From the NCBI GenBank assembly GCA_017461665.1, contig JAFTXI010000041.1, positions 1-64,000 of the forward strand: a DNA stretch of 64,000 nt, written 5' to 3'. The stretch's first letter is position 1. Each line of letters begins with the position of its first letter. Both the position numbers and the translations under genes were made by a program. Below, piece by piece: positions 1-64,000 of this stretch. The DNA comes from Bacteroidales bacterium. GTDB taxonomy: Bacteria; Bacteroidota; Bacteroidia; Bacteroidales; F082. Under the pieces are notes generated by a model that had not been told where the DNA came from, did not search any database, and saw nothing but the letters and a program-made list of their open reading frames with translations.

Positions 1-798
1 AACAGAGTCGATATTCTTGCGGAGAACAGCAAAGGCGAACTGTTTATCATCGAGGTACAAAACAACGACGAGTACGCCTATTTCCAGAGAATGTTATTCG
101 GAGTTTCTAAGTTGGTGACAGAATATATCAACAGAGGTGAAGGCTACCAAAACATCAAGAAGATTTACAGTGTCAATATTGTTTATTTCGACTTAGGTCA
201 AGGCAAGGATTATCTCTATCATGGCAAGACTGAGTTCTTGGGAGTGAACACAGGTGAGATTTTAAATCTCAGTCCATTCCAGCGACAGAAGTTCAATGTC
301 GATGTTGTGAGTGAGTTGTATCCCGAATATTTTATTTTGAAGGTCAACGATTTCAAAGGCGAACCGAATAGTCCATTAGAAGAATGGATTTATTATCTGA
401 GCACAGGCGACATAACGAATGACTCCACTGCACCAGGCTTGAATGAGGCGAGAAAGAAATTGGAGTTGGCGTTGATGAGCAAGGATGAGTTGTCGGCATA
501 TTACCGTCATTTGGACAACACGGTGATATTGAAAGATAATATTTATACCTCTCGTGGCGAAGGCATGTTGGAAGGCAGAGCGATGGGAAGAAAAGAAGGA
601 ATGCGAGAAGGCTTGGAGAAAGGACTGAAGAAAGGAATCAAGAAAGGTCGAGAGGAAGGTTTGGCAGAGGGTTTGAGACAAGGTCGAGAAGAAACTATGA
701 GAAATATAGTCGCAAATCTTAGGTTGGCAGGAGCGAGTGTGGAATTTATCGCAGATGTCACGGGATTGACGAAAGAAGAAATAGAGAGTTTGTTATAA
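1..798 (+). CDS. Rpn/PD-(D/E)XK nuclease family protein, 5' end cut by window edge
   Basis: The reading frame is open from base 1, so the gene starts before the window; the ATG at 91 is internal. The first codons read NRVDILAEN followed by FIIEVQNN. This is the D...ExQ core of the PD-(D/E)XK fold found in Rpn recombination-promoting nucleases and the related 'putative transposase' family. The C-terminal third (about 547-700) is a run of G-(x)3-E/K repeats such as GLEKGLKKGIKKGREEGLAE, a highly charged segment typical of this family. The tail (LTKEEIESLL) also matches the family. Family members cleave DNA and are linked to recA-independent recombination. The role here is inferred. A strong bidirectional terminator follows. 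The gene is alone and convergent with the mutase operon. Confidence 0.85.
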   Translation, partial: NRVDILAENSKGELFIIEVQNNDEYAYFQRMLFGVSKLVTEYINRGEGYQNIKKIYSVNIVYFDLGQGKDYLYHGKTEFLGVNTGEILNLSPFQRQKFNVDVVSELYPEYFILKVNDFKGEPNSPLEEWIYYLSTGDITNDSTAPGLNEARKKLELALMSKDELSAYYRHLDNTVILKDNIYTSRGEGMLEGRAMGRKEGMREGLEKGLKKGIKKGREEGLAEGLRQGREETMRNIVANLRLAGASVEFIADVTGLTKEEIESLL

Positions 799-860
799 GA
801 TTAAATTCTCGATATAGCACCACAATTTCTGGCAACATTATTCAATTTTTAACAATCAAA

Positions 861-892
861 AAAACGCTGCGATAACCTCATCGCAGCGTTTT
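861..892. terminator. Bidirectional rho-independent terminator
   Basis: There is a perfect 13-bp stem (861-873 with 880-892) with a 6-nt loop. An A run on the left and a T run on the right let it work in both directions. It lies between the convergent nuclease gene and mutB. Confidence 0.9.
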
Positions 893-928
893 TATTATGT
901 ATTATGCCTTAAGCATTATAAATTATCA

Positions 929-3079
929 TCATCCTCTTGCTGCCAAAAGCAAGTCTAACATCTTGATAGCTGAGTCGCTGATGACTGAACCTGGTCCGAA
1001 GATGGCTGCTGCACCGGCATCATACAAGAATTGATAGTCTTGTGGAGGGATAACACCACCAACAACAACCATGATGTCTGGACGACCTAACTTCTCAAGT
1101 TCTTCGATGATTTGAGGAACGAGTGTCTTGTGACCTGCTGCCAAACTTGAAACGCCAACGATATGAACGTCGTTTTCAACAGCTTGACGTGCCGATTCTG
1201 CTGGTGTCTGGAACAATGGTCCCATATCAACGTCAAAGCCTATGTCGGCATAACCTGTAGCGACGACTTTAGCGCCACGGTCGTGACCGTCTTGACCCAT
1301 CTTAGCAATCATGATACGAGGACGACGTCCTTCAACTTTTGCAAATTCGTCAGCTTTAGCAACTGCTTCTGCAAATTTAGCATCACCTTTTGTTTCCATA
1401 GAATAAACTCCTGATATTGTACGAATAACTGCTTTGTAACGTCCTGCAACTTTTTCGCAAGCCATTGAGATTTCGCCTAATGTAGCGCGGCATTTAGCTG
1501 CTTCGATTGCTAACTCTAACAAGTTGCCTTCGCCTGTCTCAGCTGCTTTTGTGATAGCTGCTAAGCAACGATCGACGTCAGCTTGGTTACGTTTAGCGCG
1601 GAGGTCGTTGAGACGTTTGATTTGTGATTCGCGAACTGCTGTGTTATCGACTTCGAGAGTCTCGATAGCGTCTTCATGTTCAAGACGGAACTTGTTGATA
1701 CCAACGATGATTTCGCTGCCAGCGTCGATACGAGCTTGTTTGCGTGCTGCTGCTTCTTCGATACGCATCTTTGGAAGACCTGTCTCAATAGCTTTTGCCA
1801 TACCGCCCATAGCTTCGATTTCCATGATGTGTTCCCAAGCTCTGTCAGCGATTTCTTTTGTCAATGATTCAATGTAGTATGAACCTGCCCATGGGTCAAC
1901 AACTTTACATACATTTGTTTCTTCTTGGATGTAAATCTGTGTGTTACGAGCGATACGTGCTGAGAAGTCTGTTGGAAGAGCGATAGCTTCATCCAAAGCG
2001 TTGGTGTGCAACGATTGTGTGTGACCTAAAGCTGCGCCCATAGCTTCGATACATGTACGAGCTACATTGTTGAATGGGTCTTGTTCTGTTAATGACCAAC
2101 CTGATGTCTGAGTGTGTGTACGGAGTGCCAAAGATTTTTCGCTCTTAGGATTGAAAGTCTTGACGATCTTAGCCCATAACATACGAGCTGCTCTCATCTT
2201 AGCGATTTCCATGAAGTGGTTCATACCTGAGCACCAGAAGAATGAAAGACGTGGAGCGAAAGCGTCTATGTCTAAGCCTGATTTAACACCTGTGCGGAGG
2301 TAATCCCAACCGTCGGCGAGAGTGTAAGCCAACTCGATGTCGCATGTGGCGCCGGCTTCTTGCATGTGGTAGCCAGAGATAGAGATTGAGTTGAACTTAG
2401 GCATCTTCTTAGAAGTGAACTCGAAGATGTCGGCGATGATACGCATTGAGAACTCAGGTGGATAGATATATGTGTTACGAACCATGAATTCTTTCAGGAT
2501 GTCGTTTTGGATCGTACCTTGAAGTTCTTCGTAGGTAGCGCCTTGTTCCAAAGCAGCGACGATGTAGAATGCCAAGACTGGCAAAACAGCGCCGTTCATT
2601 GTCATAGAGACTGACATCTTGTTGAGAGGAATCTGGTCGAATAAGACTTTCATGTCTTCTACTGAACAGATACTTACACCAGCTTTACCGACGTCGCCCA
2701 TTACGCGTTCGTGGTCGGCGTCATAGCCTCGGTGTGTAGCAAGGTCGAATGCAACCGACAAACCTTTTTGTCCAGCAGCGATGTTACGACGATAGAAAGC
2801 ATTTGATTCTTCAGCAGTTGAGAAACCTGCATATTGACGGATGGTCCAAGGACGCATCACATACATTGTTGAATAAGGTCCGCGGAGATAAGGGGCTATA
2901 CCTGCTGCATAGTTGAGGTGCTCCATGCCTTCAAGCTGTGCTGAAGTGTAAGCAGGACGAACGTTGATATGTTCAACAGTTTCCCATTCCGGTTTTATAC
3001 CATTTTTATTTTCCCATTCTTTTGGGTCTTCTGTCTGAGGTATAACGTTGATGTTTATATCTTTAAAATTGGGTTTCAT
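929..3079 (-). CDS. mutB: Methylmalonyl-CoA mutase large (catalytic) subunit
   Basis: This is the adenosylcobalamin-dependent subunit that interconverts succinyl-CoA and methylmalonyl-CoA, as in propionate fermentation of Bacteroidota. The 716-aa length is usual for the family. The N-terminal TIM-barrel domain carries [20 protein letters not shown] near residues 64-83. The C-terminal B12-binding domain carries the base-off cobalamin motif D597-x-H599-x-x-G602 (DGHDRG) followed by a Rossmann-like GG (VVVGGVIP). It lies 15 bp downstream of mutA, so the two are co-transcribed. No epimerase or MeaB chaperone gene is present in the window. The start ATG is preceded by an AG-rich stretch (AAAGGAGAAAAAG), one of the few Shine-Dalgarno-like sites here. 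Confidence 0.97.
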
Positions 3080-3094
3080 CTTTTTCTCCTTTCT

Positions 3095-4945
3095 TTATTT
3101 TGCTATACCTAATTTCTTTTGAAAATCTTGTAATGTCTCTAAAACATTGCTCTTGACGTGGATGAAGTATTCCATGCCAGCTGCCTTAAGAACGTCGGCT
3201 GTGCCTTCTGGATTACCTGCCAAGACGACGATAGCTTCGTCTTTCAATGCTTCGTAAATCTTGAGAGCATTGCCTTCGCCATATTCTTCGTCTGATGAGC
3301 AGATGACTACGATTTCTGGTTTCACTTCCTTAGCAGCAGCGATACCGTCTTCTACAGTCTTGAAGCCTGCATTGTCAACGACTTCGAAGCCTGCGCAAGC
3401 GAAGAAGTTAGATGCGAAGTTAGCTCTTGCCTTAAGCATAGCGAGGTTACCGTATGTCAACATCCATACAACAGGGCGTTTGTTGTTTTGACTGTAAATG
3501 TCTGTTGCATAACGTAATTGTTCAAATTGTTGAGCTACGCGATATGTCACGATTGTGTCGATTTCAGCATTTTCTTCGCGACGGTCGCTCGATTCGAATA
3601 CCCATGCTTCAGGATTTGACTTCATTGTCTCTGTGAAGTTAGGGAATTGGTTTGTACCGAGGATGATCTCGCGACGTGTTGCTACGTTGTTGAGGCGTTT
3701 AGCTGCGTTTTCTTTAACCATCTTTTGGATTGTGCCGTTACGCAATGCTGCGAGATAACCGCCTTCTTCTTGGATTTGTAAGAATAAATCCCAAGCTGCT
3801 TTTACCAATGAATCGGTGAGGTTTTCGATGTAATATGAACCTGCTGCAGGGTCAGATACTTTGTCGAAGTGTGATTCTTCTTTCAAGATAAGTTGTTGGT
3901 TACGTGCGATACGTTCTGCAAACTCTGTTGTTGGTTCGTAGATTGTGTCGAATGGAGTGACGCTGAATGAGTGAACGCCACCGAGGATAGCCGACATTGA
4001 ACCTGTTGTTGTACGTAACATATTGACGTATGAGTCGTACAAACTCATGTTGATTTGTGCGTTGAAAGCGTGAACAATCATCTTGGCGTTTTCTTCCTTA
4101 GCACCGAATGCCTTGGCAATGTTTGCCCATAAAACTCTGTAAGCACGCATCTTAGCCATCTCCATGAAGTAGTTTTGTCCTACTGCTACGTTGAAACGTA
4201 TCTTTGGAAGAATAGCGTCGATTGTCAAATCTGTGTCTGTGAGTTTGTCTAAATATTCAGCTCCAATAGCCAATGCGAATGCCATCTCTTGAACGATTGT
4301 TGCACCAGCGTTGGTGAAGACGTGGCTGTTGATGCCGATAGTTTGGAAACCTGGCATGTCGGCTTTTGTCAAGATGTAAGCCAACTCCATGTCTGTGTTC
4401 TCAGAAACGAACCAAGTGCCACGACGGATATAACGTGTCAATGGGTCGTAATTCAATGAACCGCGTAAGTCAGGGATTCTTGAAAGTTGTTCTAAGAGTG
4501 GTAAATGATATTTGTTGTTATAGAAACTTAATTCTACTTCTTTAGCATTGATGCCGTTGAGTAATGCCGATATTTCAAGGTCGGTGTAAAGTTTGTCATA
4601 CTCAAGACGGAAAGTGATGGCGTTGGCACCTCTGCTGATAGAATTTAATGCTTTCTCGTTGGCTGCCTTGCAGTCTGTCACGTTGATATCTTGACAGATA
4701 AGCCATTCATTGCCTTTGGTTTTGTTACCACGAACGTATGGAAATTCGTTAGGTTCCACATTGTTCCATGTTATTGAATTAAGATCTTCAGCACGGTAAT
4801 AAGGTCTTACCGAAAATCCTTCAGCCGTTTTCCAAACTAATTTCTTGTTGTAATCGGCTCCTTTGAGATCTTTTTGAATAACTGCTTCCCATTGTTCTGT
4901 CGAAACACCTGGAAATTCCTCAAAAAGTTTTTTCTGGTTACTCAT
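3095..4945 (-). CDS. mutA: Methylmalonyl-CoA mutase small subunit
   Basis: The 616-aa partner of MutB forms the alpha-beta heterodimer. It keeps the mutase barrel (for example DPAAGSYYIENLTDSL, and MEMAKMRAYRVLWANIAKAFG, parallel to [21 protein letters not shown] in MutB). Its C-terminal domain lacks the D-x-H-x-x-G cobalamin ligand; at that place it reads EYGEGNALKIYEAL. This is what is expected of the non-catalytic subunit. It is the first gene of the operon, with a candidate promoter about 95 bp upstream. Confidence 0.96.
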   Translation of the reverse strand: MSNQKKLFEEFPGVSTEQWEAVIQKDLKGADYNKKLVWKTAEGFSVRPYYRAEDLNSITWNNVEPNEFPYVRGNKTKGNEWLICQDINVTDCKAANEKALNSISRGANAITFRLEYDKLYTDLEISALLNGINAKEVELSFYNNKYHLPLLEQLSRIPDLRGSLNYDPLTRYIRRGTWFVSENTDMELAYILTKADMPGFQTIGINSHVFTNAGATIVQEMAFALAIGAEYLDKLTDTDLTIDAILPKIRFNVAVGQNYFMEMAKMRAYRVLWANIAKAFGAKEENAKMIVHAFNAQINMSLYDSYVNMLRTTTGSMSAILGGVHSFSVTPFDTIYEPTTEFAERIARNQQLILKEESHFDKVSDPAAGSYYIENLTDSLVKAAWDLFLQIQEEGGYLAALRNGTIQKMVKENAAKRLNNVATRREIILGTNQFPNFTETMKSNPEAWVFESSDRREENAEIDTIVTYRVAQQFEQLRYATDIYSQNNKRPVVWMLTYGNLAMLKARANFASNFFACAGFEVVDNAGFKTVEDGIAAAKEVKPEIVVICSSDEEYGEGNALKIYEALKDEAIVVLAGNPEGTADVLKAAGMEYFIHVKSNVLETLQDFQKKLGIAK

Positions 4946-5037
4946 ATCTTTTTTTTGTTAAAAATTATTGATTTACTTGTTAACTAACTTATTATCTTCA
5001 ATTCTACAGACTTTTTAATAGTCTTATTTTATCCCCA

Positions 5038-5070
5038 CAAAAATAGTTAAAATTCGTTAAATAAAACAAA
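5038..5070 (-). promoter_or_regulatory. Candidate Bacteroidota promoter for mutAB
   Basis: Read on the minus strand there is TTTG (5067-5070), a 21-bp spacer, then TATTTTTG (5038-5045). This fits the Bacteroidota -33/-7 pattern and lies about 95 bp before the mutA start. Confidence 0.5.
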
Positions 5071-5116
5071 AATACCTAATAAATAATAAACGAAGTTTTT
5101 GTTGGCAAAAAATGAT

Positions 5117-5124
5117 TATTTTTG
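5117..5124 (+). promoter_or_regulatory. Candidate -7 element for the beta-helix gene
   Basis: TATTTTTG matches TAnnTTTG and lies 33 bp before the ATG at 5158. A TTTG sits upstream at 5098-5101 but the spacer is only 15 bp, so the match is incomplete. Confidence 0.35.
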
Positions 5125-5157
5125 TAAGTCAGAAAAGTAAACTTAAAATAGAATTTT

Positions 5158-6747
5158 ATGAAAAAATCATTATTGTTTTTATTATTATTGATGTCGTTTG
5201 TTGTAAAGGCACAAACTTACGAAGTGTCTGGTAACCAGGAAGGGACTTGGGATTGCGATACTGTTCTTGTCGTCGGCGATGTCGTTGTCCCAGAGGAAAA
5301 CAGCTTAATAATCGCTGAAGGAACGAAGGTTATCTTTCAGGATTATTACTCCATTCTCGTGGAAGGTTCTTTTTCGGCACTTGGATGCGAAGACGATTCA
5401 ATTTATTTCACTGTCGCCGACACTACCGGATTTTATATCTGGAACTCGGGTCAAGGTGGTTGGAACGCTCTTACAATCCAAGGCGCTGAAACTCCAGTTA
5501 CGATAGAATACTGCAACTTCTCATACGGCAAAGCTGCTGAAAATATGACGCGTGGTGGCGCACTCAGAATCTATGATACCGAAGATGTTAATATAAACAA
5601 CTGTACTTTCTTCCATAATTTTACTCGAGAAAAAGGTGGTGCTCTGTATGCTGAAAACTCTAATCTTAAAATAACTAATTGTGAGATTGATAATAATCTC
5701 GGCTATTGTGAAGATGGCTCTTATATGCATGGTGCGGGTTTTCAATTTCTTAACTGCTCTGTAAATATGGAAGATATGTATTTTCATGATAATTATTGTA
5801 GCTCTTGTTATGGCGGCGGCGTCAACTTCGATAGCTGTAATGTCGTCGTAAATAAAGCGATTTTTGAAGATAATTACGCTGTCAATGCTGGTGGTGTGGG
5901 AATCCAACGTAGTAATGATTTTGAGGTGAGAATATCTAATGTGTTGCTTAATAATAATATAGCTTATCATTATGGCGGTGCTATGGCGATGGCAACTTCC
6001 TCTCCCTTAATTCAGAACGTGACAATGGTTAATAATTATACTATCGCTGCTGGTGGTGGTGCAATGCAGTTCTTTAGCGAGGCTCGCCCTGTATTTAAAA
6101 ATTGTATCATCTGGGGTAACGACTGGTATGAATCACAGGATACCTTCGATGATGCTTCGCAGATCTTCGTTTGGGGCAGTGATTGTGCACCCGAATTTTA
6201 TTATTCCGTATTGGAAGGTGGACTAAAACAGATTCATGGTAATCAGTATGTTGCAGTATATGACCATCAAACGATGGTGGAGACAGATCCTCTCTTCGTC
6301 GATACTGTAAACCGCGACTTTCAACTTTTGCCTGAAAGTCCGGCTATAAATCGCGGAACTATCGATACCACAGGCTTATCAATTCCTCCAATAGACCTCG
6401 CTGGAAACCAAAGAATTATCGACGATAGAATCGATATGGGTTGCTACGAATCTAACGTCACTTCCTTAAAAGATATTTACAGCTCAAATAAAAATGTTAA
6501 CATTTATCCTAATCCGATAAATGCTAATTCCGTATGTGAATTTTTATTAAGAAATGAATCAAATGTTAATGTTAAAATCTTTAATCAAAAGGCTTCATTA
6601 ATTTCTGTTAAGAATTATGGAAAAATGAAACCAGGAATGAATGAAATTCCAATGTCTGACTTTATTGTGTCATTACAAAAAAATAATGTCTATCTCCTTA
6701 GCATTGAATCAGAAGAAGAAACAATAAATATTAAGTTTATATATTAA
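5158..6747 (+). CDS. T9SS-secreted right-handed beta-helix protein
   Basis: This is a 529-aa protein with a signal peptide (MKKSLLFLLLLMSFVVKAQ). The central region (about residues 115-330) is a run of parallel beta-helix coils with short N/G-rich repeats such as NINNCTFFHN, KITNCEIDNN and IQNVTMVNNYT. After it comes the segment typical of 'choice-of-anchor Q' proteins (DPLFVDTVNRDFQLLPESPAINRGT, shown here only by its features: a D-P-L-F start and S-P-A-I-N-R-G). The last 80 residues form a type A T9SS sorting domain (NIYPNPINANS...). The protein is predicted to be exported and attached to the surface. Its ligand or substrate is unknown, and no catalytic motif is evident. Confidence 0.85.
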   Translation: MKKSLLFLLLLMSFVVKAQTYEVSGNQEGTWDCDTVLVVGDVVVPEENSLIIAEGTKVIFQDYYSILVEGSFSALGCEDDSIYFTVADTTGFYIWNSGQGGWNALTIQGAETPVTIEYCNFSYGKAAENMTRGGALRIYDTEDVNINNCTFFHNFTREKGGALYAENSNLKITNCEIDNNLGYCEDGSYMHGAGFQFLNCSVNMEDMYFHDNYCSSCYGGGVNFDSCNVVVNKAIFEDNYAVNAGGVGIQRSNDFEVRISNVLLNNNIAYHYGGAMAMATSSPLIQNVTMVNNYTIAAGGGAMQFFSEARPVFKNCIIWGNDWYESQDTFDDASQIFVWGSDCAPEFYYSVLEGGLKQIHGNQYVAVYDHQTMVETDPLFVDTVNRDFQLLPESPAINRGTIDTTGLSIPPIDLAGNQRIIDDRIDMGCYESNVTSLKDIYSSNKNVNIYPNPINANSVCEFLLRNESNVNVKIFNQKASLISVKNYGKMKPGMNEIPMSDFIVSLQKNNVYLLSIESEEETINIKFIY

Positions 6748-6797
6748 TGCATTAAATAAATTGTGCATTATGAATTATGCATTATAAATTGTGAATC
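6748..6797 (+). repeat. Dispersed AT-rich repeat (GAATTATGCATTA type)
   Basis: The intergenic spacer is made of imperfect repeats of GAATTATGCATTA. Related copies lie at about 897-930, 9255-9287 and 45526-45540, always directly next to gene ends. Confidence 0.6.
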
Positions 6798-9254
6798 ATG
6801 AAAGGTAACATCTTAAAAAACAAGCAATTCCTCGGAATATTATTTGCAATAATAGCTTTCGCTGCTATAACATTAATTTATTTTACTCCAATCTTAGAGG
6901 GAAAGAGAATCAAACAACACGATATTGAGATGTATAAAGGTATGTCTCAAGAAATCAACGACTTCAGAGAAGAAACAGGTGAGCAGTCTCTTTGGACCAA
7001 CTCAATGTTCGGAGGAATGCCGGCTTGGAATATCGGAGTACAACAGAATTCTAACTTAATGACTTACATCCAGAAAATCATAGGTTTAGGATTCCCAAGC
7101 CCAATAATGTCGGTGTTTATCAGCATGTTGGGATTTTTTATTTTGCTTCTCGTCTTAGACTGTAAGATCTGGATTAGTTTTATAGGCGCTTTGGCGTACG
7201 GATTTACGTCTTATCTCTTCATCGTGATGGGCGCAGGTCATAATTCCAAAGCCGTCGCAATGGCTTATATGGCTCCCGTAATTGCAGGTATAATAATGAC
7301 TTACAAAGGGAAATATCTCTGGGGTGCAGTGTTGACAGCAATAGCTCTTGCCTTAGAAATAAGGGCGGGTCACTTGCAAATAACTTATTACCTATTCATT
7401 ATCGTATTGATATTTGTCATAGCTGAATTTGTCGAGACAATAAAACATAAAAAATATTTAGATTTCTTCAAGGCAAGCGGAATCCTTGTCTGCGCCGCGA
7501 TATTGGCAATTCTTACAAGTACAACAACGCTTTACGCCAATTACGAATTTGGAAAAGAAACAATGCGCGGCAAGCCTATTCTTACTGAAAATGTTGAGAA
7601 TCAGACGCGTGGTCTCGATAGAGATTATGTTACTCAATGGAGTTACGGCATCGGAGAGACATGGAGTCTGATGATTCCAAATGTTAAAGGCGGCGCCTCA
7701 GCTTATATCGGAAACGACAATCCTGCTTTGCAAAACGCCGAGCCTCGCTTCCGTTCTATGATTGCTCAAAACAACGCTTATTGGGGCGACCAGCCCGGAA
7801 CAAGCGGTCCCGTTTATGTGGGCGCAATCGTGTGTTTCCTCTTCATACTCGGTCTCTTCGTCGTGAAAGGAAAAATAAAATGGGTGCTTCTCATCGCTAC
7901 AATCCTCTCAATATTATTGAGTTGGGGTAAAAACTTCATGGGATTCACCGACTTCTTCCTCGATTATTTTCCGATGTACAACAAGTTCCGTGCAGTCTCG
8001 ATGACGCTCGTTATAGCAGAAGTCTGCATGCCAATATTGGCTTTCTTGGCTTTGGCAGAAATAATGAAAAATCCTGATGTCTTGAAGAAAAATATGGTAT
8101 ACTTCTATGTATCTCTCGGATTGACAGCGGGTTTATGCCTTCTTTTCTATATCGCACCTCAGTTCTTCTTCAATTTCTTAAGTCAAGGGGAGGCTGCTCA
8201 ATTTGCACAACTGAGTAGTGGAAAAGATGGAGCAATTTACCAAATGCTCGCTAATGAGATAGAAAAGGTGCGTATGGTAATATTTAAAAAAGACGCGATA
8301 AGAAGTTTCTTGTTTATATCAATAGCTGCTATGTTGTTGTTACTCAATGTTAAAGGTAAATTGAAAAACAACGCGATGTTTGCATTGCTCGCAGCTTTAG
8401 TAATCTTTGATATGTTCCCAATAAACAAACGTTATCTTAACAATGACAATTTTATCGACAAACGTCGTTTTGAAAAACCTTTCGTGATGTCGGAAATAGA
8501 TAAACAGATTCTTCAAGATAATAGCTTGAATTACAGAGTGATGAATTTGACAACAAGCACATTTAACGATGCAAGTACTTCTTATTTCCATAAGTCGATT
8601 GGTGGTTATCACGGTGCTAAACTTCGTCGTTATCAAGATATTATAAATCATTATCTCGGAGGAAATAATGTCGGTGGCGATGGCTTCTGGAATGTTATCA
8701 ATATGTTGAATACCAAATATTTGATTACTCCTCAAAATAATATGCCTGTGGTTATGACAAACCCAGATGCTTTCGGTAACGCTTGGATAGTGTCTGATAT
8801 TAAATGGGTTACGACACCAAATGAAGAAATAGCTGCGATTGAAAATACCGATGTTAAAACGACAGCAATCGTTAATGACGAGTTTAAGAATGTAATTGGA
8901 GATTTCAAACCGTCATTATCAACGGGAACGATAGAGTTGGTTTCTTATAAACCTAATGAATTGGTTTACAATTATAATTCTTCAAAAGAAGAATTGGTCG
9001 TATTCTCAGAAATTTGGACAAGTAAAGGCTGGACAATGTGGATTGACGGAAAAGAATCTCCGTTGATTAGAGCTGATTATATTTTGAGAGCAGCTGTTGT
9101 TCCTGCTGGTAATCACGAGATTATGATGCGTTACGAACCAAAAATCTGGAAAGTCGGTAACACAGTACAACTCGTTTCGTCATTGATTTTAATCTTAGGT
9201 TTAATTGCAGCAATTGTTGTAACTTGCAAGAATTCAACATTATCTAAACAGTGA
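6798..9254 (+). CDS. YfhO-family multi-spanning membrane protein
   Basis: The 818-aa protein has about 12-13 hydrophobic segments, beginning with one at residues 11-33. A large hydrophilic C-terminal part follows residue 560 and a final membrane helix lies near the end. The pattern and motifs (SLWTNSMFGGMPAWN, GAGHNSKAVAMAYMAP, TKYLITPQNN) match the YfhO family. This family is related to GT-C glycosyltransferases and in Firmicutes helps to glycosylate lipoteichoic acid. A role in transferring a lipid-linked sugar at the inner membrane is inferred from family and context. It leads the glycan operon, and the next gene follows after 33 bp. Confidence 0.85.
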   Translation: MKGNILKNKQFLGILFAIIAFAAITLIYFTPILEGKRIKQHDIEMYKGMSQEINDFREETGEQSLWTNSMFGGMPAWNIGVQQNSNLMTYIQKIIGLGFPSPIMSVFISMLGFFILLLVLDCKIWISFIGALAYGFTSYLFIVMGAGHNSKAVAMAYMAPVIAGIIMTYKGKYLWGAVLTAIALALEIRAGHLQITYYLFIIVLIFVIAEFVETIKHKKYLDFFKASGILVCAAILAILTSTTTLYANYEFGKETMRGKPILTENVENQTRGLDRDYVTQWSYGIGETWSLMIPNVKGGASAYIGNDNPALQNAEPRFRSMIAQNNAYWGDQPGTSGPVYVGAIVCFLFILGLFVVKGKIKWVLLIATILSILLSWGKNFMGFTDFFLDYFPMYNKFRAVSMTLVIAEVCMPILAFLALAEIMKNPDVLKKNMVYFYVSLGLTAGLCLLFYIAPQFFFNFLSQGEAAQFAQLSSGKDGAIYQMLANEIEKVRMVIFKKDAIRSFLFISIAAMLLLLNVKGKLKNNAMFALLAALVIFDMFPINKRYLNNDNFIDKRRFEKPFVMSEIDKQILQDNSLNYRVMNLTTSTFNDASTSYFHKSIGGYHGAKLRRYQDIINHYLGGNNVGGDGFWNVINMLNTKYLITPQNNMPVVMTNPDAFGNAWIVSDIKWVTTPNEEIAAIENTDVKTTAIVNDEFKNVIGDFKPSLSTGTIELVSYKPNELVYNYNSSKEELVVFSEIWTSKGWTMWIDGKESPLIRADYILRAAVVPAGNHEIMMRYEPKIWKVGNTVQLVSSLILILGLIAAIVVTCKNSTLSKQ

Positions 9255-9287
9255 TTATGAATTATGCATTAAGAATTATGAATTAAA
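9255..9287 (+). repeat. Dispersed AT-rich repeat (GAATTATGCATTA type)
   Basis: The entire spacer between the YfhO gene and the next glycosyltransferase is two imperfect copies of the unit found at 6748-6797. Confidence 0.6.
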
Positions 9288-10619
9288 ATGAGACGTGTCT
9301 TAATCATAACCTATTATTGGCCTCCATCGGGCGGTTCTGGCGTTCAGCGATGGCTGAAGATGTCGAAGTATCTGCCCGAAAATGGTTGGCAACCTGTTAT
9401 TTACACTGCCGAAGGTGCAGAATATCCAGTCGAAGATCTTTCGTTGGAAAAAGATGTGGCTCCTGAAGCTGAGATAGTGCGTTACCCAATTATTGAGCCT
9501 TATTCTTTTTATAAAAAATTTCTCGGAATAAAGAAAGATGAGAAGATAAAAGCAGGTTTTATCAATGAAGGAAAAAAGAAGTCTGTTTGGAAGGAAAATG
9601 TAAGTGTTTGGTTAAGAGGTAATCTGTTTATTCCTGACGCGCGTTGTTGGTGGATTCGTCCTTCAGTGAGATTTCTTAAAAAATATCTAGAAAAAAATTC
9701 TGTCGATGCTATTATATCTACAGGACCTCCACATTCTTTACATTTAATTGCTAAAAAGTTACACAAAAGATTTAACATTCCTTGGATTGCAGATTTCCGC
9801 GACCCTTGGACTGACATAGATTTCTTTAGTGAATTAAAATTAACAAATAGAAGTTTAAAAAAACATCATCGACTTCAACATCAGGTTCTTACCGAAGCAA
9901 ATAAGGTGGTTACTGTTGGATGGGATTGGGCGAAAGGTCTTGAGAGTCACGGCGCTAAAGATGTGGCTGTCATAACGAATGGTTATGATTTTAGTATTGA
10001 TGAGAAGTCGGAAGAAATTGAATTGTCGAAAGAATTCACTATGTCGCATGTAGGAATTGTTGGTGCTGCAAGAAATGCTGTCGTTTTTTGGGAAGCTCTC
10101 GGCGAGTTAATAAAGGATAATTCCTTGGATGGTTTTTCTAAGTTGTTAAAAATTAAATTGATAGGACAAGTTGATAATTCGGTTGTTGAATCAATAAAGA
10201 AGAATAATTTAGAGAGTAATGTCGATATAATTCCATATATTCCTCACGAAAAAGTCATTAAGGAACAATGTTCGTCGCAGGTTTTATTACTTTTTGTTAA
10301 CAATTCGCCTAATGCGAAAGGCATTCTCACAGGAAAAATCTTCGAATATATGGCTTCGGGCCGTCCTATTCTTGCAATCGGTCCAAAAGATGGCGACACT
10401 GCAATTATTCTTGATAAAACCCAAACAGGCGTCATTGTAGATTTTTACGATAAAGAAGAAATGAAGAAAACTATAATTGATTTGTTTAATAAGTTTAAAG
10501 AAAATCAATTGGTTACAAAGAAAAATGAATCTGTTGAGAAATATTCGAGAAGAGCTCTTGCAAAGGAATATGCTCAACTTATCGAAAACATTGTAGAGAC
10601 GCGACAATTATACAAATAA
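9288..10619 (+). CDS. Glycosyltransferase (GT-B, family 4-like)
   Basis: The 443-aa protein has an N-terminal acceptor domain starting with YYWPPSGGSGVQRWLK, a form common among Bacteroidota GT4-like enzymes. Its C-terminal donor domain reads GILTGKIFEYMASGRPILAI, which includes the E-Y-x-A-x-G-x-P sugar-nucleotide binding signature. It probably adds a sugar to a lipid-linked glycan at the inner membrane. The last eight residues (VETRQLYK) and the stop codon are encoded by a dispersed palindromic repeat at 10591-10652, so the native C terminus may have been replaced. Confidence 0.88.
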   Translation: MRRVLIITYYWPPSGGSGVQRWLKMSKYLPENGWQPVIYTAEGAEYPVEDLSLEKDVAPEAEIVRYPIIEPYSFYKKFLGIKKDEKIKAGFINEGKKKSVWKENVSVWLRGNLFIPDARCWWIRPSVRFLKKYLEKNSVDAIISTGPPHSLHLIAKKLHKRFNIPWIADFRDPWTDIDFFSELKLTNRSLKKHHRLQHQVLTEANKVVTVGWDWAKGLESHGAKDVAVITNGYDFSIDEKSEEIELSKEFTMSHVGIVGAARNAVVFWEALGELIKDNSLDGFSKLLKIKLIGQVDNSVVESIKKNNLESNVDIIPYIPHEKVIKEQCSSQVLLLFVNNSPNAKGILTGKIFEYMASGRPILAIGPKDGDTAIILDKTQTGVIVDFYDKEEMKKTIIDLFNKFKENQLVTKKNESVEKYSRRALAKEYAQLIENIVETRQLYK

Positions 10620-10652
10620 ATATTAACAATATGTAATTGACAAGTCTCAATT
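10591..10652 (+). repeat. Palindromic dispersed repeat, copy 1 (GTAGAGACG family)
   Basis: The left arm GAGACGCGACAATTA pairs with the right arm TAATTGACAAGTCTC (12 of 15 positions), enclosing AAATAAATATTAACAATATG. It overlaps the end of the glycosyltransferase gene and supplies its stop codon. Three related copies lie at 20296, 45543 and 61424. Confidence 0.8.
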
Positions 10653-10673
10653 GATATTTAAATAAATTAGAAA

Positions 10674-11432
10674 ATGAACGACATTAAAATAATCATACAA
10701 GCACGAACTGGTTCGACTCGACTTCCTCAAAAAATGATACTCCCATTTTATGAGAATGAAGGCGTTTTCTCATTGATACTTAAAAGATTAACTTCGATAA
10801 TAAAAAAGGAAAATATCATACTCGCTACTTCAACGAATGTTAATAATGATGTGTTAGAGGATATAGCAAAAAGTTATGGCGTAAATTGTTTTCGTGGTTC
10901 TGAAGATGATGTGCTTCAGCGTTTTATAGACGCTGCAACACAATTCAACGCTACTAAGTTAATTCGAGTCTGTGCCGATAATCCTTTCTTGGATTTAGAT
11001 TATCTTAATTTTCTTTTACAAAACTTTAATGAAAACGATTGCGATTATATGTCGTTCCTAACTTCAAATGGAACTCCTACAATAAAAACACATTATGGTT
11101 TTTGGGCTGAGGCTGTTACACTTAATGCCTTAGAAAAAGTGCAAACGATGACAAATGAAAGTCTTTATCACGAGCATGTGACGAATTTTATTTATTCAAA
11201 TCCAAATGATTTTAACATAAAGTTTTTTAACATTCCAGAAGAGATTAATCGTCACGATGATATAAGATTGACAATAGATACGAAAATTGATTTCGATATT
11301 CAAAAAGAGATATTTAACATTATTTATAAAAAGAATCCAAATTTCAATGCTTCTGATGTGATTGTTTTTTTGAATGAAAATCAACAATATATGAAGATTA
11401 TGAAAGATGAGATTTTAAAGAATCAAAAATAA
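10674..11432 (+). CDS. SpsF-like cytidylyltransferase (CMP-sugar synthesis)
   Basis: The 252-aa protein begins IIIQARTGSTRLPQKMI, the nucleotide-binding loop of the SpsF/CMP-sugar cytidylyltransferase family. It continues with RVCADNPFLD (metal-binding D) and LTIDTKIDFD, which are also family motifs. It probably activates a nonulosonic acid or related sugar with CTP. The next gene, a NeuB-type synthase, starts 4 bp later, which supports this role. The exact sugar cannot be read from the sequence. Confidence 0.82.
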   Translation: MNDIKIIIQARTGSTRLPQKMILPFYENEGVFSLILKRLTSIIKKENIILATSTNVNNDVLEDIAKSYGVNCFRGSEDDVLQRFIDAATQFNATKLIRVCADNPFLDLDYLNFLLQNFNENDCDYMSFLTSNGTPTIKTHYGFWAEAVTLNALEKVQTMTNESLYHEHVTNFIYSNPNDFNIKFFNIPEEINRHDDIRLTIDTKIDFDIQKEIFNIIYKKNPNFNASDVIVFLNENQQYMKIMKDEILKNQK

Positions 11433-11436
11433 GGAT

Positions 11437-12480
11437 ATGAGAAACGAGACATATATAATAGGTGAGATTGGTCAGAATCATAATGGTTCTGTGGATATTG
11501 CGAAACTCATTGTCGAGTTGGTTTCTCGACCTGTGAGGGAAGAATATTTTGGCATCGATTTGCAGCCGATGAATGCTGTGAAAATGACAAAACGCGACCT
11601 CGCTCACGAACTCTCCGATTCACAGATGTCGCGAATTTACGACTCCCCGAATTCATTTGGAACGACTTACGGTGAGCATCGCGCTTTCTTAGAACTTTCC
11701 GATGAACAACATTTTGAGGTCTATAAATTCGCAAAAGAAAGAGGTCTTGATTTTGTCGAGACTCTGTGCGCTCCTTCTTGCCTTAGTATTATGAAGTTCT
11801 TTACTCCTGATTATCTGAAAGTTGCAAGTCGCGACATGACAAATATTCCTTTGTTGGAAGCTTTGGCAGAGACGAAAATCCCGATGATTCTTTCAACTGG
11901 AATGGCTGGTAAGAAAGAATTAGATGAAGCTTTGGATGTTATTACAAAATATCATAATGAAATTTCAATACTACATTGCGTCTCGCAATATCCGACACAT
12001 CCGAAAAATTTGAATCTCAACACGATAACATATCTTAAAAAGAATTATCCTCAATATAAGATTGGTTTCTCTGATCATACTATCGGTATTTCTGCACCAG
12101 TCGCTGCTATTGCAATGGGTGCGGAAATCATTGAAAAACATGTCACTATCGACAGAAGAATGAAAGGCACAGACCAAGCTGGTTCTTTAGGTCCTGACGG
12201 CGTGAACAGAATGATTCGTGACATCAGAATAACTGAAATGTCGATGGGGAAAGAAGAGATTTTTATCGAACCTGAAGTAAAAAGTAGTAAAATAAAACTC
12301 GAACGTTCCATCGCAACAAATCGTAATCTTAAAATTGGTGAAGTCATTACAGAAAACGATATACATCTCTTAAGTCCGGGCGATGGTTTTAAATGGTCTG
12401 AAAGACAATCTGTTATAGGTAGAAAAGTTAAGAATGAAATACCAAGAAACGAAATTATTTATCCTCAAAATTTAGAATAG
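11437..12480 (+). CDS. N-acetylneuraminate synthase family protein (NeuB/SpsE type)
   Basis: This 347-aa enzyme condenses phosphoenolpyruvate with a hexosamine to make a nine-carbon acidic sugar. The N terminus YIIGEIGQNHNGS and the barrel motifs DYLKVASRDMTN, ILSTGMA, ISILHCVSQYPT, GFSDHTIG and EIIEKHVTID match NeuB. A C-terminal SAF/antifreeze-like domain (about residues 285-345, with RSIATNRNLKIGEVITENDI) closes the active site in family members. The following phosphatase starts on the base after the stop codon. Because a KdsC-type phosphatase follows, the product may be a 9-phosphate sugar (neuraminate or KDN type). That is inference. Confidence 0.9.
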   Translation: MRNETYIIGEIGQNHNGSVDIAKLIVELVSRPVREEYFGIDLQPMNAVKMTKRDLAHELSDSQMSRIYDSPNSFGTTYGEHRAFLELSDEQHFEVYKFAKERGLDFVETLCAPSCLSIMKFFTPDYLKVASRDMTNIPLLEALAETKIPMILSTGMAGKKELDEALDVITKYHNEISILHCVSQYPTHPKNLNLNTITYLKKNYPQYKIGFSDHTIGISAPVAAIAMGAEIIEKHVTIDRRMKGTDQAGSLGPDGVNRMIRDIRITEMSMGKEEIFIEPEVKSSKIKLERSIATNRNLKIGEVITENDIHLLSPGDGFKWSERQSVIGRKVKNEIPRNEIIYPQNLE

Positions 12481-13447
<967 letters not shown>

Positions 13448-13448
<1 letters not shown>

Positions 13449-14749
13449 TGAAATATAGTAATCTCGATGTGTTGGAGATAAATCGTATCTCGCAGATTGT
13501 CAAAGAAAAACAACCTTCTTTGTTTAAGCAGATTTGTATCTTCATCGGACAATTGTTTTATTATACTTTTGTCGTTCATTTTAAATATAAGACATTGCCT
13601 GTTAATTACAAAGGCCTACTTTTTTTCGGTGTCTCTCTCAATAACCGTCGTTCTTTGGAGCCTATAATCAATAATGTTGAAAACGGTACTTATCTTTATC
13701 TTAACAATCATGTCACAGATGTTCATAAAAGACGTGCCTGGTGGCATAGCATTCCTTACATTTTTTCCTTAATAAATCTTTACAAAAAATCTGAAAAAGA
13801 TAACAAAGCCTTGATTCTTAAATATTTCACGAGACTCTGGACAACCTATGGCCTTTATAAGATAGCAGGTGAGATGCTGGAAAAATATAAAGTTAAGGTT
13901 TTGGTCTTGGCAAACGATCATAATGATATTAATAGATGCTTGATTTTTAACGCGTTAGAAAAAGGGATCAAAACAGTTTATGTTCAGCATGCTTCTGTGA
14001 AGAAAGGTTTTCCACGATTGGATTTCACTTATTCTTTCTTAGACGGAAAAGAGTCGTTGGAGAAATATATTTATGCTGGAAAACCAAATGGCGAGGTCTA
14101 TCTCTCTGGCGGTGTCCGTTTCGATTTTCTTTACGATAAAATTGTTAGAAGAGATTCTGAAGTTAAGAAAATTGGGGTAGCAATCAATATGTTAGATGAT
14201 TTTGAGAAAGTTAAGAATCTTTTCCTTTTCTTAAAAAATGAAGGCTATAATGATTTAATTCTTCGTCCACATCCTCGTTATCAGAATCTTAATTCGGAAT
14301 GGTTAATAAAAAATAACATCGCAATCTCAAATCCTAAGGAAGAATCGTCATACGATTTCATCGCAAAGATTGACTTTATGATTTCCAACGAATCGGCAAT
14401 TCATCTTGACGCTTCTATAATGCATTGCCCTACTGCTCTTTATAATATGTCAGACAATGAAGTCTTGGACGATTATAATTTTGTTAAAAATAATTTAGTT
14501 AAGCTTGCGAAGTCAGATAACGACTTGTTAACATTTATTAAGAATAAAGATAACATCATACCTCCTAAAGAAATTTTACAATATTATAATGCTTCTTCCA
14601 ATTCTCATTTAGAAGGAAAATTAGGAATCACAATCGCAAGATTTTTAGAGTTACTCTGTCAAGGAAATGAAAAACAGTTTGATAAAGAACTTGGCTTCGT
14701 CAAGAACTCAGTTATTTTTCATGAAATCAATGATTCTTTCACAGGCTGA
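13448..14749 (+). CDS. Putative GT-B glycosyltransferase (capsule/sialyltransferase-like)
   Basis: I do not recognise a named family for this 433-aa protein. It contains [18 protein letters not shown], then [14 protein letters not shown] and a C-terminal half with LILRPHPRY and [17 protein letters not shown]-x-S, R-P-H-P and an S-N-x-S-x-x-H-L-D motif occur in capsule glycosyltransferases and polysialyltransferase-like GT-B enzymes. The position at the end of a nonulosonate operon suggests it may transfer that sugar. There is no signal peptide. Its last 42 bp overlap the 3' end of wecB on the opposite strand. Confidence 0.65.
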
Positions 14750-15886
14750 GCCATCGCCGTAAGGATTGACGGCTTTACTCATTTTATAATATGCCTCTTC
14801 GTCTTCCAATAATTGTGAAACTTCATTAACAATTTTGTTGTAGTCGGTTCCAACGAGTTTCACTGTTCCTGCGTCTAAAGCTTCTGGACGCTCGGTGTTG
14901 TCGCGCATCACGAGAACGGGTTTGCCAAGACTCGGAGCTTCTTCCTGAATGCCGCCACTATCTGTCAAAATCATATCGGCTTTTTCCATTAAGAAGACAA
15001 AATTTAGATAATCAAGAGGTTCGATAAAGAAAGTGTTGCTCGACTTGTTCGTTGCATCACCAAAAATCTCTGAGATAGGTCTGCGAACATTTGGATTTAA
15101 GTGCATTGGATATACGAAATCGACATTGGGATATTTTATCGAGAGGTCGCGGATTGCATAGCAGATATTCTTGAAACCTTCGCCAAAGTTCTCGCGACGA
15201 TGTCCGGTGATAAGAACAAGTTTTCTTGTTGAGACATGCGGACGTGCGTCTTTACGAGAGACTCTCTCAACATCATAACCATTATTCTTGATATTCTTTT
15301 GTAGAATCTCGGTGAGATTGTCGTCATTCTTGATTTTATCTACAACCCAGAAAAGTGCATCGATGACTGTGTTTCCTGTGACGATAATATTTTTTTTGTT
15401 AACATTTTCGTTTATAAGATTTTGGCGGCTTAGTTCTGTTGGGGCGAGATGATAGGTCGCGATGCGTCCTGTCATTCTTCGGTTCATCTCTTCAGGCCAA
15501 GGACTGTATATGTTGTTGGTTCTCAGTCCTGCCTCGACGTGAGCCACGGGAATCTGTTTGTAGAATGCGGCGAGAGCGGCAGCTGTGGAAGTCGTAGTGT
15601 CGCCATGAACGAGGACGAGGTCGGGATTTGTTTCATTGAGGACATCGCGAAGTCCGAGTAAGACGCGTGACGTTATATCGTACAAATCTTGACCTTGTTT
15701 CATGATATTCAAGTCATAATCGGGTTTTATCTCAAAGATGTCGAGAACCTGGTCGAGCATCTCTCGGTGTTGAGCCGTGACACAGACTATTGTCTCAAAG
15801 TCGCTGCTTTCTTGAAATTTCTTCACGAGAGGAGCCATCTTGATTGCTTCCGGACGCGTGCCAAAGACCAACATTACCTTTTTCAT
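14708..15886 (-). CDS. wecB: UDP-N-acetylglucosamine 2-epimerase (non-hydrolysing)
   Basis: This 392-aa enzyme interconverts UDP-GlcNAc and UDP-ManNAc. It starts [17 protein letters not shown] and carries [28 protein letters not shown] and [20 protein letters not shown], all signatures of the WecB/MnaA family. The gene follows wecC after 11 bp on the minus strand, giving the two-step route to UDP-ManNAcA. Its 3' end overlaps the convergent glycosyltransferase gene by 42 bp, which could allow antisense interference. No terminator is visible there. Confidence 0.95.
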
Positions 15887-15897
15887 ACTTGTATGAT

Positions 15898-17109
15898 TTA
15901 TTTTTTTATTGTGTTATTACCGCAGAAATCGAGAATGATGACGTCGTCCCTGTAGCTGAGTTCTGCAAATTCTTTATGAGCAACCAAGAAAACAACGATG
16001 TCGGCTGTCTCATAAGCTACTTTATAATCAGTGAGTTTGAAGAGATTATTTTCCTTGACGTTGGGTTCGACCACCATGATGTCGGGATTGTTGCAAGCCT
16101 GAATAACATTGGTCGTGATTGACTTAGCTGGCGATTCTCTCAGGTCGTCGATATTAGGTTTGAAGGCGAGTCCCATCATGGCGACTCGCGGCTTGCGTTT
16201 GTTCTGAAGCTCAAACTCGAGCATGCAGTTCTTGACTTTCTCGGCGCACCATAGAGCCTTATGGTTGTTGATTTCTCTTGCGGTAGATATGATTCTCGAT
16301 TCTTTTGGATAATCAGCCGTGATAAAGTAAGGATCGACGGCGATGCAATGACCGCCGACGCCACAACCCGGACGTAAGATATTGACTCTCGGATGTTTGT
16401 TAGCCAAGTCTATCAACTCCCAGACGTCGATGCCTGCTTTATCGCATATTATCGAAAGCTCGTTGGCGAAAGCTATCTGCACGTCGCGCGATGAGTTCTC
16501 GGTGAGTTTACACATCTCGGCGGTACGGCTGTTAGTAGAATGTAAATTTCCTTTAACAAAAGTCTTATAAAATTCTTTAGCTTTTTCCGTCGAAGCCTCA
16601 TCGATGCCGCCTATCACTCGGTCGTTATTTTCTAATTCAAAAATCACGTTACCAGGGAGGACGCGTTCAGGACAATAGGCGATGAAAATCTTGTCTTTGA
16701 GTTCCGGTCGCATCGTGAAGATGAGTTCTGCCATTTTCTCTGTCGTTCCTACCGGCGATGTCGATTCGATGACGAAGAGGTCGTTGGATTTTAGGAGCGG
16801 CGTTATCATGCGAGTCGCTGCCTCGACGTAAGATATGTCGGGTTCGTGGTCGCCTTTGAAAGGAGTAGGCACCACGATGAAGTAAGCTTCGCTGCATTGT
16901 GGCTCGGTGTAAGCCTTGAATTTTCCATCGGCGATGACCTCGCGCAGTAGCTGTTCCATGCCGGGCTCGATGATATGAAGTACACCTCTGTTGGTGGTGT
17001 CAACGACTTCTTTGTTGATGTCAACGCCGACGACATCGATGCCGTGCTTGGCAGCGATAATAGCAGTCGGCAGACCGATATAACCTAAACCCATGAAACA
17101 AGCTCTCAT
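15898..17109 (-). CDS. wecC: UDP-N-acetyl-D-mannosaminuronate dehydrogenase
   Basis: This 403-aa NAD-dependent enzyme oxidises UDP-ManNAc to UDP-ManNAcA. The N-terminal Rossmann fold is [17 protein letters not shown]. The UDP-sugar dehydrogenase signatures [28 protein letters not shown] and the catalytic-cysteine loop [18 protein letters not shown] follow. The C-terminal domain has [16 protein letters not shown]. It is the first gene of the wecC-wecB pair. A 179-bp divergent spacer separates it from the nitrilase gene. UDP-ManNAcA is a building block for acidic surface polysaccharides. Confidence 0.94.
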
Positions 17110-17288
17110 CTTATCTGTTTTAATGTGAATTGCAAAGATAATGAAAAGTCTAATGGCGAAGTACTAATGGAGAAGATTTTTTTCGATAAGGGACGGAAGA
17201 ACTTGAGGGTGGAGTTTTATAGAAATCCATTTTGAACTTCTGAGGTTAAAAAAAAATATTTATCTTTACAAAGTTTTTTTGAGACATT

Positions 17289-18143
17289 ATGACACTAAAG
17301 ATAGCATGTGTGCAAAGTGATATTATTGCACGAAATCCTGAAGAAAATTTCAAACATCTTGATGAACTTTTTGAGAAGATTCAAGACGACAGAGATATAA
17401 TTATTTTACCCGAGACCTTCAACACAGGTTTTCCTGCCGAAGCAGAGATTTTTGCTGAAGAGGAAAATGGTCCTACAATGACATGGCTTAAACAAAAAGC
17501 CAAAGAGAAAAACTGTATTGTCTGCGGAAGTTTTCTCACTTCGTTCAGACAACAATCGGTGTCTGAGCCTGTCGAAGACACAACTCGGCACTTCGATAAA
17601 CTCAGTGACCGAGAAACAAGATTCCTCAACACCATGGTCTTCATGTATCCTGATGGATCTTATCAGGCTTACGACAAACGTCACACTTTCAGTATGGGCG
17701 GTGAGAAAGATCTCGGCAACGGACAGTATTTAATCACATTGAATATTAAAGATTGGAAGATTCGTCCTTTCGTTTGTTACGACCTTCGTTTTCCGGTGTG
17801 GCTTCGTAACAACTATGAGAACGGTGAGTTTGAATACGACTTAGCAATATTGATTGCAAACTGGCCAATGCAGAAGTCTTTCGTATGGAACACTCTTCTC
17901 TCGGCGCGTGCCATTGAGAATCAGGCTTATTATATTGGTGTCAACAGAGTCGGCATTGACCATAACGAGATTCCTTATATTGGAGAGACAAAAGTCGTTG
18001 ATGGAAAAGGAAGGACGCTTGCTGAGATTGAAGGCGATAAGGAAGGTATTCTGGAGTTTGAGTTAGACAAAGAAGCACTGAACAAATTCAGAGGTTACTT
18101 CACCGTTTATAAAGACTGGGATAAATTTGACATCAAGAAATAA
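17289..18143 (+). CDS. Nitrilase-superfamily omega-amidase-like hydrolase with repeat insertion
   Basis: The 284-aa protein keeps the nitrilase triad: E42 (LPETFNTGF), K130 (YDKRHTF) and C163 (FVCYDLRFPVW). The closest type is the Nit2/YafV omega-amidase group, which hydrolyses alpha-ketoglutaramate or alpha-ketosuccinamate. Residues about 90-108 (VSEPVEDTTRHFDKLSDR) replace a normally short loop between two conserved strands (IVCGSF and RFLNTMVFMYP). They are encoded by an imperfect palindrome at 17557-17611, a REP-like element inserted in frame. The loop is away from the catalytic motifs, so the enzyme may still work. Confidence 0.88.
   Translation: MTLKIACVQSDIIARNPEENFKHLDELFEKIQDDRDIIILPETFNTGFPAEAEIFAEEENGPTMTWLKQKAKEKNCIVCGSFLTSFRQQSVSEPVEDTTRHFDKLSDRETRFLNTMVFMYPDGSYQAYDKRHTFSMGGEKDLGNGQYLITLNIKDWKIRPFVCYDLRFPVWLRNNYENGEFEYDLAILIANWPMQKSFVWNTLLSARAIENQAYYIGVNRVGIDHNEIPYIGETKVVDGKGRTLAEIEGDKEGILEFELDKEALNKFRGYFTVYKDWDKFDIKK
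17557..17611 (+). repeat. REP-like palindrome inside the nitrilase gene
   Basis: The arm CGGTGTCTGAGCCTGTCGAA (17557-17576) is roughly the reverse complement of TTCGATAAACTCAGTGACCG (17592-17611). The same element type (TGAGC.TGTCGAAG) lies at 32790-32852 inside the U32 gene. Confidence 0.75.
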
Positions 18144-18158
18144 TTTTTTTTACTTTTG
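18126..18158 (+). promoter_or_regulatory. Bacteroidota promoter for trkA
   Basis: TTTG (18126-18129), a 21-bp spacer and TACTTTTG (18151-18158) fit the -33/-7 consensus. The -7 box lies 15 bp before the trkA ATG. The -33 box is inside the end of the nitrilase gene. Confidence 0.6.
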
Positions 18159-18173
18159 CATAAACATTAAATT

Positions 18174-19514
18174 ATGAATATCATCATAGCAGGCGACGGC
18201 GAGGTTGGAATGCATTTGGCTGAGGCTTTGGAACATGGTGACCATAACATCACCATCGTTGACCCTCATGAGGAACTTCTGAAGATGATAGAATCGCATT
18301 CCGACTTGATGACAATCATGGGCGATTCCACTTCGATAAAAGTCTTGCAGCAAGCTAACGTAAAGAAAGCTGATTTGGTTATCGCTGTCCTTCACGATGA
18401 ACATATAAACGTCTTGACAGGAATCTTGGCTAAGAAACTCGGAGCTAAGAAAGTCATCGTGCGTGTCAACACTATGGAGAGTCTCAGCAAGGAGTCGTGG
18501 CGTATCTATCAAGACCTCGGCATCGATGGGATAGTGTCGCCTGAAGATATTGCAGCACAAGAGATTATAAATCTTCTGAAACAAAACGTAGCTACAGAAG
18601 CTCACGACTTTGCTGGTGGCAAGTTAGAACTGCTGATGATAAAGTTGGAACCTAATGCCATCGCCATCAATAAGACTTTGGAAGAAGTCATTGAGAACTA
18701 CAAACACATCGACTTCAGAGCTTTAGCGATACACAGACGACAGAACACTTTCATTCCAAAAGCTCACGACGTTTTTATGGAAGGCGACTTGGTCTATGTC
18801 ATCACGAAACCACACGCCATCAAGGAACTGATGCAGCTCAGTGGAAAGACGAAGTTCAATATTAATAATGTGATGATTGTTGGTGGTGGTCGCATCGGAA
18901 AACTTACCGCGAAACGTCTTGAAGGCGACCTCAACATAAAGATTTTGGAGATGGACAAGGAACGCTGCTATGAACTGACCAACTTCCTCTCCGACACATT
19001 GGTTATCAACGCCGACGCGAGAAATGTCGATCTCCTTGAAGAAGAAGGTATCAAAGACATGGATGCTTTCATTGCCGTAACCGACAACACCGAGACCAAT
19101 ATCTTAACGTGTCTCCAGGCAAAATCTTTCGGCGTTAAAAGAACCATCGCGATGGTCGAAAACATCGATTATATCGACATCTCGCAAAACATCGGAATCG
19201 ACACTATCATCAACAAGAAACTCATTGCGGCAAGTTATATGGTTCGCTACACTCTCGGTGGCAATGTGTCGTCGCTCAAATGTCTCAGCGGCATCGATGC
19301 CGACATAGTGGAGTTCGTGGTTCGCGATGGTGCTGCCGTGACCAATAAACCTATCAACAGATTAGATATGCCTGCAGGCGCTGTCATCGGCGGTATCATA
19401 AGAGGTGAAGATAGCTACATCGCAACGGGTAATTTCGAGATACAGGCAGAAGACAGAGTGGTGGTTCTCGTGCTGCCAAAAACAATTCAAGAGGTAGAAC
19501 GTTTATTCCGTTAA
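18174..19514 (+). CDS. trkA: Trk potassium uptake system regulatory protein
   Basis: The 446-aa protein is the cytoplasmic NAD-binding regulator of Trk/Ktr potassium channels. It has two tandem RCK units. The first begins IIIAGDGEVGMHLAEALEHG with the acidic strand end ITIVD; the second begins VMIVGGGRIGKLTAKRLEGD. Each is followed by a TrkA-C domain (about residues 140-220 and 365-446). No trkH channel gene lies next to it in the window; the following gene is a glycosyltransferase. Confidence 0.94.
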   Translation: MNIIIAGDGEVGMHLAEALEHGDHNITIVDPHEELLKMIESHSDLMTIMGDSTSIKVLQQANVKKADLVIAVLHDEHINVLTGILAKKLGAKKVIVRVNTMESLSKESWRIYQDLGIDGIVSPEDIAAQEIINLLKQNVATEAHDFAGGKLELLMIKLEPNAIAINKTLEEVIENYKHIDFRALAIHRRQNTFIPKAHDVFMEGDLVYVITKPHAIKELMQLSGKTKFNINNVMIVGGGRIGKLTAKRLEGDLNIKILEMDKERCYELTNFLSDTLVINADARNVDLLEEEGIKDMDAFIAVTDNTETNILTCLQAKSFGVKRTIAMVENIDYIDISQNIGIDTIINKKLIAASYMVRYTLGGNVSSLKCLSGIDADIVEFVVRDGAAVTNKPINRLDMPAGAVIGGIIRGEDSYIATGNFEIQAEDRVVVLVLPKTIQEVERLFR

Positions 19515-19526
19515 TATTTTTTAAGA

Positions 19527-20285
19527 ATGAAAAAGATTTCCACGACAATAATAACCTTAAACGAAGAAGACAAGATTCGTCAATGTTTAGAATCGCTCAT
19601 CGGCATAGCTGACGAGATCGTCGTCGTCGATTCTCTTTCGACTGATTCTACCAAGACGATATGTCAGGAGTTCGGCGTTAAGTTCGTGGAGCAAAAATGG
19701 TTAGGATATTCCGAGCAGAAAAATTTAGCCAACAGATTGGCATCCCACGACTGGATTCTCTCCATCGATGCCGACGAAGTTCTCTCCGAAGAACTAAAGA
19801 AATCTATCTTGAAGATTAAGGAAAACGAAACTCCTGATAACTACATCTTCTCTTTCAATAGGTTAAACAATTACTGCGGAAAATGGATTCATCATTCAGG
19901 TTTCTATCCCGATAAGAAGATAAGGATTTGGAATCGTAACATCGGACAATGGAAAGGCATCGTTCATGAGATAATAGAATTTACCACCAAGACAAAAGAG
20001 ATACATCTCAAAGGCGACTTGTTGCATTATTCATATAGTAAGCCCGAAGACTTTGAGAAGCAAGTGTTTAAATTTGCAGAGATGAGAGCACGACATTACT
20101 ACGACAAAGGAAAGAAAAATGCAGCCCTCTTGAAAATAGTATCGCCGATTTTTTTCTTTGTGAAACATTATTTTGTGAGATTGGGATTCTTAGATGGAAA
20201 AGAAGGTTTCGTAATGTGTTGGGTCTCAGCTAAAGCGACGTGGCACAAATACGACACACTTCTGAAATTGAAAATGGAAAATTGA
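19527..20285 (+). CDS. Family 2 glycosyltransferase (WaaE/KdtX-like)
   Basis: The 252-aa protein begins ISTTIITLNEEDKIRQCLES and has VVDSLSTDST and LSIDADEVLS (the D-x-D metal site). These are typical of the GT2 group that includes the LPS core beta-1,4-glucosyltransferase WaaE. The C-terminal part holds KGDLLHYSYS, also shared with that group. It lies 12 bp after trkA. A GTAGAGACG-type palindrome follows the stop codon. Confidence 0.9.
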   Translation: MKKISTTIITLNEEDKIRQCLESLIGIADEIVVVDSLSTDSTKTICQEFGVKFVEQKWLGYSEQKNLANRLASHDWILSIDADEVLSEELKKSILKIKENETPDNYIFSFNRLNNYCGKWIHHSGFYPDKKIRIWNRNIGQWKGIVHEIIEFTTKTKEIHLKGDLLHYSYSKPEDFEKQVFKFAEMRARHYYDKGKKNAALLKIVSPIFFFVKHYFVRLGFLDGKEGFVMCWVSAKATWHKYDTLLKLKMEN

Positions 20286-20295
20286 AAACTGAAAA

Positions 20296-20358
20296 TTGTA
20301 GAGACGTACCAATTATACCTAAAAATATTAACAAGATATAATCGATGCGTCTCATTAT
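20296..20358 (+). repeat. Palindromic dispersed repeat, copy 2 (GTAGAGACG family)
   Basis: The arms GAGACGTACCAATTATA and TATAATCGATGCGTCTC are near-complementary and enclose an A-rich core with ATATTAACAAG. The copy lies 11 bp after the glycosyltransferase stop, in the sense orientation. Confidence 0.8.
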
Positions 20359-20407
20359 AAATTGAAAATAAAATATTAACATAATTAATACATAAATTTT
20401 TTAACTA

Positions 20408-21655
20408 ATGAAAAACATAGAACAAGTTAATTTCGAAGGAAAGCGTGTTATCGTTCGCGTTGACTTCAACGTGCCATTAGATGAAAACTTTAATATCACC
20501 GACGACACTCGCATCCGCGCTGCCATGCCTACTATCAACAAAGTCATCAACGATGGCGGAATGCTCATCTTGATGTCACACCTCGGACGTCCAAAGAAAA
20601 ACCCTGACGAGAAATATTCTCTCAAACATATTGTAAATTATCTCAGCAAAGTTATTGGCAAGGAAGTTATCTTCGCCGACGACTGTATGAAAGCATCAGA
20701 AAAGATAGCTGCTATGAAAGCAGGCGACGTTTTATTGTTAGAGAATCTTCGTTTTTATGCTGAGGAAGAAGGCAAGGTTCGCGGCATTGAAAAAGGCGAA
20801 GAAGGTTATGACGAAGCAAAAAAAGCCTTGAAAGAAAGTCAGAAGGAATTTACCAAGACTTTGGCATCATACGCCGATTATTACATCAACGACGCTTTCG
20901 GAACAGCACACCGCGCTCATGCCTCGACAGCTCTCATTGCTGATTATTTCGACAGCGAACATAAGATGTACGGTTTCCTCATGGGAAAAGAAGTAGAAGC
21001 AATCGATAAGGTCATGAAAGACATCAAGCGTCCATTCACAGCTATTATGGGTGGTTCTAAAGTTTCTACTAAGATTGAAATCATTGAGAATCTTCTCACC
21101 AAGGTAGATAACCTTATCCTTTGTGGCGGAATGACTTATACATTCAAGAAAGCTCTCGGAGGCAATATCGGTAAATCTATCTGTGAGAACGACAAGTTAG
21201 ATTTAGCACTTTCAATCTTAGACAAGGCCAAGGAAAAAGGTGTTAATTTGGTTTTAGCCATCGATGCTGTTGTTGGCGACGATTTCAGCAATGATGCGAA
21301 AACTTTAGTTGTTGATCCTATGGATATTCCGGAGGCATACGAAGGCATGGATATCGGACCTAAGACGAGAGAGATGTTTGGCGAGGTCATTAAAAATTCA
21401 AAGACTATTTTATGGAACGGTCCATGTGGAGTTTTTGAGTTTGACAACTTTGCCAATGGTTCACGCGCCATTGCGGAAGCCATCGTTGAGGCAACGAAGA
21501 ACGGAGCTTTCTCTTTAATCGGTGGTGGCGACTCTGTTGCATGTATCAACAAATTTGGTATGGCGGATCAGGTTTCATACGTATCTACCGGTGGCGGTGC
21601 ATTGTTAGAAGCTATTGAAGGAAAAGAGCTCCCCGGCATAGCAGCGATTAAGTAA
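20408..21655 (+). CDS. pgk: Phosphoglycerate kinase
   Basis: This 415-aa glycolytic enzyme makes ATP from 1,3-bisphosphoglycerate. It carries the PGK signature [34 protein letters not shown] (substrate-binding R), [13 protein letters not shown] and the C-terminal ATP site [10 protein letters not shown] with [13 protein letters not shown]. It is slightly longer than the usual 390-400 residues. The extra part lies around [20 protein letters not shown], as in several other Bacteroidota PGKs. It is probably its own transcript, ended by the hairpin at 21678-21711. Confidence 0.97.
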
Positions 21656-21677
21656 GTAAATAGTTCTTAAAATAAAG

Positions 21678-21711
21678 AAGGAACATAAGTCATTACGATT
21701 TTATGTTCCTT
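21678..21711. terminator. Bidirectional terminator between pgk and upxY
   Basis: There is an 11-bp perfect stem (AAGGAACATAA at 21678-21688 with its complement at 21701-21711) and a 12-nt loop. A T-rich stretch follows on the right. The right arm overlaps the last codons of the convergent NusG-like gene. Confidence 0.85.
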
Positions 21712-22231
21712 TTCTATATACCTCAATATTTGAGAGCGGCACATCTATTGGAAGCGATTGTCCCACCGATTCGATATTAATGATGACGCGATGTTTTCCA
21801 TTCATGTTTACAAATCTTCCTATCAGATCTTTCATATTTCCTGACTTGATTAAAACCAACTCGCCTTCTTTATAATCTTCGCAATTAACTTCGTGTAGTG
21901 TATTGTCTGCTATATAAGTCTTTATCGCTGCAATTTGGTTATCGGGTACTGGCACTGGCGTTTCTCCTATTGAAACAAACTTCACCACTCCGGACACATG
22001 CTCTATTTTATGTTTTGTAGTTTCATCTTTTGGAAGAATCCGTACGAATAGGTAAGAACGAAACAATGGCTCTTCCACTTTTTTCTTGCGGTCGCTCCAT
22101 TGTTTTATCCTTGATATTAAAGGAAGAAATGATTCGATACCTATGTCATCAAGACTCTGGAATACTTTCTTCTCGAATCTTGATCTCACATAGATAGCGA
22201 ACCATTTTTTATCTTCATTTCTGTTAATCAT
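21701..22231 (-). CDS. UpxY-like NusG-family transcription antiterminator
   Basis: The 176-aa protein has an N-terminal NGN domain (KKWFAIYVRSRFEKKVFQSL, PLFRSYLFVRI) and a C-terminal KOW-like part (EGELVLIKSGNMKDLIGRFV). It belongs to the UpxY/LoaP/RfaH-like specialised NusG paralogues that let RNA polymerase read long polysaccharide operons. It lies 12 bp after the Wzc-like gene, at the 3' end of its operon. UpxY genes are usually first in the operon they control, so the target may be elsewhere. Confidence 0.88.
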   Translation of the reverse strand: MINRNEDKKWFAIYVRSRFEKKVFQSLDDIGIESFLPLISRIKQWSDRKKKVEEPLFRSYLFVRILPKDETTKHKIEHVSGVVKFVSIGETPVPVPDNQIAAIKTYIADNTLHEVNCEDYKEGELVLIKSGNMKDLIGRFVNMNGKHRVIINIESVGQSLPIDVPLSNIEVYRKGT

Positions 22232-22243
22232 AAAATGATTATA

Positions 22244-24718
22244 TCACTTTGTCTTACGTTTCTTAGAGTCATGTTCTTCGTCATAATAGCCGTAGCCATA
22301 ACCATAGCCTCTTCCGTAACCGTAACCATAGCCGTAACCACCGTAGCCGTAACTATAACGATAGCCATAACTTCCTTGGTAATTAATACCATTTACAACC
22401 AAGCTAACGCTATATTTTCTTTGTTCCAGATCGCTGATAACAACTTCGAGGGCTTTTTTGTTTGTTACACCTTGACGAATGATAAAGATTGAAGTATCAA
22501 CTTGTTTCATCAACAACAATGCATCCGTTACCCATAAGAGTGGAGGAGTATCGACGATGATATAATCGTATCTTTCTTTCAATTCAGTGAACATCTGTGA
22601 GCAGCGATCTGAAGCTATCAACTCGGCAGGATTTGGAGGAACCGGACCCGCAGTGACAATATCCAAGTTTGGTAATTTTCCTGAAGGCTGAATAATTTCG
22701 TCTATAGAAGCCTTACCAACCAAATAAGAACTCACACCTATTTTATTTGACAATCCGAACTCTTGATACAAACGAGGTTTACGTAGGTCCATACCAACCA
22801 ATACTGTTTTCTTACCATACATTGCGTAGATAGAAGCCATATTGATTGAGATGTATGTCTTTCCTATACCCGGGCTGTCGGCAATAACAGAGAAGATACA
22901 TTTATCTTTTCCTTTTACTATATATTCGATGTTTGTTCTGATAGATCTAAACGCTTCCGATACATGCGACTTAGGAGAATCTATAACGAATGTCGAACTT
23001 GAGTTAGAATCTCGTGGACTTGTATATGGAATTTGACCGATAATTGGTAATTTGGTAATCTTCTCAATATCGCTTCTTTCAATAACCTTAGTGTTGAGTA
23101 TCTCTTTAAGGAAGATGAAAGCTGCTGGAACAGCGCATCCTAAGACAACACATACGAGATATATCATCATGCTTCTTGGTGCAACCAAACGAGTTCTTGA
23201 CACACGAGCCTCATCTATAACGCTATTATCTGGACTATTACTTGCCATGACGATTTGAGCTTCGGCACGTTTCTGCATCAAGAACTTATAAAGTTCATCA
23301 TTCAAAGCGAACTTACGTTCATATCCTAAGTAAGCACGTTGTGTAGTAGGCAACAACTTGATTTGTTCTTCGTAAGATGCTATTTGATTCGATAACTCTT
23401 CTATTGTGACATTGGTGTTGTTGATCATATTGGTAATATTTTCTAACAACTGTTTCTTAGTCTGAATGATTTGCTCGTCAATAGTCTGAACGATAGGGTT
23501 TTTTTCTGTTGATGTTGCCAATTGTTCAGCCTTCTTCGACGATAGAGCCACCAACTCAGTAACGAGTCTGTTAAGCATCTGGTCTTGAATACCCATAGCA
23601 CTTGGAACAACAAGTTTATTCAAATCGTCTATATTTCTATTGATATATTCTTGAAGATTTGTATAATATTTAATACTTAATTCCAATTCCGACTTGCGTT
23701 TCTCTATCTCCTTGAGACGATTAAACATCTCTGTTGACTGTGCGCTCAAGTCCATGAAGTCGTTGCCTTCTTGGAAGACTTGAAGGTCTATTTCTGCTTT
23801 ATGCAAAGAGTCTTGGATTCCTATCAATTGTTCATCAATAAATATAACTGTATTTTCAGAAATCAAGTTCTTTTGCTCAAGGTTCCTTTCCATATATTCG
23901 TTAAGGAGTTGATTTAAATAGTCTGTGATTTTCTGAGGATTATTACCCTGGATAGAGAGGTTTAATATTGAGGAGTTCTTTGTGCCTTGAGCGATTGTCA
24001 AGTTACTCATCTCTGAGATAAGTGCCAATCTACTTTTCACTGTAAAACTATATTTAGGTATGAAATCATCTTTTGGATCAGGATCGTAGTTGCTATTTAA
24101 AACTATTCTAAATCTGTTATATCCGTTGTCAACCCATTCTCCAAAACGATATTCGCCTACGAAATCAGGAATTTCTGCAGAATATACATTCTCATTCTTT
24201 CCATAATCGTAGATATGGTATCTACCTTCTTTTAATTTTAATCGATAAGTACTGTTATCGAGGAATTCTATCTGATAGTTGTTTCCTACCATTTGTAAGG
24301 TATCGTAATCCAATTCCACGTTGAAAGGTGTTTCCTTATACAACTCTCTCGTTGCAATACGACCTTTGACATAATAAGAAACATTGAAGAAATCCAATTC
24401 CTTCATTGTTCTCTCTCTCAAGCTAAACGACTGAAGGATACCAATTTCGTTATCAATATTAATACTACTCTTGAATGTCAAGCCTGTCATCATGGATGTC
24501 GGGTCGATGCCCATCTTATCTTCCTTGACATAAATAGATGCGTTAGTTTGATAGACACTTGGTGTATATCTGTTGTAGATAAAACCTAAGGCTAATGCCA
24601 CTACTACACCTATCACAAAAAGATACCAATAACTTAATATCTTAATGATTATGACTTTTAAATCTAATGTTTCTTCCTCTTGATATTGAGGCTTTTTTTG
24701 TAATTCTGTATTATTCAT
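22244..24718 (-). CDS. Polysaccharide co-polymerase / tyrosine autokinase (Wzc-like)
   Basis: The 824-aa inner-membrane protein has a Wzz chain-length domain with membrane segments near residues 30-50 and 505-525 and a long coiled coil between them (about 260-480). The C-terminal BY-kinase domain has Walker A SPGIGKTYISINMA, Walker A' VLVGMDLRKPRL and Walker B YIIVDTPPLLWVTDA. The last 50 residues are a tyrosine-rich tail with about 15 Tyr in (G-Y)n repeats, which would be the autophosphorylation cluster. It controls polymer length together with the Wza-like exporter encoded just upstream (19 bp). Confidence 0.93.
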   Translation of the reverse strand: MNNTELQKKPQYQEEETLDLKVIIIKILSYWYLFVIGVVVALALGFIYNRYTPSVYQTNASIYVKEDKMGIDPTSMMTGLTFKSSINIDNEIGILQSFSLRERTMKELDFFNVSYYVKGRIATRELYKETPFNVELDYDTLQMVGNNYQIEFLDNSTYRLKLKEGRYHIYDYGKNENVYSAEIPDFVGEYRFGEWVDNGYNRFRIVLNSNYDPDPKDDFIPKYSFTVKSRLALISEMSNLTIAQGTKNSSILNLSIQGNNPQKITDYLNQLLNEYMERNLEQKNLISENTVIFIDEQLIGIQDSLHKAEIDLQVFQEGNDFMDLSAQSTEMFNRLKEIEKRKSELELSIKYYTNLQEYINRNIDDLNKLVVPSAMGIQDQMLNRLVTELVALSSKKAEQLATSTEKNPIVQTIDEQIIQTKKQLLENITNMINNTNVTIEELSNQIASYEEQIKLLPTTQRAYLGYERKFALNDELYKFLMQKRAEAQIVMASNSPDNSVIDEARVSRTRLVAPRSMMIYLVCVVLGCAVPAAFIFLKEILNTKVIERSDIEKITKLPIIGQIPYTSPRDSNSSSTFVIDSPKSHVSEAFRSIRTNIEYIVKGKDKCIFSVIADSPGIGKTYISINMASIYAMYGKKTVLVGMDLRKPRLYQEFGLSNKIGVSSYLVGKASIDEIIQPSGKLPNLDIVTAGPVPPNPAELIASDRCSQMFTELKERYDYIIVDTPPLLWVTDALLLMKQVDTSIFIIRQGVTNKKALEVVISDLEQRKYSVSLVVNGINYQGSYGYRYSYGYGGYGYGYGYGRGYGYGYGYYDEEHDSKKRKTK
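22282..22370 (-). repeat. Hexanucleotide repeat encoding a (Gly-Tyr)n tail
   Basis: Imperfect 6-bp units (GGCTAY / GGTTAC read on the minus strand) encode the G-Y tail of the kinase. Slippage by one unit keeps the frame, so tail length could vary between strains. Confidence 0.7.
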
Positions 24719-24737
24719 AATCGATTAGTTTTCAATT

Positions 24738-25556
24738 TTACTTCAAATAAACAATAACGAATGTGAAACATGTAACTAAAAGTGATATTGCCGAGATAAT
24801 TGTTCCGTAAGGTACGCTTGTGAAACCGAACTGTTTGGTCTTCAATGGTTCGACGTAGATAATATCATTGGGTTTAAGATAGTAATCTGGTGAGGAAAGG
24901 ATATTTGCATCATTAAGGTTTACTTTGACTATTTGAGAACCTTTTGGTGTTTGGTGTATAATCTTGATATTTGATTTATTTGCGAAGTCTGTTGCATTAC
25001 CTGCCAATGCCATTGCTTGGAAGATATTGATGTCAGACTGGTAAATCTGATATTGACCTGGACGTAAAACCTCTCCAAGGATTGTAAGGTTGAAAACACC
25101 CAACTTGACATAAACTATTGTTTCTTTAAGATATTCGTTCATAATAACTTGAACCTTAGATTGTATTTCATCAATGGTTAAGTCCTTAACGAAGACATCT
25201 CCAACGAAAGGCATATCGATGTTGCCATCAGCACCGACAGTATAGCCGTTGAGGTAGATTGCAGGGTTACCACTACTATTTGTTGTAGAAGAATAACCGT
25301 AAGTACCTTGATTCATTGAATTGAAATAAGCTGCGAATTTTTCGTCCAAACTTGCTATTCTGATGTAGAGGTTGTCACCTGGTTGGACTTTGTAGTTGAA
25401 GGTTCTCTCATTTTCATACTCAATAGACATGAAAACGCTGTCATTTAACATCTGTTCGTTTTGTAAATACAATATTTTCTTTTGCGATACGCATGAAGTG
25501 AACATTGAAATTCCCATTATTGCAATAGCACTTAAAATTAAAACTATCTTTTTCAT
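24738..25556 (-). CDS. Polysaccharide export outer-membrane lipoprotein (Wza-like)
   Basis: I place the start at the ATG at 25556. The longer frame begins at TTG and overlaps the preceding gene. From this start the protein begins MKKIVLILSAIAIMGISMF and the lipobox ends in T-S-C. The poly_export domain follows (YKVQPGDNLYIRIASL, then GNIDMPFVGDVFVKDLTIDEI) and an SLBB domain comes next (GVFNLTILGEVLRPGQYQIY). The C terminus has a hydrophobic helix (about the last 25 residues). It forms the outer-membrane channel for polymer export, working with the kinase encoded downstream. Confidence 0.92.
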   Translation of the reverse strand: MKKIVLILSAIAIMGISMFTSCVSQKKILYLQNEQMLNDSVFMSIEYENERTFNYKVQPGDNLYIRIASLDEKFAAYFNSMNQGTYGYSSTTNSSGNPAIYLNGYTVGADGNIDMPFVGDVFVKDLTIDEIQSKVQVIMNEYLKETIVYVKLGVFNLTILGEVLRPGQYQIYQSDINIFQAMALAGNATDFANKSNIKIIHQTPKGSQIVKVNLNDANILSSPDYYLKPNDIIYVEPLKTKQFGFTSVPYGTIISAISLLVTCFTFVIVYLK

Positions 25557-25569
25557 ATTTAGTAATTTT

Positions 25570-26058
25570 TTAACCAACGCATTTTAAAGTTATCTCTTCT
25601 ATACCGTACAGAGGATCTTTGGGGTACTTATTTTCTAACTTAAATGTATGTAAACCAACTTTTCCAAATGTCATTTCCTCATACAAAGGCAACTTAAACT
25701 CATAACAACCATTTATCTTCTCACCTTTCCAAACACCATCTTTATCCTTCAAATTAAATTGGAAATTTCTGGATCTGGAATCTTCTCCTTCGAGATCTTT
25801 AATTGTTAAGTTAAACAACAATCTACCATCTACTTCATTGCTAACGTATGCACTAGGATAATTATCGTTAACTTTAACTACCATCATTATGTTGTATTTA
25901 GTATCAGTTTTCTTTACATCAAACTCTCCATTAAGGAAATCAAACCTCGACCACTCACTGTTAGGGAATTCTTTAAAAATCACGATATTATCTTGTTCTT
26001 TTTTACAAGAAGTGAACAATAATAATGTGGCTATCAATATATTTAAAATGTAACGCAT
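25570..26058 (-). CDS. GldH-like lipoprotein
   Basis: The 162-aa protein has a lipoprotein signal (MRYILNILIATLLLFTSC). The mature part is all-beta in character: it begins with FKEFPNSEWSRFD, continues with KDKDGVWKGEKINGCYEFKLP and ends with GLHTFKLENKYPKDPLYGIEE. The order of segments resembles GldH gliding-motility lipoproteins, which stabilise the GldJ/T9SS apparatus. The similarity is recognised by pattern only. It is first in the operon with the Wza- and Wzc-like genes and is divergent from PBP2. Confidence 0.55.
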   Translation of the reverse strand: MRYILNILIATLLLFTSCKKEQDNIVIFKEFPNSEWSRFDFLNGEFDVKKTDTKYNIMMVVKVNDNYPSAYVSNEVDGRLLFNLTIKDLEGEDSRSRNFQFNLKDKDGVWKGEKINGCYEFKLPLYEEMTFGKVGLHTFKLENKYPKDPLYGIEEITLKCVG

Positions 26059-26131
26059 TGGTATTATATTTCAACTTGCGAAAATAACACTTTTTTCTTT
26101 TATAATGACAATTTAATTAAGGTATTTTTTA

Positions 26132-26139
26132 TAATTTTG
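26132..26139 (+). promoter_or_regulatory. Candidate -7 element for PBP2/RodA operon
   Basis: TAATTTTG matches TAnnTTTG and lies 25 bp before the chosen PBP2 ATG. A weak TTTA lies upstream. Confidence 0.4.
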
Positions 26140-26163
26140 TTTCCGTTTAAATTGGGTCTTATA

Positions 26164-27966
26164 ATGATAAAAAACAGGGTCAATCATTCGTCGAGAAAAT
26201 ACGTTATCATCGCAATATTTTTTGTTGTGATAATGATCTTGTTGATAAAATTATTTCTGATACAGCTTGTAGATCAATCTTATAAGACATCTTCCGACAA
26301 TAACACTCTTCGTTATATAACGCAGTATCCTGCTCGAGGAAAGATCTTCGATCGTAATGGAAAGCTTTTGGTTTATAACGAAGCCATTTACGACTTAATG
26401 GTCATTCCCAAGCAAGTCAAAAATTTGGATACGATTGCTTTTTGTTCTTCCTTAGACATCTCTCGCGATTTCTTTAATGAAAAGATGAAGAAAGCGCGAC
26501 GTTATTCCCCTTTCAGTCCTTCTGTTTTTATGTCGCAGATAACCAAGGAAGAATACGGAAAAGTAGCCGAGAGTCTGCATCAATTTCCAGGTTTTTATTT
26601 TCAGACGCGTTCTGTCAGAAACTATCCTTATCCTATTGCAGCTCACGCCTTAGGCAACATCGGTGAGGTCGATAAGAAAGACTTGGAAAAAGATTCCTAT
26701 TACAAAGTCGGCGACTATATAGGCAAGTCGGGTATCGAGAATTTCTATGAGAATGAACTTCGAGGAGAGAAAGGTATGAAGATCATTGTTGTGGATGTTC
26801 ACAACAGAGAGAAAGAGAGTTTTATGGAAGGTCAGTTCGACACTCTTCCCGTCGCTGGAAAAGATATTTATTTAGGCTTAGATGCAGAGTTGCAGTTGTA
26901 TGGTGAGGCTCTTATGAAAGACAAGACTGGTTCTATTGTGGCTATAGAACCTTCTACAGGTCAGATACTTGCGATGGTAACAAGTCCGGCTTACGATCCT
27001 AACGAACTCGTTGGAAGAGTACGCGGAGAGAATTATCACAGACTTCTGAACGACACATTAAAACCTCTTTTTAATCGCGCCACAAGCGGCATCTATCCTC
27101 CTGGTTCCACCTTCAAGATGGTTAACGGTTTGATTGCCTTACAAAGTGGTGCCATCAATAGTAACACTAAATTTCCTTGTAGCGGAAAAGAAAGTCAGCC
27201 AATACGTTGTACTCACTTTCACAGCAACCAAGTGGCACTTACCGAGGCAATAGAGAACTCTTGTAACCCGTATTTTTGGGAAGCATTCAGAGAGATGTTC
27301 GCATCTTCGCGTTTTGCCTCATCGAAAGAAGCTTATTCTTTCTGGTATGACTTAGTCGTAAGTTTTGGATTAGGAAACACTTACAAGACAGATATTCCTT
27401 CAGAAGTCTCGGGTAATATTCCAAATAGCTCTTTCTACGACAAGATGTATCGCGGAGTTTGGAACTCATTAACAATAAGGTCGTTGAGTATCGGTCAGGG
27501 TGAGATACTTGTAACTCCGCTTCAACTCGCCAATATGGCTGCTGCCATAGGAAACGAAGGTTTTTATTATCCACCGCATTTCATAAAATCATTTAGCGAC
27601 GACTCTCCTTTAGATTCCGTAATGACAACAAAAATGACTATCGATATCAAGCCTAAGTATTTCAAAGACGTGAAGATAGGAATGTGTCGCGTGTTTGAAG
27701 GAGAGAGCGGTACTGCGCGTTTCTCAAAGATAGACAGCATCCAAGTCGCGGGTAAGACTGGCACCGCCGAGAATCCTCATGGCGACGACCACTCTCTATT
27801 CATGGGCTTCGCTCCAGCCGACAATCCTCAGATTGCCATCGCTGTGGTGGTTGAAAACGCTGGCTTCGGCTCACAATGGGCTGCACCAATAGCAAGTCTA
27901 ATGATTGAGAGATACTTACGCGGTTATATCAAAGATACAAAGAAAGAAAAAAGATTTATAGAATAG
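26164..27966 (+). CDS. mrdA: Penicillin-binding protein 2 (elongation transpeptidase)
   Basis: I use the ATG at 26164. The longer frame starts at a TTG that overlaps the likely promoter. The 600-aa protein has one N-terminal membrane helix (about residues 13-33) and a PBP dimerisation domain with ARGKIFDRNGKLLVYNEA. The transpeptidase domain has active-site S315-T-F-K318, S366-C-N and K531-T-G-T. It cross-links peptidoglycan during rod elongation with RodA, encoded downstream. Confidence 0.96.
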   Translation: MIKNRVNHSSRKYVIIAIFFVVIMILLIKLFLIQLVDQSYKTSSDNNTLRYITQYPARGKIFDRNGKLLVYNEAIYDLMVIPKQVKNLDTIAFCSSLDISRDFFNEKMKKARRYSPFSPSVFMSQITKEEYGKVAESLHQFPGFYFQTRSVRNYPYPIAAHALGNIGEVDKKDLEKDSYYKVGDYIGKSGIENFYENELRGEKGMKIIVVDVHNREKESFMEGQFDTLPVAGKDIYLGLDAELQLYGEALMKDKTGSIVAIEPSTGQILAMVTSPAYDPNELVGRVRGENYHRLLNDTLKPLFNRATSGIYPPGSTFKMVNGLIALQSGAINSNTKFPCSGKESQPIRCTHFHSNQVALTEAIENSCNPYFWEAFREMFASSRFASSKEAYSFWYDLVVSFGLGNTYKTDIPSEVSGNIPNSSFYDKMYRGVWNSLTIRSLSIGQGEILVTPLQLANMAAAIGNEGFYYPPHFIKSFSDDSPLDSVMTTKMTIDIKPKYFKDVKIGMCRVFEGESGTARFSKIDSIQVAGKTGTAENPHGDDHSLFMGFAPADNPQIAIAVVVENAGFGSQWAAPIASLMIERYLRGYIKDTKKEKRFIE

Positions 27967-27978
27967 TAATAATGTGGA

Positions 27979-28003
27979 CATTGACAGTTGACTGTTGTCC
28001 GCC
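27979..28003 (+). repeat. Dispersed GTTGACTGTTGTC repeat (intergenic copy)
   Basis: The spacer between PBP2 and RodA contains TTGACAGTTGACTGTTGTCC, a copy of the repeat that appears in frame inside genes at about 32850, 35561, 43018 and 44991. Confidence 0.6.
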
Positions 28004-28015
28004 GAAGGAAAAGTA

Positions 28016-29275
28016 ATGACAACGAGAAATAATATAATAGGAAGAATCGACTGGGTATTGTTGCTGATGTATCTCGCATTAGTATTCATAGGTGTATCAG
28101 CGATTTACGCTGCTGCTTTCAATGAGACGCATCCGAATTTATTCGATATGTCGCAGCATTATGGAAAACAGGTTTTGTTTGTTGGAGTGAGTCTCCTTGC
28201 TGGCTTCTTCATCATGCTCATCGATGCAAAATTCTTTAATGCTTTTGCTTACATAATATATGGATTATCAATACTTTTACTTTTATATGTATTAGTTGGA
28301 GGCGCGACTATAGCAGGTTCGCGTTCTTGGATACAGTTAGGGGGATTCTCTTTCCAGCCGTCCGAGTTCGCCAAGTTCGGAACAGCGTTGGCTGTCGCTC
28401 ACTATCTTGGTGACATCAAGACAGACTTCTCCAAACCAAAAACACAGATGATTGCTTACGCCTTGGTACTCTTCCCGATGATGCTCGTTTTATGTCAAGG
28501 CGACGCCGGCTCGGCTCTCGTGTTCTTGGTATTTATCTTGGTTTTTTATCGTGAGGGAATGTCGGGAAAGATACTTTTGGCAGGACTTCTTGCCGTATTA
28601 TTATTCTTGCTTACACTCTATTTTTCAAAATGGTATGTACTTATCGGATTGATGGTCATATTTGTTGGATTATTCTTCCTTGTAGAAAGGACGAAAAAGA
28701 ACATCTGGAAAATGATAGCCGTTTTTACCATTTCGGTAGTGATGATTTTCTCCGTCGATTTCTTTTTCTACAAGGTTTTGAAACAACATCAGAGGACGCG
28801 TATTAATATAATATTAGGTATTGAAAAAGATATTTACGGTGTTGGATATAATTTGCATCAGTCGAAGATTGCTATCGGTTCCGGAGGTTTCTCTGGCAAG
28901 GGCTATCTGCAAGGTACGATGACAAAATACAACTTCGTTCCAGAACAACACACCGACTTCATTTTCTGTACTATAGGAGAAGAGTTTGGTTTCATTGGCT
29001 CGTTTGTTCTACTATCTCTCTATTTCGCTTTTCTTGTCAGGATTATATTGCTTGCAGAAAGGCAGCGATCGGCGTTCAGTAGGATTTATGGTTACGCCAT
29101 CGCCTCGATAATGTTTTTCCATCTCATGGTAAACATCGGAATGACAATAGGATTGATGCCTGTCATCGGAATCCCACTGCCATTCATGAGTTACGGAGGA
29201 TCAAGCCTCCTAATGTTTAGCATGATGTTTTTCGTCTTTTTGAAACAAGACGCTAATAGGATGAACATCTTGTAG
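28016..29275 (+). CDS. rodA: Rod-shape-determining protein RodA (SEDS glycosyltransferase)
   Basis: The ATG at 28016 is the likely start; an in-frame TTG at 27995 lies inside a repeat. The 419-aa membrane protein has about ten helices and SEDS motifs: GSRSWIQLGGFSFQPSEFAK, GDAGSALVF, PEQHTDFIFCTIGEEFGFIG and GIPLPFMSYGGSSLLMFSMM. It polymerises glycan strands with PBP2 as partner. The last three residues are NIL. It is convergent with pfkA across an inverted-repeat spacer. Confidence 0.95.
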   Translation: MTTRNNIIGRIDWVLLLMYLALVFIGVSAIYAAAFNETHPNLFDMSQHYGKQVLFVGVSLLAGFFIMLIDAKFFNAFAYIIYGLSILLLLYVLVGGATIAGSRSWIQLGGFSFQPSEFAKFGTALAVAHYLGDIKTDFSKPKTQMIAYALVLFPMMLVLCQGDAGSALVFLVFILVFYREGMSGKILLAGLLAVLLFLLTLYFSKWYVLIGLMVIFVGLFFLVERTKKNIWKMIAVFTISVVMIFSVDFFFYKVLKQHQRTRINIILGIEKDIYGVGYNLHQSKIAIGSGGFSGKGYLQGTMTKYNFVPEQHTDFIFCTIGEEFGFIGSFVLLSLYFAFLVRIILLAERQRSAFSRIYGYAIASIMFFHLMVNIGMTIGLMPVIGIPLPFMSYGGSSLLMFSMMFFVFLKQDANRMNIL

Positions 29276-29356
29276 AATCTCAAAAATTCAGAAATTCAAA
29301 ACCTTAGAATCCTAATTTTATTTTGAGATTTTGAGATTCTGAGGTTCTGAGATTTA
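29276..29356. repeat. Inverted low-complexity repeat (possible terminator)
   Basis: AATCTCAAAAATTCAGAAATTC-type sequence on the left is imperfectly complementary to TTGAGATTCTGAGGTTCTGAG on the right, so the spacer can fold into a long hairpin between convergent rodA and pfkA. The same word family (AACCTCAGAA, GAGATTTTGAG) flanks the terminator at 56697. Confidence 0.6.
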
Positions 29357-29358
29357 AA

Positions 29359-30453
29359 TTAAATTCCCAACGAGATTCCTAATCCCATCGCGGTATTGAC
29401 CAAGTAGCTATCCATTGTGACCAAATTCATCTTTGCCACAGCGTCTTTCAATGGAACAGAGATAATGTTTGGATGGCGATAAGCCACCATGCTTCCATAT
29501 TCTTGATTCAAGACCATCTCAAAAGCCTTGACGCCGAACTGCGACGCGAGGACTCTGTCGTATGCTACTGGCACACCACCTCTTTGAAGATGCCCTAATG
29601 TTGTCTCGCGCATATCGTGTTCAAAACCTGCTGCTTTCATCTGTTCGATGAATTTCTGTCCGATACCACCTAACTTCACATTTTCATAACCTACTTCCTT
29701 ACTCACTTCGTAGACCTGCTGTCCGTCTTTAGGTTTCGCACCTTCGGAAATAACGACCACAGCGAAACCTCTATCATGAACGAATCTACTTTCCAATTTC
29801 GCCTTGACTTTCTCGATGTCGTAAGGAAACTCAGGAAGGAGACACACTTCCGCTCCGCCCCCAATCGCTGCGTTTAAAGCAATCCAACCAGCGTCGCGTC
29901 CCATCACCTCCAATACAAAAACTCTGTTGTGACTCGCAGCCGTCGTCACTAACTTATCTACCGACTCTGTCGCAATTTCAACGGCTGTCTGAAAACCGAA
30001 GGTGCTGTCAGTCATCGATAAATCGTTGTCGATAGTCTTTGGAACGCCTATTATATTTAATCCCTTTTCATACAACTTTTGCGAGATTCTCTGCGAACCG
30101 TCTCCTCCAATATTGATGACACAGTCGATGCCCATGTATTGCAGCTTCTTTATCATCTCATCAGAACGGTCAACTGTTGTCCAAGTACCGTTGTTGTTTC
30201 TCACGGGCCATGAGAACGGGCCTCCTTTATTCGTTGTTTCTAAGATGGTTCCGCCTCTGAAATGTATTCCTCTCACGCTCTCCGGTGTGAGTCTGACTAT
30301 CTCCGACGGTTCCCATAACACTCCGTTAAATGCTTGAATACTACCGAGAACCTCCCAATCTTTCTCCTGCGAAGCTCTCTTGACGATGGCTCTTATCACG
30401 GCATTCAAGCCCGGACAATCGCCACCTCCTGTTAATACTAATACTCGTTTCAT
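29359..30453 (-). CDS. pfkA: 6-phosphofructokinase
   Basis: The 364-aa enzyme phosphorylates fructose-6-phosphate. It starts LVLTGGGDCPGLNAVIRAIV and has IGGDGS at residues 115-120, VPKTIDNDL at 137-145 and VLEVMGRDAGWIA, then GHLQRGGVP. The signature is mixed: G119 corresponds to G104 of E. coli PfkA (ATP type), but K139 replaces G124, as in pyrophosphate-dependent enzymes. Family knowledge links G104 to ATP use, so ATP is the more likely donor. Confidence 0.93.
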   Translation of the reverse strand: MKRVLVLTGGGDCPGLNAVIRAIVKRASQEKDWEVLGSIQAFNGVLWEPSEIVRLTPESVRGIHFRGGTILETTNKGGPFSWPVRNNNGTWTTVDRSDEMIKKLQYMGIDCVINIGGDGSQRISQKLYEKGLNIIGVPKTIDNDLSMTDSTFGFQTAVEIATESVDKLVTTAASHNRVFVLEVMGRDAGWIALNAAIGGGAEVCLLPEFPYDIEKVKAKLESRFVHDRGFAVVVISEGAKPKDGQQVYEVSKEVGYENVKLGGIGQKFIEQMKAAGFEHDMRETTLGHLQRGGVPVAYDRVLASQFGVKAFEMVLNQEYGSMVAYRHPNIISVPLKDAVAKMNLVTMDSYLVNTAMGLGISLGI

Positions 30454-30456
30454 ATT

Positions 30457-30512
30457 CTATGGCTTTGAGCTATGAGCTATGAGCTTCTCACAGCCCGTAG
30501 CTCGTAGCAAAA
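30457..30512. repeat. Dispersed GAGCTATGAGC repeat between pfkA and aspS
   Basis: TGAGCTATGAGCTATGAGCT is followed by AGCCCGTAGCTCGTAGC, giving an imperfect inverted repeat. It fills nearly the entire spacer. Confidence 0.55.
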
Positions 30513-30515
30513 TTA

Positions 30516-32276
30516 TTATTTCAAATCTAATTTTATTTGTAATTCTTCTAATTGTGCGTCGGCAATAGTTGAAGGTGATTCTGTCATTACGTCGCGTCCC
30601 ATGTTGTTCTTCGGGAAAGCGATGAAGTCGCGGATGCTTTCTTGTCCGCCGAACAACGAACACAATCTGTCGAAGCCGAACGCTAATCCTGCGTGTGGTG
30701 GTGCTCCGTATTCGAAGGCGTTCATCAAGAAACCGAATTGTGCTTGTGCGCTCTCGTCGGTGAATCCTAAGGTGCGGAACATCTTGTTTTGTAAGTCTCT
30801 GTTGAAGATACGAACTGAACCGCCGCCAATTTCTACGCCGTTGAGAACGATGTCGTATGCGTTAGCTCTAATCTCTGCCCATCTGCTTGGATCTTCGTCT
30901 AACAGATATTCGTCTTCAGGTTTAGGTGCTGTGAATGGGTGATGTTTTGCGTAATATCTTTGTGTCTCGTCGTCCCATTCCAAAAGAGGGAAGTCGATGA
31001 CCCATAATGGCTTGTAATCGTCAGGATTACGAAGTCCAAGTTGATTACCCATTTCAAGACGTAAGCTGTTCATCTGAACTCTTGCTTCCATTGTCTTGCC
31101 GCATAAGATGAGTAACATATCGCCTGCTGTAGCCTCGCATCTGTCTAACCAGGTCTTTAAGATTTCTGGTGTGTAGAATTTATCGACCGATGATTTGATG
31201 CTGCCGTCTTCGTTATATTTAACGTAAACCAAACCTTTTGCTCCTACTTGTGGTCTCTTGACGAAGTCGGTCAAAGCATCGATTTGTTTGCGAGTGTATG
31301 AAGCACAATCTTTTGCGTTGATTGCTACGACTAATTCTGAGTCGTCGAATACAGGGAAGCCGTGACCTTTAGCCAAGTCGGTCAATTCGACGAATTTCAT
31401 GTCGAAACGGATGTCAGGTTTGTCGCTGCCGTAATATTTCATCGCGTCGTGCCATGTCATACGTGGGAATTTATCAAACTCTAATCCTTTGACTTTCTTG
31501 AAGAGATGTTTTGTCAAGCCTTCGAAAGTATTCAATACGTCTTCTTGTTCAACGAACGACATCTCGCAGTCTATCTGTGTGAATTCCGGCTGACGGTCAG
31601 CACGAAGATCTTCGTCGCGGAAACAACGAACTATCTGAAAATATTTGTCGAAACCTGCCACCATCAAAAGTTGCTTGAATTGTTGTGGCGACTGTGGAAG
31701 AGCGTAAAACTCGCCTGGATTCATACGTGATGGAACGACGAAGTCGCGTGCTCCTTCAGGTGTCGATTTAATCAAACATGGCGTCTCAATCTCGATAAAT
31801 CCTTGTTCCGAGAGATAACTTCTTGTCTCGATAGCTACATTATGACGTAAGATAAGATTGTTCTTCAAAGGATTACGACGTAAGTCTAAATAACGGAACT
31901 TCATACGAAGATCGTCGCCGCCATCCGACTTGTCCTCGATAGTGAAAGGAGGAGTCTTACTTGCATTTAAGATATTTAATTCTGTGAGTTGAATTTCGAT
32001 TTCTCCAGTAGGAATATTTGGATTCTTTGATTCTCTTTCGATTACAATTCCTTTAGCTTGGATGACGAACTCGCGCCCCAAGGTGCGAGCCTTTTCCATC
32101 ACTTCTGCCGAGCTGACGCCTTCTTGTAAAAACAACTGTGTCAATCCGTATCTGTCGCGAATGTCAATCCATAAGAGAGTGCCTTTGTCACGAACGCGTT
32201 GCACCCAACCGCTTAAAACGACTTCTTTTCCTGCATCAGCAAGACGAAGTTCACCGCAAGTATGTGTTCTATACAT
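30516..32276 (-). CDS. aspS: Aspartyl-tRNA synthetase
   Basis: This 586-aa class IIb synthetase charges tRNA(Asp). The N-terminal OB-fold anticodon domain includes [12 protein letters not shown]. Class II motif 2 is [18 protein letters not shown] and motif 3 is GLAFGFDRL. The bacterial-type GAD insertion lies between (about residues 280-420). The length is usual for bacterial AspRS. Discrimination between AspRS and the AsxRS type cannot be settled from this sequence alone. Confidence 0.97.
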
Positions 32277-32313
32277 ATTTATATCTTTTTTATTATTTCA
32301 AATAATTAACCTA

Positions 32314-32321
32314 CAAAAATA
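32314..32321 (-). promoter_or_regulatory. Candidate -7 element for aspS
   Basis: On the minus strand the sequence reads TATTTTTG, 37 bp before the aspS ATG. No clear -33 TTTG is seen. Confidence 0.35.
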
Positions 32322-32328
32322 ATGATTT

Positions 32329-34335
32329 TTATTTTTCTTTTATCACTTTCATGCAACAATTTCTGCAGTCAAAATCTAATCTGAATCGACCTTTTTCATT
32401 AAAGAGATAAAGCGACTCGGCAGGTTTTCCTATCTCTTTGCAACAGATATTATTAGCATAACGAATACAATGTTTCGTCGTCATCACAACAAGTTCGTCA
32501 TCAGATTTAATTTTCTCCAAACCATCTTCAATTTCATTAACTCCATGAAGTTCATAAAACTCCCTGGCTTTCTTATTGATGACATTACCAAGATACGAAA
32601 GATGTTCTTTAGGGAAAATTGCATTTTGTTGTGAAGACGTACGTCCGTACGTCTCTACATGAGTGACGTCTCTACGTTCTCTTTCATCACGGTGTTTATC
32701 AATGAAATATGATTTTAATTTTTGAACCAAATCTTTTTTCATCTCACCAAGAACTGAGGCGCGGATAAAATAAGACGTTGGATAATTGTCGGTCACTGAG
32801 CTTGTCGAAGTGACGAAATTCTGCTGTCTGCCTTCGACAGGCTCAGGCACCGTTGTCTGTTGTCCGTTGTCAAAAAATATTTCAATATTCTCTACAGAAA
32901 ATTCCGTGTCGCCCCATTGTGACAGTTTACTTTTTATATTATCTAACGCCCTTTCTACATTATTAGCGACTTCTTTTTCTATTGAAATATTTGTCGTAAT
33001 ATATTCTGAATCTGCATTATGTAATTTAGCCGATAATGCAAATCCATCTTCTGTGTCGGAGAATCTCAAGTCGATTTTAATCTTTCGGTTCCCTTGTGAT
33101 TTCTCCACTTCTTTCTGCCAGACGATATCGTGATTTCTGAAAATCTTGCTTCCTTCTATCTTGAATCGTGTCATCATAGAAACGTCGGTGTTACTGCTAA
33201 TAGTCTGTAATCTAACCACTTGTTGTCTCATTGACTTATCGACTTGTTGACTTAAATCTACACCATTAACATTAAATCCAAGAAGATTGTTTTCTCTGTC
33301 TAAGAAACAAAGTCCGTCGCCGTTATGAAGTTCTTTGTTTGTTCTGATAGTCACTGACTTATTCTTAACTTTTTCTATCGTCCCTAGATATTCTCCCATC
33401 GACTTTGGTGAATATGGAGCGTCGATATATTTCTGTCTGCCGTGGATGAAATAGTCGGTGAAACCACGAGAGAACGATTTTTCCGGTGCTGGATAGAAAG
33501 TAGGATTACTCTCGCCCCGAGAGCTTCTGCAAATGTCGTCACGTCGTTCGATGATTTCGTCTATTGTTTTTCTATAAAAAGCAGTGACGTTTTTTACGTA
33601 ACCGATGTCCTTTAAGCGACCTTCAATCTTGAAAGAAGTGATTCCTGCGTCGATGAGTTCTTCTATGTTTTTTGAATTATTCAGATCTCTTAAAGAAAGA
33701 AGATGACGATTGCTAATCAGGCGTTTGCCTTCTTGATTTTCGAGATTCCAGCTGAGTCGGCAAGGCTGAGCGCAGGCACCTCTGTTAGCAGAACGTCCAC
33801 CAATGACATGACTTAAATAACATTGTCCGCTATATGAAACGCAGAGCGCGCCGTGAACAAAATATTCCAAAGGAACGGAAGTCTTTGAACGAATGTCTTT
33901 TATCTCATCGATACTCAATTCTCTTGCAAGAACGACTTGCGAGAAACCAACATCTTCCAAGAATTTAACTTTCTCTGCATCAATATTATGACATTGCGTG
34001 GAAGCGTGCAGCGCGATAGGAGGCATATCCATATTGAGCAATGCCATATCTTGAACGATGAGCGCATCGACGCCGGCATTCCAACAATCGTAGGCGAGCT
34101 TGCGAGCCTGTTCCAACTCACTGTCGAACAACAAAGTATTTAAGGTGACATAAACCTTGGCATCGAAGAGAGCAGCATGTTTGCACAAAGCCTCGATGTC
34201 TTCTATACTGTTGCCGACTTTCTCACGCGCCCCGAAGCTCGGACCGCCAATATACACAGCGTCAGCCCCATGATTGATAGCAGCGATTCCTATTTCCAAA
34301 TTCTTCGCCGGCGATAAAAGTTCTATTTTTTTCAT
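32329..34335 (-). CDS. U32 peptidase-family protein, RlhA-like, with repeat-derived insertions
   Basis: The 668-aa protein begins IELLSPAKNLEIGIAAINHGADAVYIGG and has the U32 signature FVHGALCVSYSGQCYLSH followed by GGRSANRGACAQPCR. Length and C-terminal domain fit the RlhA (YdcP) group that hydroxylates a 23S rRNA cytidine. Cysteines for an Fe-S cluster are present (GACAQPC, CCMKV near the end). Three repeat-derived segments interrupt the C-terminal part: about residues 490-516 (a VPEPVEGRQQ-type REP element) and about 548-569 (RERRDVTHVETYGRTS). These probably form surface loops. It lies 3 bp after the decayed AlbA gene. Confidence 0.85.
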   Translation of the reverse strand: MKKIELLSPAKNLEIGIAAINHGADAVYIGGPSFGAREKVGNSIEDIEALCKHAALFDAKVYVTLNTLLFDSELEQARKLAYDCWNAGVDALIVQDMALLNMDMPPIALHASTQCHNIDAEKVKFLEDVGFSQVVLARELSIDEIKDIRSKTSVPLEYFVHGALCVSYSGQCYLSHVIGGRSANRGACAQPCRLSWNLENQEGKRLISNRHLLSLRDLNNSKNIEELIDAGITSFKIEGRLKDIGYVKNVTAFYRKTIDEIIERRDDICRSSRGESNPTFYPAPEKSFSRGFTDYFIHGRQKYIDAPYSPKSMGEYLGTIEKVKNKSVTIRTNKELHNGDGLCFLDRENNLLGFNVNGVDLSQQVDKSMRQQVVRLQTISSNTDVSMMTRFKIEGSKIFRNHDIVWQKEVEKSQGNRKIKIDLRFSDTEDGFALSAKLHNADSEYITTNISIEKEVANNVERALDNIKSKLSQWGDTEFSVENIEIFFDNGQQTTVPEPVEGRQQNFVTSTSSVTDNYPTSYFIRASVLGEMKKDLVQKLKSYFIDKHRDERERRDVTHVETYGRTSSQQNAIFPKEHLSYLGNVINKKAREFYELHGVNEIEDGLEKIKSDDELVVMTTKHCIRYANNICCKEIGKPAESLYLFNEKGRFRLDFDCRNCCMKVIKEK
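32635..32679 (-). repeat. GTACGGACGTAC palindrome in the U32 gene
   Basis: The 28-bp block at 32635-32662 is identical to 35515-35542 in the radical SAM gene and is read as H-V-E-T-Y-G-R-T-S in both. A second GTAGAGACGTCAC half-copy follows directly. The core is self-complementary. Confidence 0.85.
32790..32872 (-). repeat. REP-like palindrome plus GTTGTCTGTTGTC repeat in the U32 gene
   Basis: The arms CGGTCACTGAGCTTGTCGAA (32790-32809) and TTCGACAGGCTCAGGCACCG (32833-32852) match as an inverted repeat in 17 of 20 positions. A GTTGTCTGTTGTCCGTTGTC repeat is attached directly. The entire block is in frame. Confidence 0.8.
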
Positions 34336-34338
34336 ATA

Positions 34339-35070
34339 TTACGAAGTTATCAATTCTTTTGCTTTTTCAGTTAACCTGTATGCTTGTTTTGAACTATTAG
34401 GTTTGTCCTTGATGGTTGGTTCTATTAAATTAGCTTCAATAAGTGGATTTAAAATATTTTGTCTAAAACGATTTTTATTTTTTTCTCCAATCTTAAGCAT
34501 AAGTGATGATATAGAAAGTTCTTTAGCAATAAGAAATACTAACACTAATCTTGCAATATTCTCATTAGTGTCGTTTAACTTAGGACAGACTGGGGACAGA
34601 CTTAGGACAGACTGGGGACAGACTGGGGACAGACTGGGGACAGACTGGTTTGAATCTGTTTCTTTAATATAAAATATCATTGTTACTCTGTCGGGTTGTA
34701 CTTTTTCTTCAATAGTAGGATGAATCCATTTGTTGTCGTCGCATCCTTTTATGATAAAATCAGCTCCGCTTCCAGCTTTTTCTCCTATACCGAGTTGTGT
34801 GAAGAATTTTTGCAAGATAGGATTTCTGCTTAAGAAAACAGGACGAATGTCATAACTTGATCTTGGAATGCGAAATATTAAAATCCTATTGTTGTCAATA
34901 GAAGTATCAATGACGTCTCTTTCAGTTAACATTGTTGCACTTACTTTTTCTTTGTTGTGTGCGCAGTCCCAAAAACTTTCAGGAAATCCCCCTTTAGCAG
35001 ATTTGAATTCTAATTCACAGTTTTCGGAAACATTAATCAAATTTTTAATATGTTTTACTATGGTTTTCAT
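34339..35070 (-). pseudogene. Decayed AlbA_2/Schlafen-type ATP-binding regulator with internal deletions
   Basis: The frame is open for 243 aa, but it looks like three fragments of a roughly 450-550-aa family joined in frame. Residues 1-35 match the start of the AlbA_2 domain (ENCELEFKSAKGGFPESFWD). Residues about 36-80 match its end (KVSATMLTERDV, ILIFRIPRSSYDIRPV). Residues 82-135 match the end of the ATPase region (LGIGEKAGSGADFI and PDRVTMIFYI). The region in between, including the GHKL-type ATP site, is missing. A 66-bp tandem repeat follows, then a winged-helix-like C terminus (ILNPLIEANLIEPTI). It may still be translated. Family members are DNA-binding regulators. Confidence 0.65.
34583..34648 (-). 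repeat. Tandem repeat, six 11-bp units
   Basis: There are exactly six copies of GGACAGACTGG (one ends in TTA). The unit is not a multiple of three, so gain or loss of one unit shifts the frame of the gene. In the present frame it encodes S-L-S-P-V-C-P-Q-S-V repeats. Confidence 0.95.
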
Positions 35071-35286
35071 AATTTTTATTTTGGCCTGAATTTATTAAGA
35101 TAATTTAGTTTGAATTATTCCAATATTATATTGAATACCATCAAAGTTAATTCTTCCGCAAAGATAATTATTTTATCGTTTAATTCTTTGTCAAATACAA
35201 AAAACATCTGCCATATATATAATGTATGTATTTATGATTCGTAAATATCATCCATCATGGATTTTCTAACTGTTAATTGTAAATTG

Positions 35287-37047
35287 TCAATTGTTAATTA
35301 CAAAAACGCTTCCCACATCAATCAGATCTCCGTCGTATAATTCGATGAGATTGAAGTTATTATCTTTAAGGAATTTATCTAATTCTTCTTTGTCTTTTAA
35401 ATTCTTCGTGCTGCCACAAACGATGAGATTATTCTTCCAAACCCCACAACATCCAGGGAAAAATCCATTCTTCTGTCCTTCTAATTTAATTTGTTTTGGA
35501 TCGATGTACAACACAGACGTACGTCCGTACGTCTCTACATGAAATTCGTGTGGACAATGACTATTGTCTGTTGTCTGTTGTCTGTTGACCTCGTTGAAAA
35601 TTCCTTTATCTGACGTAATAAACACGTTCTCATTCAATGCCAATAAATTACATCTCGTATATCCTTGATTCACATGAATGTGATTTTCATACAAAGATAA
35701 AATTGTCGAATCGGTGTGTTTCAAATTATGAATCAAAAGATTTCCAATACCGACAGCGTTATAAGGAACCGTTTTCGGGTATTTCTTCCCGACTTCTTTT
35801 TTTCCTTCAATAAGATTTACCTTCCTCTTTCTCAGTTCTTTAATAATTTTCTTCGGAGCATTTGGAGCGTAAATCAAAGAGTTGTCTCTTTGGAAGAAGA
35901 AAATGTCCGGATGTGAAGATATTGAATTGTAAGTTATTTCCGTAGGATTAAGAAATAAAACATTTCCCAATTTTTTTAGATTTTTCTTCGCTTCTTCCGG
36001 CATTCTTGAATCAGCGATGATTGTTGGGAGTTCTTCTTTTGAAGTTATTGTAAAATCAAATTGTCCGTCGTCAATAGTTTTGAAATCAACGCTGCGGAAC
36101 TTTTCCAACAACATTTTCTTATTCTCGCCTTTCCAACCAATTGCGTGATTTATCTGCGATTTCGGTACTTTTATAATGATGTCTTTGCTTTTCAGTTTTT
36201 CAGATTCTGAATTTCTCAAATTCTCAAATTTCTCTTTCCAGATATGAGAGAAAACCATCTCGGCAAAATTCTTATGATAGGGACCAGTGACGTATGCCTC
36301 GCCATCAAGCTCATTGGAAGCATGAAGCCCAATTCGCAGAACTTTAACTTGATTATCAATAAAATAAGAATATAAATCTGCTGATTCAGAAATTGCGTCT
36401 TTTAAGGAGAGAGAATTATATTCTTCAGACATATACATCTTTTCCAATTCTGTGTCTTTCACAACGATACAAGGATAAATACGCGTCTCTTTTGCTCCAA
36501 GATTCACTATATCTCTCGCAGTTTGAGAATCGATTTCCTTGTTAGATGATGGCAGACCTATCATCATCTGCAACCCTAACGTAATATCTTCTGAAAGAAT
36601 TATTTGCGAAGCCTCGACAATATCTTTATAGGAATGACCGCGTTTGCATTTATTTAAGACCAAATCATTCGTGCTTTGCGCACCGAGTTCGATATTTCTC
36701 ATTCCATATTGTCGAAGTTCTTTAACTCTATGATAACTAATATAATCGGGACGCGTGCTACAGCGAATACCGTGAATCAGATTCTTATCAAGATAGGGTT
36801 GTACAACTTCAAGATAATCGTTCTGCATTTCAAGAGGAAGACCTGTAAAATTACCTCCAAAAAACGCCACCTCAACAAAACGGTACTCATCCTTAAACGA
36901 CGAAAGATGATTGTCAATGATAATCTTAACTTCCTCTGGCTTAATAATATCGCTTAATCCCGTAATGCTAAACTGATTGCAATAAACGCATCGATAAGGA
37001 CAAGCGAGTTCGGGCATGAAAACCGGTATGTTGTAGTGTTTTATCAT
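35287..37047 (-). CDS. Radical SAM protein fused to a DUF6873-like domain
   Basis: The 586-aa protein has an N-terminal radical SAM domain with CPYRCVYC (C16, C20, C23), AFFGGNFTGLP and RCSTRPDYIS. It belongs to the Elp3/YhcC-like group. From about residue 335 a second domain begins (LPTIIADSRMPEEAKKNLKK) with PYNAVGIGNLLIHN, HVNQGYTRCNLLAL and FFPGCCGVW, ending LIDVGSVFVI. The pattern looks like the arginine-deiminase-fold DUF6873 family. Repeats are inserted in frame: about residues 272-288 (RNSESEKLKS) and 486-511 (VNRQQTTDNSH...HVETYGRTS). The substrate is unknown. Confidence 0.8.
   Translation of the reverse strand: MIKHYNIPVFMPELACPYRCVYCNQFSITGLSDIIKPEEVKIIIDNHLSSFKDEYRFVEVAFFGGNFTGLPLEMQNDYLEVVQPYLDKNLIHGIRCSTRPDYISYHRVKELRQYGMRNIELGAQSTNDLVLNKCKRGHSYKDIVEASQIILSEDITLGLQMMIGLPSSNKEIDSQTARDIVNLGAKETRIYPCIVVKDTELEKMYMSEEYNSLSLKDAISESADLYSYFIDNQVKVLRIGLHASNELDGEAYVTGPYHKNFAEMVFSHIWKEKFENLRNSESEKLKSKDIIIKVPKSQINHAIGWKGENKKMLLEKFRSVDFKTIDDGQFDFTITSKEELPTIIADSRMPEEAKKNLKKLGNVLFLNPTEITYNSISSHPDIFFFQRDNSLIYAPNAPKKIIKELRKRKVNLIEGKKEVGKKYPKTVPYNAVGIGNLLIHNLKHTDSTILSLYENHIHVNQGYTRCNLLALNENVFITSDKGIFNEVNRQQTTDNSHCPHEFHVETYGRTSVLYIDPKQIKLEGQKNGFFPGCCGVWKNNLIVCGSTKNLKDKEELDKFLKDNNFNLIELYDGDLIDVGSVFVINN
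35515..35591 (-). repeat. GTACGGACGTAC palindrome and GTTGTCTGTTGAC repeat in the radical SAM gene
   Basis: The 28 bp at 35515-35542 are identical to 32635-32662. Nearby, 35563-35590 carries three tandem TTGTCTG units plus TTGACC. Both are in frame and add about 26 residues in total. Confidence 0.85.
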
Positions 37048-37183
37048 GTTGCAAAAATCATAAAAAAATCATTTCAAAAATATTTCTTCTTTAAGTTTAT
37101 ACGAAAAATTCTTAACATTCGTTTATGTCGTAAATTGTTAACAAAATTCCTCAAGAATGTTATAATTTCTTACCCAAAATTAT

Positions 37184-37191
37184 TATATTTG
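37184..37191 (+). promoter_or_regulatory. Candidate -7 element for the 37-42 kb cassette
   Basis: TATATTTG matches TAnnTTTG and lies 27 bp before the ATG at 37219. No exact TTTG is found at the -33 distance. Confidence 0.45.
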
Positions 37192-37218
37192 CGAAACTAA
37201 ATTTAAAACAAGATAACT

Positions 37219-37851
37219 ATGAAATTACAAATCAAGAACTTATTCATCATTACGATGTTACTTTTCGTAACTATTGGGGGAACAACGAGTTGCGGCAGTA
37301 AGAAAAAAATGGCAAAAAAAGAATACGAAGCAAAAGTAGAACAAGCCAAGAAAGATTTGAATGCAATTATCAATGAGGAGACATTGTGGACATTGGAAGA
37401 ACAGAAGGCACGTGTCGAAGAGATAGAAAAAATGGACCTCCAAAATCCTGAAATTGATGAACTTATTATTAAAGCCAAAGAGATATTGAATAGAGAAATT
37501 GCTGAAGCAGAGCGTCTTGCAGAAGAAGAGAGACTGCGACAGTTGGAAGAACAGAATCAGATGAAACCAAAAACATCCTTAGAAGATTATTTTGCTATCA
37601 TAGCAGCTGCTCCAGATGCAGAAACAGCAAATGAAAAGATTGCTGAAGCATTGAAATTATTCGCATCACCTGATGTCCCTGTTTTGATAATAATCTATCA
37701 TGTTGGCGATATTATTGATTATGACGCACCCACAACAGCTGAGAGATATTTAAACTATATCAAAGATCAGAAGAAAGTTAACGTAGGTATTAAAAACATA
37801 AAATACGACAACGACAATAAGATCACAGAGTTAGAATTAATTAAGAAGTAA
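37219..37851 (+). CDS. Lipoprotein with charged coiled coil, unknown function
   Basis: I do not recognise this 210-aa protein. The signal peptide ends at a lipobox (GGTTSC, C25) followed by GSKKKMAKKE, so it is a predicted lipoprotein. Residues about 30-118 are rich in E, K, A and Q with heptad-like spacing (EAERLAEEERLRQLEEQNQ), suggesting a coiled coil. Residues 120-210 form a small globular domain (SLEDYFAIIAAAPDAETANEKI, then IIYHVGDIIDYDAPTTAERYL). It is the first of four closely spaced genes, with 12 bp to the next. Confidence 0.75.
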   Translation: MKLQIKNLFIITMLLFVTIGGTTSCGSKKKMAKKEYEAKVEQAKKDLNAIINEETLWTLEEQKARVEEIEKMDLQNPEIDELIIKAKEILNREIAEAERLAEEERLRQLEEQNQMKPKTSLEDYFAIIAAAPDAETANEKIAEALKLFASPDVPVLIIIYHVGDIIDYDAPTTAERYLNYIKDQKKVNVGIKNIKYDNDNKITELELIKK

Positions 37852-37863
37852 AATTATAGCATT

Positions 37864-38439
37864 ATGAAAAAGATATTATTGACATTATTATTTGGAATAT
37901 TTTTGTTAGGAAATACACAGAGTTTTGCACAGGAATTAAGTCCAGAACGTAAACAAGCTATTGACAGTCTTGCACTTGAAAAAGTTCGTGACCTCAGTAA
38001 ATATATTAAGATAGTCGGTTCAAAAGAGACACCGTGGAGTGAGGCTAACAGAGTTATTGATCGTGCAGAAGAATTGTTTGCCCCCGAGGCAGAAATCGGC
38101 GTTTCTTCATTGACATCAAACCAAGTGATGTATTATAAGGTTCGTCAATATCTTGAAAGATTGATGCGTCTTAATTATGACCGCGTAGAGATTGATTGGT
38201 ACAAAATAGAATATGTAAGCGACTTACAACGTCAACCTGATGGAACATACGTCGGTGTTATCACTGTGTTCCAGACATTTAAAGGCTTCGATAAAGAAGG
38301 TCGTCTTATCTACCAAGATACAACAAAGAAAGATATTACAGTTTACGTGAAACGTAAAGAGACTCAGATTGGCGGACGTCTCATTGGTTTCTGGGACGTA
38401 TTATTGGGCGATATGAGGGTTAAGGAAACAACACATTGA
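37864..38439 (+). CDS. Secreted protein of unknown function (shares a domain with the LRR protein)
   Basis: The 191-aa protein has a signal peptide (MKKILLTLLFGIFLLGNTQSFAQ). The mature part (about residues 28-180) shows a helix with VRDLSKYI, a segment ENRVIDRAEELF-like (read here as ANRVIDRAEELFAPEAEI), YYKVRQYLERLMRLNYDRVE and the strand-rich GTYVGVITVFQTFKGFDKEGR. The same order of segments appears at the N terminus of the LRR protein two genes on (MVNYLQETL, IQAYLKDIDFFFENVEF, VAMVRTLAGRTIVGD). The function is unknown. Confidence 0.7.
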   Translation: MKKILLTLLFGIFLLGNTQSFAQELSPERKQAIDSLALEKVRDLSKYIKIVGSKETPWSEANRVIDRAEELFAPEAEIGVSSLTSNQVMYYKVRQYLERLMRLNYDRVEIDWYKIEYVSDLQRQPDGTYVGVITVFQTFKGFDKEGRLIYQDTTKKDITVYVKRKETQIGGRLIGFWDVLLGDMRVKETTH

Positions 38440-38478
38440 TTGTTAACAACATAATAATAGTTTGTAATTATTTCGTAG

Positions 38479-39342
38479 ATGAATAATATTTTGCGTCTTC
38501 TGACACTATCTTTGTTATTGTCGTTTTCATTCATAACAAAGTCACAGGTTTATACTAATCTCGGAGATGTTCAATCTGACGAAAGAGCTTTATATACAAT
38601 GACTAAGCAAATGAGTCAGTTTATTAGCAGGTTTAATTATGAAGAGGACCAATATGGTAAAAAAATAAGTCCCGACCATCCTGATTATCGCGACAGAATG
38701 AAGCGTAAAACAGTTTTACCACTTCTCTTCGACATGGAAAATCCAAGAACAAATGGATCTTTGAGAGACTTTTTCATTGCCGATCTCACCGAGAAAGATT
38801 CCAACTATTTTGAATTTCTTGGTGGCAAATGGTATTCCGAAGTGTCGGCAACATTCAAATGGAAAGGTAATAGCGTAGATATCAGTATGATATTCGCAAT
38901 AGAACAAGAAAACCTTGGATCAAAATGGGTCTTGACAAATGTCTATTTCTCAGAATTTAACAAACTCTTCCCAAAAGGCGACATCGCTGAGCAACAGAAA
39001 CATTTCCTCCACCCAATGAGCCACGAACTCGATTTCATGAATATTCACAAGGTGTTCAAGACTCCGGAATGTATTGAATACTATGCATCAGAATCATATT
39101 CTACTGATTATCTGTCAATTTTCTTCTATGAGATAAAACAGGGAAATCTTGTATTTGAAAAAATCAATAGCGAAAAATTTCATGTATTCCAGATAGACAA
39201 TTGGTATTTTGAAGTCTCCTGGTTTAACAGAGAAGGTCTTAACACAGGATGGTTAATTTCCAATTTAGTATTCTTAAAAGATAATGAAAAAGAAGAACTC
39301 CTGAAATTCTATCAACCAAATATCATCAATAAACAACAATGA
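38479..39342 (+). CDS. Secreted protein of unknown function
   Basis: The 287-aa protein has a signal peptide (MNNILRLLTLSLLLSFSFITKSQ). No family was recognised. The mature protein is rich in aromatic residues and contains ALYTMTKQMSQFISRFNYEED, DLTEKDSNYFEFLGGKWYSEV and a repeated W-strand pattern (WKGNSVDISMIFAIEQ, NWYFEVSWFNREGLNTGW), suggesting a mixed alpha/beta fold. Its stop overlaps the start of the LRR gene by 4 bp, so the two are probably translated together. Confidence 0.7.
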   Translation: MNNILRLLTLSLLLSFSFITKSQVYTNLGDVQSDERALYTMTKQMSQFISRFNYEEDQYGKKISPDHPDYRDRMKRKTVLPLLFDMENPRTNGSLRDFFIADLTEKDSNYFEFLGGKWYSEVSATFKWKGNSVDISMIFAIEQENLGSKWVLTNVYFSEFNKLFPKGDIAEQQKHFLHPMSHELDFMNIHKVFKTPECIEYYASESYSTDYLSIFFYEIKQGNLVFEKINSEKFHVFQIDNWYFEVSWFNREGLNTGWLISNLVFLKDNEKEELLKFYQPNIINKQQ

Positions 39343-41978
39343 AAAGATACATTTTATTAATAACATTAATCTTATCATCTTTACTGCCGAAAGCACAACA
39401 ATCGTTGTCAGATAAGGATATCGCGGAATACGAAGTGCAAGTAAAACAAATGGTTAACTATCTACAAGAGACACTTAACTTCATCGGTGATCCTAATAAT
39501 TCAGCACAAGAGAAGGATATTATTTTTAAAGAAAGTTATTCCAAAATATTTAAAGACGATAAAGTACAAGTTGAGGACGACTTGGATGAAAATCGTTCAA
39601 TATCAATAAACAAAGATATTCAGGCATATCTTAAAGACATAGATTTCTTTTTCGAGAATGTCGAATTTAATCTTGATATACAAAGCATTACTCCACAAAT
39701 CAATGAACTCGGTAACACTTTTTTCAAGGTTGCTATGGTACGTACTTTGGCAGGTCGTACGATAGTAGGTGACACTATAGTAAATTCAAAAAGTCGTTTT
39801 CTTGAAATAAATCTTGACGAATACAAGAAAGAACTTAAGATTGTAAGTTTCTATACCACAAGACCAAATGCAAAAGAAGAACTTTACACTTGGTGGAACT
39901 CAATGAGTAGACCTTGGAAAGATTACCTAGGAAAAGACTTATTCATTTTCGATAGTATTGAAATGAAAGATGTTAACCTGATTCTCGATGACGCGTTCAC
40001 AATCTTTACAAAACGTAATGTTATTCTGAAAGATACATTTATGATTGTAGGTAACGATACTATGAGTATGAATCGTATCAATGAACTTTATGGACATCGA
40101 CCTGATACAGTTTTATATATCAATGACACTGTCTCAAGATGGATGAACGACACAATAAAAACCGATTTGTCTCCGATTTATGAGACACTTCGCGTCATAA
40201 CAAAAATTACTGAGATCAATGTTGCTGACAACCTTACAATCACAGATCTTAATCCATTGGCAGAACTCTCAGATTTACGCGTTCTCAACTGCTCCGGAAC
40301 AGCTGTGTCTAACATAAATCCAATTCGTAACCTTAATAAAATCAAAGAATTAGATATAAGTAATACCGAAATAACTGACATCAATAATTTAAAATATGCT
40401 AATGTCGTGCAAATCTTCAAAGCTGATAACAATGACATCAAAGACATTTCGGTGATTGCCTTCTTTAGAGACTTAAACAATCTCTCGATTCAAAATACAG
40501 ATGTCTATGATATTCGTTCATTAGAAAAATGTATCAATCTTAGAACGTTACATCTATCGTCAACTCAGGTTAATGATTTATCGCCACTTAGAGATTTGTT
40601 AACTCTACATGATTTAGACGTTTCTAATTCTTTTGTAGACAATTTGTCGCCATTACAAGGACTAGTTAATCTTAACTATCTAAATATAGAAAATACTCAA
40701 GTGACTGATTTATCGCCACTTTCAAATTTAGACAGACTGAATGTAATAAATATCTCAAATACTAAGGTTAAGAGTCTTGCAGCCTTAAACGGTTTGCCTC
40801 ATCTTAACAAGATTTACTGCGACAACACATTGATTACCAAAGAAGAGGCAAACATATATAAATCAAATAATCCTAATGTATTGGTGATAAATGAAAGTAA
40901 TGCATTGGCAACTTGGTGGAATGAACTGCCATCATTTTGGAAAACTCTTCTTATGGACCAGACAATGACCAACATAAATCCAACAAAAGAAGAATTGCAT
41001 GCTATCATAAATATAAAGAGCTTGAAAGTCAGTCATTTTATTCAAGATGCAGAGCCATTAAGCCGTTTAACAAATATAGAATCACTCGATTTGTCCGGAT
41101 CCAAAATCGATGATTTGTCTCCTCTATATGGGTTGCATAATCTTAAATCATTAAATATCAGCAATACAACCATCTCAGATTTAAGTCCTTTGGCTAACAA
41201 CAATAATCTGAGAGAACTCAATATTGAAAATACCAATATAAGTTCTCTCGTTCCATTGCATGAACTGAAGAATATCAATAAGATATATGCCGACGGAACA
41301 AACATTTCTACAGAGGAAGTTCTTGAGTTGAAGAAAATTCAAAGACAAGTAAGTGTTATATATCAAACTGAAGATCTTAGAATTTGGTGGGGCAACCTCA
41401 ACGACTCGTGGCGCGACATCTTTAACTCCCACATCCTATGCAATTCAAATCCAACATCAGAACAGTTGCAATCGATTATAGATTTGGAGGAAATTACTAT
41501 TGAACCGGAAAATATAGTATATACCCTTGAGCCAATCACCCAGATGGCTTTCCTTAAAAAACTGATTGTCAACAATAATCAAATTCAAGACTTGAGTCCG
41601 TTAAACGATAAGTATTTCCTTGAAGTTCTTTCTGTAAGCGGAAATCCAATCGATAATATTTTGCCGCTTTCACTTCTAACATCATTGAAAGATCTGAATA
41701 TTGAGAATACTCCTGTAAGCGAACTAACGCCAATAGAATCGTTGGAAAACATTAAGGTTCTTAATATTAGCGGCACTTCTATCAGGAACCTAAGACCAAT
41801 TGCCAAGTTCAACGCATTGGAAGACTTATCGATAGTTAATACAGGAATAAAAAATATTGAAGTCTTGGAAAATCTTACTTCTTTAAAACACCTAAAGGCT
41901 TATAAGACAAAGATTAAAGGTAAAAATATCGAACTTCTAAAAGTTAAGCAACCCGACTTGAACGTGATATATTACTAA
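39339..41978 (+). CDS. Secreted leucine-rich-repeat protein with W-W linker modules
   Basis: The 879-aa protein has a signal peptide (MKRYILLITLILSSLLPKAQ). Residues 20-180 form a domain like the 191-aa protein upstream. From about residue 290 it contains internalin/SDS22-type repeats of 22 residues (LNYLNIENTQVTDLSPLSNL). The repeats occur in three blocks, and each block is preceded by a module beginning with a double tryptophan: W185-W186, W526-W527 and W683-W684 (WWNxxxxxWKxxL, then NPTxExLxxII in the second and third). The protein ends in an LRR block without a T9SS sorting domain. A protein-binding role is likely for LRRs. The partner is unknown. Confidence 0.85.
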   Translation: MKRYILLITLILSSLLPKAQQSLSDKDIAEYEVQVKQMVNYLQETLNFIGDPNNSAQEKDIIFKESYSKIFKDDKVQVEDDLDENRSISINKDIQAYLKDIDFFFENVEFNLDIQSITPQINELGNTFFKVAMVRTLAGRTIVGDTIVNSKSRFLEINLDEYKKELKIVSFYTTRPNAKEELYTWWNSMSRPWKDYLGKDLFIFDSIEMKDVNLILDDAFTIFTKRNVILKDTFMIVGNDTMSMNRINELYGHRPDTVLYINDTVSRWMNDTIKTDLSPIYETLRVITKITEINVADNLTITDLNPLAELSDLRVLNCSGTAVSNINPIRNLNKIKELDISNTEITDINNLKYANVVQIFKADNNDIKDISVIAFFRDLNNLSIQNTDVYDIRSLEKCINLRTLHLSSTQVNDLSPLRDLLTLHDLDVSNSFVDNLSPLQGLVNLNYLNIENTQVTDLSPLSNLDRLNVINISNTKVKSLAALNGLPHLNKIYCDNTLITKEEANIYKSNNPNVLVINESNALATWWNELPSFWKTLLMDQTMTNINPTKEELHAIINIKSLKVSHFIQDAEPLSRLTNIESLDLSGSKIDDLSPLYGLHNLKSLNISNTTISDLSPLANNNNLRELNIENTNISSLVPLHELKNINKIYADGTNISTEEVLELKKIQRQVSVIYQTEDLRIWWGNLNDSWRDIFNSHILCNSNPTSEQLQSIIDLEEITIEPENIVYTLEPITQMAFLKKLIVNNNQIQDLSPLNDKYFLEVLSVSGNPIDNILPLSLLTSLKDLNIENTPVSELTPIESLENIKVLNISGTSIRNLRPIAKFNALEDLSIVNTGIKNIEVLENLTSLKHLKAYKTKIKGKNIELLKVKQPDLNVIYY

Positions 41979-42000
41979 TAGTCACGTAATCTAAAAAAAT

Positions 42001-42045
42001 CGGCTCCATAGATCGTCGTCATGACAATATGGAGCCGAATTGTTT
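42001..42045. terminator. Bidirectional terminator between the LRR gene and the PepSY gene
   Basis: There is an 11-bp stem (TCGGCTCCATA at 42001-42011 with its complement at 42029-42039) and a 17-nt loop. A run of seven A lies on the left and TTGTTTTT on the right. Confidence 0.88.
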
Positions 42046-42066
42046 TTGCTTAATACTTAAATAAAA

Positions 42067-42501
42067 TCAATCGTCGTAGGAAATAAGTTTTCCTTTGCTG
42101 TTGAATTCAATTTCTAAGCTATCGTTAAGTTCAATCTTGATGCGATTAAATTCTCTCTCAACATCGGTAATGCACATTCCATTGTGATTCATTTCAACAT
42201 AATTTGTAATGTCTTTCAAGATGAAACCTGTTGGAATACAATTGTTTTTACTGCTGACATCTGTCCATTCGCCTTTTGCGTTGAAGTCGATTTCTGTTCC
42301 ATTTTCAAAACGAATCTTGTATTCGGTGTCAGCAAATTCTTTGTCAGCAAAAACATACGAAACTTTGTAATCGCTGAAATAGGTTTTAACAAATTCCTGT
42401 GCCTTAGCCGGAAGTTGTTCAAGTTTTGTCATTCCATTCTGAGCAAAAACGTTTGCTCCAAACAATAAGATAATTGCTAATGTTAAAATGTTTTTTTTCA
42501 T
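42067..42501 (-). CDS. PepSY-like periplasmic protein
   Basis: The 144-aa protein has a signal peptide (MKKNILTLAIILLFGANVFAQ). The mature part has two copies of a PepSY-like beta unit: YVFADKEFADTEYKIRFENGTEIDFNAKGEW and VEREFNRIKIELNDSLEIEFNSKGKL (each shown by its D/E-I-x-F-x-x-K-G core). This is the DUF2874/PepSY-like group common in Bacteroidota. The N terminus LPAKAQEFVKTYF is typical of it. The function is unknown; PepSY domains often inhibit proteases or bind ligands. Confidence 0.8.
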   Translation of the reverse strand: MKKNILTLAIILLFGANVFAQNGMTKLEQLPAKAQEFVKTYFSDYKVSYVFADKEFADTEYKIRFENGTEIDFNAKGEWTDVSSKNNCIPTGFILKDITNYVEMNHNGMCITDVEREFNRIKIELNDSLEIEFNSKGKLISYDD

Positions 42502-42580
42502 TTTTTTCAGATTTTAATTATTAATACAATCATATAACGTATAAAGTTCAAAAAGATTATTTCAAACAAAAAAAATATAA

Positions 42581-43501
42581 TTATTTTATCCAGATAATCT
42601 TATAATTAGTTTTTCCCCAATAAATATTGGTATTTTCGACATTATTGGTAAATCCAAGAAGGAATCCTCCGCCTCCGGCTCCACATAATTTCACCTGAAA
42701 ATGAGAGTCATTTAAAGATTTCCCGAAGAAGATTTTAAGTTCATCAGGAATAGTGTGCGAGAGTAATTCCATCTGCATCTTTGAAAGTAAAGATAAATTA
42801 ACAAAAAATTCATCGTCATTCTTTTCGACAAGACAATTAATGCAATTATTAACTAAAGGTACATACATATTGTCAAACCTCTCATGATATTTATTGTCTT
42901 CTCTCAATTCCTTAAATCTCTCTACCAATGGTGACGTCGGACTTTTTATCTTAGTATCAATCAAGAAGATATGAATATTATCGGAGATAAAATCGGTATC
43001 TAAAACCGTGAAATAAGACTGTTGTCTGTTATCCATTGTCCGTTGACTTAAAACAAAAGGCTTTCCAAGATAACATTGCAGAGGATCTATACCCGAGCTA
43101 CTTCCGTGAAAATAAGACTCCATCGAAGCGAGGAAATCTTTGAGTTTCAATACATCTTGAATTTCGATTAATTTATAGCGATCATAAATAGCAGCTACCA
43201 CAGCACCAGAGCTTCCCACGCCATAACCGAGAGGAATGTTTGAATCTAAGAAAATCCCGGCATTAAGTTCCATCTCGAACCTTCTTAAATCCAAAATCCT
43301 AAACTTCTCATTCGCAGAGAGATAATTATAAAAATCGAAAAGATTCTTGTTCGACTCTATAGCTTTTTCCGATGGACGATGCATTATCGTGTTCCACTCG
43401 GCACTGCTGTTATAATAAGGTATCAGCAAGGCATCAGCGCCGAATATCATCGAATATTCGCCAAAAAGAATCACCTTGCCATTATATTTTCTCTTATCCA
43501 T
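42581..43501 (-). CDS. Mevalonate kinase (GHMP family)
   Basis: The 306-aa protein starts KVILFGEYSMIFGADALLIP and has the GHMP ATP loop PLGYGVGSSGAVVAAIYD. A catalytic region (ESYFHGSSSGIDPLQCYLG) and the C-terminal motif KLCGAGGGGFLLGF follow. H-G-x-S-S-G-x-D is typical of mevalonate kinases. It overlaps the decarboxylase gene by 8 bp. A GTTGTCTGTT-type repeat (43018-43049) encodes SQRTMDNRQQS in the middle of the protein (about residues 151-161). Confidence 0.83.
   Translation of the reverse strand: MDKRKYNGKVILFGEYSMIFGADALLIPYYNSSAEWNTIMHRPSEKAIESNKNLFDFYNYLSANEKFRILDLRRFEMELNAGIFLDSNIPLGYGVGSSGAVVAAIYDRYKLIEIQDVLKLKDFLASMESYFHGSSSGIDPLQCYLGKPFVLSQRTMDNRQQSYFTVLDTDFISDNIHIFLIDTKIKSPTSPLVERFKELREDNKYHERFDNMYVPLVNNCINCLVEKNDDEFFVNLSLLSKMQMELLSHTIPDELKIFFGKSLNDSHFQVKLCGAGGGGFLLGFTNNVENTNIYWGKTNYKIIWIK
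43018..43049 (-). repeat. GTTGTCTGTT..CCGTTGACTT repeat in the mevalonate kinase gene
   Basis: The repeat family also lies at 27979, 32850, 35561 and 44991. Here it adds about ten residues in frame. Confidence 0.65.
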
Positions 43502-44495
43502 TATTTACTTTGTCGTCTATATATTTATTATTGAAACAATAATTTTTCAATACTTCTTCAATAAAAACATGCACCTTATCAGAGCATGAATCCGGGTAGA
43601 GAAGATGAACATTAGGACCTGCGTCTAATGTGTAACATATTGGGAGACAAGTTTCTTTTCTAAATTTAATTATTTCATTAATAATATTTATCGTATTCGG
43701 TTCTTTAAGAGTGTAAGAAGGTGTCGAACTTGCCATCAAGTCGTGAAGTTGATTTGCCTCGTCTTCTGTAATTTTTATAAAACCTTCTAAATCACCTTGT
43801 TTTAGAATTATCAGTAAATCTTCGGTATTTTTTCTTGCAGAGGTATAACGTTTTTCAGCCATCGGATGATTATTCATCAAGGAATGTCCAGCCCTACTCG
43901 AGACGCTTTTCTCCTTAGAACTCACAATTAAAATAGTATCATGATATGACTTAAAGACAGGATTAATCATCTCGCCGATTGGAATAGCATAATCGTTGGA
44001 ACTATTTGACAATGATGGCGTTTCTCCCCACAAAGTCATTATTGGATAAACTGAACGCGCTGCGCTTCCCGAAGCCAAACGCGAGAGATACGAAGCTTCC
44101 TGTAGATCTATCTCTCCTCCTTTATATTTAATCTCCAATAAACAGAGAATCAAGGCACTCATGGAAGAAGCACTCGACGCTATGCCGGAAGAATGCGGGA
44201 AAGAATTGTAACTCTCTATATCTAAATGAAGTCCTTTAAGAAAAGAAAAATGCTCATCATTGGCTTGAATATATTTTTGTATCTTCTCTTTAAACGCTTG
44301 ATTCTCTTTTCCTTCAAAATAAAAATTCATACCTTGCTCATCAGATTCATTGTAACTTACCTTAGTCTCGGTAAAACAATTCGTCAATGTAAAACTAATT
44401 GATGGATTGTTAGGAAGCTGATTTCCGTGCTTTCCCCAATATTTTACTATTGCAATATTAGATGGACTTCTTTTTATTATTAGTTTAGAGTTCAT
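43494..44495 (-). CDS. Diphosphomevalonate decarboxylase
   Basis: The 333-aa protein converts mevalonate diphosphate to isopentenyl diphosphate. It has SNIAIVKYWGKHGNQLPNNP, the GHMP loop HSSGIASSASSMSAL, LASGSAARSVYPIMTLWGE and the late motif ICYTLDAGPNVHLLYP, all diagnostic for this enzyme. It lies between the two GHMP kinases in the mevalonate cluster. Confidence 0.93.
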   Translation of the reverse strand: MNSKLIIKRSPSNIAIVKYWGKHGNQLPNNPSISFTLTNCFTETKVSYNESDEQGMNFYFEGKENQAFKEKIQKYIQANDEHFSFLKGLHLDIESYNSFPHSSGIASSASSMSALILCLLEIKYKGGEIDLQEASYLSRLASGSAARSVYPIMTLWGETPSLSNSSNDYAIPIGEMINPVFKSYHDTILIVSSKEKSVSSRAGHSLMNNHPMAEKRYTSARKNTEDLLIILKQGDLEGFIKITEDEANQLHDLMASSTPSYTLKEPNTINIINEIIKFRKETCLPICYTLDAGPNVHLLYPDSCSDKVHVFIEEVLKNYCFNNKYIDDKVNNG

Positions 44496-44575
44496 AGTTT
44501 AAAGTTTAGAGTAGTTTAAAAGTTTAATGTTTTTAAGTTAATTATTAAGTTCTGAAATTTTGAGGTTTTGAAGTT

Positions 44576-45526
44576 TTAAAGTACTATGTCTGAATAATTA
44601 AAAATCACATTAAGACCTTTACTTTCAAAATAATTTTTAACTTTTGTTTTGTCCCAAGATGTCGCTGCCATGAAAAAGTCGCCGCCCCAAGCTCCCAAAG
44701 ATTTCATTTCACCCTCAAAATCGGAGAAATATTTTTTTATTCTATTCTGTTCCAAGCAAGCCGCCATTATCTCTTCATGTACCTTCAAGAAATAACAGAA
44801 GTCGCTGAGGTTCTGCACTTCCGGTAGTATTTTGCTTATCTCAGAAATTGCATTTATCTCAGTAGCGAAACTCTTCTCTTTTGCAAGAAAAGCCTTCACC
44901 TCGTTAGATGAACTCTGCTTATGTCCTTGATAAACAAAATAAAGATTGTCTTTAAACTCAGGATTGAAATTATCAATACTCACAAAAGGGCTGTTGATTG
45001 TTGACTGTTGTCTGTTGACTTGATAAAATATTGGTGTTTCGGCTTTTGCGCAGGCTATGTCGTAGCCCGATCCTTTGAAAGTAGAAACCAACAACAGATA
45101 AGGATTTATTCCTGCCCATTCCGACACATTATTAATTAATGTAGAGCTACTCCCGAGTCCCCATTGCGGATCGAAATCTAAACAAGTAGTGAATTTATAG
45201 TCGTGGGAGTCGGTGAAGATATTATCGTTTAATGATTTGACTTTAGATAAGATAATGGAAAGACGTTCTGCTTTTTCTTTATCGTCGGTTTTTAAGACAG
45301 AGAAGTCATCTCTATTTAAAATTACTGAAAACCAAGGCTCTGAACTACGAACTATGTCTGTTGACTTTCTGAAAGCGTCCCAATAAATAAGGTTCTCGTT
45401 TGAATCTAAAGACTCCACCTCTAAGCTCTGACCTAATTTCAGAGGAAGAGCCAATGCCGTCGCTCCTTTCAAGACGAGATATTCGCCTGTCAACAAAAAC
45501 TTACCGTTAGACTTGTAATAATTCAT
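44576..45526 (-). CDS. GYDIA-family GHMP kinase (candidate phosphomevalonate kinase)
   Basis: The 316-aa protein starts SNGKFLLTGEYLVLKGATALALP and contains the GHMP-like ATP loop DPQWGLGSSSTLINN. The characteristic motif FKGSGYDIACAKAETPIFYQ follows, defining the GYDIA group of Bacteroidota. Placed between decarboxylase and HMG-CoA reductase it is the best candidate for the missing phosphomevalonate kinase step. That is inferred from context. A GTTGACTGTTGTC repeat (44991-45021) encodes VNRQQSTINS directly behind the motif (about residues 171-180). Confidence 0.85.
   Translation of the reverse strand: MNYYKSNGKFLLTGEYLVLKGATALALPLKLGQSLEVESLDSNENLIYWDAFRKSTDIVRSSEPWFSVILNRDDFSVLKTDDKEKAERLSIILSKVKSLNDNIFTDSHDYKFTTCLDFDPQWGLGSSSTLINNVSEWAGINPYLLLVSTFKGSGYDIACAKAETPIFYQVNRQQSTINSPFVSIDNFNPEFKDNLYFVYQGHKQSSSNEVKAFLAKEKSFATEINAISEISKILPEVQNLSDFCYFLKVHEEIMAACLEQNRIKKYFSDFEGEMKSLGAWGGDFFMAATSWDKTKVKNYFESKGLNVIFNYSDIVL
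44991..45021 (-). repeat. GTTGATTGTTGACTGTTGTC repeat in the GYDIA kinase gene
   Basis: The in-frame low-complexity repeat encodes V-N-R-Q-Q-S-T-I-N-S, close to VNRQQTTDNSH in the radical SAM protein. Confidence 0.7.
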
Positions 45527-45542
45527 AATTCATAATTTTGAT

Positions 45543-45605
45543 GATAAGACGCATCAATTACATATTGTTTATTTTTAAAGGTGTAATTGGTACGTCTCTA
45601 CAATC
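45543..45605 (-). repeat. Palindromic dispersed repeat, copy 3 (GTAGAGACG family)
   Basis: On the minus strand GTAGAGACGTACCAATTACA is followed by CCTTTAAAAATAAACAATAT and then TAATTGATGCGTCTTA. It is nearly identical to copy 4 at 61424. It supplies the last 14 codons (CRDVPITPLKINNM) and the stop of the HMG-CoA reductase gene. Confidence 0.85.
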
Positions 45606-46946
45606 ATTCCTAATTGTATTAATAAATTTTTCAACTTCGGAATAAGAAACCACCTTATCTTTAAAATAGTCTGCGGCTTTTGTTTTTTCCTCTTCTGTAG
45701 CGCCAAGCTGATTCAATATATTTGCGAGGTGCATTTTCATGTGACCTTGCTGTATTCCTTTTGTCGTCAACGACTTAACGGCGGCGTAGTTATTAGCGAG
45801 TCCCATTGTTGCAGCAATCATCATCAGTTCTTGGGCTGAAGGATTTCCGAGAAGTTCCAAGGATTTCTTTGCCAAAGGATGTAATGACGTCAAGCCGCCC
45901 ACTGTACCGAGAGCGAGAGGCACTTCGAGAGTGAATCGGAAGATACCGTTTTGAATATCAACGTATGAGAGACTTTGGTAAGAGCCGTTTCTTGAAGCAT
46001 AAGCGTGACCTGCTGCTTCGGTAGCTCTGAAGTCGTTGCCTGTTGCGATGACGACTGCGTCTATTCCATTGTAGATACCTTTGTTGTGAGTCGTTGCACG
46101 ATACACATCGATATGAGCAATATCGACGGCTTTCTTGAATTTCTCTGCAAAAGCCTTTCCGTCAAGACATTCGTCAACGCCATTGAGTTCATCAACAGGA
46201 CATTCCACCCAGACTTTCACCTTACATTCAGGAGTATAGTTCGACAAGATGCACATCACTATTTCAACATGACGTTCATTTTCGTTTAAGTTAATTTGTT
46301 TTAAGAAAAATTCCTGAAGCGTCCGACCGAAGGATTCCAATATAGAGTTAATGAAGTTAGCTCCCATGGAGTCGCAGGTGTTGAAGGTGACGAGGAACTG
46401 ATAATAATCGTGGATTTTATCTGTCATGTCAACGAGTTGAATATCCAATATTCCTCCGCCGCGTTGTCTCATCTTCTCTGTTATCGACGATGTTTTCTTA
46501 ATAAATTCGTCTTTAATTTCCGGGAGTAAGTCGTTGAGAATCTTCTTATCGCCTTTCCAACAGAAATGCACCTGACCTACTTTCTTAACATCGATAACTT
46601 CTGCGTGAAAGCCGCCTCTTTCGCCCCAGAATTTCGCTGCTGCCGAAGCCGCTGCCACAACAGAGCTTTCTTCAATAACCATAGGAACGACGTACGACTT
46701 GTCGTTGATAATCACGTTGGGAGAAACTCCGTAAGGAATATGGAAATTGGAAATGGTATTTTCGCTAAACTCGTCAAATTGTTTTTGTTTCTCATGATCC
46801 TGATACCAGAAACTTTTCAACAAAGAAATAAACTCACTCGGATTATCGATATATTCTGACACGACCTTCAGCTTGTCTTCTTTCAACAGCTTTGAAAAGC
46901 CTTTCTTTATCAGGTCTCTTTTTCTTATGCGCCTAACTTCTTCCAT
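45558..46946 (-). CDS. mvaA: Hydroxymethylglutaryl-CoA reductase, class II
   Basis: The 462-aa enzyme interconverts HMG-CoA and mevalonate. The class II signature PMVIEESSVVAAASAAAKFW carries the catalytic Glu. FNTCDSMGANFINS, ATTHNKGIYNGID, VVIATGNDFRATEAAGHAYA and PLALGTVGG follow, with the catalytic His near QQGHMKMHL. It is somewhat longer than the 430 residues of well-known members. The last 14 residues come from a dispersed repeat and end it. It is the first gene of the mevalonate cluster. Confidence 0.94.
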   Translation of the reverse strand: MEEVRRIRKRDLIKKGFSKLLKEDKLKVVSEYIDNPSEFISLLKSFWYQDHEKQKQFDEFSENTISNFHIPYGVSPNVIINDKSYVVPMVIEESSVVAAASAAAKFWGERGGFHAEVIDVKKVGQVHFCWKGDKKILNDLLPEIKDEFIKKTSSITEKMRQRGGGILDIQLVDMTDKIHDYYQFLVTFNTCDSMGANFINSILESFGRTLQEFFLKQINLNENERHVEIVMCILSNYTPECKVKVWVECPVDELNGVDECLDGKAFAEKFKKAVDIAHIDVYRATTHNKGIYNGIDAVVIATGNDFRATEAAGHAYASRNGSYQSLSYVDIQNGIFRFTLEVPLALGTVGGLTSLHPLAKKSLELLGNPSAQELMMIAATMGLANNYAAVKSLTTKGIQQGHMKMHLANILNQLGATEEEKTKAADYFKDKVVSYSEVEKFINTIRNDCRDVPITPLKINNM

Positions 46947-46971
46947 AATCTTGCATAAACATTTTACCTCG

Positions 46972-46979
46972 CAAAGGTA
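46972..46979 (-). promoter_or_regulatory. Candidate -7 element for the mevalonate cluster
   Basis: On the minus strand the sequence reads TACCTTTG, 25 bp before the HMG-CoA reductase ATG. It matches TAnnTTTG. No clear -33 TTTG is seen. Confidence 0.45.
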
Positions 46980-47025
46980 ATAAAATAATTAAGGTGTTTT
47001 CTATTTAATTTACCGAAATATTTTT

Positions 47026-47033
47026 TACTTTTG
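47026..47033 (+). promoter_or_regulatory. Candidate -7 element for the 47-kb T9SS gene
   Basis: TACTTTTG matches TAnnTTTG. It would give a leader of about 100 nt that contains the hairpin at 47094-47131. Confidence 0.45.
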
Positions 47034-47093
47034 CACACGAATTAATAACATATAGATTAAATTAAAATTTATAATAATGGCGGATGCATTAAA

Positions 47094-47131
47094 GAGGTCC
47101 CTGCGTTCGCTCCCCCGTAATTTTGGACCTC
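47094..47131 (+). promoter_or_regulatory. Leader hairpin before the 47-kb T9SS gene
   Basis: GAGGTCC at 47094-47100 pairs with GGACCTC at 47125-47131, 12 bp before the ATG. The loop has CTGCGTTCGCTCCCCC, GC-rich compared with the surroundings. The function is unknown; it could be a regulatory leader or another dispersed repeat. Confidence 0.45.
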
Positions 47132-47143
47132 ATTTGTTATTTT

Positions 47144-50100
47144 ATGAAAAAGATCTCTACACTATTGATTGTGTTGCTGTCAACATTATTTGCGACAGCT
47201 CAAAACTCAGATTTCGTATTCTCTTACGATTTTACAACAACTAACGAATTAAACGAATGGACCGTCATCGACAACAACAACGATGGAGTCAATTGGGAAT
47301 TCATGGACGGAATGAAAGGTATCGTTTACAATGGCAACACCACTGAGGTGGCAGCCGACGATTGGTTAATCTCACCTTCATTTGCAGTAGAAAGCGGAAA
47401 GTATTATATTATAGAATATACTGTAGCTCAGAGAGGCTCGTTCGGTACAGATATTATCAACGTTCACTACGGCTCAAGAATAACAACTACTTCCTCAACA
47501 TTATTAACAGAAGAAAGATATGATCATCACGCTGGAATGGTAACTCGCAAATGCCATATCACAGTACAAGAAGGCGATGATGTTCAATTAGGTTTCAACA
47601 TCACCTCTGCTGCATCCAACGGACTTGTCACTCTGAAGTCAGTGTCGGTACAAGAAAGCACAAACCAAAGACCAGCTCAAGCACCAGCTATGCTCGTCAG
47701 TTCCGATTTCAATGCAAAGACTGTCACTGTTAAATGGATAAACCCTGAACGCGACGTCAACGACATCATCATCAATCAGCCTATGACAGCCAAGATTTAT
47801 GAAAACGATATTGTCGTAGCAACTCTCGAAAACATGACTGCTGGAGAACAAGTAGAATACGTTCAGAGTCCAGAGAATTTCGTGGGAATGGTAACATACG
47901 GCGTTACATTATCTATCGACGATTTAGAATCTGAGGTCATAGAACATGAGATAAATCTTGATGACTACCAAGGTACAATGACCACACTTATCGAGTTACC
48001 TATCAACAACTCTTCAGATTTTTCTACCAATTGGACAGTTCAAAATCTTGACGGCGGCGCTACATGGGAATATTACGCTAAAGGTGCCTCAATAGCTAAA
48101 GGCAGTTCAACATCAGCCAACGACTGGTTATTCTCACCGGCTGTAGAACTTGAAGCCAACAAACGTTATGTTCTTTGTTACAAATTAAAGTCATCAATGA
48201 CATATTGTACCAACATAGATATGACTGTTGGAACAGCTGCTACTTCATCGGCACATACTCAAGTTGTCGATAGTTATGTCAACTTATATCAAAATGGCTT
48301 TGCTGAATATCAATCACCACAATTTACTGTAGAAGAAACAGGAACCTACCACCTCGGATTCCATGTTACATATACAGAAAACTACTTCGACATGAAAGAC
48401 ATATCTGTAGGATACGTTGAGCAAGCAGGCGGCGGTGATGAAGAAGTCGGCGACTTGGAAGTTGAAGAATATGTAGAGACCGTTCTTCCTGACAACGACA
48501 ATGGCGACTTGACATACACAACAGAATATTTCACTCCTATGACTATGGAAGGCGTTGATTTCTTCGGCGCATTCTCACATGCACAAGTAGATGCCTACAC
48601 TTTGGCAGACAACGGCGTTTATGCAATGCCTTTAGAGACAGGCTTCACACCTAACTTAAATTCTCCATTAATCACAGCTGAGGTAGCAGGCGGTGTAACA
48701 TATCACGACGGCAAAATTTATTGCAACACCTACGATGACAATACCAACACTCAAGAAGTTAAACCTGTATGGAAAATATACGATGCCAACACATACGAGT
48801 TAATCGCTGAAAAAGAACTCAACGACAACTGCGAAAATACGACAATCTGTTTATCTTACGATATGACAACCGACAATATCTATGGATTGGTAAAAGATTA
48901 TACAGATACATGGTTGGTTCAAATAAATCCTGAGACAGGTGAGATGACAAGAATCGCTGACCGTCTTGACTACACAAAACGCTTCCTCACATTAGGTTGC
49001 AACGCCAAAGGTGAACTCTACTGCGTTTATATGACTGAAGACAATGTCACCGGCGACCAGACTCACTATCTCGGCAGAATCAACAAAGCCGATGGCGCTA
49101 TTGTAGAAGTCGGAAAGATACAAGAAACAAACTTCATGAATGAAGACTTCCTTTATAACATGAAATATCGTCAAGTTCTTTTCTTCGACAACTCTTCCGA
49201 CACAATGTATTGGATGTTCTGCAGTTCAAGCTTAGCCTTAGGTTCACAATATGCAGCCATTGTTGAAGTCAACAGATATAATGCTGTCGCTACCTTGCGT
49301 GCATATCAGTTAGACTTATACGCAATAGCCGGAGCTTATTTCAACGAGCCATCGATGTTGGCACCTTCAATCATCACCGACTTCAACTTCACTGACGATG
49401 CCGACGGAGCCAACAGCGGAACAATAACATTCAAACTCCCTTCAACATCATACAACGGCGACAACTTATCAGGCACTGTCAACTATAGAGTCTATGCCGA
49501 TGAGTTAGATGAATTTACAGGCAGCGGCGCTCCAGGACAAGAAATAGCAATTCCTATTCAAGCCTATAACGACATCATCACTCTCAATCTCTTAGCTTCA
49601 AATGCTTCAGGCGAAGGACCAACAATCCAACGCGAGATCTTAGTCGGTTATGACCTCCCAGAAGCTCCTAAAAATATTGTCCTTACAAAAGAAGGAAACG
49701 GATTAGAGACGACACTCACATGGGACGCTCCTGAGATAGGTGTAAACGGCGGCGACTTCGACGTCGAGAATCTCAACTATACCGTCATCAGATACCCTGG
49801 CGAGGAAGTCGTGGTAGAAGGTACTACAGAAAGAGTATTGGTGGAAACTCATAGCGGCGACATGACGCGTTATGTTTATGAGGTATATTCATGCATCGGT
49901 GACGTACGTTCCGAGGGAGCTTTCTCTAACAACCTCATCGTCGGTGACCCTCTCAACACTCCTTACGGCGGCGTGTTCGGTTCTGTATATGACATGTATA
50001 ACTACTACACAATCGTCGATGCAAACAACGACGGTTACCCTTGGCTATACGACGAAATGACTGGTGCAGCAGTATATCATTACAATTGGGCAGAAGCTGC

Positions 50101-50650
50101 TAACGACTGGATGATTTCTCCTGCCATCAACTTCAGAAGCGATGCTGTCTATACCTTGTCGTTCGGAGCTTTCTCTTCACAAGAAAACTACTTGGAATCT
50201 TTGTTGGTAACATTCGGAGACGGTTACACTCCAGAGTCTCAAAATGAAGTTCTCATCGACATTCCTGAATTGCCAGCTATAGACGATGATGGAAACTACG
50301 ACGTCTATAACATCGAGATAACAGTTCCTGTTGATGGAGTTTATCACTACGGATTCAAAGCATATTCAAAACCTTATCAAGATTACTTATATCTTTATGA
50401 CATAAAACTTACATCCGACAAAGACGACGAAGGAATAAACGATATCGCAACAGATGAGAGTAAAGTCCTTGCATTCTCCGACAATAGCATGCTTAAGGTC
50501 TTCAATCCTGAAAATGAGAACATCTCTATTTACAATGTCTTGGGCATTTTGTTACATAAATCTAACGACAACTACATCGAGACAAATCTTACATCAGGTT
50601 TATATATCGTAAAATATAACAATGGATGTAAAAAAGTGATTGTTAAATAA
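47144..50650 (+). CDS. Large T9SS-secreted protein with choice-of-anchor J domains
   Basis: The ATG at 47144 gives a signal peptide (MKKISTLLIVLLSTLFATAQ) and 1168 aa. Three MAM-like 'choice-of-anchor J/cleaved adhesin' domains can be seen (about residues 25-170, 285-425 and 950-1105), each with ANDWL/M-x-S-P-A/S. An anchor J region is followed by a fibronectin-like stretch near 180-270. Another Fn3-like part (ALKNIVLTKEGNGLETTLTWD-type) precedes the third domain. In between, about residues 440-730, lies a propeller-like region. The C-terminal 75 residues are a T9SS sorting domain (ISIYNVLGILLHKS). A cell-surface adhesin or glycan-binding role is inferred. Confidence 0.85.
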   Translation: MKKISTLLIVLLSTLFATAQNSDFVFSYDFTTTNELNEWTVIDNNNDGVNWEFMDGMKGIVYNGNTTEVAADDWLISPSFAVESGKYYIIEYTVAQRGSFGTDIINVHYGSRITTTSSTLLTEERYDHHAGMVTRKCHITVQEGDDVQLGFNITSAASNGLVTLKSVSVQESTNQRPAQAPAMLVSSDFNAKTVTVKWINPERDVNDIIINQPMTAKIYENDIVVATLENMTAGEQVEYVQSPENFVGMVTYGVTLSIDDLESEVIEHEINLDDYQGTMTTLIELPINNSSDFSTNWTVQNLDGGATWEYYAKGASIAKGSSTSANDWLFSPAVELEANKRYVLCYKLKSSMTYCTNIDMTVGTAATSSAHTQVVDSYVNLYQNGFAEYQSPQFTVEETGTYHLGFHVTYTENYFDMKDISVGYVEQAGGGDEEVGDLEVEEYVETVLPDNDNGDLTYTTEYFTPMTMEGVDFFGAFSHAQVDAYTLADNGVYAMPLETGFTPNLNSPLITAEVAGGVTYHDGKIYCNTYDDNTNTQEVKPVWKIYDANTYELIAEKELNDNCENTTICLSYDMTTDNIYGLVKDYTDTWLVQINPETGEMTRIADRLDYTKRFLTLGCNAKGELYCVYMTEDNVTGDQTHYLGRINKADGAIVEVGKIQETNFMNEDFLYNMKYRQVLFFDNSSDTMYWMFCSSSLALGSQYAAIVEVNRYNAVATLRAYQLDLYAIAGAYFNEPSMLAPSIITDFNFTDDADGANSGTITFKLPSTSYNGDNLSGTVNYRVYADELDEFTGSGAPGQEIAIPIQAYNDIITLNLLASNASGEGPTIQREILVGYDLPEAPKNIVLTKEGNGLETTLTWDAPEIGVNGGDFDVENLNYTVIRYPGEEVVVEGTTERVLVETHSGDMTRYVYEVYSCIGDVRSEGAFSNNLIVGDPLNTPYGGVFGSVYDMYNYYTIVDANNDGYPWLYDEMTGAAVYHYNWAEAANDWMISPAINFRSDAVYTLSFGAFSSQENYLESLLVTFGDGYTPESQNEVLIDIPELPAIDDDGNYDVYNIEITVPVDGVYHYGFKAYSKPYQDYLYLYDIKLTSDKDDEGINDIATDESKVLAFSDNSMLKVFNPENENISIYNVLGILLHKSNDNYIETNLTSGLYIVKYNNGCKKVIVK

Positions 50651-50664
50651 TAAAATCTTTAGTC

Positions 50665-53373
50665 ATGAAATACTTTGTGAAAATATTATCGTTAATATTT
50701 TTTAGCGTATTATTCAGCGCGAGAGTAGCAGTATCAGGAGAACCTGTCGAATTTGAGATATTTGAAAACTTTGATGACGACTCTCATTTCACAGCAGATG
50801 CTATCGTCCCTGACGGATGGGTTTCTATAGGTTCGACACCGGCAGCACGTTCAGAAGCTGGTGAGTATGTGATAGGATACAATTCATATAGCGGATCATA
50901 CGTGTTACATTCAAGCGATCTTATGGGCGTAGAACGCGACGAAGTTATATTCACTCCTATGATGGAACTTGCTGGAGGCAAAGATGCTCTCTTGTCGTTC
51001 TATATTTATGCCCCAGGCGGAAGTCCTTCTGCAACATTCTATTCATACGTTGATGTGAAAGTCGGCACAAATCAATCGATAGAAACTCATACAATATCTT
51101 TAGGCTCTACAAATACAGCATTCGCTTCATGGACACAGTTGTCATTCTTGTACACTCCAGTGACCGACGGAGAATATTGTTTCTCTATCTCACTCAAACA
51201 GTCGACAGACCTTGTACGCGACCATGGAGTTGTTGGAATTGACGACTTAAGAATCAGTGGCTTTGAACCTGGAGAGGCTGAACCTGAAGACGTAGAATTG
51301 ACAATAATACCTGCCGAAACGGGAATACCAACAATCACTATTGGTGAGACATATTCAACATCTTTCAATATTAAGGCTACAAATCTTGTCGACGACATAA
51401 TGATACAAAACATCTCGACAGAAGAGATAAATGTTGAAGATGAAATTATTCCTATGACACAAGCAATGAGTGAATCAGGTTATGATTTAGAAGTGAATAT
51501 TACTCCATCTTCTGAAAACAGCACAGGCGGTTATTTTGAACTTGCAACAGAAAATCTCGACAATCCTTTGAAGGTTTACCTCACATGGACAACTATCGAT
51601 GGTATGGATGAACTCATCCCTAACCCAAGCAATTACGTGACCGCTAAAGAAGTTCCTTATTCAAATACTTTCGATAACTACGACGATGATTATGATGGCG
51701 TATCTTATTTGCCAATGGGATGGACTTCGGAAGGTGCAGACCCTTTCATCACTGCAAACATTGAAGGATTGCCGGCAGTGACAGGAAATTATTACTTGGT
51801 AGCTATTGAATCTATGTTAGACCATCGCGAAGACCGTCTCTATACTCCTTTCTTCCGTCTTAGCACCGACTTTGAGTATGTCATCTCCTATTATTTATAT
51901 ATGCCAGGAAATTCAGGAGGTGGCGTGTTAAGATCAACAGACCTTACTGTCACAGTAGGAAGTGAACAAGACATCAACTATCATCCTGTCATAAAACAAA
52001 ACATTAAAGACCAATCTTTAAGCAATTGGACTTACCAAGAGTTTACATTCAAGCCTTTAATTAGTGGCGCTTATTGTTTTGCCTTCTCATTAAGTACAGA
52101 TGTCAACTATTCTGGAATGGTCGCTATAGAAGACTTCAACATCACTGCTCCGGGAATCGAGGTCCTTCCTACAGCCGACTTCGCCGTCGGAGGCAACTTC
52201 AACGTGATTGACAGCAGAATGGTAGTTTACAAAAATCAGAATGTTCATCTCACCAACCTTTCTACTAATGGCGAAGAATATTCATGGACAGTGACATCGC
52301 CTTCCGGCTTGACACAATTCTCGACTGAAGAAAATCCCTCTTTCTTACTCAACGAATCGGGTGATTTCAATATCGAGCTTACTACCACAAACAGCAGCGG
52401 TTCACGCACAAACAATCGTACATTGGCAGTCGAATACATCGATTACGATACACAAGATTATACCATCATGACATTCAATCCAAATCAAGACAAATTGTTG
52501 GAACGCGGTTCTATACCTGCATTCTCTGCCAATGGCATAGAAGACTACGACTACGATTACGTGACAGGCTACAACCGCTACTACAATAAATACGCTGAAC
52601 GTTATGAGATACCTGATGGTGTTAAACTAAAGTTATATACTATCAGTACATGGTTGGCTCATTACCGCAATCGCCCGTTCACTTCAGGCTACGACTGCGA
52701 GAAACCATTTGAAATTGTTGTCTATGGAGAGACCAACGGTCAATTAGATGAGACAAAGGTCTTTGGTCGTATTACCACAACATTAGAAGTCGCATTCGGT
52801 TCTACAGGCATTGGTTCAGGAACAGGAGAACCACGCACAATAAACATCGTTGATTTCCTTGGCGATTCCATCGAGGTGGAAGGTACATTCTACTTAGCAT
52901 TTGAATTTTCAGATGAGATGACAATAGCAACCGACGACCCTAACGTCGGACGTTCTTATTTCGCCATAAACACAATATTACATGCTACTGAAAAAGCAAC
53001 GCTCTTCGTTAAACCTACAGCAGTACCATCAAATTCTTCCGTTGAAGCCGATGGTAACTGGTATCCAGTCGATTTGTTAGACAACAGAATGAATAGCGTG
53101 GGAGCTTATTTAATCCTCTGGGTCAGCAATGAAATAACAGATGTAGCTATTAATAATTTCGGAGAGATAGTCTTCGCGTTGTACGTAAACAACGATAACC
53201 TTATTATTAGCGGAACAGAAGCCAACGAGAAAGTCGTGATTTACGACATCAATGGTCGCATCGTTGCCTCTGAAGTCGGAGAACAAAATAGCACATCAGT
53301 AAATATAAGTAGTTTGAACAACGGTGTTTATATTGTTAAGACTAATGCCGGAGCTGCAAAATTTGTTAAATAA
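50665..53373 (+). CDS. T9SS-secreted protein with choice-of-anchor J and PKD domains
   Basis: The 902-aa protein has a signal peptide (ending near ARVAVSGE). Two anchor J domains lie at about residues 32-200 and 330-490 (both with FDNYDDDYD-like starts and L-Y-T-P-x-F/M). A PKD domain follows at about 500-592 (VYKNQNVHLTNLSTNGEEYSW, NPSFLLNESGDFNIELTTTN). A unique segment comes before the T9SS sorting domain (last 75 residues, KVVIYDINGRIVASEVGEQN, NNGVYIVKT). It lies 14 bp after the previous gene and is probably co-transcribed. Confidence 0.86.
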   Translation: MKYFVKILSLIFFSVLFSARVAVSGEPVEFEIFENFDDDSHFTADAIVPDGWVSIGSTPAARSEAGEYVIGYNSYSGSYVLHSSDLMGVERDEVIFTPMMELAGGKDALLSFYIYAPGGSPSATFYSYVDVKVGTNQSIETHTISLGSTNTAFASWTQLSFLYTPVTDGEYCFSISLKQSTDLVRDHGVVGIDDLRISGFEPGEAEPEDVELTIIPAETGIPTITIGETYSTSFNIKATNLVDDIMIQNISTEEINVEDEIIPMTQAMSESGYDLEVNITPSSENSTGGYFELATENLDNPLKVYLTWTTIDGMDELIPNPSNYVTAKEVPYSNTFDNYDDDYDGVSYLPMGWTSEGADPFITANIEGLPAVTGNYYLVAIESMLDHREDRLYTPFFRLSTDFEYVISYYLYMPGNSGGGVLRSTDLTVTVGSEQDINYHPVIKQNIKDQSLSNWTYQEFTFKPLISGAYCFAFSLSTDVNYSGMVAIEDFNITAPGIEVLPTADFAVGGNFNVIDSRMVVYKNQNVHLTNLSTNGEEYSWTVTSPSGLTQFSTEENPSFLLNESGDFNIELTTTNSSGSRTNNRTLAVEYIDYDTQDYTIMTFNPNQDKLLERGSIPAFSANGIEDYDYDYVTGYNRYYNKYAERYEIPDGVKLKLYTISTWLAHYRNRPFTSGYDCEKPFEIVVYGETNGQLDETKVFGRITTTLEVAFGSTGIGSGTGEPRTINIVDFLGDSIEVEGTFYLAFEFSDEMTIATDDPNVGRSYFAINTILHATEKATLFVKPTAVPSNSSVEADGNWYPVDLLDNRMNSVGAYLILWVSNEITDVAINNFGEIVFALYVNNDNLIISGTEANEKVVIYDINGRIVASEVGEQNSTSVNISSLNNGVYIVKTNAGAAKFVK

Positions 53374-53392
53374 TTTTAACTTTATCTGAAAT

Positions 53393-53447
53393 AAAAGACG
53401 TATCAACGCTTAAAATAGCATGTTCGGTACGTCTTTTAATTTTTTTT
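53393..53447 (+). terminator. Terminator after the 50-kb T9SS gene
   Basis: The stem AAAAGACGTA (53393-53402) pairs with TACGTCTTTT (53428-53437), followed by a T-rich run. The arms resemble those of the GAGACGTACC dispersed repeat. Confidence 0.75.
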
Positions 53448-53480
53448 TGTTTATTTATGCCAAACTTAAATATAAAAGAC

Positions 53481-53488
53481 TATCTTTG
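53481..53488 (+). promoter_or_regulatory. Candidate -7 element for the thioredoxin-fold pair
   Basis: TATCTTTG matches TAnnTTTG, 25 bp before the ATG at 53514. The nearest upstream TTTG is 31 bp away, too far for a standard promoter. Confidence 0.45.
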
Positions 53489-53513
53489 CAGCCTAAAAAT
53501 CGGGGAAATCTAA

Positions 53514-54911
53514 ATGAAAAAAATTTTTACTTTTATCGTTGCTATTTTGTTTTGTTTAAACATTAAAGCACAAACACCATTAACAGAAGCCGTTGATTTT
53601 TTTGCGACTGATTATGACGGCAACGAAATCCATCTCTTTGAAATATTAGACCGTGGTCAATATGTCGTGATAGATTTTTTCTTCGCTTCGTGCGGTCCTT
53701 GTCAAGAAGCAGCGCCTAAGGTACAAGAGGCTTACAGAGCTTTCGGATGCAACCAGCATGACGTCTTTTTTATGGAAGTCACAAATACCGATGGTCCTGG
53801 TTGGTGCGAATGGTGGATCTATGAATACGGCATCGAATATCCAACAATACACAAATATGGAGGAGCCGAAGAGATAGACGTTGCTTATGGTATAAATTCC
53901 TATCCTACCTTCGTTCTTATAGCTCCAGACCGTCAGATTCTTCTACAAGACTTATATCCTATAGAAAGCGCCCAAACAATAATCGATGCCTTGACAGCAT
54001 TTGGTATTGAGACTCACAGCTGCGACGATGAAGTTGAAGAAGATCCTTCCGTAGAAATAACTCTCGGAGAAATTACCCCAACTACAGTAGAAGCGACTTT
54101 CACTCCCAATGAAACATGCGACTCTTACCATATCTTGATGAGCACAGCTACAGAAATGGAACAATGGTCTAATATGTATGGAATGCCATTGGAACAATTG
54201 GTTCAGATGTGGGGGATTAAATACACCTCAGAAACGACATACACATGGACAGAGATGGCTCCTGAAACGGAATATACGGTGTATGCTGTGCCTGTCGATG
54301 CCGAAGGAAACTTGTATGAAGCAATCACCATTTTGGCTACGACCGGACAGAATGGTGGAACCGGAACTTCAGTTATTTCTTTAGAAGTAGAACTGACCTC
54401 AAATACTTCCGTCAAGACAACAGCGATTCCAAATGAAGAGACAGCGGTATATCATTACGGACTTATCACATTGGAATATTTCAACGAAATAGGTATTAGT
54501 GAAGCAATACAAGTTATCAGAGAAAATCAATATCCTTTGTATGAAACCGATGTCTGCGAATGGATAGAACTTGTTCCAAATACAGATTATTATGCGATAG
54601 CATCTGGGCAAAACGCCGATGGAGTGTGGGGAGAAACTACAATAATCCCTTTTAGAACTGAGTTTGAAGGATGTGAAGAGTTGACAACAAGCAATTTCAA
54701 TATCTTCCCTAATCCTGCTATATCATCATTTAAAATAGTTTCTGAGGATAGGAGAGATGCCGAATTGAAAATTTTCGATATGACAGGCCGCTGCGTGAAA
54801 AATATTTACGTATCGGACTTAAACAACTCCACGATTAATATTGAAGATCTGAATAGAGGTGTTTATATTTTAAACATCGAAGGTAACATTAGAAAATTAG
54901 TTGTAGAATAA
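53514..54911 (+). CDS. T9SS-secreted thioredoxin-fold protein (first of tandem pair)
   Basis: The 465-aa protein has a signal peptide (MKKIFTFIVAILFCLNIKAQ). The TlpA-like thioredoxin domain (about residues 22-165) has the active site C60-G-P-C63 and a cis-proline region (SYPTFVLIAPDRQI). Two Fn3-like beta units follow (about 178-280 and 288-388), each ending in a Y-x-x-Y-A / N-A-D-G pattern. The last 75 residues are a T9SS sorting domain with FNIFPNPAISS and KIFDMTGRCVKNI. It is predicted to act as a surface-exposed or secreted thiol oxidoreductase. The paralogue follows after 37 bp. Confidence 0.88.
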   Translation: MKKIFTFIVAILFCLNIKAQTPLTEAVDFFATDYDGNEIHLFEILDRGQYVVIDFFFASCGPCQEAAPKVQEAYRAFGCNQHDVFFMEVTNTDGPGWCEWWIYEYGIEYPTIHKYGGAEEIDVAYGINSYPTFVLIAPDRQILLQDLYPIESAQTIIDALTAFGIETHSCDDEVEEDPSVEITLGEITPTTVEATFTPNETCDSYHILMSTATEMEQWSNMYGMPLEQLVQMWGIKYTSETTYTWTEMAPETEYTVYAVPVDAEGNLYEAITILATTGQNGGTGTSVISLEVELTSNTSVKTTAIPNEETAVYHYGLITLEYFNEIGISEAIQVIRENQYPLYETDVCEWIELVPNTDYYAIASGQNADGVWGETTIIPFRTEFEGCEELTTSNFNIFPNPAISSFKIVSEDRRDAELKIFDMTGRCVKNIYVSDLNNSTINIEDLNRGVYILNIEGNIRKLVVE

Positions 54912-54948
54912 TAATTCTAATTTTTTTAAACATTTAAATAACAAAAAA

Positions 54949-56649
54949 ATGAAAAAAGTACTTGCATTTTTCCTTGCTCTTTCATTGAGCATTGGTGCTT
55001 TTGCACAAACACCTTTAACAGAAGCTGTAGATTTCTCAACAACAGATCATCATGGTAATGAGATTCATTTGTTCGAAATACTTGATGGCGGACAATATGT
55101 TCTCATTGATTTCTTCTACACCTCATGCGGTCCTTGCCAAGGCACAATCCCTCATGTTGTCGATGCTTATTACGCATTAGGTTGTAACCAACACGATGTT
55201 TTCTTTATGGAAGTTTCTCCTACAGACCACAACGACGAACCATTTTACTTCATAGATACCTGGATTGAAACCTACGGCATTGAATATCCAACTATTTATT
55301 TAAGCGGTACTCCTGATAATGGCTCAGCTATCTGCGACATGTACCAAATCCCAGCTTACCCAACAATGATTCTTATATCACCAGATCGTGAAATCATTCT
55401 TCAAGACATTTGGCCTATCAACTCAGCACAAACAATCATCGACGCTCTCGCTCCATTCGGCATTGAAGAACATTCTTGCGACGAAGCACAAACACCTGCT
55501 ATTGTTTTTGATATTGAAAGAGAAGCTTCTTACGCTATAGATGCTAAATTCACTCCAAATGCCGTAAGTGCTTCATACTACGTTTTAGCAAGCACAAACG
55601 CTGAACTCGATGCAGAAACAGTTAAAGCTGAAGGTCAAGAATTAACAGAAGGCGGCTTACATACATTCACAGAATTGACAGCCTCAACAGAATATTATAT
55701 CTACGGTCTTCCTGTAGGTGCTGATGGCGAATTCGGCGAACTCAGAAGCGAACCTGCAAAGACAAAATGCGAAGCTACAGCTGGTGAAGCTGCATTAGAA
55801 CTTAACGTAGCTGTCGTTCCTGGTTTTGTTATTGCTGATGCTCTTCCAAACTCAGCAACTTCAGAATATCACTACGCTTTCCTTAAAGTTGAAAAATTTG
55901 AAGAATATGGTGAAGAATATGCTATCTTCCAATTGTTAAGAGATGGACACCCAATATGCGGCGACGACTTCTGGCAATTACAAACAGAATATTTTGAACC
56001 TGGTTATGACTACTACTGCTTCGGTATCGGTTATAATGCTGACGCAGAATTAGGTCAACCAACTTACGTGAGATTCAACCTCGAAGAAGGTGTTATAGAT
56101 GATAATGAAGCTAAGGTTAATATTGAAGTAGAAGTCCTTACTGAAACATCTGTACGTACTATAGCTACACCTAACATGCACGCTGTAGAATATCACTATA
56201 ACTTATTCACAATAGCAGAATATGAAGAATTAGGTGAAGAAGCTATAACAGAATTACTTCTCAATGACGGTCTCCCATTGAACGAGGTTGATGATTGGAC
56301 ATGGGAAGAACTTGCTCCTAAAACAGATTACTATGCTATAGGCGTAGCTGTTAACGCCGACGGTGAAGTCGGTAGCCTTAAGAAAGTTCCTTTCAGAACA
56401 GAGGTGGAATCAATATCAGAAATGCCAACATGCACATTTACAGTTAGTCCAAATCCAGCATCTTCATACGTCAACATCAAATCAGACTCTGACATTGAAG
56501 CAGAAGTCAACATCTACGATATGACAGGTCGCTGCGTTAAGAGTGTCGTCGTTTCAGGTATGAACGCAACAATCAGTGTTGAAGACTTGAACCAAGGTGT
56601 TTATTTCATGAACGTCAACGGCGTTGTTGAGAAATTAGTTATTGAATAA
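54949..56649 (+). CDS. T9SS-secreted thioredoxin-fold protein (second of tandem pair)
   Basis: The 566-aa protein is a close paralogue of the preceding one: the start (TPLTEAVDFSTTDHHGNEIH) and the active site C60-G-P-C63 are at the same positions. It differs in having three Fn3-like units (about residues 183-275, 283-383, 392-490) instead of two, so the pair has diverged by unit number. The sorting domain (FTVSPNPASSYVNIKSDSD, NIYDMTGRCVKSVVVSG) ends KLVIE. Codon use is regular, so it is probably well expressed. Function inferred: extracellular disulphide chemistry. Confidence 0.88.
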   Translation: MKKVLAFFLALSLSIGAFAQTPLTEAVDFSTTDHHGNEIHLFEILDGGQYVLIDFFYTSCGPCQGTIPHVVDAYYALGCNQHDVFFMEVSPTDHNDEPFYFIDTWIETYGIEYPTIYLSGTPDNGSAICDMYQIPAYPTMILISPDREIILQDIWPINSAQTIIDALAPFGIEEHSCDEAQTPAIVFDIEREASYAIDAKFTPNAVSASYYVLASTNAELDAETVKAEGQELTEGGLHTFTELTASTEYYIYGLPVGADGEFGELRSEPAKTKCEATAGEAALELNVAVVPGFVIADALPNSATSEYHYAFLKVEKFEEYGEEYAIFQLLRDGHPICGDDFWQLQTEYFEPGYDYYCFGIGYNADAELGQPTYVRFNLEEGVIDDNEAKVNIEVEVLTETSVRTIATPNMHAVEYHYNLFTIAEYEELGEEAITELLLNDGLPLNEVDDWTWEELAPKTDYYAIGVAVNADGEVGSLKKVPFRTEVESISEMPTCTFTVSPNPASSYVNIKSDSDIEAEVNIYDMTGRCVKSVVVSGMNATISVEDLNQGVYFMNVNGVVEKLVIE

Positions 56650-56696
56650 TTCCGATAGAATCTTAGAACCTCAGAAATTGAGAATTTGAGAAATTG

Positions 56697-56741
56697 AACG
56701 CGTCAAGTGCATCGTTTTTGTGCTTGACGCGTTTTCCTTTT
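56697..56741 (+). terminator. Terminator after the thioredoxin-fold pair
   Basis: The 11-bp stem AACGCGTCAAG (56697-56707) pairs with CTTGACGCGTT (56723-56733), followed by TTTCCTTTT. The low-complexity AACCTCAGAA / AACCTCAAAA repeats flank it on both sides. Confidence 0.88.
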
Positions 56742-56790
56742 AAACCTCAAAAATCAGAATCTCAAAATCTCATAGACTTCTAAAATATCG

Positions 56791-56798
56791 TATATTTG
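56791..56798 (+). promoter_or_regulatory. Candidate -7 element for the serine hydrolase
   Basis: TATATTTG matches TAnnTTTG and lies 22 bp before the ATG at 56821. No clear -33 box is seen. Confidence 0.45.
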
Positions 56799-56820
56799 CA
56801 ACTCATTTAAAAGAAGTCTG

Positions 56821-58086
56821 ATGTCGAAGAATTTATATATCTTATCAATTACATTAATAACATTGTTTTTCTTTTCTTGTTCAAAGAAGGAAGAGCAGTT
56901 TATAGAGCCTGAAGTAGTTAAGGAATTACCTGTTGTCAATGTTGATAGTATCTTCATCGATCTTGATGCAGATATTATTGAGAAGAAAGCAGCGAGTGTC
57001 GATAAAGTTTTCAGTAATTTAAGAAGGAAGACCGGTTTCAACGGTACGGTGCTTTATGCTGAGCAAGGACGCATCGTTTATAACAAGGCGTGGGGCTTCC
57101 GTAACTTAAGAAAGAGGAGCGACAGTCTTCGCGTGGAAGATGTCTTCCAGCTTAGTTCGGTGTCGAAGATGTTTACTGCCGAGGCTGTTATGATTTTGAA
57201 GAACGAAGGTAAGATAGATTATGACGTCGATATCAGAGAATATATTCCGGAGTGGCCTTACGAAGGTATCACCACGCGACTTCTGCTGCATCATCGCTCG
57301 GGACTCTCGCGTTATGAGAGTTTGGCAGACGCCAAGTGGCCCGACAGGAAGATACCTTTCCTCAACGAAGACATGATAGCTTTTTACGTAGAGCATCAGC
57401 CTGATCCTTATTTCAAACCTGATAATGGATTTAATTATAGCAATGTCAATTACGCGCTTTTGGCATCGATAGTGGAGCGCGTGTCGGGTATGTCGTTTGC
57501 CGATTATATGAGGACGAAGATCTTCGAGCCACTCTGCATGGACAATTCCTATATCTACGAGATGCGTCCCGACACCGCAGTATCTTTATATATTGAAGAT
57601 GTGGTGCAAGGTTATTATATGGACCGTCGTCGTCCGATGCAGGCTCCCAACGAATATCTCAACGGCGTCAAAGGCGATAAGATGATGATGTCTAACACCG
57701 AAGATATGTTTAAGTTCTTGACAGCCGTCGATTATGGCTTGTTGTTGCCCGACTCTATACAAGACGAGGCTTTTGTGCCGGGCAGTCCTAAGAGCAGGAA
57801 ACGCAAAGACAACTACGGCTTTGGCTGGAGGATACCAGGTAAATATTCAGGATGTTATTTCCATTACGGATGGTGGAAAGCCTATCGTTCTTTTGTCATA
57901 AGAGACGATGTGAATGACAAGACTATCATCATCTTGACGAATACCAACAAAGGACCGAGTTCGGATCATTTCTGGAATATCATCAAAGATGCGACTAACT
58001 CTTTGCCGCCGTCATCAGTGAATATCTCCTATTGGGAGACGAAGAACGGCAAACCGTTCCAGTATCGTTCTTATGTGAGTCGATGA
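56821..58086 (+). CDS. Serine hydrolase lipoprotein (class C beta-lactamase family)
   Basis: The 421-aa protein has a lipoprotein signal (LITLFFFSC, C20). The beta-lactamase/transpeptidase-like domain (about residues 70-395) has S113-V-S-K116, Y206-S-N208 and H348-Y-G350, the three motifs of the class C/PBP-like esterase family. Such enzymes are D,D-peptidases, esterases or amidases. The true substrate cannot be told from the sequence. It stands alone after a terminator. Confidence 0.88.
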   Translation: MSKNLYILSITLITLFFFSCSKKEEQFIEPEVVKELPVVNVDSIFIDLDADIIEKKAASVDKVFSNLRRKTGFNGTVLYAEQGRIVYNKAWGFRNLRKRSDSLRVEDVFQLSSVSKMFTAEAVMILKNEGKIDYDVDIREYIPEWPYEGITTRLLLHHRSGLSRYESLADAKWPDRKIPFLNEDMIAFYVEHQPDPYFKPDNGFNYSNVNYALLASIVERVSGMSFADYMRTKIFEPLCMDNSYIYEMRPDTAVSLYIEDVVQGYYMDRRRPMQAPNEYLNGVKGDKMMMSNTEDMFKFLTAVDYGLLLPDSIQDEAFVPGSPKSRKRKDNYGFGWRIPGKYSGCYFHYGWWKAYRSFVIRDDVNDKTIIILTNTNKGPSSDHFWNIIKDATNSLPPSSVNISYWETKNGKPFQYRSYVSR

Positions 58087-58130
58087 GTCAATGAGTCTAT
58101 AAGTTTAGAAGTTCTTAAGTTTTAAAGTTC

Positions 58131-59585
58131 TTAAGTTCCCCAGAGTTCCAGAAATCCAGAGTTCCCCAAAAAGCAAGAGACGCCACAAAAGTGAAGTGAC
58201 GTCCCCACATTTTTAATTGTTAATTGTAAATTCTTAATCACTTTAACAACTTCTCCATTGACGTTAAAGAAATAGACACCAGGATTATAATCTGAAACGT
58301 TGATTTCTATTTCTTTAGAAGACATCTCGATTTCTTCAACCAACATTCCGAGACAGTTATAAACCTTAACCACCGAATGCTGACTGCCGATAGCAGAAAG
58401 TTTGACAATGTTCTGGGCCGGATTTGGATAGATGGAGAGATTGTCTGAAGATGAAGTATATTCTGTGGTAGATGTGCCGTCTCTTTTTATTATGTAGCAT
58501 ATAGTAATATTATCACTAACATCAGGATTGTAGCCCGCTAAAACAAGGCTGCCATCGTCTAACGTATGAGCACTTAAAAAAGTTGGATATGAGGTATATG
58601 CTATTTCGAGTTCCCATTGAATATTGAGGTCTTTATCAAGATGGATGATATAAATGTCTTTGCCTTTTTTATCTCTATAAAAAGCATACAAACTACCGTC
58701 ATAACATTCTATAATTGATTTACCTTCAATTGAATAATTTTGAGGACTTACATCATTAAATATGGGACTGACAGTCTTGCTTCCAATTACGTTAAGGTCC
58801 TTATCATATTTGTCCACATCCAGTGATTATATCTTGTTGTTTCATCATAAAACAACAAGGTATCATAATGCACAAGCTGCAGATGCTCGTCCAAAACAGC
58901 ATAAAATGCAGTACATCAGATTCTAACCAATCATTAGGCAATTCTATCTCCCTAAAGAAAGTACAACCGTATTGTATTGGATTGCTATTGTGTATATTAA
59001 AATGAAACATTGTCCTTCTCCAATCTGATGGTAACTCTATATAATTGATGTCTTTAATATTTCCATAAACATCCATCTTTACATATAATTGTTTTGCTCA
59101 TCTGTCTCGCACGTTATTATGATATCATTATTGATGTCTGTTGATAAACTATAATTTAGATTGAAACCTTCAATATCGAAAGGAACATCTACGGTATTTA
59201 TTATATTTAAGTCATTATCAAAGAAAACAGCCTCGTAATGATACATAACATCCGTCCAATTGACATAAAATCCAGACATTATATTACAATTTTCTTTAAA
59301 AGGATTTCTTATGAATGGATTAAAAAACTGTATTGATTTAAAATCGGTATAGACAGATTTTATCAGATTTCCTTGTCTGTCCGATTTTAGCAAATAAGAC
59401 CCCACTTTATTATCACCCTCATAACAAGCTTCCAACATAATTATATTGCCATCGGATGCAATCAAAGAGTGATTACAGTTGTGAAGTTGATAGGAGTCGA
59501 TAGAGAGGTTTTCAAATTTATAGTACTCCTGTCCATAAATTGTTATTGAAAACATCATGAGCGACACGAATATTATTCTTTTCAT
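58131..59585 (-). pseudogene. T9SS-secreted protein gene broken by three frameshifts
   Basis: Three open segments join into one protein of about 480 aa if the frame is changed three times: near 59092-59095 (A run), 58913-58919 and 58805-58835. Each change is the equivalent of one missing base, and together they restore the first frame. The hidden middle piece reads FYAVLDEHLQLVHYDTLLFY, clearly protein-like. The N terminus has a signal peptide (MKRIIFVSLMMFSITIYGQ). The C terminus has a T9SS domain (NLSIYPNPAQNIVKLSAIGS) whose natural end VVKVIK has lost its stop and runs 32 residues into repeat sequence. Sequencing errors are an alternative. Confidence 0.75.
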
Positions 59586-59602
59586 GATGATTTGGATTTA
59601 AA

Positions 59603-60460
59603 TTAATTTACTGGTAATTGTGGCGTGATTGATGAATAATGAATTTTACCGTATGTAACATGCAAAACATGCTGATAATAAGTACAATCCTTATTGCCTA
59701 AATTAGGATAATATCCACCTTGATATGGCTCTAACAGGGATGATATATAATTCAAACCTAATATATAATTGTCGCTAACAAATCCCATCTCTATAATCAG
59801 TCCAAGATAAGAATCCAAATAATATGCCATATCCTCTCTATTTAAATAATCATCTGCAGAAAAATTATTTGAATATATTCTTGACGGATAATCAGCATGA
59901 TAAAGCGACATAGTCATTAGATCAGTAAAATACATTCTTCCTGGAATTTCCTCTTTAATTGGCATAAACATGTTCATATAATAGCTTAAAGTATCAACCG
60001 CCTCTGTTTCCCAATAATAAGTAGAACCTTTTGGGAACAATGACAATGGAATACTATCATTATCAAAATAGTGATATCCAAAGTCAGAATCTCTTCCTGA
60101 AGTAGCTATAACAGTTCTGACTGTATTTCCACTGCGGGTTGATGTTTCATCTTGAATTTCAGGTTTGATAAATAAAACGTTTTTGTTCTCCAAATCACTT
60201 GAATTGTAAAATGCGAGCACTTCGGTAGAGATTTCCTGCAATGAAGCATTGATGTCGTTCAATGAAACGTATCCGTCGTTTACATTTATAGTAGTATAAA
60301 TAGTGTCGTAAACAACTTGTGTTTTTTCTACGTTTGCGTTACAGAATTGGAAATTAAGACAAGCAGATAAATGCCATTGTGCGTCTTCCAACAGCATCGG
60401 TTCGCTGTCTCTTGTGGCAGTTTTTAAATCTTTCATAAATCCCAACAGATATTCATCCAT
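59603..60460 (-). CDS. Probable lipoprotein of unknown function, start uncertain
   Basis: No family was recognised. The 285-aa frame from the ATG at 60460 begins MDEYLLGFMKDLKTATRDSE. However, the frame stays open upstream to about 60573 and there encodes a lipobox-like AFNSCKKDELTNNNETKA, with no ATG before it. This suggests the original signal peptide is damaged or its start lost. The protein is rich in Tyr, Asp and Ser and has a YHYFDNDSIPLSLFPKGS region. It sits 17 bp before the broken T9SS gene in the same direction, and both may be remnants of one unit. Confidence 0.6.
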   Translation of the reverse strand: MDEYLLGFMKDLKTATRDSEPMLLEDAQWHLSACLNFQFCNANVEKTQVVYDTIYTTINVNDGYVSLNDINASLQEISTEVLAFYNSSDLENKNVLFIKPEIQDETSTRSGNTVRTVIATSGRDSDFGYHYFDNDSIPLSLFPKGSTYYWETEAVDTLSYYMNMFMPIKEEIPGRMYFTDLMTMSLYHADYPSRIYSNNFSADDYLNREDMAYYLDSYLGLIIEMGFVSDNYILGLNYISSLLEPYQGGYYPNLGNKDCTYYQHVLHVTYGKIHYSSITPQLPVN

Positions 60461-60600
60461 ATTCTCTATCTCATTAGGATTGAATGTAGAGGTTAATGCT
60501 TTGGTTTCATTGTTGTTAGTTAATTCGTCTTTTTTACATGAATTGAATGCATGACTTCCGAAATATAAATTAATACTTATTTTTGGAAAAAAATAACCAA

Positions 60601-61423
60601 ATGAGAAAATGTTTTAAAATAGTATTGGTATCCTTGCTGCTTGTCTCCTGTTCAAAACAAGACACTGCGTCACGTATGTTGTCGATGGCACAGTCGTGCG
60701 TGGAGACTTCTCCCGACACCGCATTAATATATTTGGATTCTATCCTTATACCTGAGAAGTTTCTAAAAGAAGAGAAATACATGGAATATCATGTTACAAA
60801 AGTGCAAGCCAAATACAAGAATTACGACAATATAAAAGGTGATACCAATATTTTTGAAGTAAAACATTACTTCAACAAAAAAGCACAACGTCCAATATTC
60901 AATGCTCAAGGTTCAGAATACCGCATGTATGCCAACCTCTATGGTTGTGTTTATGAGGAGATGAAAGAATACGAAAAAGCCTTAAACGATTATAAAACAG
61001 CTTTCACAATAGCCGAAGCAACAAAAGACTCTCTCTACATGTGGAGAATCAATAATTATATAGGAAATATATTTAACAAAAAAAACATACTGGGAAGAAG
61101 CATTGGAGACATATAAGAAATCACTTGTCTTAGCTAAGACTGAATTTGAAAAGGCGAGAAGCTACATACAGCAAGATTAGTTTGTTTGTCAAGAAGACAA
61201 TCCTCAGTTAAATCAGACGGAGTATAAGGTTTGTCTATTGTCGCTCATGCAGATAGGCATTGGAGAGACAGCGAAGATTGTAGGATTGGGAATAGACTCT
61301 GTGAAGAAGGCACGATCCAACATCAGGAGGAAATTGGAAATCGACAAGCGACTTCGTATTTCTGAGTTTATCCTCAGGGAGTACTATGCTAAGAAGAAAG
61401 TCACCGAATCAATGAGTCAATAA
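60601..61423 (+). pseudogene. Degraded TPR lipoprotein with C-terminal HTH
   Basis: The start at ATG 60601 gives a lipoprotein signal (MRKCFKIVLVSLLLVSC) and TPR-like helices up to NNYIGNIFNKK. A run of eight A at 61078-61085 breaks the frame. Removing one A continues into WEEALETYKKSLVLAK, which then meets a stop at 61178. In the same frame, directly behind it, comes the C-terminal HTH domain (YKVCLLSLMQIGIGETAKIV, ISEFILREYY) with no ATG of its own before 61238. Intact family members have around 500-600 aa with a membrane helix and coiled coil between the TPR and HTH regions; that part is missing. Confidence 0.75.
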
Positions 61424-61479
61424 GTAGAGACGCGCCAATTACACCTTAAAAATAAACAATATGTAATTGACACGTCTTC
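61424..61479 (+). repeat. Palindromic dispersed repeat, copy 4 (GTAGAGACG family)
   Basis: GTAGAGACGCGCCAATTACA, CCTTAAAAATAAACAATATG, then TAATTGACACGTCTT: nearly identical to copy 3 at 45543-45605. It starts directly after the stop of the broken HTH gene. Confidence 0.85.
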
Positions 61480-61552
61480 GAGTCACCAAGTCTATGAGTT
61501 CTGAAGTTCTGAAGTTTTGAAGTTCTGGAGTTTTGAAGTTTTGAAGTTCCAT
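61480..61552. repeat. Low-complexity GAAGTTTTGAAG / GAGTCTATGAG repeat
   Basis: The spacer consists of AGTCTATGAG and tandem TTCTGAAG/TTTTGAAG units. Similar runs lie at 44496-44575, 58085-58160 and inside recO (61670-61735). Confidence 0.6.
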
Positions 61553-61554
61553 TT

Positions 61555-62337
61555 TCAATTCTCAAACACCGTCTTAAGTATCTCATATGATCCCAATTCT
61601 CTCATGTCTTCGACGTGTAGCTTGTAATATGTAGCGATGTGTTCCAATAGTTTGCGCCTTTCCTTTAAAGAGAGTCTATGAGTCTCTAAGTCTGTGAGTC
61701 TATGAGAACTTGAGAACTTGAGAGAATCTCCTATAGAGTCACACGGACGTGTGACTTCTAAGATTTCATAAAAAGTTCTACTCAACTCGGGTTCCATCTG
61801 ATAGATGTCGTTTTGGTTTTTCTTGAAGTTACCGTCGAGGAGGTCGAAGCAGGAGCCTTCGGAATAGGTGTCGATGTTAGGGAAGAATCCTAAGTAGGCA
61901 CTTAATCTTATTGCGAATAAGATAGGGAAGTTGACGTAGTCGTTTTCAGCTTCGTCTAACCATATCATGGCGTTGAAGATGAAGTCGAAGAGAGCGGTGT
62001 CGGTCTCGCTTTCGGTGATGGTTTTAGAGAGCAACTCGCTGATGAAAAAGATGATTGTCGATTTTTTTATGTTTGTCGTGATGTCCTTATAATAATGAGC
62101 GAGCGACAGTTCTTTGATGAAAGAGAGGCTTCCGTTTCCCGATTCAGATACTATGTCTAAAAGCGTCATGTTTTGGAAGAGCGCTGCTTTCATCTTCGAC
62201 TTCTTGCCAAAGACGTTTTTCACCATGAACGACAGCAATCCAGATTCTTCAGTCAGCATCTTCACGATGAGACTGTTGTCGCCGTATTTTATGGAATGAA
62301 GCACTATGGCTCTCGTCTTGACTGTTGTCTTATTCAT
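61555..62337 (-). CDS. recO: DNA repair protein RecO with repeat-derived insertion
   Basis: The 260-aa protein helps RecF/RecR load RecA at gaps. The N-terminal OB fold begins KTRAIVLHSIKYGDNSLIVKMLTEE. The helical C-terminal part includes FFISELLSKTI and FAIRLSAYLGFFPN; the end HIATYYKLHVEDMRELGSYEIL is usual in Bacteroidota RecO. Residues about 195-224 (TRPCDSIGDSLKFSSSHRLT...) are encoded by the 20-bp palindrome at 61737-61756 and low-complexity GAGTCTATGAG repeats at 61670-61735, both in frame. Its ATG overlaps the stop of the upstream propeller gene by one base (TAATG). Confidence 0.88.
   Translation of the reverse strand: MNKTTVKTRAIVLHSIKYGDNSLIVKMLTEESGLLSFMVKNVFGKKSKMKAALFQNMTLLDIVSESGNGSLSFIKELSLAHYYKDITTNIKKSTIIFFISELLSKTITESETDTALFDFIFNAMIWLDEAENDYVNFPILFAIRLSAYLGFFPNIDTYSEGSCFDLLDGNFKKNQNDIYQMEPELSRTFYEILEVTRPCDSIGDSLKFSSSHRLTDLETHRLSLKERRKLLEHIATYYKLHVEDMRELGSYEILKTVFEN
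61670..61756 (-). repeat. In-frame repeat block within recO
   Basis: GAGTCTATGAGTCTCTAAGT-type direct repeats are followed by the palindrome AGTCACACGGACGTGTGACT (61737-61756), 9 bp per arm. Confidence 0.7.
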
Positions 62338-64000
62338 TATTTGACAAGTATTTTTGCTGCGAACGTCTCTTTTCCTGTTGTGTCGCTGACGAAGATGAGA
62401 TAGACTCCCGGAGCCACCTTGTCGCCTTCTATGGTGGTGCAGTCCCAGACTGCCTGTCCGCCTTCCGAATAGAGATGTGTCACGAAGGATCCATCGACGG
62501 TAGTTATCTTGATTAGAGAGTTAGCCATCAGGTTTTTGATTCCTACCACGCCCGAATAATCTCTCTCGACGGGATTAGGGTATACTGTCACGTTGGAGTT
62601 GGTTTTCTTGGCTTCGGTGGCTCTTCCCTTGAAAGAGATGATGCCTTTGTCGGTGGCGAAATAAACGTTGCCTTCAGCGTCGATAGCGATGCTCTGAACG
62701 TTGTTCGACAGCAGTGGGCTGTTGTCTTGCGTGAAATGATAATATTCTGTCAGTCCGTTGTTTGAGATGTAGAAGACGCCGTTTTTCGTTCCAACCCATA
62801 AGTTGTTGGCGTCGTCGATGGCGATGGAGAGAACCGACTGTCCAGAGAGAAGATAGTCGGCTTGACCTGATCCGTCGTTACGAGGGACTAATATTCTTGA
62901 AGCGTCGTAGTTGACTCCTTGCTGGAAAATCTTTGATGTGGAATAGAATAAGGCGAGACCGTCGTTGGTGCCAACCCACATCGTGCCGTTTCTATCGACA
63001 GCCATACAGTTGACAGCGGCAGGAAGTCCGCCCTGACCCGCTGTAGTCTTTAACACTTTGAATCTATCGTCGGCAGAGTTGGAGATGGTGTTGTTGTCGT
63101 TGTAAACGACGATGTTACCATCTCTGTTTAAGACCCATTTGTAGTTGTTGCGGTCGATGGCGAGGTGACTGATATAATGATTTCCGATATTGAAAGAATA
63201 CCATTTGTTGTCGGTAGTTTTCACAGAAAGCATCTTGTCGGTTCCGTGATTGGCGACCCAGAGGTTGTTCCGACTGTCGAAAGCGAGACCTGTGACATAA
63301 ATATAGTTATAACCTGTCAAGAAGTCCAAGCTGCTATTGGTGTTGTTGTATATTTCTTTTAATTCAAAATCTTCAAAATAAAGCAGACCTTTATGATAGG
63401 AGCCAACATAGACCTTAGAGTTGTTGGTAGGGTCTATGGCGACAGTGACCATATCGGAGATGGTGTCGAAGGCTTCGTTATTGGTTTTGTTGATGTTAAT
63501 CCATTCGTTGTTGTGATAGTAATAGACTCCGTCGTTCATCCAGCTTTTTGCCCAGGTGGAAGAATAACCTCCCGAAGCTACCCACAGCTGATTTCCTTCT
63601 GCTGTAATTTCAAAGCTGCTAACGCTGTAAGGTCCGTTGAAATTGATATATTCGTAGGTGTTATCTTGATATGCTTTGATGAGACTATTTTTTCTATCGC
63701 CGATCCAATATGTTTTGTTTTCTTTGTCGTAGATGGCGGCGAAAGGTTCCACCGACTGATAGAAATCGAATATAAATTTATGGTTTTTGTCTAAGGCTTT
63801 GACGGAATAATTTTCGGCAAGGACGAGACGGTCGTCGTAAGCTCTCAGCTCTCTTTTGATGGAATGACTTGCTTTCTCCATATAGTCCCAGTTGCCGTTT
63901 TCGTAGACGAATAAGGTGTCTTTGTTATATTTGTTTTCTGAGTAGTTGGCATAAAGTCTTCCGTTGAAAGTCTCTATCTCGGAATAGTTTAAGTCGTCGT
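62337..64000 (-). CDS. T9SS-secreted two-component-regulator-propeller protein, 5' end cut by window edge
   Basis: The frame stays open to the window edge (upstream codons read DDLNYSEIETFNGRLY), so the ATG at 63881 is internal. The visible 554 residues hold beta-propeller units of the 'two-component regulator propeller' type (MAVDRNGTMWVGTNDGLALF, IAIDDANNLWVGTKNGVFYI, IAIDAEGNVYFATDKGI). The protein ends in a T9SS sorting domain (VTVYPNPVERDYSGVVGIKN, FAAKILVK). No kinase or DNA-binding part is visible. It is predicted to be secreted. The stop codon shares one base with the recO start. Confidence 0.87.
   Translation of the reverse strand, partial: DDLNYSEIETFNGRLYANYSENKYNKDTLFVYENGNWDYMEKASHSIKRELRAYDDRLVLAENYSVKALDKNHKFIFDFYQSVEPFAAIYDKENKTYWIGDRKNSLIKAYQDNTYEYINFNGPYSVSSFEITAEGNQLWVASGGYSSTWAKSWMNDGVYYYHNNEWININKTNNEAFDTISDMVTVAIDPTNNSKVYVGSYHKGLLYFEDFELKEIYNNTNSSLDFLTGYNYIYVTGLAFDSRNNLWVANHGTDKMLSVKTTDNKWYSFNIGNHYISHLAIDRNNYKWVLNRDGNIVVYNDNNTISNSADDRFKVLKTTAGQGGLPAAVNCMAVDRNGTMWVGTNDGLALFYSTSKIFQQGVNYDASRILVPRNDGSGQADYLLSGQSVLSIAIDDANNLWVGTKNGVFYISNNGLTEYYHFTQDNSPLLSNNVQSIAIDAEGNVYFATDKGIISFKGRATEAKKTNSNVTVYPNPVERDYSGVVGIKNLMANSLIKITTVDGSFVTHLYSEGGQAVWDCTTIEGDKVAPGVYLIFVSDTTGKETFAAKILVK

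Follow-up and report, generated by a model that had tools for sequence, protein, structure and literature searches.

GTAG REPs are, in the parts of Di Nocera et al. (2013, PMC3733652) available to us, elements of 20–40 bp with stems of 6–13 bp that are attributed to RAYTs, and whose GTAG often yields a TAG stop codon; elsewhere, in the available descriptions, REPs are given as 20–50 nt. RAYT subclass 2.4 is described in the available text of Quentin et al. (2018, PMC6006769) as abundant in Bacteroidetes, with GTAG repeats both flanking and inside the gene. The E. coli REP contains a bulge of conserved mismatches that is required for TnpA-REP activity, and selection experiments favoured the bulge bases only moderately (PMC8266576, available sections).

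Here we describe a repeat that is abundant in uncultured gut Bacteroidales and linked to a RAYT; REPtrons occur in related genomes in both open and broken form. We consider it very probable that the repeat is a long, lineage-specific family of GTAG-type REPs spread by a RAYT; its bias to the sense orientation probably stems from selection. Like the GTAG REPs of PMC3733652, it has GTAG at the foot of a palindrome, a high copy number, and a position between same-direction and convergent genes near their 3′ ends. It differs in being longer (mostly 55–57 nt, with a 75–84 nt form at RAYT loci), in having an A-rich loop of about 20 nt, in occurring mostly as single copies, and in a strong sense bias that the available text of that report does not describe for GTAG REPs. 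Its length lies outside 20–50 nt, a range that is descriptive rather than a mechanistic criterion; the GTAG foot, the many, mostly extragenic copies and the repeat-flanked RAYT are those of GTAG-type REPs. The foot of such REPs may read GTGG instead of GTAG. The repeat is unusual for its kind in length, preserved stem mispair and polarity.

The window (the whole 64,000-nt stretch of DNA analysed) contains four long GTAG repeats of 55–56 nt each, with bounds set by model R1 and a profile of 144 copies. The pattern GTAGAGACGYRNCAATTAYAC matches four times in the window and never in 100 shuffles, which bears out the four copies listed by an earlier, sequence-only reading. Copy 1 (10593..10648, + strand, 69.6 bits to model R1) supplies the final eight codons (VETRQLYK) and the TAA stop of a glycosyltransferase (9288..10619, + strand). 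Copy 2 (20298..20353, + strand, 73.0 bits) begins 12 nt past the stop of a family-2 glycosyltransferase. Copy 3 (45546..45601, − strand, 84.4 bits) supplies the C terminus of HMG-CoA reductase (45558..46946, − strand), namely RDVPITPLKINNM and part of the preceding C codon, together with the TAA stop; the protein ends in CRDVPITPLKINNM, where the codon of the first C borrows one flanking base. As the earlier reading had stated, and as the reading frames confirm, these two protein ends are read from the repeat in different frames. The repeats rewrite the C termini of HMG-CoA reductase and a glycosyltransferase, and the orthologues inspected that lack the repeat have different C-terminal residues. 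Copy 4 (61424..61478, + strand, 79.1 bits) lies between convergent genes: the ORF before it stops at 61116, 307 nt away, and the 3′ end of recO follows after 76 nt. The claim that every copy ends or closely follows a gene of its own direction holds for the other three only. The end sequence reported as common to the copies also needs amending, since copy 1 reads GAGACGCGACAATTA instead of ..CCAATTA. A search of the window against Rfam gave no matches at the gathering score.

The source genome contains at least 144 long GTAG repeats, a lower bound since only 150 candidates were scored. The repeat is a long, imperfect palindrome that carries GTAG at its 5′ foot and has an AT-rich stem core. Across the 144 copies each of the four GTAG positions is 96–99% invariant, and the foot is polar, being found at one end only; the flanks are unconserved, and no conserved target sequence was detected in them in the 144-copy profile. 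Just two of 148 copies lie wholly inside called genes, and 32 of 148 are within 150 nt of another copy; of the 18 neighbour pairs at this distance, six are inverted, the arrangement typical of BIMEs and REPINs. Stem positions covary among 231 distinct copies of 50–62 nt from two genomes. Pair 10–52 is T.G or C.A in 217 of the 231 and Watson-Crick in only 10. The E. coli REP, as presented in the available sections of PMC8266576, likewise has an imperfect stem whose mismatches above the GTAG foot are preserved, whereas the mispair described here alternates between T.G and C.A.

Using a RAYT alignment search, we detected a RAYT relative split over two frames on a source-genome contig (C23:85101–85588). 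Both pieces are 58% identical to the RAYT of relative G053, repeats flank the matched stretch at distances of about 120 nt on its upstream side and 40 nt on its downstream side, and neighbouring repeats there form alternating pairs. Searches of the source genome with PF01797, which gave no match, and with the RAYT alignment detected no intact RAYT, only broken copies; the alignment search also detected none intact in G009, G027, G040 and G060, though these genomes carry many copies of the repeat. The proposition that the clade has no RAYT was nevertheless dropped, since the same search recovered the relics and relatives. We examined 15 of its 25 match rows, leaving out fragments, the source genome's own relics and two open frames (G065:C103 and G047:C28). 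At five of these 15 loci, all with open frames in relatives (L436, L443, L444, L448 and L449), a long repeat lies within 700 nt (R1 match above 40 bits); the other 10 have none within that distance, one having a copy 715 nt away. In the RAYT tree, RAYTs with long repeats are intermixed with two that have short repeats. The HuH motif is present in all 15 frames (NHVH or NHIH in 13, DHIH or DHVH in two), and the Y motif YIxNNP in four, NP being missing in 11; the motif reads YIKNNV in G053 and YIKNNI in the source relic. GTAG repeats occur inside the RAYT gene at four of the 15 loci (L434, L435, L441 and L442). The HuH motif, which reads NH[IFV]H in the subclass, and the flanking and in-gene GTAG repeats are shared with RAYT/TnpA-REP subclass 2.4 in the available text of PMC6006769, a tentative assignment based on the motif and in-gene repeats rather than on the published tree; unlike that subclass, 11 of 15 frames lack NP and the source gene is split over two frames. 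With the C23 relic bracketed by repeats and five of 15 relatives' loci having them within 700 nt, we regard this REPtron arrangement as decisive evidence for the REP reading. A RAYT of this type probably moved the repeats, although the failure to detect an intact RAYT in the source genome, the 10 loci with no long repeat nearby, the mixed tree, the missing NP and the length of the element weigh against this reading.

A separate set of six Y1 proteins in the clade, found with PF01797, is of YIxNQ type (one each in G009 and G047, two each in G053 and G060). Apart from a weak match (22 bits) at G047, no long-family copy was found within 700 nt of these six loci, the two in G060 having been screened for GTAG-GAC-like starts only. 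A PDB sequence search with one RAYT returned only chance-level matches.

Comparison with relatives is consistent with mobility. The glycosyltransferase insertion is missing from G047, G009 and G053, and in G047 and G009 the glycosyltransferase ends a few codons inside the start of the next gene. Flanks of 38 of the 148 source copies aligned to loci in G060, of which 28 are occupied nearby and 10 are empty, a comparison that overstates sharing because the G060 loci were chosen for bearing copies. Alignment had given 27 and 11, and the HMG-CoA reductase site proved to be occupied in G060; among the initial 27, three copies are in the opposite orientation. Inspection by eye showed matching flanks on both sides in eight source/G060 pairs. 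The proposal that the repeat is a miniature mobile element, either targeted to mRNA ends or only tolerated there, is thus well supported, by the copy number and sharp GTAG boundary, by the repeat-bracketed RAYT loci, by presence and absence between relatives, and by the strong sense bias at gene 3′ ends.

That bias is strong but is not the absolute rule that the earlier reading had supposed. Three of the four window copies are in sense orientation, and between same-direction genes we counted 65 sense and 23 antisense copies in the source genome and 45 and 13 in the closest relative; neither position nor orientation is random genome-wide. With this, and with the differing C termini of the orthologues inspected, neither outcome that the earlier reading had named as refuting it was observed. 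Within 60 nt of stop codons there are 80 sense and 21 antisense cases in G000, and 50 and 12 in G060, counts in which an element between convergent genes may be included twice. The bias persists 20–60 nt past the stop (35:12), and beyond 60 nt it is lost or reversed (19:34 in G000, 13:13 in G060). Of 102 sense cases, 11 show an overlap between the repeat and the end of the ORF.

These measurements make it testable whether REP polarity reflects insertion or selection against antisense read-through. The transposase might itself select the coding strand where genes end, for example by acting on single-stranded DNA that is exposed where transcription stops, making the bias insertional; we hold this to be possible but doubtful. 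The peak of the bias within 60 nt of stops fits such targeting, as does the GTAG head lying closer to the sense stop between convergent genes (24/37, p 0.10, and 15/20, p 0.04). Replication strand as the sole cause of orientation was rejected, a rough third-position skew proxy showing no link (37/78 and 27/58), and this too is compatible with targeting of coding strands. However, the flanks contain no conserved target sequence, and copies are also found near gene starts, with a few inside genes.

Stop codons bear on selection as the source of the bias. Among 143 copies, all three frames contain a stop on the sense strand in 83 (57.6 in shuffles, s.d. 4.9) and on the antisense strand in only five (30.0 in shuffles, s.d. 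6.1), which favours tolerance of short C-terminal truncation; this is our preferred explanation, albeit unproven. We infer the following sequence of events. A non-autonomous element, an imperfect hairpin with GTAG as its guide tetranucleotide, would depend for its movement on a RAYT (HuH/Y1) transposase, which would act in trans and on single-stranded DNA. Repeats would accumulate just past genes because selection purges insertions elsewhere, and a sense copy in the last codons would merely trim the C terminus. The sense excess would arise probably because the sense strand stops most frames quickly, GTAG itself containing TAG. As a counter-point, truncation accounts for the bias 20–60 nt past the stop only if old 3′ ends have decayed. 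A bolder version, which we think rather improbable, is that the strand asymmetry was itself selected, the hairpin having been shaped as a portable, harmless stop-codon module for gene ends in one orientation; if true, such a module would rewrite protein C termini across a lineage.

It is unlikely that the repeat is instead kept as an RNA element (an exonuclease block, an influence on translation termination or a transcription end) whose function fixes its position and orientation. In addition to the 3′-end location and the covarying stem, all four window copies fold more stably as RNA than shuffles (z −3.1 to −5.9), and REPs of E. coli that lie no more than 15 nt past an ORF have been linked to a potential role in translational control (PMC12306157, available sections). 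Adding 30 nt of flanks, however, brings the glycosyltransferase copy to the level of shuffles (z −0.01), while the copy in HMG-CoA reductase still exceeds it (z −4.1). On average the opposite strand folds more stably (−20.3 versus −17.6 kcal/mol). The preserved mispair would weaken an RNA stem, and the T.G and C.A subtypes should favour opposite strands, yet over both genomes they share an equal sense bias (68:23 and 34:11), with differences between the genomes. RNA hairpin strength as the sole cause of orientation was rejected, since energy fails to track orientation. A T-rich tail is commoner 0–2 nt after copies (32/148) than before them (9/148), but A-rich tails are as frequent after copies (38/148), so the terminator role suggested by the earlier reading is weakly supported. 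There is little sign of intrinsic termination, which calls for a GC-rich hairpin with a U run after it: 116 of 148 copies have no T-rich tail, the stem core is AT-rich, and a terminator scan of one window stretch found 5 against 6.9 expected. The remaining 32 copies could terminate transcription. Were the repeat a MITE derived from a DDE-type transposon with no relation to RAYTs, it would likewise be short, palindromic and present in many copies, but the polar GTAG foot, the RAYT loci bracketed by the repeat and the lack of target duplication by eye at the few readable presence/absence sites make this highly improbable.

Also present in the window, though absent from the list of the sequence-only reading, are two short GTAG hairpins plus an additional GTAGAGACG start. 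One hairpin (35515..35538, − strand), with the same foot (GTAGAGACGTACGGACGTACGTCT), lies within a radical-SAM ORF; the other (32635–32658) and the second GTAGAGACG start, which together span 32635..32675 (− strand), lie within a U32 peptidase ORF. Short GTAG hairpins (n = 79, at the same loci as long repeats) are less biased, without reaching significance (25:13, p 0.07), and 29 of the 79 are within genes. Hairpins follow GTAG at a higher rate than they follow almost all of the 11 tetranucleotides used as controls; the rate for CTAG is similar (3/146).

All four palindromic copies that the sequence-only reading placed at window positions 10591-10652, 20296-20358, 45543-45605 and 61424-61479 were recovered, with slightly shifted bounds, and a diagnostic 21-mer has four matches in the window and none in 100 dinucleotide shuffles. 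The proposal that every copy lies at a gene 3' end and points the same way as that gene held in part: two copies terminate genes, as described, the glycosyltransferase ending VETRQLYK* and the HMG-CoA reductase ending CRDVPITPLKINNM*; the fourth copy sits between convergent genes. Other repeats in the window include short GTAG repeats on the minus strand, at 32635-32675 within a U32 peptidase ORF and at 35515-35538 within a radical-SAM ORF; 8-nt tandem repeats of degenerate sequence (AAGTTCTG-like) at 61483-61560, 44534-44587 and 58088-58141, in or beside intergenic gaps; and tandem 11-nt units (ACTGGGGACAG) at 34578-34654, inside a called minus-strand gene.

We conclude that the palindromes belong to the GTAG REP/RAYT group as a new member of unusual length, with real and strong gene-end polarity. 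The family is of an ordinary kind, and its interest lies in the details. GTAG repeats near 3' ends, often providing a TAG stop, are reported in the accessible part of Di Nocera et al. (PMC3733652), so the supply of stop codons is not new; the accessible parts of that paper and of PMC3116915 hold no statement on sense bias of single repeats. A literature search for repetitive extragenic palindromic sequences in Bacteroidales returned one paper, which by its title concerns Neisseria secretion systems, and the family may already be listed in supplementary tables.

A covariance model of the long repeat, built on 14 copies, detected at least 144 copies in the source genome at E <= 0.001. At E <= 0.1, the fetched loci of this genome gave 345 matches, many being the opposite strand of one copy; 148 non-overlapping copies, aligned from the best 150 of these matches, were retained. 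Of the genomes found, the nearest is G060, a Bacteroidales MAG from roe-deer colon (RGIG4154; HMG-CoA reductase 93% identical), with at least 147 copies. Across the 144 copies, GTAG forms the first four bases and is 96-99% invariant, the sequence 5' of it is unconserved and the opposite end stops at CGTCT(C); hence, the GTAG foot is polar. Covariation is seen in the stem (AGACG-NNN-CAATTAC paired with the opposite arm): the arm variants CAATTAC, CAACAAC, CAATGAC, CAATCAC and CAACGAC are each found with the matching arm. In the 14 seed copies alone covariation is modest, with two-sided changes at four pairs, matched by 74 of 500 shuffles. Stem pair 10-52 is T.G in 134, C.A in 83 and Watson-Crick in 10 of 231 distinct copies of 50-62 nt, pooled from the two genomes (251 copies before the removal of duplicates and odd lengths). 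The copies behind the covariation and pair counts are related and do not represent independent events.

Genes were called with a simple codon-usage script rather than a trained gene finder. Called genes flank 133 of the 148 copies on both sides, and none of the 133 lies inside a gene: 65 are sense and 23 antisense between same-direction genes, 37 are convergent and 8 divergent. Counting gaps of at least 60 bp over every fetched locus of the two genomes gives 338 between same-direction, 80 between convergent and 98 between divergent genes. G060, which is not a fully independent replicate since insertions are partly common to both genomes, gave 45 sense, 13 antisense, 20 convergent and 10 divergent copies (88 placed of 103). 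Sense copies lie a median of 27 nt past the stop codon (22 nt in G060), and 11 of 102 (7 of 65 in G060) overlap the ORF end. In ten of these 11 the entire stop codon is inside the repeat, the TAG of GTAG being that stop in four; the eleventh contains only the last base. From -60 to +60 nt around stops, we counted 80 sense versus 21 antisense copies (50 versus 12 in G060); from 60 to 400 nt, 19 versus 34 (13 versus 13). Many copies are surrounded by GAGTC-rich runs.

The mean distance to the first stop codon is 24.4 nt on the sense strand versus 28.7 nt in shuffles (sd 0.73), and 43.0 nt versus 34.1 nt (sd 0.67) on the antisense strand, deviations that overstate significance because the copies are kin. 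This asymmetry is in line with selection against antisense read-through, though it is no proof. Antisense RNA of the repeat is predicted to fold better than sense RNA. Sense bias is alike for T.G (68:23) and C.A (34:11) copies when both genomes are pooled, and single genomes lean in opposite ways. By a crude proxy, replication strand showed no link to orientation.

Among 60 same-genus genomes, six (the source genome, G009, G027, G040, G047 and G053) have many copies, 62-94 among at most 94 scored candidates. The other 54 gave 0 to 17 model matches (best E 7e-6 to 1e-3), which we read as mostly other GTAG repeats sharing the same foot. The six copy-rich genomes look close, judged by 81-85% identity to the HMG-CoA reductase or glycosyltransferase of the window, the exceptions being G053, with no HMG-CoA reductase match, and G040, whose best glycosyltransferase reaches only 70%. 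At HMG-CoA reductase, identity to Candidatus Limimorpha records is 70-79%. The source organism is thus probably an uncultured gut Bacteroidales.

The glycosyltransferase insertion is common to the source genome, G027 and G060 and missing from G047, G009 and G053; in the first two of these, the gene ends a few codons within the start of the next. The G027 copy has CAATAAC/GTTATTG versus CAATTAT/GTAATTG in the source genome, a two-sided change. At the HMG-CoA reductase site, the G060 copy belongs to a different subtype, and the TAG stop comes from its GTAG; the repeat is missing from the relatives with readable ends (G009, G047, G040, G025 and G049), a comparison that leaves out nine further rows missed by the script's motif. 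Full-length HMG-CoA reductase matches end at residues 442-459 of 462, all those passing 449 crossing a stop codon. Full-length glycosyltransferase matches end at 432-442 of 443, and therefore the evidence at that gene is differing terminal residues, not match length. Sister species carry different subtypes at identical sites (L132:7391 versus L355:5704; window 45546 versus L260:1731), perhaps through replacement, conversion or re-insertion.

RAYTs are HuH/Y1 transposases to which GTAG-type REPs are attributed. A PF01797 profile search of the source genome found none; with RAYT proteins from relatives as a better query, we detected two relics. One (contig C23:85101-85588; about 1271-1821 of locus L447) occupies two reading frames broken at the HuH motif, a split that may reflect either genuine gene decay or misassembly. 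Long repeats lie on either side of it, and downstream 81-nt and 57-nt forms alternate in opposed orientations. The other (C22:7700-7885) is a fragment with two reported TGA codons and no model match at E 0.001 within its 3.2 kb locus. RAYT loci also carry a 75-84 nt relative of the long repeat with an identical foot and longer stem and loop (L447:1834-1914 and 2031-2111; L436:1219-1301 and 2022-2104; L443:2314-2397; L444:2191-2265; L448:223-306); it is rare elsewhere, a simple pattern finding two in the fetched source-genome loci.

Each RAYT type is paired with one repeat type, according to the accessible part of PMC6006769. At five of 15 loci examined (G053:C84, G064:C14, G065:C22, G065:C156 and G047:C65), long-repeat matches scoring over 40 bits lie no more than 700 nt from an open-frame RAYT gene; nine of the remaining ten have other GTAG repeats nearby or in-gene, e.g. 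GTAGGGACACATCGAATGTGTCC at G047:C113. A RAYT tree places the long-repeat RAYTs in a single nine-row group (96/98) together with two short-repeat RAYTs, and both pieces of the source-genome relic lie inside this group, yet apart. The relatives' RAYT query found no RAYT in G009, G027, G040 or G060 (G027 is 91% and G040 93% complete), and the repeats thus seem to outlive their enzyme. At two loci, the start of an open RAYT frame overlaps the stop of the gene immediately before it, and GTAG repeats (L416:1590-1613; L418:2717-2803) lie within the ORF of that preceding gene. At G047:C48 (L441), the RAYT frame contains an internal GTAG hairpin and repeated AIHRVH residues, in agreement with the description of subclass 2.4 RAYTs.
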